Shown here piece by piece: positions 1-26,386 of a stretch of DNA of 26,386 bases (the first letter of the stretch is position 1; each line of letters begins with the position of its first letter). Source of the stretch: an uncultured Beijerinckiaceae bacterium (GTDB lineage: Bacteria; Pseudomonadota; Alphaproteobacteria; Rhizobiales; Beijerinckiaceae). Under the pieces are notes generated by a model. The model had not been told where the DNA came from. It saw only the letters and a list, made by a program, of their open reading frames with translations, and did not search any database. The stretch covers positions 1-26,386 of the forward strand of contig CALMGA010000193.1 in NCBI GenBank assembly GCA_937863205.1. Direction: 5' to 3'. The translations under genes were made by a program, and so were the position numbers.

Positions 1-120
1 AGTTGGCTCAACATGGTCGAGATCGGCGTGCTGCGCGCCCAGTGCATCGATCGCCGCATCCCCGATCGCGCCAACCTGGAACGCGAGATCACACCTGGGA
101 GCGGCAGCGCAGTCAGAGCC
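1..120 (+). pseudogene. IS630-family transposase, C-terminal fragment
   Basis: Reading from the first base, the translation starts SWLNMVEIGVLRAQCIDRR and continues into RIPDRANLEREI. This is the conserved C-terminal part of IS630-type transposases around the last catalytic acidic residue (LNMxE). The reading frame then slips: the expected continuation TWERQR is present but in another frame, near base 93. The fragment is therefore broken as well as truncated by the window edge and by the unrelated sequence after about base 120. The family is recognised from memory of the motif; no alignment was run. Confidence 0.7.
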
Positions 121-575
121 GAAAAGGAGCTGAAGAAGGGCGTGCGCGGGGTGCGGCCGAGCGAGCGGATGGTGGAGGGACGCTGCAACTGCGAGGCAGA
201 CCTGGTGCGCGGCTACGCCGCCGCCGTGCGCGGCGCGATTACCGACGATGGCCGCGCCCCGCTCGATGCGGCCAGGCTGCGGCTGAAAGGGCGACTGGAG
301 AAGGTCGCCGGCAGCTCGCAGCGGGTGCAGGTCGAACGGGGCATCGCGTCCGCTCGCGGCTGAGGCTGCTGGTCGAGCGGGCGCTCGCCGGCACCGCCGC
401 GCTCTGGCCTGCGGTGCAGCAGGGCTTCGTCCTCGTGCATGCTGCCGCGCGGCTGCTGGCCAACCCCGCCGGAGAAAGGGGGGCCAAGGTCAGGCGGCGC
501 TTCAACGGCCTGCTCGCGGCAATGAGGCACCATCGCGACCGTGCTTGCGGTCTCGCCGCTGCCGTTGACCCCTTC
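121..575 (+). pseudogene. Internal fragment of a second, unrelated transposase
   Basis: Two overlapping frames look coding. One (to base 363) contains RGYAAAVRGAITDDGRAPLD followed by ARLRLKGRLEKVAGS. The other (about 340-580) contains RLLVERALAGTAALWPAVQQ, then HAAARLLANPAGE and VRRRFNGLLAAMRHHRD. Together they resemble the middle of a transposase group whose later part reads DLPRTNNDLEQ; that later part is missing here. The family name is not certain. A frameshift near 340 and truncation at both ends make it a relic. It sits between two IS630 fragments, so the left edge is a nested or recombined IS graveyard. Confidence 0.45.
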
Positions 576-788
576 AGCTTCGTAACGGTGGATCCGGCGC
601 CGGACCGTTTCGCCGCTTTCGCGCACAATAAGGGCGACCTCGGCAACGCCGCGCCGCTGCTTGGTTGTCAAAAGGATCATCTGCGCCCGCGTGCGGATCC
701 GGACGTCGCGCGTCGATCGGTAAAGCTCGTCAAGCTCGTACAGGTGCTCAGCGCTGAAATTGTCAACACGAAGGGCACGCATCTCCAT
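565..788 (-). pseudogene. IS630-family transposase, N-terminal fragment
   Basis: From an ATG at 788 the minus strand encodes MEMRALRVDNFS, then LYELDELYRSTRDVRIRTRA and AEVALIVRESGETVRRRIHR. This is the helix-turn-helix N-terminus of IS630-type transposases. Similarity ends after YEAEGVNG near base 565, where a full-length protein would continue for about 250 more residues. It lies in the opposite orientation to the C-terminal IS630 fragment at the window start, so the two are not one simply interrupted gene unless an inversion occurred. Confidence 0.7.
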
Positions 789-1104
789 CTCACGGGGTCT
801 ATCAAACCACAAGACTTATGACGTTGTACTTAAGTTACATTGATCGAGGTAGGATCATCCTTTGGCGCCTATGCGGGGTCAATCGTGACGCCGGTTCACA
901 CTTTCGCAACGTGAGGCGAATGGAAGCCACGTGCGAAAAGGCGAGCGCCGTGTGGATCAAGCATTTCGACCGCCCGGCCGTTCGCCTCGACATGGTCGTC
1001 TCAAGTCAGGTTGCTACATCGGCGCGACTGGCCTTACGATCTCGGCGCATCCGCACTCCCGGTCGCCGTGGGTCGGAGATGCGAATTCAGTCGCGGGGGA
1101 ACAC
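789..1104. other. Intergenic stretch between IS remnant and first gene
   Basis: No convincing gene is seen. The AT-richer part around 818-845 (TTGTACTTAAGTTACAT) may be the outer end of the IS630 element, though no matching terminal repeat is visible in the window. Near the right side, bases 1083-1088 form one GAATTC hexamer followed by AG. This is a half-site of the palindrome found upstream of aldA, the acyl-CoA dehydrogenase and the SDR gene; alone it is weak evidence for an operator. Confidence 0.4.
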
Positions 1105-1491
1105 ATGATGAAAGTTCATGCCTTCATTTTGACTCTCGGCAGTCTCGTCGGCGTGGCCACTGCCGCGCAGGCGCAAACGGCGTCCGCACCCGCGGATCCC
1201 CTGACAAATCTGCAAAACGTCTTCGGCACGGCGATCGGGGAGTCGTTCCGCGTGCCCGACCAGGTCGCCGCCGCGACCGTTCCCGGCGCTTCCGCAGCTC
1301 TCGGACCGACCCTCGGCGGCGCGCTGCGCACCAGCCTTGAGATCCCCGGCGCCGCCTTTCTCGCTCTGATGCTGCCGTTGGACAATGCCACCTCGGCGAG
1401 CCCGAGTCCGAGCCCGGCTGCGCCGGCACCTCCGCCGTCGCACTCCAAGCGTGCGAAGGCCCATCGTCATCGTGAGCCGACGCAGGGCTGA
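1105..1491 (+). CDS. Small putative secreted protein, proline/alanine-rich tail
   Basis: This is a 128-residue protein of unknown function. The start is either of two tandem ATGs (1105, 1108), preceded by a GGGGGA ribosome-binding site. A clear Sec signal peptide is visible: MMKVHAF, then the hydrophobic run ILTLGSLVGVATA, then a likely AQA cleavage site near residue 22-24. The mature part has a central hydrophobic or amphipathic stretch (IPGAAFLALMLPL) and ends in a low-complexity SPSPSPAAPAPPP segment followed by a basic, histidine-containing tail (HSKRAKAHRHRE). The tail could bind a surface or a metal, but that is speculation. It is similar in style to the other short exported proteins of the window (1751, 13604, 23916). 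No family is recognised. Confidence 0.6.
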   Translation: MMKVHAFILTLGSLVGVATAAQAQTASAPADPLTNLQNVFGTAIGESFRVPDQVAAATVPGASAALGPTLGGALRTSLEIPGAAFLALMLPLDNATSASPSPSPAAPAPPPSHSKRAKAHRHREPTQG

Positions 1492-1633
1492 GGACGGCTT
1501 CCTGGAGGGCTGACGCGGCGGCGCGGCTCCGGTTCGCGGCCAAGCCGCCACTCGTTGGGCCATGAGCGAGCGGGTCACCACGACGCGGGCCCTTTTCGAG
1601 GGCGGCGGCCGACAGTATCTTGCGGCAGGCGTT

Positions 1634-1696
1634 TGTCGGGCCTGCCGACACCTTGGATGGCGAAGCGGCTGTGACTTCGCTCGAAAAAAGCGAGCG
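1634..1696. promoter_or_regulatory. Two stem-loops in leader of small gene
   Basis: Two short perfect hairpins lie in the 259-nt gap before the gene at 1751. TGTCGG-GCCTG-CCGACA spans 1634-1650. CGCTCG-AAAAAAG-CGAGCG spans 1678-1696. Neither is followed by a T run in the + direction, so they are poor intrinsic terminators for the gene ending at 1491. They may be protein-binding palindromes or leader structure. The call rests only on the visible inverted repeats. Confidence 0.3.
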
Positions 1697-1750
1697 TCGC
1701 GCCCTGGCTGGCAAGCCGGGCAGGTTTTCGACCCACCTCAGGAGATCCTG

Positions 1751-1990
1751 ATGACGCGACCTGCCTTGGTCCTGATGATGGTTTGCAGCGTGTCAGCTTG
1801 GCAAATGCCGGCGGCTCGGGCCCTCGGCGGAGGCGGCACCGCTCCGGGAGGTCCGCTCAGCGGCACCATTCGACCGGCGTGCAACGGGTACAGGATGGAT
1901 GGCACCCTGGACGCGGGAGGCCAGAGCGCGTGCGCCAGGATGCCGGCCGTTCCGCAACCTGAACTGCGGCGCTTCCGCCATATCGATTGA
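1751..1990 (+). CDS. Small putative secreted protein
   Basis: This is a 79-residue protein starting at an ATG with AGGAGA six bases upstream. The N-terminus MTRPALVLMMVCSVSAW leads to an AARA-type cleavage region near residue 25, consistent with export. The mature part begins with a glycine-rich stretch (LGGGGTAPGGPLSGT) and holds two cysteines (IRPACNGY, SACARM) that could form a disulfide. The C-terminal residues after about 60 look unlike a folded domain, and another frame remains open there, so a late frameshift is possible. Function is unknown and it has no recognised family. Confidence 0.5.
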   Translation: MTRPALVLMMVCSVSAWQMPAARALGGGGTAPGGPLSGTIRPACNGYRMDGTLDAGGQSACARMPAVPQPELRRFRHID

Positions 1991-2131
1991 GATCTATATG
2001 CAAGGAGATCGCGGTCTTCCGATCGGGCGATCCGCGTTGAGCGGCCTCGTGAAGGTCCGTGTCGGTTCAGGCCGCTTCGAACGCCGCGCGCGACGATGAG
2101 GCCCGAACACCCAGGCTGTCGGCTGCGGGCT

Positions 2132-3442
2132 TCACTTGTCGATGAGCCGGGCGGGCACGGTGAGCAAAGCGATCCCACCCAGCGCGACGATGACTCCGAA
2201 CAGGTACAGGGATGAGGCCGAGCTTCGCGTGAGTTGCGTCAGCCAGCCGACGATGAAGGTGCTGACGAAGCCCGCGACGTTGCCGAGCGAGTTGATCAGG
2301 GCAATCCCTGCTGCCGCCGCCGCACCGCCGAGAAAGGTTGCAGGGATGCACCAGAAGGACGCCTGCGCTGCCGAGGCGCCGGCCGCCGCCGCCGAGAGCC
2401 CGATCATGGCTAGTGTGATATTGCTGCCGGCGGCGGCGGTGACAACGAGGCCGGACCCGCAGAGAACGGTCGGCACCAGCGTATGCCAGCGACGCTCCCT
2501 CATCCGGTCGGCGCTGACGTTGACCAGGACCATCACGACGATGGCGACGGTGTAGGGCACGGCGGTCAGCAGGCCGATGGTCAACGGATCGACGACGCTG
2601 GTCTGCTTGATCAGCGACGGAAGCCAGAAGCTGATGATGTAGATGCCGCAGACGATGGCGAAGTAGATGACGCCGAGAAGCCAGACGCGCACGTCGCTGA
2701 AGGCTTGCGACAGGTGCGAGTGGCTTGCCTTCTCGCCTTCCTCGCGGGCGATGTTGACGGCGACGACGCGACGCTCCTCCGGGTCGAGCCAGCCGGCATC
2801 GGCCACCCTGTCGTTCAGGTAGAAAAGTGTGACGACGCCGAGCACCACGGAGGGGATCGTCTCGACGATGAACAGCCATTGCCAGCCGCTCAGGCCGTGG
2901 CTGCCGCTGACGGCGCTCAGGATCCAGCCCGAAACGGGGCCGCCGACGATGCTGGCGCAGGGAATGGCTGCCAGGAAATAGGCCGTGATCTTGCCGCGGC
3001 GAGCGGCCGGATACCAATGGGTCAGATAAAGGAGAACGCCTGGGATGAAGCCGGCCTCGGCTGCACCGAGCAGGAAGCGGAGGACATAGAAGGTCAGCGG
3101 CGTCTTGACGAAGATCATCGCCGCCGAGATGAGACCCCAGCTGATCATGATGCGCGCGATCCACACCTTGGCGCCGACGCGGAACATGATGATGTTGCTC
3201 GGGATCTCAAGAAGCACGTAGCCGAGAAAGAAGACGCCCGCGCCGAACCCGTAGATTGTCTCGGTGAAGTGCAGTTCGTCCAGCATCTGCAACTTGGCGA
3301 AGCCGACGTTGACGCGGTCGAGATAGGCGGCGAGATAGCAGATGAACAGGAACGGTACGATGCGTGCCGTGACCTTGCGATAGATCCGGTCTTCGGCCGC
3401 GACCATATCAGCGGTGATCATGTGTCCGGGAAGAGTTTGCAT
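2132..3442 (-). CDS. MFS transporter, anion:cation symporter (ACS) type
   Basis: This is a 436-residue inner-membrane permease of the major facilitator superfamily with about twelve hydrophobic segments. The first transmembrane region ends in CYLAAYLDRVNVGFAK, the signature of the ACS family (4-hydroxyphenylacetate, tartrate, phthalate and related carboxylate permeases). The conserved ARRGK loop and GGPVSGWIL segment also fit. ATG 3442 (MQTLPGHM) was chosen because AGAGGA lies just upstream; a longer reading frame reaches 3565 but lacks the family pattern. It probably imports a carboxylate by proton symport, and a hydroxyacid or keto-acid substrate of the neighbouring pathway is a reasonable guess. 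It is transcribed away from the aldA operon and no palindrome of the GAATTCNGAATTC type is seen upstream, so it may be regulated separately. Confidence 0.88.
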   Translation of the reverse strand: MQTLPGHMITADMVAAEDRIYRKVTARIVPFLFICYLAAYLDRVNVGFAKLQMLDELHFTETIYGFGAGVFFLGYVLLEIPSNIIMFRVGAKVWIARIMISWGLISAAMIFVKTPLTFYVLRFLLGAAEAGFIPGVLLYLTHWYPAARRGKITAYFLAAIPCASIVGGPVSGWILSAVSGSHGLSGWQWLFIVETIPSVVLGVVTLFYLNDRVADAGWLDPEERRVVAVNIAREEGEKASHSHLSQAFSDVRVWLLGVIYFAIVCGIYIISFWLPSLIKQTSVVDPLTIGLLTAVPYTVAIVVMVLVNVSADRMRERRWHTLVPTVLCGSGLVVTAAAGSNITLAMIGLSAAAAGASAAQASFWCIPATFLGGAAAAAGIALINSLGNVAGFVSTFIVGWLTQLTRSSASSLYLFGVIVALGGIALLTVPARLIDK

Positions 3443-4428
3443 TGCGCGTCCTCTGGCCTGGTCCTGTCGCGATGCCGGTTCGCCCGGCCAGCAGCTTGAG
3501 CCACGCCTGATATGCGGCGGCCGGATGAGCCGGCGGAGGCCTCGTTTGATCGACGACGGCGGCAAGCGAAGCCGCCGGTGCGGATGCCGTTCACGACGTC
3601 AGCCGGCGCAGGCGGTTGGACGTCACGTCGGCCACGACCCAGCGAGCACGAGCGCACGCGGGCCGGCCTGAGCAGCCTTGCGGAAACCCGCTCACCGGGA
3701 CGAGCAGGAGATCACCTCAGATGCCCAAACTTCGATGGAAAGGGCGCCAGCGATCGCCAGACTCCCTTAAGCTTCAGGGCAAGCACGAAACCCTTTTCAG
3801 CCTGCGAATGCCTCGGATCGCCCTGCAGCCTCCCGCACACGCCCGATCCCCAGGAGAGGTCGAGCCACTCGGATCCCGGCGAGCCACGCTCGCGCGTCAT
3901 GCTCGGATGCCCTCGCGCGAACACGATGGGGCCGCGAACACGATGAGGCATGGCCATGCGCCGTCGGGCTTCAGCAGGGTGTGCGTAAACCCGCACCGAT
4001 CGGCTTGCCGCATCCCCGGCGAGGTCTTTGCCTTTGCAGGAGCACGGCGGAACGCGCACCGCAGGCGTGACGCCCGCATCGAGCTGAAACAGGAAGGGAG
4101 CCGATCGCCTGCTGACCGATCGGGACGAGCGGCATCGTCCGCCCGGCCTCGCCGGCCCATATGAGCATGCCCAACGACAGGAGAGTGAAAGGAAGCGTGC
4201 GCATGGACCTTTACCGGCTCGCAGGCATGAAGAATCGACGTGCGGTCCCGCTTCGATCCCTGCGGGTTTCCGGCGGCACCTGGGGCGTGGGGCCCATGAC
4301 GAACGCCTCGTTGGATCGTCGGTCCGCGCTTGATCGTTCATGCACGGACCTGTGACATATCCGACCGTTCCGATGAATACCGGGCAAGCTCTTTCCAATG
4401 ACGGAGGGAAACCCGATTGCGTCGTTCC
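3443..4428. other. Gene-poor region between MFS gene and aldA promoter
   Basis: About 1 kb separates the divergent MFS and aldA genes. Several long open frames run on both strands, but they are arginine/proline-rich and carry no recognisable domain, as expected of chance frames in GC-rich DNA. The only candidate with gene-like features is a short minus-strand frame with a signal peptide (3971-4204). An inverted repeat GGTCCG (4321-4326) / CGGACC (4345-4350) with an 18-nt loop is present and has no T tract. This may be decayed coding DNA. Confidence 0.4.
3971..4204 (-). CDS. Possible small secreted protein, perhaps frameshifted
   Basis: This 77-residue frame starts at ATG 4204 with AAGG just upstream. 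MRTLPFTLLSLGMLIWAGEA looks like a signal peptide and is the best hydrophobic N-terminus in this gap. The rest (about residues 25-77) is cysteine- and arginine-rich and may be out of frame: the composition changes after residue 45, and another minus frame stays open downstream to about 3897. No family is recognised. It could be a broken exported-protein gene or a chance frame. Confidence 0.3.
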   Translation of the reverse strand: MRTLPFTLLSLGMLIWAGEAGRTMPLVPIGQQAIGSLPVSARCGRHACGARSAVLLQRQRPRRGCGKPIGAGLRTPC

Positions 4429-4443
4429 CTACCGTGACGGTAG
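4429..4443. promoter_or_regulatory. Palindrome CTACCG-TGA-CGGTAG upstream of aldA
   Basis: A perfect 6-bp inverted repeat with a 3-nt centre sits four bases before the GAATTCCGAATTC palindrome. It is 72 nt upstream of the aldA start codon. No copy was seen at the other two operator-bearing promoters, so it may bind a different factor or be coincidental. Confidence 0.4.
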
Positions 4444-4447
4444 TTCT

Positions 4448-4460
4448 GAATTCCGAATTC
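4448..4460. promoter_or_regulatory. Candidate operator GAATTCCGAATTC, aldA promoter
   Basis: This 13-bp odd-centred palindrome has two GAATTC arms flanking one base and lies 55 nt upstream of aldA. The same motif is found at 17383-17395 and, with one mismatch, at 24208-24220, each time shortly before a catabolic gene. The recurrence at matching distance is the evidence for function; the binding protein (most simply the GntR regulator at 17555) is inferred. Confidence 0.6.
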
Positions 4461-4515
4461 GGAGACGTCGTCCGCGGCGGCTGTTCATGCGCCGAGGATA
4501 ACAGCAGGGCGGTCC

Positions 4516-5952
4516 ATGTACACCAGCCATTCGAACTACATTGGCGGAGCGCTCGTCGCCGATGCGTCCGGTTCCGCCCTGCCGGTGTACAATCCGTCGC
4601 GTGAAACTCAGCTTTCGGAGATCCCGATTTCCTCGGCGAGCATGGTCGACGCCGCCGTGCAGGCAGCCAAGAAGGCACAGGTCGAATGGGGGCGTCGCCC
4701 CGCCATCGAACGCGCCAGCGTGCTGCGTGCGATCGCGAGCGGCATCCGCGGGCGGATCGATCGGATCGCCAACATCATCTCGGAGGAGCAGGGCAAGGTT
4801 CTGCCGCTCGCGACCGTTGAGGTTCAGTTCACCGCCGCCTACCTCGACTACATGGCCGAATGGGCGCGCCGCATCGAAGGCGAAACGATCCAGAGCGACC
4901 GGCCGGGCGAGACAATTCTGTTGTTTCGCAAACCGATCGGCGTGGTCGCCGGCATCCTGCCCTGGAACTTCCCGTTCTTCCTGATCGCGCGCAAGCTCGG
5001 GCCGGCCCTGGTGACCGGCAACACCATCGTGATCAAGCCGAGCGAGGAAACGCCGAACAACGCGGCTGAATTCATCGACCTCTTGAAGGACATCGACGTC
5101 CCGGCCGGGGTGATCAACTTCGTTTTCGGCACCGGCGCGGTCACCGGACAGGCGTTGTCGAGCCATCCCGACGTCGGCCTGATCAGCTTCACGGGGAGCG
5201 TCGAGACCGGCTCCCGGATCATGGCTGCCGCGGCCCGCAACATCACCAAGGTCAATCTTGAACTCGGCGGCAAGGCGCCGGCGATCGTCCTGAACGACGC
5301 CGACATTCCGCTGGCCGTGAAAGCGATCACCGCGTCGCGAACCCTGAACAGCGGTCAGGTCTGCAATGCGGCCGAGCGCGTGTACGTCGAGGCGGCCATC
5401 GCCGACCAGTTCACCGAAAAGCTCGCCGAGGCGATGAAGGCCGTCAGGTTCGGCGATCCACTTGGCAATACCCCCGTCGACATGGGACCGCTGATCAACC
5501 GGGCCGGCCTGACCAAGGTCGACGATCTCGTGAAATCGGCCGTGCGGCAGGGCGGATCGGTGATCGCCGGCGGCGGCATCGCCGACCGCGGCGCCGGCCA
5601 CTTCTTCGAGCCGACCGTGATCGCGGGATGTCGCCCCGATATGGATGTGATGACGCGCGAGATCTTCGGGCCGGTGCTGCCGATCATGAAGGTGTCTGGT
5701 CTGGACGAGGCGATCAGCCTCGCCAACGAGACCGAATACGGCCTGACGTCCTCGATCTACACGACCAGTCTCACGAGCACGATGCGCGCGGTCAAGGAAC
5801 TCTCGTTTGGCGAAACCTACGTCAATCGCGAGAACTTCGAGGCGATGCAGGGCTTCCACGCGGGGGTGCGGAAGTCGGGCATCGGCGGCGCCGACGGCAA
5901 GCATGGGGTCTACGAATACACGGCGACGCATGTCGCCTACATCCAGGCCTGA
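4516..5952 (+). CDS. aldA: NAD(P)-dependent lactaldehyde/glycolaldehyde-type aldehyde dehydrogenase
   Basis: This 478-residue cytoplasmic enzyme oxidises an aldehyde to a carboxylate. The sequence closely follows E. coli AldA (lactaldehyde/glycolaldehyde dehydrogenase): shared blocks include YMAEWARRIEGETIQSDRPG, ILPWNFPFFLIARK and ETYVNRENFEAMQGFHAG. Catalytic residues are visible: Asn151 (PWNF), general base Glu249 (LELGGK) and nucleophile Cys283 (SGQVCN), essentially at AldA positions. The start ATG 4516 follows an AGGGCGG-like ribosome-binding site. It is the first gene of the putative long operon and carries the GAATTCCGAATTC palindrome in its promoter. AldA enzymes prefer 2-hydroxyaldehydes, so the context (PQQ dehydrogenase, CoA ligase, ThDP lyase) suggests oxidation of a 2-hydroxyaldehyde derived from a 1,2-diol. 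The family is certain; the substrate is inferred. Confidence 0.9.
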   Translation: MYTSHSNYIGGALVADASGSALPVYNPSRETQLSEIPISSASMVDAAVQAAKKAQVEWGRRPAIERASVLRAIASGIRGRIDRIANIISEEQGKVLPLATVEVQFTAAYLDYMAEWARRIEGETIQSDRPGETILLFRKPIGVVAGILPWNFPFFLIARKLGPALVTGNTIVIKPSEETPNNAAEFIDLLKDIDVPAGVINFVFGTGAVTGQALSSHPDVGLISFTGSVETGSRIMAAAARNITKVNLELGGKAPAIVLNDADIPLAVKAITASRTLNSGQVCNAAERVYVEAAIADQFTEKLAEAMKAVRFGDPLGNTPVDMGPLINRAGLTKVDDLVKSAVRQGGSVIAGGGIADRGAGHFFEPTVIAGCRPDMDVMTREIFGPVLPIMKVSGLDEAISLANETEYGLTSSIYTTSLTSTMRAVKELSFGETYVNRENFEAMQGFHAGVRKSGIGGADGKHGVYEYTATHVAYIQA

Positions 5953-6036
5953 GCCGGAAGAACACCAGCGATGCTGAACCAGCAAAGTACGTCGGTGGCC
6001 GTGGAGCCCCCGACGTCCTCACGATCGGGGGAAGGA

Positions 6037-6918
6037 ATGACAGGGAAAATCGGAGTTTACCTGGCGGGTGCAATCGTCGCGTTCCTGCCGCTCTCACCGG
6101 TTCATGCGGAGAACGTGACGTTCGCGGTCATCGGGCCGCACGAGTACGAACTCCCTGTCAATTTCAAGGACTTCGATGCCTTCGTGCAGTACGGGTTCAC
6201 CAACAAGACGAACCAGAGCTTCACGCCGAACGGTGGTCTGACCCACATTCCCAACCAGGACCTGAACGTCGGTCTCACCAAGATCGTCCGGTTCATCACC
6301 TTCGACTCGCTGCCCAACGTCGGTTTCGCGCCGGAAGCGATCGTGCCCGAAATCCAGGCGAACAGCGGTTCGGGGTCGAACGTCTACGGCATCGCCGATC
6401 CCATTTTCGGCGGCGCCGTCTGGGTCAAGCCGAACAAGAACTCGACATTCGGCTTCCAAACGTTCATCACGGCGCCGATCGGCACGAAGCAATTCACCAG
6501 CAACTTTTATTCGAACATCTCGACGATCTTTTACGACTACCAATTCAAGAATTTTGATATCGACGGCAATACCGGCGGCGTCTTCCGCAGCGACCAGCGA
6601 ACGCCGGGGGCGGACCGCCTGATCACCGGCACGACCTTCTTCACCGATCTCCGGATCGGATACAAATTCAATCAGCCCTCGTTCCCGATTGAGCCGTTCT
6701 TCGCACTCGACTACGAGTTCACCAACGGCGTGAAGGACGCGGTCACCGGATTGGCCGTCCCCAATTCCAACACCGAGGATCTGGCCCTCGGCGCCGGCGG
6801 CGTTTGGACGATCTCCGACAAGTACAGCCTGACGATCCGCTATTCACGGAGCGTGTACGGCCTCAACGAACCTCCAACCAACGCTGCTTACCTGAAATTC
6901 GTCAGCATCCTTCCTTGA
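6037..6918 (+). CDS. Outer-membrane protein, phenol-degradation (MetA/SphA-like) family
   Basis: This 293-residue protein has a signal peptide (MTGKIGVYLAGAIVAFLPLS, cleavage after HA near residue 24). The body is rich in aromatic and alternating residues typical of outer-membrane beta-barrels and resembles the Phenol_MetA_deg family (Pfam PF13557). Examples are DLRIGYKFNQPSFPIEPFFA, the repeated tyrosine/phenylalanine strands, and YSLTIRYSRSVYGL near the end. Members are linked to uptake of hydrophobic or aromatic growth substrates across the outer membrane, though few have been tested. ATG 6037 was preferred over an upstream in-frame ATG (5971) because GGGGAAGGA immediately precedes it and it gives a normal signal peptide. 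It lies 84 nt after aldA and 46 nt before the Rieske gene, which suggests co-transcription. Confidence 0.75.
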   Translation: MTGKIGVYLAGAIVAFLPLSPVHAENVTFAVIGPHEYELPVNFKDFDAFVQYGFTNKTNQSFTPNGGLTHIPNQDLNVGLTKIVRFITFDSLPNVGFAPEAIVPEIQANSGSGSNVYGIADPIFGGAVWVKPNKNSTFGFQTFITAPIGTKQFTSNFYSNISTIFYDYQFKNFDIDGNTGGVFRSDQRTPGADRLITGTTFFTDLRIGYKFNQPSFPIEPFFALDYEFTNGVKDAVTGLAVPNSNTEDLALGAGGVWTISDKYSLTIRYSRSVYGLNEPPTNAAYLKFVSILP

Positions 6919-6964
6919 TCCCACTCGGTGCGGTCGAAACCACAATGGCGCGAAAGGGTCCGTT

Positions 6965-7567
6965 TTGAGCGAGGCAAGCAGCAAGGCTTGGTCCGAAGGT
7001 TGCGTCGACCGCCGGGATGCGCTCGCCATCGGCGCATTCGCCTGTCTCGCCCCGGTGGTGTTTCCGAGGGCGGCCCGGGCCGACGCCGCTGCCGACGAGC
7101 TTCCGTCCAAGGGCGATCATCTGATCGCAGGCGAGGGTGATGCGAACTCGCCGCCGCTCCTGATCGAGGCCGTGAAGGTGGGCGGCGAGATCGTAACCGG
7201 GCTCGCGGTGACGCCCGCTGGCCAACTCAAGGACAACTCGCGGTTCGCCAAGCTCATCCTCTTCCGGTTCGACCCGAAGGACATTCCGGAGGCGGTGAGA
7301 CCGATGACGGTCGATGGCGTGATGGCCTTCTCGGCCATCTGCACGCATCAAGGCTGTGAATTGAGCGCGTGGGACCCGAGCAGCGAGCAACTCAGGTGTT
7401 TCTGCCACGGGTCCGCTTTCCTTCCCGCCAAGGGCGGCGAGGTCGCGAACGGCCCCGCCGTCAAGCAACTTCCCATGCTGCCGCTGAGCAAAGGGGAGGG
7501 TGGCAGGTTGCTGGTCGCCGATAATTTCACGGCGCAGCCGGGCCCACCTCAGAAGACGAAGCTGTAG
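6965..7567 (+). CDS. Exported Rieske [2Fe-2S] protein
   Basis: This 200-residue protein has both Rieske cluster motifs: C126-T-H128-Q-G-C131 and C145-F-C147-H148-G-S150. The extra pair Cys131/Cys147 (disulfide) and Ser150 match high-potential bc1-type Rieske proteins rather than ring-hydroxylating oxygenase ferredoxins. The N-terminus has an RR pair before a hydrophobic stretch (DRRDALAIGAFACLAPVV) and an ARA site near residue 39, consistent with TAT export of a pre-folded cluster protein. The start is TTG 6965 with AAAGGG six bases upstream; no in-frame ATG or GTG gives the signal. The gene is 25 nt before the PQQ dehydrogenase, and no cytochrome c gene is in the operon. A role as periplasmic electron acceptor for that enzyme is inferred. 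Confidence 0.82.
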   Translation: MSEASSKAWSEGCVDRRDALAIGAFACLAPVVFPRAARADAAADELPSKGDHLIAGEGDANSPPLLIEAVKVGGEIVTGLAVTPAGQLKDNSRFAKLILFRFDPKDIPEAVRPMTVDGVMAFSAICTHQGCELSAWDPSSEQLRCFCHGSAFLPAKGGEVANGPAVKQLPMLPLSKGEGGRLLVADNFTAQPGPPQKTKL

Positions 7568-7592
7568 GCACAACAAGAATCGGGAGGCAGAC

Positions 7593-9401
7593 ATGTTTGC
7601 AATCGTGCATCGCTTAAGAACTCAAAGTCTTCTCGCATCCGGCGCTGTCGCGCTCGTGCTGTCCGCGACGACGGCCGCGCGCGCCGGCGAGGCGCAGGCG
7701 GCGCCGGCAGCCTATCCGCCGGTGACGGATGAGCGTCTCGCAAACCCCGAGCCCGAGAACTGGCTGCAGTACCGCGGCAACTACCAGGGTTGGGGATACA
7801 GCCCGCTCGACCAGATCGACACGACCAACGTCAAGAAGCTCGTGCCGGCGTGGAGCGTATCCACGGGCGTCTCCGACGGTCACGAGGCGCCGCCGATCGT
7901 CAACAATGGGATCATGTTCGTCAGCACGCCCGGCGATCAGATCCTTGCCGTCCGTGCCGCGACCGGGCAGGTTCTGTGGAAGTACCAGCGCGAACTGCCG
8001 CCCGAACTGTTCCAGCTGCATCCGACCAATCGCGGCGTGGCGCTCTACGGCAGCAGCGTCCTCATCGCAACGCTTGACGCCTGCGTCGTCTCGCTCGATG
8101 CCGAGACCGGCAAGCAGAACTGGCAGAAGTGCGTCGCCGACTGGAAGGACAGCTACTACATGACGCTGTCGCCAATGGTGACGAGGGGGAAAGTGATCGT
8201 CGGCGTGTCCGGTGGCGAGTTCGGCATCCGCGGCTTCATCACGGCGCTAAACACAACCAACGGCGATGAGGTCTGGAAGACCTACACGGTTCCCGCGCCG
8301 GGCGAGCCCGGTTCCGAATCCTGGAAGGGTGACAGCTGGAAAACCGGCGGCGGCCCCATCTGGATCCAGGGCACCTATGACGCCAAGCTGAACATCGCCT
8401 ACTTCGGCACGGGCAACGGCGGCCCTTGGGATCCGACCGCCCGTCCGGGTGACAACCTTTACACGACCTCAGCGGTCGCCCTAGACGCCGATACGGGGAA
8501 GATCAAAGGCTATCATCAGTATCATTACAACGACGCCTGGGATTGGGATGAAGTGTCCTCGCCCATCCTGATCGACGTCAAAAGGAACGGCAAAACAATC
8601 CCGGCGGTCGTCCACGCCGCCCGCGACGGCTATCTTTGGACCCTCGAGCGCGGCAGCGACGGGTCGCTCAAGTACCTCGACGGCAAGCCGTTCGTTTACC
8701 AGAACGTCTTCACCAAGCTTGATCCCGTGACCGGCCGCCCGACCTACGACGAGGCGCGCGTCCCGCATCTGGGCATCACGGCCGCCTTTTGCCCGGGCCT
8801 GTGGGGCGGCAAGGACTGGTTCCCGGAAGCCTACAATCCGAAGACCAGGCTTCTTTACGTGCCGGCCAACGACAATCTTTGCGCAACGCTGACCGACATC
8901 AAGATCGGGCGCCGCAAGCCCGGTGAACTCTTCATCGGCGCGCCGGTCGCGGCCATCCTGAAGAGCCTGAGCTTCCGCCCCGGCACCGATACCTCGAAGC
9001 CGGTGACGATCGGCGAGATCCAGGCGTGGGACATGGATAGTGGCAAGAAGGTGTGGCAGCACGAGTTCAAGGACACCTCGATGTGGGGTCCGCTGCTCAC
9101 CACGGCCGGCGGCCTCGTGTTCGCCGGCGGCACCAGCGACCGCATGTTCCGCGCCTTCGACGCCAAGAACGGCAATGTGCTCTGGGAGACCAAGCTCAAC
9201 TCCGGCGTGGTCGGGGTTCCGACCTCGTTCCAGGTCGCGGGCACCCAGTACATCGCCGTGCAGGCGGGATGGGGCGGCGACGCCGACCGCATGCTGCAGG
9301 GCATCAACGATGCCCTGCCGGAGGCCCGCCGCCTGAAGGTCGCGCCGCAGGGCGGCGTGATCTGGGTGTTCAAGGTCGCCGGACAGGAAGCAGCGAAGTG
9401 A
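7593..9401 (+). CDS. PQQ-dependent alcohol dehydrogenase (methanol/ethanol family), soluble periplasmic
   Basis: This 602-residue quinoprotein has a signal peptide (hydrophobic LLASGAVALVLSATTAARA, cleavage near residue 32). Propeller repeats are seen as tryptophan-docking motifs such as ALDAETG/W and AWDMDSGKKVW. PQQ-site landmarks include GGEFGIRGF, TGNGGPWDP and the catalytic region NDAWDWDE. Asp317 is the catalytic Asp, and Asp319 two residues on is the extra acidic residue that marks lanthanide-dependent members (XoxF, PedH) where MxaF has Ala. The adjacent Cys-Cys ring of MxaF/ExaA is absent: the matching region reads LHPTNRGVALYG. There is no C-terminal heme c domain, so it should pass electrons to a separate carrier, possibly the Rieske protein. 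ATG 7593 follows GGGAGG. The stop overlaps the next start. The substrate is unknown; an alcohol or 1,2-diol is expected. Confidence 0.88.
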   Translation: MFAIVHRLRTQSLLASGAVALVLSATTAARAGEAQAAPAAYPPVTDERLANPEPENWLQYRGNYQGWGYSPLDQIDTTNVKKLVPAWSVSTGVSDGHEAPPIVNNGIMFVSTPGDQILAVRAATGQVLWKYQRELPPELFQLHPTNRGVALYGSSVLIATLDACVVSLDAETGKQNWQKCVADWKDSYYMTLSPMVTRGKVIVGVSGGEFGIRGFITALNTTNGDEVWKTYTVPAPGEPGSESWKGDSWKTGGGPIWIQGTYDAKLNIAYFGTGNGGPWDPTARPGDNLYTTSAVALDADTGKIKGYHQYHYNDAWDWDEVSSPILIDVKRNGKTIPAVVHAARDGYLWTLERGSDGSLKYLDGKPFVYQNVFTKLDPVTGRPTYDEARVPHLGITAAFCPGLWGGKDWFPEAYNPKTRLLYVPANDNLCATLTDIKIGRRKPGELFIGAPVAAILKSLSFRPGTDTSKPVTIGEIQAWDMDSGKKVWQHEFKDTSMWGPLLTTAGGLVFAGGTSDRMFRAFDAKNGNVLWETKLNSGVVGVPTSFQVAGTQYIAVQAGWGGDADRMLQGINDALPEARRLKVAPQGGVIWVFKVAGQEAAK

Positions 9402-9907
9402 TCCGCAGGGATCTCGTCGGAGTTGTGGCCTCGCTTCAGCTCGCCTTTGCCGGCGGTCCGGCGCTCGCCCAGACCGCCGCAACGACGCCGAGGGCGTCCC
9501 AGTCCTCGGCATCCAGGGAACCGGCTGCCGATATCCAGGATTTCGTCGCGCGGGTGCGCGCGGCGGTGCGGGATCGCGACGTCGCCCCCTTCGAAAAAGA
9601 CCTGGTCGATTGGGATGGGGCGCGCATGCGGACCCGCCGCCTCACCCTGTTCCAGATCAGGGAATGCTTCGGCCGGCCGGTGAAGTCGGTGTCGGTCGAG
9701 GATCTCCCGAAAGACGCGGCAAGCGAGCCGCTGGTTTCGGAAGGGTTCCGCACCAACGCGCCGGTCACGAACCTGCTCCGCATCGAGTTCGACGAACCGG
9801 ACCACGCGCCGGCCGAAACGCCGGCCTGCGTGTTTCTGCTGTCTAAGGACAAGGCGTCGTCCTACAAGATCGCCCTGATCCTTCCGGTCGCACCGCACGC
9901 GCCTTGA
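9398..9907 (+). CDS. Exported protein of unknown function, coupled to PQQ dehydrogenase
   Basis: This 169-residue protein starts at GTG 9398, overlapping the dehydrogenase stop as GTGA, with AGGAAG seven bases upstream. This arrangement implies translational coupling. VIRRDLVGVVASLQLAFAGG plus an ALAQ site near residue 25 is a signal peptide. The mature part has an alpha-helical stretch (DIQDFVARVRAAVRDRD, about 46-62), then a probable beta-rich region with two cysteines (IRECFGRP, PACVFLLS). No heme motif (CXXCH) and no MxaJ/XoxJ-like periplasmic-binding fold are evident. It may be a small accessory or assembly factor of the PQQ enzyme; this rests only on position. It was not recognised as a named family. 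Confidence 0.72.
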   Translation: MIRRDLVGVVASLQLAFAGGPALAQTAATTPRASQSSASREPAADIQDFVARVRAAVRDRDVAPFEKDLVDWDGARMRTRRLTLFQIRECFGRPVKSVSVEDLPKDAASEPLVSEGFRTNAPVTNLLRIEFDEPDHAPAETPACVFLLSKDKASSYKIALILPVAPHAP

Positions 9908-9941
9908 GATCGGCGCCCGTCGGCGGCAATCGGCACGGTCC

Positions 9942-9961
9942 GCGGTCGCCGGAGCGACCGC
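9942..9961. terminator. Strong hairpin between exported protein and CoA ligase
   Basis: GCGGTCGC and GCGACCGC form a perfect 8-bp stem around a CGGA tetraloop, 34 nt after the stop at 9907 and 80 nt before the ligase start. No T run follows, so it is not a classic intrinsic terminator. It could attenuate transcription or protect the upstream mRNA, giving different levels of the periplasmic and cytoplasmic halves of the operon. Confidence 0.35.
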
Positions 9962-10041
9962 CGCCGCCCTCGATGACTTGCCGAGCGGATCGTTCGGCAA
10001 TGAAGATTTGATGACGTGCAGGCTGCTTGCCGGAGTGCTCG

Positions 10042-11631
10042 ATGAAGGAGATCTTGACCTTCGGTCAGATGCTGACGGTCCATCAGCGTTTGCAACCGAA
10101 CCGGATCGGTGCCCGTGACCTCGAACGCGCGATGACCTTCCGGCAATGGAACGAGCGCTCCTGCCGGCTCGCCAACGCGCTCATCGGTCTCGGCCTGGCG
10201 AAGAACGACCGCGTCGCCGTGCTCGCCTACAATCGCGTGGAATGGCTTGAGATCTTCGCGGCAACGGCCAAGGCCGGCCTGGTCGTCGTTCCCCTCAACT
10301 TCCGTCTCATTGCCAACGAGATCCGCTTCATCCTCGAAGATGCGGGCGTGGCCGCGCTGATCGTTCAGGATGAGCTGGCCGGCGTGGTCGAGGAGCTGCG
10401 GGCCGACCTTCGCTTCCCCGCTTCGCGCGTGATTCATCTCGGATCCTCACGCTGCTCGGCCGGCTTCTCCGCCTACGAGGGCATTCTTGCCGCCGCCGCC
10501 GGCACGGAGCCGGAGCGCGGCGTCCGGCCCGACGACCCCTGCATGCTGCTCTACACCTCGGGCACGACCGGCAACCCCAAGGGCGTGATCCGCAGCCACC
10601 GCGGCAATGCGATGCTGTCCCTGGTGACCGAGATCGAGCTCGGCGTCACCCGCGACGACGCGGCACTCCTCGTCATGCCGATGTGTCATGCCAATTCGAT
10701 CTACTTCTTCGGCGCCTTCAGCTACTGCGGCGGCGTCACCAATGTTTATTCGCGCAAGAGCTTCGATCCCGAGCACTGCGTGCGCGTGCTGGGCGAAGGC
10801 ACCTCGACCTTCACGTCGCTGGTGCCGACGCACTATTCCATGATGCTGTCGCTTCCTCACGTCATGGGTCGCCGCGAGGACCTCAGGCGCGTCACCAAGC
10901 TGATGATTTCCTCCGCGCCGGCGCGGCCGGATACGAAGCGCATGGTGATGGAGATGTTCAAGAACTCCGGGCTCTTCGAGCTTTACGGCTCGACGGAGGC
11001 CGGCTGGGTCACCATGCTGCATCCCGAGGAACAGTTCACACACCTCGGCAGCGTGGGACGCGAGTGCGTCTGCTCGGCGCCGATCCGCTTCCTTGATGAG
11101 AACGGCGCCGACGTGCCGGACGGCCAAGCGGGGGAACTCTTCTCGAACAACCCCTACACGTTTGAAGGTTACTGGAACCTGCCGGACAAGACCGCCGCCG
11201 CCTTCCGCGACGGCGCCTGCTCCGTCGGCGACATCGGGCGCCGCGACAGCGACGGCTACATCCACCTCGTCGACCGCAAGAGCAACATGATCATCTCCGG
11301 CGGCGAGAACGTTTACCCCACCGAGGTCGAAGCCGTCCTCGGCACGCATCCCGCCGTGCGCGAGGTCGCGATCATCGGCCTTCCGCACGAGAAATGGGGG
11401 GAAAGCGTGCACGCGGTCGTCGTGCTGAAGCGCGACGGCGAGATCGACCAGGACCGCTTGCAACAGTTCTGCCGCGAGCGGCTTGCCGGCTACAAGCGGC
11501 CGCGCAGCTATTCGTTCGTGAACGACGAGGACATGCCCCGCACCGCGACCGGGAAGGTGGTGCACCGCAAGCTGCGCACCCTCGTGCTCGACGCGCACGC
11601 CGCCCGCGAGCGGGTGATCGCGGTTGATTGA
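10042..11631 (+). CDS. Acyl-CoA ligase (AMP-forming, ANL superfamily)
   Basis: This 529-residue cytoplasmic enzyme activates a carboxylate to its CoA thioester via an acyl-adenylate. The phosphate-binding loop [11 protein letters not shown] begins at Tyr171. Further core motifs are YGSTE, a GDIG hinge region, [16 protein letters not shown] and the C-terminal catalytic lysine Lys505 in PRTATGKV. Length and motifs are typical of fatty-acid/short-chain acid CoA ligases. ATG 10042 follows GGAG by six bases. The gene is 134 nt after the exported protein and 106 nt before the ThDP enzyme. By context its substrate is the hydroxyacid or keto-acid made by aldA or imported by the MFS carrier. This parallels LvaE in levulinate catabolism, or the ligase that makes 2-hydroxyisobutyryl-CoA ahead of a lyase. 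Specificity cannot be read from the sequence. Confidence 0.88.
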
Positions 11632-11737
11632 AGCGGCAAGATCCGCGCGGCGTCGGCCAGGGCAGCCGGTCCGACCCCTTTCCCGACCGGCGCGTCCGCC
11701 CAGCGTGGGTAAGGCCACCACTTGCAAGGAGACCGGA

Positions 11738-13495
11738 ATGAGCGAGCCGATCAGCGATTTGGGCACCGACGAGAACGCCGTTGCCGCCTGGATCGCCCGC
11801 TTTCTCCAGGCGCGCGGCGTGGACCGCGTCTTCGGTCTCCAAGGCGGCCACATCCAGCCGATCTGGGATCACTGCGGCAAGCTCGGCATCCGCATCATCG
11901 ACGTCCGCGACGAGGGCGCCGCGGTGCACATGGCGCAAGCCCATGCCGAACTGACCGGAGGTTTCGGCGTGTGCATGGCGACCGCCGGTCCCGGGGTGAC
12001 GAACTGCGTGACCGCCATTGCCAATGCCTCGCTGGCCCGCATCCCCGTTCTTCTGATCGGCGGCTGCACATCGCGCCAGCAGGCCAACATGGGACCGCTG
12101 CAGGACATCCCGCACGTCGATATCCTGCGGCCGGTGACGCGCCGCTCTCGCACGCTTCGCGTCGCCGAGCAGGTCATCCGCGAGTTCGACGAGGCGCTTG
12201 CCGTCATGATGGGCGACATGGGCGAGCCCGGGCCGGTCTACCTCGAAGTGCCGACGGACGTTCTGCGCGCGTCGGTCCGGCCGCCGCTGATCCTCGCCGA
12301 TTGGATGCGGGCCAAGCCCCCCCGGCGCATCCCGCCCGAGGCCGACGCCGTTCGCCGGGCGGTTGATGTCCTGTGGGCGGCGAAGCGGCCGCTCGTCGTC
12401 ACCGGCCGGGGCGCCCGCGATGCCGGTCCCGAACTGGTGCGCCTGCTCGACGCGCTCGGCGCCGTTTACCTCGACACGCAGGAAAGCCGCGGCCTCGTGC
12501 CGGCCGAGCATCCGGCGGGTGTCGGCGCGATGCGCGGCGCCGCGATGGCCGAGGCCGACACCGTGCTCGTGATCGGCCGCAAGCTCGATTACCAGCTCGG
12601 ATATGGCTCGCCGGCCGTATTCGCGGCGGCGCAGGCCTTCGTACGCATCGCCTTCAGCCCGGGAGAACTGATCGACAACCGCCGCGGCGACCCCGAGATC
12701 CTCGCGGACCCGGCGCTCGCCCTTGCCGCCATCGTCGAGGCGGCGCGCAACCGCGAACCCGCGCGTGATGCGGCCTGGACGCGGCGCCTGCGTGGCGAGC
12801 ACGGGAAGCGGACGGCGGCCGGCAAGAGCAAGGCCCACGATGCCGGGCCGGACGGCTATGTCCATCCTATGGCGATCTTTGACGCGATCCGCGATGTTGT
12901 CGCCGACGATGCCATCGCCATCGCCGACGGCGGCGACCTCTTGAGCTTCGCCCGGGTCGGACTTGAGGCGAAAACCTACCTCGATTCCGGCGCCTTCGGT
13001 TGCCTCGGGGTGGGGGTGCCCTACGCCGTGGCGGCGGCGCTGGCCTTTCCTCGGCGACAGGTCGTCTGCGTGACGGGGGACGGCGCCTTCGGCTTCAACG
13101 CGATGGAACTCGACACGGCGGTGCGCCACCGCGCGGGAATCGTCGTCATCGTTTCCAACAATGCCGCCTGGAACATCGAGCGTCACGATCAGGCGACGAA
13201 CTACGGCGGTCGGGTGATCGGCACGACCCTCGCCTACTCCGACTATGCCGCGATGGCCCGTGGCCTCGGCGCACATGGTGAGCGCGTCACAAGGGCGGCC
13301 GACCTGCCGGCCGCCCTGGAACGCGCCTTCGCCAACGCCCCGGCCCTCGTCGACGTGACGACATCCCAGGAGGTGGTGTCGTCCGACGCCCGCAAGGGTC
13401 TCGGTTTCGTGCCGAACTATCAAGCCCTCACTGCCTGGGACGATGCCGAACGCAAGCGCCGCGGCGACGTTCACGACGCAGTGGCGCATCCCTGA
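11738..13495 (+). CDS. ThDP-dependent enzyme, acetolactate synthase/2-hydroxyacyl-CoA lyase type
   Basis: This 585-residue thiamine-diphosphate enzyme has the three-domain layout of acetolactate synthase, oxalyl-CoA decarboxylase and 2-hydroxyacyl-CoA lyase. The ThDP-activating Glu59 lies in [10 protein letters not shown], and the cofactor/Mg motif is GDG 447-449 with N474-N475. An acidic Glu481 follows in [11 protein letters not shown]. No separate regulatory subunit gene is nearby, arguing against true acetolactate synthase. Position directly after a CoA ligase suggests the substrate is an acyl-CoA. Cleavage of a 2-hydroxyacyl-CoA to an aldehyde or ketone plus formyl-CoA would fit the AldA and PQQ enzymes upstream. 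The actinobacterial lyase acting on 2-hydroxyisobutyryl-CoA is the closest functional precedent I know. ATG 11738 follows AAGGAG. The family is firm; lyase activity is an inference (about 0.6). Confidence 0.82.
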
Positions 13496-13603
13496 AAGTT
13501 GCGCCCTCGACTGATGACCCGGCCGAAACTGCGGCCTATCGAACCCGCGCCCCGTCGCGACGAACTGCCGGCAGGACTTCCCCTGCGTGAAGGAGACAAG
13601 CCG

Positions 13604-13852
13604 ATGCGAATGATCGTTCTCGCCGCAGGCACGCTGCTCGCGGCGCTGCCGGCCTCGGCGCAGACGGCCGGACCCACCGGAACCGCGACGCAGCCCCCCT
13701 CATCCGTTGTGCCCGGTAACGGTGTGACGACGAACACGAATTCGGGACCGGAGATGAAGACGGGATCCGAGCGTTCCCCGACCGCCGGGGCGCCGACGAG
13801 TTCGGGGACTGGGATCGGCGGTGCTGCGAACGGGGGGGCCGGTCGGAACTGA
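13604..13852 (+). CDS. Very small secreted low-complexity protein
   Basis: This 82-residue protein starts at ATG 13604 (a second in-frame ATG is at 13610) with AAGGAG seven bases upstream. MRMIVLAAGTLLAALPASAQ is a textbook signal peptide. The mature 60 or so residues are almost entirely Gly, Thr, Ser, Pro, Ala and Asn, with no cysteine and little hydrophobic content, so it is probably disordered. It lies 108 nt after the ThDP gene at the end of the + strand operon and converges on the thiolase gene 45 nt away. Function is unknown; similar short Gly/Thr/Asn-rich exported proteins are common and uncharacterised in Hyphomicrobiales. Confidence 0.62.
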   Translation: MRMIVLAAGTLLAALPASAQTAGPTGTATQPPSSVVPGNGVTTNTNSGPEMKTGSERSPTAGAPTSSGTGIGGAANGGAGRN

Positions 13853-13853
13853 A

Positions 13854-13885
13854 GGCCGGTTCCGGCACACCTTCGGCGTCCGGCC
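13854..13885. terminator. Possible bidirectional hairpin between convergent operons
   Basis: GGCCGG (13854-13859) and CCGGCC (13880-13885) can pair across a 20-nt loop in the 45-nt gap between the convergent secreted-protein and thiolase genes; GGTCGCGACC follows directly. There is no T run in either direction, so the call is based on position and pairing only. Confidence 0.25.
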
Positions 13886-13897
13886 GGTCGCGACCGA

Positions 13898-15082
13898 TCA
13901 CTGCCGCTCGATCAGGACGGCGATCCCTTGTCCGCCGCCGATGCACATGGTGGCGAGCGCGTAGCGTCCGCCCGTGCGGTGCAGTTCGTAGATCGCTTTC
14001 ACCGCGATGATCGCGCCGGTGGCGCCGATGGGATGTCCCAGCGCGATGGCGCCCCCGTTCGGGTTGACCCTGGCCGGATCGAGCCCGAGCGTCTTGGTCA
14101 CGGCGCAGGCCTGCGCCGCGAAGGCCTCGTTCGACTCGATCACGTCGATGTCGCCGATCTTCAGTCCCGCCTTGGCGAGCGCCATCTGCACGGCGGGAAC
14201 CGGTCCCATGCCCATTTCCGCGGGATCGACGCCGCACACGGCGTAGGCGACGAGGCGCGCCAGCGGCGTCAAGCCGCGCGCCGCGCTCGTCCTCGCGTCC
14301 GCCAGCACGAGCGCGGCAGCCCCGTCGTTGAGGCCCGACGCATTGCCGGCCGTCACGGTGCCGTCCTTCTTGAAGGCGGGGCGCAGCTTCGTCATGTCGG
14401 CGGCCGACACGTCCGCCCGCACGTGCTCGTCGGTGTCGAAGGTCACCGGCCCCTTGCGCGATGAAACCTCGAAAGGTGCGATCTGCTCCTTGAAGCGGCC
14501 GTCCTTGATCGCGGCCGCGGCGCGCGCGTGGCTTGCCACCGCCGCGGCGTCCTGCTCCTCGCGCGAAACCTGGTAGCGCTGCGAAACGTTCTCCGCCGTG
14601 ATCCCCATGTGGCCGTTGCCGAACGGGTCCTGCAGGGCGCCGAGCATCATGTCGACGAGCGCGGCGTCGCCCATCTTCTGGCCCCAGCGCGCGGCCGGCA
14701 GGATGTAGGCCGACCGGCTCATACACTCGGTCCCCCCGGCGAGCGCGACCGACGCGTCCCCCAGTTTGATCATCTGCGCGGCGGAAATGATCGCCTGCAG
14801 TCCTGAGCCGCAGAGACGGTTCAGCGTCATTGCCGGAGCCGATTTCGGCACGCCGCTCTCCATGGCCACCACCCGCGAAACGTACATGTCGCGCGGCTCG
14901 GTATGGATCACGTTGCCGAAGACGGCATGCTCGACGTCCTCGGGCGCGAGACCGGACCGGGCGATCGCCGCCTTGGCGACGTGGGCGCCGAGCACCGCCG
15001 GCGGCTGGTCCCTCAGCGCGCCGCCGAAGTCTCCGATCGCGGTGCGTGCGCCCGAAAGGAAGTGAACGTCGATATCCGGCAT
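13898..15082 (-). CDS. Acetyl-CoA acyltransferase (thiolase)
   Basis: This 394-residue thiolase has acyl-accepting Cys91 in NRLCGSGLQA, His350 in ALGHPIGATG and the second catalytic Cys380 in MCIGGGQG, all at the usual positions for degradative/biosynthetic thiolases. It cleaves 3-ketoacyl-CoA with CoA to acetyl-CoA and a shortened acyl-CoA, or runs in reverse. ATG 15082 follows AGGAACC, and the kinase gene ends only 12 nt upstream, so it is the last gene of a three-gene operon. In the proposed scheme a C5 ketoacyl-CoA would give acetyl-CoA plus propionyl-CoA, the latter entering the methylcitrate genes next door. The chain-length preference (PhaA/AtoB versus FadA) is not resolved from the sequence. 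Confidence 0.92.
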   Translation of the reverse strand: MPDIDVHFLSGARTAIGDFGGALRDQPPAVLGAHVAKAAIARSGLAPEDVEHAVFGNVIHTEPRDMYVSRVVAMESGVPKSAPAMTLNRLCGSGLQAIISAAQMIKLGDASVALAGGTECMSRSAYILPAARWGQKMGDAALVDMMLGALQDPFGNGHMGITAENVSQRYQVSREEQDAAAVASHARAAAAIKDGRFKEQIAPFEVSSRKGPVTFDTDEHVRADVSAADMTKLRPAFKKDGTVTAGNASGLNDGAAALVLADARTSAARGLTPLARLVAYAVCGVDPAEMGMGPVPAVQMALAKAGLKIGDIDVIESNEAFAAQACAVTKTLGLDPARVNPNGGAIALGHPIGATGAIIAVKAIYELHRTGGRYALATMCIGGGQGIAVLIERQ

Positions 15083-15094
15083 GTCTATGGTTCC

Positions 15095-16120
15095 TCAGAT
15101 CAGGTCCGCCGCGTGCTTGGCAAAGACGGCAGCGAGCCGGCCGTTGGCTTCGGCATCGTCGGACGAGGCGTTGCCGGCCTTGGCGCGCGCGGCGATACCT
15201 TCGAAGATCACCGACCAGCGGAACAGCGAAAAGGCGCGATGGAACGTGGCGAGCCGTGCGCCGTGCGCCGCGTGACCGGCGTAGGTTTCCTCGAACCCCT
15301 GCAACGTCGGCAGGCCCATCGCCGCGAGATCGAGGCCGAGTAGGCCGCCGAACTCGTCCGGTCGGGTCTGCCAAGCGATCGCGGCGTGGCCCACGTCGGC
15401 GAGCGGATGTCCGAGCGTCGACAATTCCCAGTCGAGAATTGCGACGACGTGCGGCTCGTGCGGGTGGAACATCAGGTTGCCGATACGGTAATCGCCATGT
15501 ACCAGGCCGACCGTGGCGTCGTCGGGAATGTGCCGGGGCAGCCAATCGATCAGCCGGTCGATGTTGGCGTCCTCGCGCGTGCGCGACAGCTCCCATTGCC
15601 TGCTCCAGCGGCCGATCTGCCGCGCGAAGTAATTGCCCGGCCGGCCGTAGTCGGCGAGGCCGACCGCGGCGGCGTCGACGCCGTGCAGGTCGGCGAGCGT
15701 GCGTGCCATCGCCTCATACATCGCCCGGCGCTCTTCGGGGGCGACACCCGGCAGCGTCGCCTCGTGAAAGACGCGGCCGTCGACGCGGTCCATGACGTAG
15801 AACGGTGTTCCGACAACAGAGCGGTCCTTGCAGAACAGCACGGCCGGGGGCACCGGGACCGCCGTTCCCGCCAACGCGCTGATGACGCGGAACTCGCGAT
15901 CGATGGCGTGGGCGGACGGCAGGAGATCGCCGGGCGGCTGCTTGCGCAGAACGAGGCGACGATTGTCGAAAGTGACGAAGTAGGTCGGATTCGACTGACC
16001 GCCATCGATCCGTTCGAGATGCATCTCGCCTTCAAGGTGCGCCACAGCTCCGCGCAGGTAGTTTTGCAGGACCTTCGGGTCGAACCCGTGCGAGTGCGCG
16101 GAGCCGTCAGTCTGGCTCAC
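15095..16120 (-). CDS. APH-like kinase (ACAD10/11 N-domain, LvaA type)
   Basis: This 341-residue member of the aminoglycoside-phosphotransferase fold has catalytic HGD (Asp210) and Asn215 in LVHGDYRIGNLMF, and the metal-binding Asp230 in AILDWELSTLGHP. The DWELSTLGHPLADVG block is characteristic of the subgroup fused to acyl-CoA dehydrogenase in mammalian ACAD10/ACAD11 and represented by LvaA of Pseudomonas. Those proteins phosphorylate the hydroxyl of 4-hydroxyacyl-CoAs, so drug resistance is unlikely. It starts at GTG 16120, overlapping the acyl-CoA dehydrogenase stop as GTGA, i.e. translationally coupled to its functional partner. LvaA needs the small partner LvaB; no LvaB-like gene is visible here. 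The substrate is therefore inferred from family and neighbour only. Confidence 0.85.
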   Translation of the reverse strand: MSQTDGSAHSHGFDPKVLQNYLRGAVAHLEGEMHLERIDGGQSNPTYFVTFDNRRLVLRKQPPGDLLPSAHAIDREFRVISALAGTAVPVPPAVLFCKDRSVVGTPFYVMDRVDGRVFHEATLPGVAPEERRAMYEAMARTLADLHGVDAAAVGLADYGRPGNYFARQIGRWSRQWELSRTREDANIDRLIDWLPRHIPDDATVGLVHGDYRIGNLMFHPHEPHVVAILDWELSTLGHPLADVGHAAIAWQTRPDEFGGLLGLDLAAMGLPTLQGFEETYAGHAAHGARLATFHRAFSLFRWSVIFEGIAARAKAGNASSDDAEANGRLAAVFAKHAADLI

Positions 16121-17337
16121 GCTGCGGGCCGTTCCGCCACCGGCCAGCGCCAGAAACCGTCGCCCTCCTCGTTGAGGAAGCGATTGAGCACCATCTGATG
16201 CACTTCGTCGGCCCCGTCGACGAGCCGGGCCTGGCGGGCGTAGCGGTAGATCCACTCCAGCACCGTGTCCTTGGAATAGCCGCGCGCGCCGTTGATCTGG
16301 ATCGCCGTATCGGCGGCGAGGTGCAGGACGTTGGCCGCCTGGATCTTGGCCATGGAGATCGCCTTGCGCGCGAACTGTCCTTGATCGAGCTCCCAGGCCG
16401 CCTTCATGACGAGCAGGCGGCCGACCTCGATGTCCATCGCCACCCGACCCAGCTTGAGCTGGATGCTTTCGCGGTCGGCGAGGCGGGTGGCGAAGCCGAG
16501 GCGCACATCTGCATAGGCGCGCGCGATCTCCACGCAGCGCTTGGCCAAGCCGAGCCAGCGCATGCAATGGGTGAGGCGCGCCGGTCCCAGCCGGATCTGC
16601 GTGACCTTGAGGCCCTTGCCGACGCCCAGCAGGATCTCATCCTCCGGCACGGTCAGGCCGTCGAACTCCAGTTCGCAATGGCCGCCATGCTCCTCGGGAC
16701 CCATGATCCCGATGCGGCGCACGATGCGCCAGCCCGGCTGATCCCTGTGGAACTGGAAGGCGGTGAGGCCGTGGCGCGCGTCATCGGAGGTGCGGGCGAT
16801 CAGCGTGAAATGCGAGGCGTGCTCCGCGCCGGTGATGAACCATTTGCGTCCGGTGACGCGATACGAACCGTCCGCCTGCCGCTCGGCGCGGGTTTGGATC
16901 ATCGACGGGTCGGACCCGCCGCCGGGATGGGGTTCGGTCATGGCGAAGGCGGAGGCGACCTCGCCGCGCATGATCGGGCCGAGCCAGCGCTCCTTCTGGG
17001 CCGGCGTTGCGACGGCCGCGAGCATCATCATGTTGCCGTCGTCGGGGGCTGCCGAATTGAAGACGACCGGCCCGAAGATCGAGCGGTTCATCGCCTCGTA
17101 GCAGACGGCCATGCCGACACGCCCGATGCCGGGCCCTCCAAGCTCTGACGGCAGTTGCAGGCACCAGAGTCCTTCCCCGCGCGCCTTCTCCCGCAGCTGC
17201 TTCAGGACCCCTTCATCGATGTTGCCGTGGGGGTTGTAGGCGGACGGGTCGGCTTCGAAGGGAACGATCTCGCGATCGACAAAATCCGCGATGCGCGAGC
17301 GGAGGGTCTCGACAGGTTCCGAAATCGTGAGATCCAT
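16117..17337 (-). CDS. Acyl-CoA dehydrogenase, ACAD10/11-LvaC type
   Basis: This 406-residue FAD enzyme has the FAMTEP segment with a GGGSDP loop, TGRKWFITGA for FAD binding, the TFQ-like QFHRD strand, and a C-terminal helix bundle ending ARQARLVDGADEVHQMVLNR. The last block, with VDGADEVH in place of the usual EGTxEI, is typical of the ACAD10/11 group. Together with the coupled kinase it should turn a phosphorylated 4-hydroxyacyl-CoA into an enoyl or 3-hydroxyacyl-CoA, as LvaC does in levulinate catabolism. ATG 17337 was chosen; an upstream in-frame TTG at 17397 would place the start within the operator palindrome. It is the first gene of the operon, 45 nt after the GAATTCAGAATTC motif and divergent from the GntR gene. 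Confidence 0.9.
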   Translation of the reverse strand: MDLTISEPVETLRSRIADFVDREIVPFEADPSAYNPHGNIDEGVLKQLREKARGEGLWCLQLPSELGGPGIGRVGMAVCYEAMNRSIFGPVVFNSAAPDDGNMMMLAAVATPAQKERWLGPIMRGEVASAFAMTEPHPGGGSDPSMIQTRAERQADGSYRVTGRKWFITGAEHASHFTLIARTSDDARHGLTAFQFHRDQPGWRIVRRIGIMGPEEHGGHCELEFDGLTVPEDEILLGVGKGLKVTQIRLGPARLTHCMRWLGLAKRCVEIARAYADVRLGFATRLADRESIQLKLGRVAMDIEVGRLLVMKAAWELDQGQFARKAISMAKIQAANVLHLAADTAIQINGARGYSKDTVLEWIYRYARQARLVDGADEVHQMVLNRFLNEEGDGFWRWPVAERPAA

Positions 17338-17382
17338 TGGCAACCCGTGCACTTGGGGACGACGGTTTACAAGAGTTGTTGT

Positions 17383-17395
17383 GAATTCAGAATTC
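17383..17395. promoter_or_regulatory. Candidate operator GAATTCAGAATTC, divergent promoter
   Basis: This 13-bp odd-centred palindrome extends to 15 bp as TGAATTCAGAATTCA. It lies in the 217-nt divergent region, 45 nt upstream of the acyl-CoA dehydrogenase and 159 nt from the GntR gene. It is the same motif as at 4448-4460 and 24208-24220. Its location beside the regulator gene is the reason for suggesting that regulator as the binder. Confidence 0.6.
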
Positions 17396-17459
17396 AAACT
17401 GATACCGCATCGCTCCGCGCCTTGGGACTCGCGTCATCTTCTGGCGTTCGATAGAGGGT

Positions 17460-17474
17460 TGATTGTATGTATCA
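17460..17474. promoter_or_regulatory. Second inverted repeat, TGAT-N7-ATCA, near GntR gene
   Basis: TGATTGTATGTATCA is an AT-rich imperfect palindrome 80 nt upstream of the GntR start. FCD-type GntR regulators often bind short TG...CA palindromes of this size, so this is an alternative or autoregulatory operator candidate. It was not found at the aldA or SDR promoters. Confidence 0.4.
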
Positions 17475-17554
17475 TCCGTGATCCGCGTTGGTTCGCCCGA
17501 CAGGTCGGGCGGATCTTCCCTGGCGCAAAGCGGGCGACCGATGGAGACTGAACG

Positions 17555-18238
17555 GTGCGACCGCTCGCGGTGCAGGCAACTCTCGTGGAGCAGGTCTACG
17601 AAAAGATCCTGGCCGAGATTTCCGGTGGCCGGCTGGTGTCCAATCAACGGCTGATCCAAGATGAACTCGCGCGCATGCTCGGCGTCTCGCGCCAGCCGAT
17701 CCAGCAAGCCCTGCTGCTGCTCCACAGCCAAGGCTACCTGCGCGAGGCGCCCGGTCGCGGCCTCGTGGTGGCGCCGATCGACATCCGCGCGATCAGTGAA
17801 CTCTACCAGATCCGATCGGTCATCGAGGGGCTGGCCGCCCGCCTCGCCGCAGCCCGACGCGACAAGGCGGCGCTCAAGCGCGGCCTCGCCCTCGTCAAGG
17901 ATGGGCGGGCGGCGGTCAAGCAGGGCTCCCTGACCAAACTGATCCGCGCCGACATCGAGTTCCATAAAGCCCTCTACGACATGTCCGGCAACGGGATGAT
18001 CCGGGAGGCGACCCAGCCCAACTGGTACCACTTCAGCCGTGTGATGGGCGAGGTCCTGCTTCAGGACGAGCCGCCCCGCGACATCTGGGACCAGCACGAA
18101 GCTATCCTTGCCGCGATCGAGCAGGAAAACGCCGCTTCGGCGGAGGTGCTCGCCCGGGAACACATCACGCGGGCCGCGGAAGAATTCATCTTCCGGCTCA
18201 AGCAGAACGAGCGGAGGGACACCCTCGGATCCACCTGA
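17555..18238 (+). CDS. GntR-family transcriptional regulator, FCD (FadR/VanR) subfamily
   Basis: This 227-residue regulator has a winged helix-turn-helix at about residues 8-75 (LIQDELARMLGVSRQPIQQA, then LREAPGRGLVV wing). An all-helical FCD ligand domain follows, with the usual metal-binding set Asp133, His137 (DIEFH), His181 (DQHEAI) and His203 (REHI). Such proteins sense carboxylates or acyl-CoAs and usually repress divergent catabolic genes. The start is GTG 17555 with GGAG eight bases upstream. It is divergent from the acyl-CoA dehydrogenase operon and the intergenic region has two palindromes. The repeated GAATTCNGAATTC motif upstream of aldA, the dehydrogenase and the SDR suggests it controls all three units. 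The ligand is unknown; a pathway acid or CoA ester is likely. Confidence 0.9.
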   Translation: MRPLAVQATLVEQVYEKILAEISGGRLVSNQRLIQDELARMLGVSRQPIQQALLLLHSQGYLREAPGRGLVVAPIDIRAISELYQIRSVIEGLAARLAAARRDKAALKRGLALVKDGRAAVKQGSLTKLIRADIEFHKALYDMSGNGMIREATQPNWYHFSRVMGEVLLQDEPPRDIWDQHEAILAAIEQENAASAEVLAREHITRAAEEFIFRLKQNERRDTLGST

Positions 18239-18311
18239 TGGAAAGCGGCCCGGCTCCGATGTGTCGTCGCACCGCCACGCGTCGATGATGGGATGCCAGC
18301 CGACCCGACAA

Positions 18312-19214
18312 TCACGGCAGCACCGTCCTGACGATCGAACGATCGAGCGCCTCGTAATCGGAGTAGTTGATCGTCGCATAGAGTTCGGCTCGCGTCTGCA
18401 TCCGGTCCAACGACCCCTGCGCGCCGCCCTCGGCCTTCAGCCGGATGAAGAAGTCGTTCTGCGCCTTCGCGGCGATACGGAAGGCGCTGACAGGCCAGAT
18501 CACCATGCGGTAGCCCAAAGCCTCGAACTCGGCCGCCGACAGGAACGGCGTCCGCCCGAACTCCGTCATGTTGGCGAGCAGCGGCACGCCGGGCAGGCGC
18601 GCGGCGAAGTCGCGGAACATCTCCCGGCTGGTCAGCGCCTCGGGGAAGATGGCGTCGGCGCCGGCTTCCAGGTAGAGCTTCGCCCGGGCCACGGCGCCGT
18701 CCATGCCCTCGCTGGACACGGCGTCGGTGCGGGCGATCACGACGAGATGGCGTCGCGCCTTGCAGGCGGCGGCGACCTTCACCGCCATGTCCCGAGCGTC
18801 GGCGAGTCTCTTGTCGTTGAGGTGGCCGCACTTCTTGGGAAGCAGCTGATCCTCGATGTGCACCGCCGCGGCGCCGGCGTCCTCGAACGTCCGCACCATG
18901 TGCATGGCGTTGAGCGCTTCGCCGTAGCCGGTGTCGCCGTCGACGAGAACCGGCAGGGCGGAGGCGCGGGCGACTTGGCGGATGAAGACGCAAACGTCCT
19001 CAATCGTGATGACGCCGAGGTCGGGCAGGCCCATCGAGGCCGACATGGCGGCGCCCGACAGGTACAGCGCCTCGAATCCGGCCGCCTTGGCCTGCAACGC
19101 GGCCATGCCGTTGTGCGTGCCGGGGATCTGGAGAATGGAGGTGCCGGCGAGAAGGGCGCGGAAGCGGTCGCCCGGACGGCCCTCGGGCAGGTCGGCGCCG
19201 ACGAGGTAGGTCAT
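18312..19214 (-). CDS. prpB: Methylisocitrate lyase
   Basis: This 300-residue enzyme of the isocitrate lyase/PEP mutase superfamily cleaves 2-methylisocitrate to pyruvate and succinate, the last step of the methylcitrate cycle. The signature KKCGH with catalytic Cys129 is present, as are the metal-site VDGDTGYG (Asp92, Asp94) and HIEDQ (Glu121). Length fits PrpB (about 295) and not the much longer isocitrate lyase. The start ATG 19214 overlaps the prpC stop as ATGA, so the two are translationally coupled. It is the third gene of prpDCB and converges on the GntR gene with a 73-nt gap that shows no clear terminator. Confidence 0.95.
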
Positions 19215-20380
19215 TGCGCCGCGCTCCCGGTCGCGGCGTCGCGCCGGCGCTCCAGCGGAACGAAGGCACGGTCTTCGGAGCCGACGTAGTTCGCCGTCGG
19301 GCGGATGATCTTGCCGTCCTCGCGTTGCTCGATGACGTGGGCGCACCAGCCCGACGAGCGGGCGATGACGAAGAGCGGCGTGAACATCGCCGTCGGGACG
19401 CCCAGCAGCCTGTAGGCGACGGCGCTGAACCAGTCGAGGTTGGGGAACATGCGCTTCTCCTCCCACATCACCCGTTCGAGCCGCTCGGCGATGACGTAAA
19501 GGGCAGTGTCGCCGGCCGTGTCCGACAGGCGTCTCGCCACCGCCTTGATCACGTCGCTGCGCGGGTCCTTGATGGTGTAGACGGGATGGCCGAAGCCGAT
19601 CACGACCTCCTTGGCGGCGACGCGTCGGCGGATGTCGGCCTCGGCCTGATCCGGGCCGGCATAGCGGCACAGAACGTCGAGCGCCGCCTCGTTGGCTCCG
19701 CCGTGCTTGGGTCCGCGCAGGGCGCCGACCGCGCCGTTGATGGCCGAGTACAGGTCCGAGCCGGTGCCGGCGATCACGCGGGCGGTGAAGGTCGAGGCGT
19801 TGAACTCGTGCTCGGCGTAGAGGACGAGGCTGGTGTTCATCGCGCGGACGAACTCATCGGAGGCCGGGCGGCCGGTGAGCAGGTGGAGGAAATGCCCGGC
19901 GATGCCGTTGTCGTCGGTATCGACGTCGATCCGGCGCCCGTTGCGCGACCAGTGCCACCAGACCAGCAGCATCGAGCCGAAGGACGCCATCAGGCGGTCG
20001 GCGATGTCGCGGGCGCCGGCGACGGCGTGGTCGGGCGCTTCGGGCAGCACGCAGCCGAGCGCGCTGGCGCCGGTGCGCATGACGTCCATCGGGTGGGTCG
20101 CGGCCGGAAGGTGTTCGAGAACGCTGCGGACGTTCGCCGGCAGGCCGCGGAGCGCGCGGAGCTTTCTCTTGTAGGCGGCCAGTTCGATGCTGCTGGGCAG
20201 GGTGCCGTGGACCAGCAGATGAGCGATCTCCTCGAACTCACAGGCGTCGGCGATGTCGAGGATGTCGTAGCCGCGGTAGTGCAGGTCGTTGCCGGTCCGT
20301 CCGACCGAGCAGAGCGCCGTGTTGCCGGCGACCACGCCCGACAGGGCGACGCTTTTCTTCGGTCTGGGTGTTGCGTCCAT
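19211..20380 (-). CDS. prpC: 2-Methylcitrate synthase
   Basis: This 389-residue enzyme condenses propionyl-CoA with oxaloacetate. Citrate synthase catalytic residues are visible: His226 (GPKHGGAN), His265 (GFGHPVY) and Asp316 (NLDWFSA), with His191 in [10 protein letters not shown]. The short N-terminus and length match PrpC (E. coli 389 residues) rather than the housekeeping type II citrate synthase, and the neighbours prpB and prpD settle the call. ATG 20380 ([10 protein letters not shown]) was chosen over an upstream in-frame start at 20446 that would overlap prpD; the ribosome-binding site is weak (GGGAC). The spacing to prpD is 43 nt. Confidence 0.94.
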
Positions 20381-20423
20381 GGCGTGGCGGTCCCGATCGG
20401 GTCTTTGAGGACTGGCGTGCGTG

Positions 20424-21923
20424 TCAGAACAGGCCAGGTAGGCCACCCGCGAGCTGGTTGGGCGGGACGGCGAGGGAGAGCGAGGCCAGCGCCTCGGGCT
20501 TCAGCCGCGGCAGATCCTGCGCCGCGTCGAGGAAGCGCTCGGTCTCGGCGGGAGCGAGGATGCTTTCCGTCAGGGTGCGGAACTTGCCGACGTAATCGCC
20601 CCGGGCCCACGGCGTCGCCCCCAGCGTATGGGCGTTGGCGATCGCCAGTTCGTCGGCGAGCACCGAGCCGTCGCGCATGCGGATGACGATGCGGCCGCCG
20701 AAGGCGAGCGTGGCGGGGTCGCGCGAATGGTAGCGCTCGGTCCAGCGCGGATCCTCGACCGTGCGGATCTTGCGCCATAGCGCGACCGTGTCGGCGCGGC
20801 GGGCGCGTTCGGGCAGGTAGGAGCGGACGTGGTGCCAAGCGCCGTCCTGCAGCGCCACGGCGACGATGTACATGATGGAATGGTCCAGCGTCTCGCGGCT
20901 GGCGTGCGGATCGAACTTCTGCGGATCGTCGGCGCCCGTCCCGATGACGTAGTGGGTGTGGTGGGACGTTTCGATAACGATCTCCGCCACGGCGTCCCAA
21001 TGGCGGACCTGCCGTCCCATCCGGAAGGCCAGGTCGATCAGCGCCTGGCTCTGGTACTCGGCGGAGTGCTCCTTGGTGTAGGTGTCGAGGATGCCGCGCT
21101 TGGGTTCGCCGGGCCCCGGCAGCGGCACGTGATAGCGCGCCTGCGGGCCGTCCAGCATCCTGGCGACCACGCCGTCCGCGCCCTCGTAGATCGGGCTCGG
21201 CGCACCCTCGCCGCGCATCGCGCGGTCGACCGCCTCGATCGCCAGCTTGCCGGCATGGGCGGGGGCGAACGCCTTCCAGGAACTGATCTCGCCCTTGCGG
21301 CTCTGCCGCGTCGCCGTGGTGACGTGCAGCGCCTGCTGCACCGCTTGATAGGTCACGTCCGTGTCGAGGGCGAGCAGGGTGCCGAGGCCGGCGGCGACGG
21401 ACGGCCCGAGGTGGGCGACGTGGTCGATCTTGTGCTCGTGCAGGCAGATCGAGCGGACGAGGTCGACCTGGATCTCGTAGCCGGTCGCGAGCGCCCGGAT
21501 CAGGTCCGCTCCGCCGCGCCCGCACTGCTGGGCGACGGCGAGGATCGGCGGGATGTTGTCGCCGGGATGGCTGTACTCGGCGGCAAGGAAGGTGTCGTGG
21601 TAGTCGAGTTCGCGGACCGCCGTGCCGTTGGCCCAGGCGGCCCATTCCGCATGGACGCGGATCTCCGGCGCGCAGCCGAAGACGGTTGCGCCGCCCGGAC
21701 GCGGATGGGCGAGGGCCTGCGCGCGGGCCGACGCGACGGGTCGGCGGTTCAACGAGGCTACGGCGACGGCGGCGTTATCGATGACGCGGTTCACGATCAT
21801 CGCCGCGACGTCCGGCTCCACGGCGACCGGATCGCCCGCCACCTCGGCGATGCGCCAGGCGAGCTGCTCGGTTTTCGGCAAACGCTCGCTTTCCCGGTGA
21901 ACGCGCAGGTCGTGAAGGATCAT
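20424..21923 (-). CDS. prpD: 2-Methylcitrate dehydratase (MmgE/PrpD family)
   Basis: This 499-residue member of the MmgE/PrpD family dehydrates 2-methylcitrate to 2-methyl-cis-aconitate without an iron-sulfur cluster. Recognisable blocks are [48 protein letters not shown] and the C-terminal FRTLTESIL. Full length compared with PrpD (about 483). ATG 21923 is the first gene of the prpDCB operon and divergent from the XRE/PrpR-type regulator. No acnD/prpF pair is present, consistent with the PrpD-only form of the cycle. The hydration step to methylisocitrate would rely on a housekeeping aconitase elsewhere. Confidence 0.94.
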
Positions 21924-21950
21924 GGTCGGGTCCCGTGTCGCCGTGCGGAT

Positions 21951-22024
21951 ATTGCGAATGCGTCGTTGCGAGGGAAGGCACTTTCGTGCGCATTGAGGCG
22001 AAGGCGATCGGAGCGATTGCGAAT
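21951..22024. promoter_or_regulatory. Repeated ATTGCGAAT in prpD/regulator divergent region
   Basis: ATTGCGAAT occurs at 21951-21959 and again at 22016-22024, the second copy overlapping the regulator start codon; a related TTGCGAG is at 21966-21972. The element resembles the TTTGCAAA-type sites known for RamB and mycobacterial PrpR, relatives of the regulator encoded here. It is a candidate operator for prp activation and autoregulation. The assignment is by analogy. Confidence 0.5.
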
Positions 22025-23447
22025 GGTGCGAAGCGTGAGGCGGCCGAAGCTGTTCGTCGGCCCGAAGCTGCGCCGCTTGCGCGCGGCGGCTGGCATGAGT
22101 CAGGTCGCGCTGGCCAAGGCGATCGGCCTATCGCCGACCTACCTCAACCAGATCGAGTGCGACCAACGCCCGCTGCCGCCGCCGGCCCTGCAGCGTATTT
22201 GTGACCTGTTCGCCGTCGGGGTCGATCATTTCGGGGATGCCGAGGACCTGCGCCGGATGCAGGGACTGCGCGAAGCGCTGGGTGAACGGCTGTTCGCGAC
22301 GCCGATCGCCGACCTCGCCGAGGTGCAGGTCGCCGTGCAGAGCGTGCCCGAGATCGTTTGCCGCTTCGTCCTCCTCCACCGCGCCTACCGCGCGCAGGCG
22401 GAGGAGTTGCAGGCCACGCGCGGCGCCGCCGGCGCGACCAGCGCGCTAGGACCCTACGACGAGGTGCGGGAATGGGTGCAATCGCGTCGCAACCATTTCT
22501 ACGCGTTGGACGGCGCGGCCGAAGTCCTGTTCGAGACGGCGGGTTTGGCGAGCGCGACGCTGCGCGAGGACTTGATCCGACGCCTGCGCGACCTGCACGG
22601 CTTCACGTTGGCCAGCGATCCTTCGCTTCTGGTCGAGGGCACCTTCTGGCGTGTCGATCGGCGCGCGAAACGCCTCACCTTCGCCGAGAGCGCGGCGCCG
22701 GAAAGCCGCGTCTTCTGGATGGCGCACCTGCTCGGGCAGATCGAGCAGCGGCGCTTGATCGACCGCGAGGTGCAGACCGCCGGCTTGTCGAGCGACGAAG
22801 CGCGCGCCCTGGCGCGGATCGGCCTTGCCAACTACTTCGCCGGTGCGCTGATGATGCCCTATGGCCGCATCCTCGACGCGGCATCCGCCGTGCGCCACGA
22901 CATCGAGCGGCTGCAGGCCCGCTTCGGCGCCAGCTTCGAGCAGGTGTGTCATCGCCTGAGCACCCTGCAAAGACCCGGCCGGGCGGGTATTCCTTTCTAC
23001 TTCGTCAAGACGGATATCGCCGGCAACATCCTCAAGCGCAGCAGCGCGACGCGCTTCCGCTTCTCGCAGTTCGGCGGACCCTGCCCCTTGTGGAACGTGT
23101 ATCGGACCTTCGCTACGCCGGGGCAGATCCTGGTGCAGCTCGCCCGCACGCCCGATGACGTCACCTACCTCAACATTGCCCGCACGGTCAGCCGGGGCGG
23201 CGGCTTCCACCTGTCGCGCCCGCGTGCGGTCGCCGTGGTTCTGGGCTGCGAGGTCGAGCATGCGTCGCAAACCGTCTACGCCGCCGGGCTCGACCTTCAA
23301 GACACCAACGCGACCGAGGCGATCGGACCGGGTTGCCGCATGTGCGAGCGGACGAACTGCCGGCACCGCGCCATGCCGCCGATCGGCCAACCGCTCGACA
23401 TCGGCACCGAGGAACGCGGCATGGTGCCCTATCGCGTCAAGGTCTGA
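22023..23447 (+). CDS. XRE-family short-chain acyl-CoA regulator (RamB/PrpR/ScfR-like)
   Basis: This 474-residue regulator has an N-terminal XRE helix-turn-helix (about residues 13-68, [20 protein letters not shown] and [10 protein letters not shown]). A central ImmA/IrrE-like (DUF955) region follows with the degenerate segment [19 protein letters not shown], then a C-terminal DUF2083-type domain. Four cysteines, Cys354 (GGPCPLW) and Cys438/Cys441/Cys446 (CRMCERTNC), match those proposed to hold a 4Fe-4S cluster in mycobacterial PrpR. Relatives bind short-chain acyl-CoAs and activate methylcitrate or glyoxylate genes. ATG 22023 is the family start; the same frame stays open far upstream, but only as antisense to prpD. 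It is divergent from prpDCB, which it most likely activates in response to propionyl-CoA. Confidence 0.9.
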
Positions 23448-23486
23448 GAGCGCCGGATCGGACGAGGCCGGCGCGGGCGGTAGTGA

Positions 23487-23559
23487 CCCGCAAGAGGAAC
23501 GCCCGCAAGAGGAAGGATGGTGTGACGACGTCTGACTCGTCCCTACGTCCGCCATCCTT
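23487..23559. repeat. 13-bp tandem direct repeat and 8-bp inverted repeat after the regulator
   Basis: CCCGCAAGAGGAA occurs at 23487-23499 and 23502-23514, two nt apart. Overlapping its end, AAGGATGG (23513-23520) pairs with CCATCCTT (23552-23559) across a 31-nt loop. This lies 40-112 nt beyond the regulator stop in a 244-nt gap with no gene. It may be a terminator-like structure or a small duplication scar; no T tract is present. Confidence 0.4.
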
Positions 23560-23691
23560 CGAGACCAGGCGCCCGAAACCACTTCGTCCGTTAACCGATT
23601 GCCAGTGGACGACCGTCATGACGGTGGGCGCCGAACCTAAGCCGGGCGCCTCGCGTCGTTCAATTCATGGTCATGTAGTCGCGTTCGCGCC

Positions 23692-23916
23692 TCAAAAGCC
23701 CGCCTGGGTGCCGAACGTCTTGAAACCGTTGGGAACGCGAAGACCCATGACCTGCTGCCCCTGCGCATCCGACCTGCGTGCAGCGGTGTCGACCGCAGCC
23801 GTGGACGCCTGGAAGCGGTGGTGCAGCGGCACCGACCGGTGCAGCGTCTGGGCCTGAGCGGCCGAGCCGGCGACCTGCGCGGCAACGACCATGGCCACTG
23901 CGACGAATTTCAACAT
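23692..23916 (-). CDS. Small secreted protein
   Basis: This 74-residue protein starts at ATG 23916 with a strong AAGGAG seven bases upstream. MLKFVAVAMVVAAQVAGSAA followed by QAQ near residue 23 is a clear signal peptide. The mature part is about 50 residues (LHRSVPLHHRFQAS... VMGLRVPNGFKTFGTQAGF) with several histidines and no cysteines. It is unrelated in sequence to the other short exported proteins here except for the signal peptide. It sits between the PrpR-like regulator (converging) and the SDR gene (diverging). Function is unknown. Confidence 0.6.
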   Translation of the reverse strand: MLKFVAVAMVVAAQVAGSAAQAQTLHRSVPLHHRFQASTAAVDTAARRSDAQGQQVMGLRVPNGFKTFGTQAGF

Positions 23917-24207
23917 CGAAAACTCCTTCTATCGTTCGATCTATGTCGTTCGTCGGAGAGATATGCTGACCCACAGCCGTTTCAAGGACATCGCGTGGCA
24001 ACCAGTTGACGACTTCTTCGGCCTCCGCGCCTCGCGGTGCTGAACCTCGGCAGGTACAAATCGTATTCGTGAGATGATGGCGCGCGGTTATTGTTGCTCG
24101 CACCACAGTAAACGGATCGCGTTCCCCCTTGCGTTGCGCACTCGTCTACAGTGCCGGCGGGCACGGGCCTCGGCGACCGCGGATAGGCCCTCGTTGCGCG
24201 CCCCAGC

Positions 24208-24220
24208 GAATTCCGAATAC
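24208..24220. promoter_or_regulatory. Candidate operator GAATTCCGAATAC, SDR promoter
   Basis: The third copy of the 13-bp palindrome, with one mismatch (A for T in the right arm), lies 34 nt upstream of the SDR start. The left arm and centre are identical to the aldA copy. It links the SDR gene, 7 kb away, to the same putative regulon. Confidence 0.5.
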
Positions 24221-24254
24221 AGTCAGCCTCTCGAATGATCAGGGGCAAACTTTC

Positions 24255-25022
24255 GTGGATATACAGGTCTCGCTGGCATCGAAAACCGCTGTGGTCACGG
24301 GCGCGTCGGGTGGCCTTGGCGAGTTCTTCGCTTCGGCCCTCGCGAGCTCCGGGTGCAAGGTTGCGGTGGCGGCGCGGCGCATCGAGACCTGTCGAGCGAT
24401 CTGCGACCGCCTCCGCGGCGGAGGCGGCGAGGTGCTGCCGGTGCAGTTGGACGTCACGGATCCCTCATCGGTGGAAAAGGCGCTCGACGACATCGGCCGC
24501 GGCTTGGGCGTTCCCGATATCGTCGTCTGCAATGCCGGCGTCACCACGACCGTGTCGTTGCTCGACCAGGACGTCGAGGACTGGGACAGGATCGCCGACA
24601 CCAACTTGAAGGGCGCCTTCCTTGTCGCCCGCGCGGCGGCAAGGGCGATGATCGCGGCCGGCAAAGGCGGTGTCATCGTCAACGTCGCGTCCATTCTCGG
24701 GCTGCGGGTCGCTGGACAGGTCGCGGCCTACAGCGCATCCAAGGCCGCGCTCGTGCAGCTCACGCGTTCCATGGCGCTCGAATGGGCGAGACACGGGGTC
24801 CGCGCCAATGCGCTCTGCCCCGGCTACATCGAAACCGATCTCAACGCCGACTTCTTCGCCAGTTCCGCCGGACAAAACCTCCTGCGAAGGATTCCGCAGC
24901 GGCGGCTTGGCCGCCTGGAGGATCTGAGGGGGCCGTTGCTTTTCATGTGCTCGGACGCCGCAAGCTACATGACCGGCAGTACCCTGGTGATCGACGGCGG
25001 TCACCTCGTTTCATCGCTTTGA
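24255..25022 (+). CDS. SDR-family oxidoreductase
   Basis: This 255-residue classical short-chain dehydrogenase has the nucleotide-binding TGASGGLG at about residues 15-22, NAG in VVCNAGV, the catalytic serine in NVASILG, YSASK (Tyr/Lys pair) and the PGYIETD loop. It should oxidise or reduce a hydroxyl/keto group with NAD(P); an arginine-rich AARRIE after the second strand hints at NADP(H). The start is GTG 24255 with AGGGG nine bases upstream; the frame is open further up but only across the operator. The shared palindrome suggests a role in the same pathway, either as 3-hydroxyacyl-CoA dehydrogenase feeding the thiolase or as a 4-ketoacyl-CoA reductase like LvaD. The sequence does not decide between them. 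Confidence 0.9.
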   Translation: MDIQVSLASKTAVVTGASGGLGEFFASALASSGCKVAVAARRIETCRAICDRLRGGGGEVLPVQLDVTDPSSVEKALDDIGRGLGVPDIVVCNAGVTTTVSLLDQDVEDWDRIADTNLKGAFLVARAAARAMIAAGKGGVIVNVASILGLRVAGQVAAYSASKAALVQLTRSMALEWARHGVRANALCPGYIETDLNADFFASSAGQNLLRRIPQRRLGRLEDLRGPLLFMCSDAASYMTGSTLVIDGGHLVSSL

Positions 25023-25122
25023 AGCGGCCGTCACATCCGAGCGGTGCGAGGCTTCCGTCTCAAGGGGCACGTCCGCGATACCTTGCCGAGCACCTCCCGC
25101 GGAGCGGGTTCGTGCGCGGGCG

Positions 25123-25700
25123 CTAAGCCGGCCCGACCACCGGCAGCTCGGCGAGGCAGGTGAGGTCGTGCGGCGAGCGCATTTCGAACCTCGTCGCCCA
25201 GCCCCGGCGCCGGCACAAGCCCCGCTGCGGCCACCACCACCGTGCCGCGCCCGTATCGCCCGTTGCAGTGGTCCAGCTCCGCCGTCAGCGCCGCCGTCTT
25301 CGTGCAATCCGCCTGCCCAAGCCTCGGCAGCGCTCGCTGGCTCGCCTCCAGCTGCACCAGGTCGACCGTGACCACGCCGGCCTTGCTGTAGCGGTACCCC
25401 GGCCGCCACACCTGGCGCACGCCCACCGTCGCCGTCCTGACCAGGGCGAGGGTATCCGACGTCGCTTCGGCCAAGCTGACCGTGGTCGCCGCCGAGCGCT
25501 GCGGCGCGCCGGTGTCGTGCTCGCTGGTGTGGAAGAACACGCCAACATGGTCCGAGTCGAGCCTCTCGCGGCGCAGCTTCTCGCCCAACCGCGTCGCATG
25601 CGCCGCCACGGCCTGCTCCAAGGCGGCGAGGTCGCTACCCGACCGGAGAAGCAGCGGATCACCGCGCAGCCCTCGCGCGTCGCCGCCGCGCTCTCCAGCG
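25123..25700 (-). pseudogene. umuC (DNA polymerase V) C-terminal fragment, frameshifted
   Basis: The minus strand encodes the C-terminal part of UmuC/ImpB-type Y-family polymerase with its DUF4113 tail: LAALEQAVAAHATRLGEKLR, VGVFFHTSEHD, HCNGRYGRGTVV and, in a shifted frame, WATRFEMRSPHDLTC leading to LAELPVVGPA and a TAG stop at 25123. Two frameshifts are visible: near 25640, where CAVIRCFSGRV is in another frame, and near 25200, between VPAPG and the WATRF block. The N-terminal three quarters, with the catalytic residues, is missing because the fragment abuts an IS5 element at about 25705. It is non-functional debris, typical of plasmid or island borders. Confidence 0.85.
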
Positions 25701-25708
25701 CTAAGGAC

Positions 25709-26386
25709 CTATCCCGGTAGGCATCGTCTCCAGGCCATGACGACGAACGCGAGGTGGGTCAGGGCGAGATAGTTCTGCGGCTTCTTGTTCCAGCGGATCA
25801 GCAGGGCGCGGAAGCGGTTGGTCCAGGCGTGGGCGGCCTCAACGACCCAGCGCCGCGCCCTGGCTCCGATGTGCGTTTGGGCGTGGCGCTTGGCCTCGAT
25901 CTCCTCGCCGCGCGTGCGCAGATGCAAGGTGAAGCCGCGCTCCTCGGCCAGGCTGCGCGGCGCGTCGTAGCCCTTGTCCAGGCACAGGTGCTGCGGGCAG
26001 CCTTGCGTCGGCTCGGGTCGCGCAACGGGCAGGCTGTTCAGCGTGTCGGCCATCAGCCAAGTGGTCGTTGCGGTTGGCACCCGCGATGACAACGCCCACC
26101 GGCACGCCCGCGCGTCGCTCAGCACCGAGCGCTTGACCCCCGCTTGCCCCGCCGACTATGCTTCGCATTGCGGCGAAACGGTCGGATTGGGGCCGGTGTT
26201 TTCCCCCGCCCAGCAGCGCTTTCACCATTGCGCCGTCCAGCGACAACCAGCTCCAGTCGATGCCCACCAGCCAGTCGCAGGCGAGAAGACCGCCTTGCCA
26301 GAAGGCCGCAAACACGTCTGCCTCCGTCCACTCCTGAAAGCGGCGGTGGGCTGCTGACGACGAGCAGATCCCGGTGCCGTTCAGGG
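25709..26386 (-). pseudogene. IS5-family transposase, frameshifted and cut by the window edge
   Basis: The minus strand reads HRRFQEWTEADVFAAFWQ, then GIDWSWLSLDGAMVKALLGG (first catalytic Asp), GPNPT, GVKRSVLSDARA, GVVIAGANRNDH, LCLDKGYDAPRSLAEERGF (second Asp) and RWVVEAAHAWTNRFRAL (catalytic Glu), ending VVMAWRRCLPG with stop at 25709. These pieces lie in different frames: slips are seen near 26200, near 26110 (one G missing in the DARGVPVG block) and near 26055. The DDE signature and order fit the IS5 family; the subgroup is not certain. The N-terminus continues beyond the window. The element cannot make an active transposase as read, unless the slips are sequencing errors. Confidence 0.85.

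Follow-up and report, generated by a model that had tools for sequence, protein, structure and literature searches.

Genes and palindromic sites of the locus

The window is a stretch of 26,386 nucleotides from an uncultured Beijerinckiaceae bacterium (contig CALMGA010000193.1), and the genes and putative operators discussed here are collected in Table 1. The protein at 17555 combines an N-terminal GntR winged helix (PF00392, 48.1 bits, cut-off 27) with a C-terminal FCD domain (PF07729, 95.8 bits, cut-off 24.3), which places it in the FCD (FadR) subfamily. Its gene is divergent from that of the acyl-CoA dehydrogenase (ACAD), and operator 2 lies about 160 bp before it. The thiolase scores below the stricter BktB equivalog (636 vs 725). 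In most related loci that carry a lyase, a homologue of the ligase adjoins it. A second regulator, of RamB/ScfR type, is encoded at 22059 beside prpBCD (NF038139, 436 bits, under the cut-off of 700). A plasmid origin was considered and rejected; megablast returned 52 records at 60–90% identity, and among the 20 matches listed, 18 fell in the prp region and 2 in an aldehyde dehydrogenase.

Table 1. Genes and putative operators of the window
Feature	Position	Strand	Remarks
Operator 1 (putative)	4441..4460		triple hexamer TAGTTC-T-GAATTC-C-GAATTC, 55 nt before aldA ATG (4516); matrix score 23.4
aldA, aldehyde dehydrogenase	4516..5952	+	NF007497, 725 bits, cut-off 500
Outer-membrane-type protein (PF13557)	6028..6918, start approximate	+	
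Rieske-domain protein	6965..7567	+	
PQQ-dependent alcohol dehydrogenase	7587..9401	+	TIGR03075, 550 bits, cut-off 480
AMP-forming acyl-CoA ligase, candidate 2-hydroxyacyl-CoA ligase	10042..11631	+	
2-hydroxyacyl-CoA lyase	11735..13495	+	NF058623, 1006 bits, cut-off 600; PDB 7pt1, 720 bits
Beta-ketothiolase, BktB type	13898..15082	-	PRK09051 subfamily, 656 bits, cut-off 565
APH-type kinase, like kinase part of ACAD11	15095..16141	-	3dxp, 325 bits; ACAD11 8v3v, 231 bits
Acyl-CoA dehydrogenase	16117..17337	-	
Operator 2 (putative)	17376..17395		GAATTC-A-GAATTC, left arm degenerate, 45 nt before acyl-CoA dehydrogenase ATG (17337, minus strand); matrix score 18.7
GntR/FCD regulator	17555..18238	+	recognition helix VSRQPIQQAL; proposed operator reader
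Operator 3 (weak, putative)	24208..24227		GAATTC-C-GAATAC, 34 nt before SDR GTG (24255); matrix score 7.6
SDR family oxidoreductase	24255..25022	+	

The initial annotation had described a 13-bp palindrome at three promoters. Exact copies of GAATTCNGAATTC were re-found at 4448–4460 and 17383–17395 and a one-mismatch copy at 24208–24220, and the distances given to the three start codons also held on re-reading. The hexamer GAATTC occurs in the window at 1083, 4448, 4455, 5068, 13738, 17383, 17390, 18182 and 24208. Isolated copies lack a second arm, as had been claimed; the one placed at 18188 actually lies at 18182, and that at 13738 had gone unnamed. The motif is real, but its extent had been underestimated: in full it comprises three hexamers that form a 20-bp palindrome, GNAYTC-T-GAATTC-A-GARTNC. 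The triple structure of the site at 4441–4460 had been overlooked. A further operator-like stretch at about 17459–17480, between ACAD and gntR, was spotted by eye and dropped, as it had no computed support.

As a null for the copy counts, 200 sequences matching the window in composition were generated with a first-order Markov model. Exact copies are expected 0.0000 times and one-mismatch copies 0.040 times per random window, in line with the claim of recurrence beyond chance. With up to three mismatches allowed, the count is unremarkable (8 observed vs 6.8 expected). Chance or a dispersed simple repeat does have a precedent, since in two small genomes (G821 and G990) the 20-mer lies within a GAATTCG tandem repeat, with no gntR homologue in the 13.5-kb stretch of each. 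The window copies, however, lie outside any such array, the motif is conserved at promoters of the same genes, and both the footprint at related loci and the co-occurrence in Burkholderiales described below contradict this origin, leaving it a negligible likelihood.

The sites were also scored with a matrix derived from 67 among the first 80 related loci, a partly circular source in that VSRQPIQQ was among the six anchor peptides that retrieved those loci. The sites at 4441 and 17376 exceed the best score of 100 random windows (16.5), and all three window sites fall below the median of the matrix-building loci (37.1). The SDR site is the weakest of the three. It scores under the 95% level of the whole-window null maximum (11.4), so alone it is without window-wide significance. 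Only the aldA and ACAD sites may then be real and the SDR copy a chance near-match, a reading compatible with the main explanation below; its spacer is C rather than T and A, and its left arm is absent. Against this, sites scoring like it are expected only 0.0003 times per 120 bp and 0.0036 times per twelve upstream regions of that length, as estimated from 60 random windows, and its mismatch (GAATAC) affects a position of the outer arm at which relatives vary. The window SDR is also 51–57% identical to SDRs of the related clusters L019 (a partial match), L034, L052, L058 and L059, in which they adjoin ACAD and kinase genes. On balance we consider a chance match at the SDR unlikely, if a serious contender. 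The earlier proposal of one regulon over three promoters is supported, with the refinement that the SDR site, taken alone, has weak backing.

Conservation and co-occurrence with the regulator

Of 80 related loci, with regulators that are only 34–54% identical, 69 have a copy with at most one mismatch no more than 300 bp upstream of the gntR homologue or a partner gene. Orthologous promoters therefore carry the motif, as the initial annotation had expected. By record title, these loci span Beta-, Gamma- and Alphaproteobacteria, Actinomycetospora and one MAG labelled Terriglobia. Outside the window, the most conserved targets are the 2-hydroxyacyl-CoA lyase and its ligase. This pair has no operator of its own in the window and would rely on read-through from aldA. 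The PQQ dehydrogenase (at least 47% identity) lacks a site directly before its gene in three of nine loci (L035, L045 and L080); in L035 the gene is downstream of the ligase on the same strand.

Eleven of the 80 loci have no copy with at most one mismatch. Two of them, L037 and L038, belong to the nearest alphaproteobacterial relatives; the sites there are degenerate, as is also the case in L153 (54% identical). L079 and L115 have a QQ helix yet no site. Of the loci added later, L145–L152 were fetched for their operator and L103–L109 for a motif match, and L110 (G050) was matched by both searches. The other later QQ-type loci were fetched for gntR, and a site was found in five of six (L123, L126, L127, L153 and L154; not L115). 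The same held for all four SH-type loci fetched for gntR (L113, L122, L155 and L159) and for both TH-type loci.

Rarity at unrelated genes, on which the earlier proposal depended, is borne out within the related loci (24 sites in 1,271 kb elsewhere vs 130 in 73 kb upstream of cluster genes) and less so in regions of other contigs picked by motif match alone. Four of seven such regions (L104, L105, L106 and L109) lack gntR, ligase and lyase homologues, and the L104 copy is located within an open frame. ORF calling around these regions was disturbed by antisense ORFs, and clear cases only were used.

Three genome samples were compared (150, 61 and 385 genomes). Of the 150 Burkholderiales genomes, 11 have a close regulator, and 9 of these contain the exact 20-mer, against 0 of the 139 others (8/10 vs 0/139 without the centre genome, Fisher 9e-12); the close-regulator cut-off of 184 bits was set after viewing the lists, where the scores drop from 184 to 161 bits. 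For the G016 family, the counts are 3/6 vs 0/55 (p 5.6e-4; 0.0056 without the centre genome), and in one of the three positives, G060, the site is 33 kb away from the gntR found. A motif-first search led to a gntR homologue 14–28 bp away, measured to the aligned start, in six of eight further alphaproteobacterial genomes. In the alphaproteobacterial class sample, the exact 20-mer occurs in only 1 of 16 genomes with a regulator at E <=1e-45. Regulator score alone does not predict the motif there, and the recognition helices were therefore compared.

Recognition helix and operator core

Among 94 QQ-type homologues, 64 have a scored site upstream of gntR and 30 do not. The core of these sites is GAATTC in 55 of the 64, another sequence in 9 and GTATAC in none. 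No other single column among the 212 predicts the core as well as residue 50: homologues with Gln, Ser or Thr give GAATTC and canonical GTATAC cores at 64:0, and those with other residues at 1:24, the exception being L147 (Val50 with GAATTC). The 17 Burkholderiales homologues under 184 bits (L195–L211), all of them retrieved, show LQ, IQ, GQ or MQ helices; their cores are GTATAC in 15 cases, GTATCC in one and GAATCC in one. Operator letters and a single regulator residue thus appear to vary in concert. Asp36 and Gln50 of the window regulator presumably correspond to Arg35 and Arg49 of FadR.

A stronger reading is that within one FCD clade the 20-bp frame is kept and the core flips between GTATAC and GAATTC, set by residue 50 alone, with Gln, Ser or Thr giving GAATTC and Leu, Ile, Met, Gly or Asn giving GTATAC. 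Tree parsimony requires at least four flips for each trait, core and residue 50. A pair test on the tree yields only three supported pairs, two agreeing and one without difference (p 0.5), so residue 50 is treated here as a candidate determinant; the odds of this stronger reading are a little short of even. If true, one residue would act as a natural and reversible specificity switch, keeping paralogous regulators within the same genomes insulated from each other.

These comparisons bear on which protein reads the motif. The window does encode the RamB/ScfR-type regulator beside prpBCD, and such a protein might be the reader, the link to GntR being mere neighbourhood. The motif instead follows gntR over 80 loci and three genome samples, and its core follows the GntR recognition helix. 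An ScfR homologue was reported in one compared locus only (L115; most loci are under 21 kb), with no motif copy in its 15-kb stretch. We regard this alternative as very improbable. Comparative sequence evidence strongly supports the assignment of the palindrome to the GntR/FCD protein at 17555, the reader favored by the initial annotation: the motif tracks both where this regulator occurs and which residues its recognition helix carries.

Proposed regulation and comparison with known systems

We propose that the palindrome is the operator of the regulator at 17555–18238, a predicted repressor of the aldA and ACAD units, and probably of the SDR, that is released by a small carboxylic acid (probability about 0.83). 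From the sites, their conservation, their co-occurrence and their co-variation with the regulator, we infer binding, repression, operon structure and inducer as follows. Regulator dimers would bind the 20-bp element, with its central GAATTC and one or two further copies at 7-bp pitch; each window site seems to have one outer arm worn. Bound near the start codons, the regulator would repress a unit running from aldA through the PQQ dehydrogenase to the ligase and lyase, and likewise the ACAD–kinase–thiolase unit; repression of the SDR is probable as well. Release would follow when a small carboxylic acid binds the FCD domain, the likeliest candidates being a 2-hydroxy acid or its CoA ester. All 124 homologues share FCD positions D133, H137 and H181, and 118 have H203, with gaps in the other six, a matter of conservation only. 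These four would form the Asp/His ligand set of the FCD pocket.

Most likely the regulator represses its targets until a 2-hydroxy acid releases it. The regulator could bind the same site as an activator or dual regulator, and in the window the operator does stand about 160 bp from gntR and 34–55 bp from its targets. GAATTC-type sites (n=64), however, lie a median of 20 bp from the aligned gntR start, 51 of them within 80 bp, an unusual place for an activator site. This closeness fits repression and makes simple repression the preferred reading, with activation improbable.

The papers listed in a literature search for the motif letters were unrelated, and no description of an operator for the 2-hydroxyacyl-CoA lyase pathway was found in the literature searched; a passage in a 2026 isobutylene paper states that regulation of the isobutylene pathway is not understood (PMC13188929). 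The proposal supplies a testable operator and regulon for this pathway, which serves in the breakdown of tertiary alcohols, fuel oxygenates and isobutene products. The large FCD family would gain an operator class outside the GT/AC pattern. A single amino acid is also singled out as a possible determinant of the choice between two operator letters, of use in regulon prediction and in biosensors for 2-hydroxy acids.

The best solved sequence relative is the 'Probable transcriptional regulator' of PDB 7xp0/7xp1 (72 bits over residues 9–209). Its helix, SRGPLREA, is of RE type, unlike that of the window regulator, and none of 33 RE-type relatives examined has a scored element of this frame upstream.

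The operator consensus of the FCD subfamily keeps GT and AC, with NanR and BioR as named exceptions, and weaker boxes 7–12 nt from the operator centre are described for the FadR/FCD family, in the sections of PMC4494728 on these operators. Like FadR/FCD operators, the palindromic core here begins with G and ends with C, as in the GT-N2-AC class; unlike the GT...AC form, which is usual and not obligatory, it reads GA-AT-TC. Escherichia coli NanR is an FCD-type GntR regulator with a non-consensus (GGTATA)3 operator of three closely spaced hexamers. As portions of PMC8012715 describe, at least two repeats are required for its high-affinity cooperative binding, and cooperativity depends on a 32-residue N-terminal extension. 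The window regulator resembles NanR in pairing an FCD-type GntR protein with a putative three-hexamer, non-consensus operator. It differs in that the hexamer is another one and is itself palindromic, and in having no long N-terminal extension, its GntR domain match beginning at residue 11.

A parallel in gene content is found in Actinomycetospora chiangmaiensis DSM 45062. In the cluster description in PMC7176365, the diol is oxidised by the NAD(P)-dependent MpdB, as opposed to the PQQ dehydrogenase of the window, and no ACAD/kinase unit, operator or GntR binding is named. Results given there include a 23–39-fold increase of the lyase–ligase cluster proteins beside a GntR gene on 2-hydroxyisobutyrate vs acetone, with GntR itself undetected. 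That GntR (WP_018331912.1) is a homologue of the window regulator (42%) and adjoins the same kind of lyase. In the A. chiangmaiensis record (L049), the element lies between lyase and gntR, with one mismatch to the 13-mer.

Operator-like sites in the window and at related loci

The initial annotation had placed the palindrome GAATTCNGAATTC before three catabolic genes, and our search recovered two exact copies and one single-mismatch copy there. The gene names it had assigned (aldehyde dehydrogenase, acyl-CoA dehydrogenase (ACAD), SDR and GntR/FCD regulator) are correct. As had also been claimed, the recurrence is not attributable to chance, because 200 first-order Markov sequences of the window's make-up contained no exact copy and 0.04 one-mismatch copies per window.

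The window sites are partial versions of a 20-bp palindrome, GNAYTC-T-GAATTC-A-GARTNC, obtained by aligning sites from 67 loci. In that alignment the central hexamer was obligatory and candidates were ranked by how closely their arms resembled GAATTC. Part of the arm conservation therefore reflects these criteria, which did not act on the T and A beside the core or on the symmetry of the arm variation. The scoring matrix gives its own training loci a median of 37.1; its best score over 100 random windows was 16.5.

Sites and other features of the window, with matrix scores for the sites
Feature	Position	Context	Evidence
Site before aldA	4441-4460	Left arm worn, two good hexamers	Score 23.4
Site before ACAD	17376-17395	Core plus single arm	Score 18.7
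Site before SDR	24208-24227	Core plus single arm	Score 7.6
prpBCD methylcitrate-cycle operon	18312-21923	Convergent to gntR	PrpB, PrpC over cut-offs; PrpD-like protein 853 bits, below 950 cut-off
RamB/ScfR-type regulator	22059-23447	Divergent from prpBCD	436 bits, cut-off 700
UmuC/ImuB-type polymerase, C-terminal piece, 196 aa	25031-25621	Adjoins apparent transposase fragment (by eye) at window end; gene appears cut	IMS_C and DUF4113 matches
Short ORF	213-812	Looks like transposase remnant at other window end	Weak homeodomain-like HTH, PF13384 20.8 bits, below 24.6 cut-off
Small open frame	9401-9907	By PQQ dehydrogenase	No Pfam match
Small open frame	13499-13852	By lyase	No Pfam match

TTTGC is a half-site motif of RamB/ScfR-type regulators, and none was found between prpD and the RamB/ScfR-type gene.

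Scanning named genomes with the window GntR protein yielded 80 loci encoding proteins 34-54% identical to it. An AMP-forming ligase and a TPP enzyme are recurrent neighbours, and some loci also carry the window's PQQ dehydrogenase, Rieske protein, aldehyde dehydrogenase, MFS transporter, ACAD, kinase and SDR. Phylogenetic footprinting, proposed earlier as a check, bore the motif out: 69 of the 80 loci have a copy, exact or with one mismatch, in the 300 bp upstream of a cluster gene. Sites are about 94 times denser upstream of cluster genes (130 in 73,131 bp) than elsewhere in the loci (24 in 1,271,118 bp), a triple being entered as two counts. Eleven loci lacked such a copy. L026 has just 262 bp available upstream of gntR; L062, L063, L068 and L070 have a differing recognition helix; sites in L037, L038, L065, L069 and L080 are degenerate or farther away; and L079 has no site at all. 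One locus, L033, lies on a contig whose title names a Bordetella parapertussis MAG; it carries a ligase-lyase-gntR cluster and shares an identical 34-bp operator stretch with L018, from a Comamonadaceae MAG. The title may be a mis-assignment.

Nine loci encode a PQQ dehydrogenase of at least 47% identity. A copy precedes the PQQ unit in six (L002, L024, L034, L036, L050 and L060; 640 bp upstream in L034), and none lies directly before it in L035, L045 and L080; in L035 the dehydrogenase gene is 3' of the ligase on the same strand. Seven loci combine an ACAD homologue with a kinase or SDR, at 71% identity in L052 and L059 and 37-40% in L019, L022, L024, L034 and L058. In four (L019, L024, L052 and L059) the ACAD set lies 3' of the lyase in the same orientation, and we infer that the lyase and downstream genes at these loci share one transcript. 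Two sets have their own site, roughly 300 bp ahead of the MFS gene heading the set in L034 and roughly 460 bp ahead of the ACAD frame in L022; L058 has none for its set.

Co-occurrence of motif and regulator across genomes

Across 23 genomes, drawn from 24 named loci, the 13-mer, one mismatch being allowed, was counted 174 times compared with 6 for a reversed control pattern, coding and non-coding sequence pooled. The 20-mer at the same tolerance is present in 22 of 23 genomes and its control in none. Among 150 Burkholderiales genomes, all 11 whose regulator scores 184 bits or more have a 20-mer with at most one mismatch, compared with 9 of the 139 others, each with one single-mismatch match; the exact 20-mer separates them further (9/11 versus 0/139). 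In the family of G016 (61 genomes), three of six genomes whose homologue scores 120 bits or more carry the exact 20-mer versus 0 of 55 others, and three of those 55 have a one-mismatch version; in G060, one of the three, the site is 33 kb away from the gntR match. The homologue genomes lacking the exact 20-mer have NS (G024), NS and TS (G062) or SH (G031) helices, named by recognition-helix letters, G031 with an exact 13-mer upstream.

A motif-first search, regardless of gntR, found the exact 20-mer in 9 of 385 alphaproteobacterial genomes, one of them (G009) known beforehand. A gntR homologue lies 14-28 bp away, measured to its aligned start, in six of the eight newly found genomes; none was present in the stretches examined around the 20-mer in G821 (L150) and G990 (L152). 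These two are small genomes with GAATTCG tandem repeats, one with ten exact 20-mers. Seven further regions, L103-L109, were picked by motif match alone. L103 and L107 contain a gntR homologue and L108 a PQQ dehydrogenase, ligase and lyase. Homologues of gntR, ligase and lyase are all absent near the copies in L104, L105, L106 and L109, so some copies are chance matches or part of something else; the genomes of these four do encode the regulator.

Together, the comparisons of loci and genomes support the regulon claimed under the GntR/FCD protein, and support that protein as the probable reader of its putative operators.

Recognition helix and operator core

Of 16 alphaproteobacterial genomes in which the GntR protein has a strong match (E up to 1e-45), 15 lack the exact 20-mer. 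Thirteen of the 15 encode other helices (LQ, IQ, GQ, HV, HE); the exceptions are G008 (QQ, as in the window) and G748 (SH). We therefore classified cores within 350 bp upstream of gntR for 183 regulators, using a matrix that ignored the two core letters in dispute. Of the 94 QQ-type regulators, 55 had GAATTC, 9 had other cores and 30 had no scored site there; for many of these 30 the site is at a partner gene instead, and 79 of 85 QQ-type relatives have a stretch scoring 15 or more on the matrix within 2.5 kb. GAATTC is also the core for 7 of 8 SH-type and both TH-type regulators. The LQ, IQ, MQ, NQ, NS and GQ types (n = 34) gave GTATAC in the same frame in 23, other cores in 5 and no scored site in 6, and the VQ type gave one of each core. 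No scored site was found for LT, TS, HV, HE and QH (0/9) or for RE and RD (0/34). Paralogous FCD regulators with LQ, IQ, VQ, GQ or MQ helices (L133, L157, L124 and L195-L210) have, upstream of their own genes, an element in this 20-bp frame centred on GTATAC, or on GTATCC in L202.

At GAATTC and GTATAC sites, regulators with Gln, Ser or Thr at residue 50 divide 64:0 and those with other residues 1:24 (Fisher 8e-21, kinship ignored). On a tree of the FCD domain only (110 rows, many unresolved forks), each trait needs four changes; of only three pairs in a pair test, two agree and one shows no difference. Residue 50 ranks first of 212 columns at 0.82 bits, followed by residues 34 (0.67) and 54 (0.64). 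According to PMC4494728, Gln and Asn generally prefer A across the family, and the conserved contact is that of a recognition-helix Arg to G. An Arg of that helix (R46) and the outer G are both retained here. This pattern suits a T-to-A change beside the G. Two points are new here: a putative operator class lacking GT/AC in this part of the FCD family, and residue 50 as a candidate one-residue specificity switch. We found no description of either in a library of open-access full texts.

Predicted function of the regulon

The second unit, comprising an ACAD11-like kinase, ACAD and a BktB-type thiolase, adjoins prpBCD. By analogy with the breakdown of 4-hydroxy acids, it could convert a 4-hydroxyvaleryl-CoA to acetyl- and propionyl-CoA, the SDR serving as the 3-hydroxyacyl-CoA dehydrogenase that the unit itself lacks. 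In the first unit, the TPP enzyme scores far above the cut-off of the 2-hydroxyacyl-CoA lyase model, and the best match among solved structures is a lyase of this kind. The PQQ and aldehyde dehydrogenases could oxidise a diol to a 2-hydroxy acid, which the ligase and lyase would cleave to formyl-CoA and a carbonyl compound. The available portions of PMC7176365 name no operator; they describe a GntR gene as usual near mutase-ligase genes in other bacteria, and report that in A. chiangmaiensis the lyase, ligase and oxidising enzymes encoded beside the GntR gene are up 23-39 fold on 2-hydroxyisobutyrate versus acetone.
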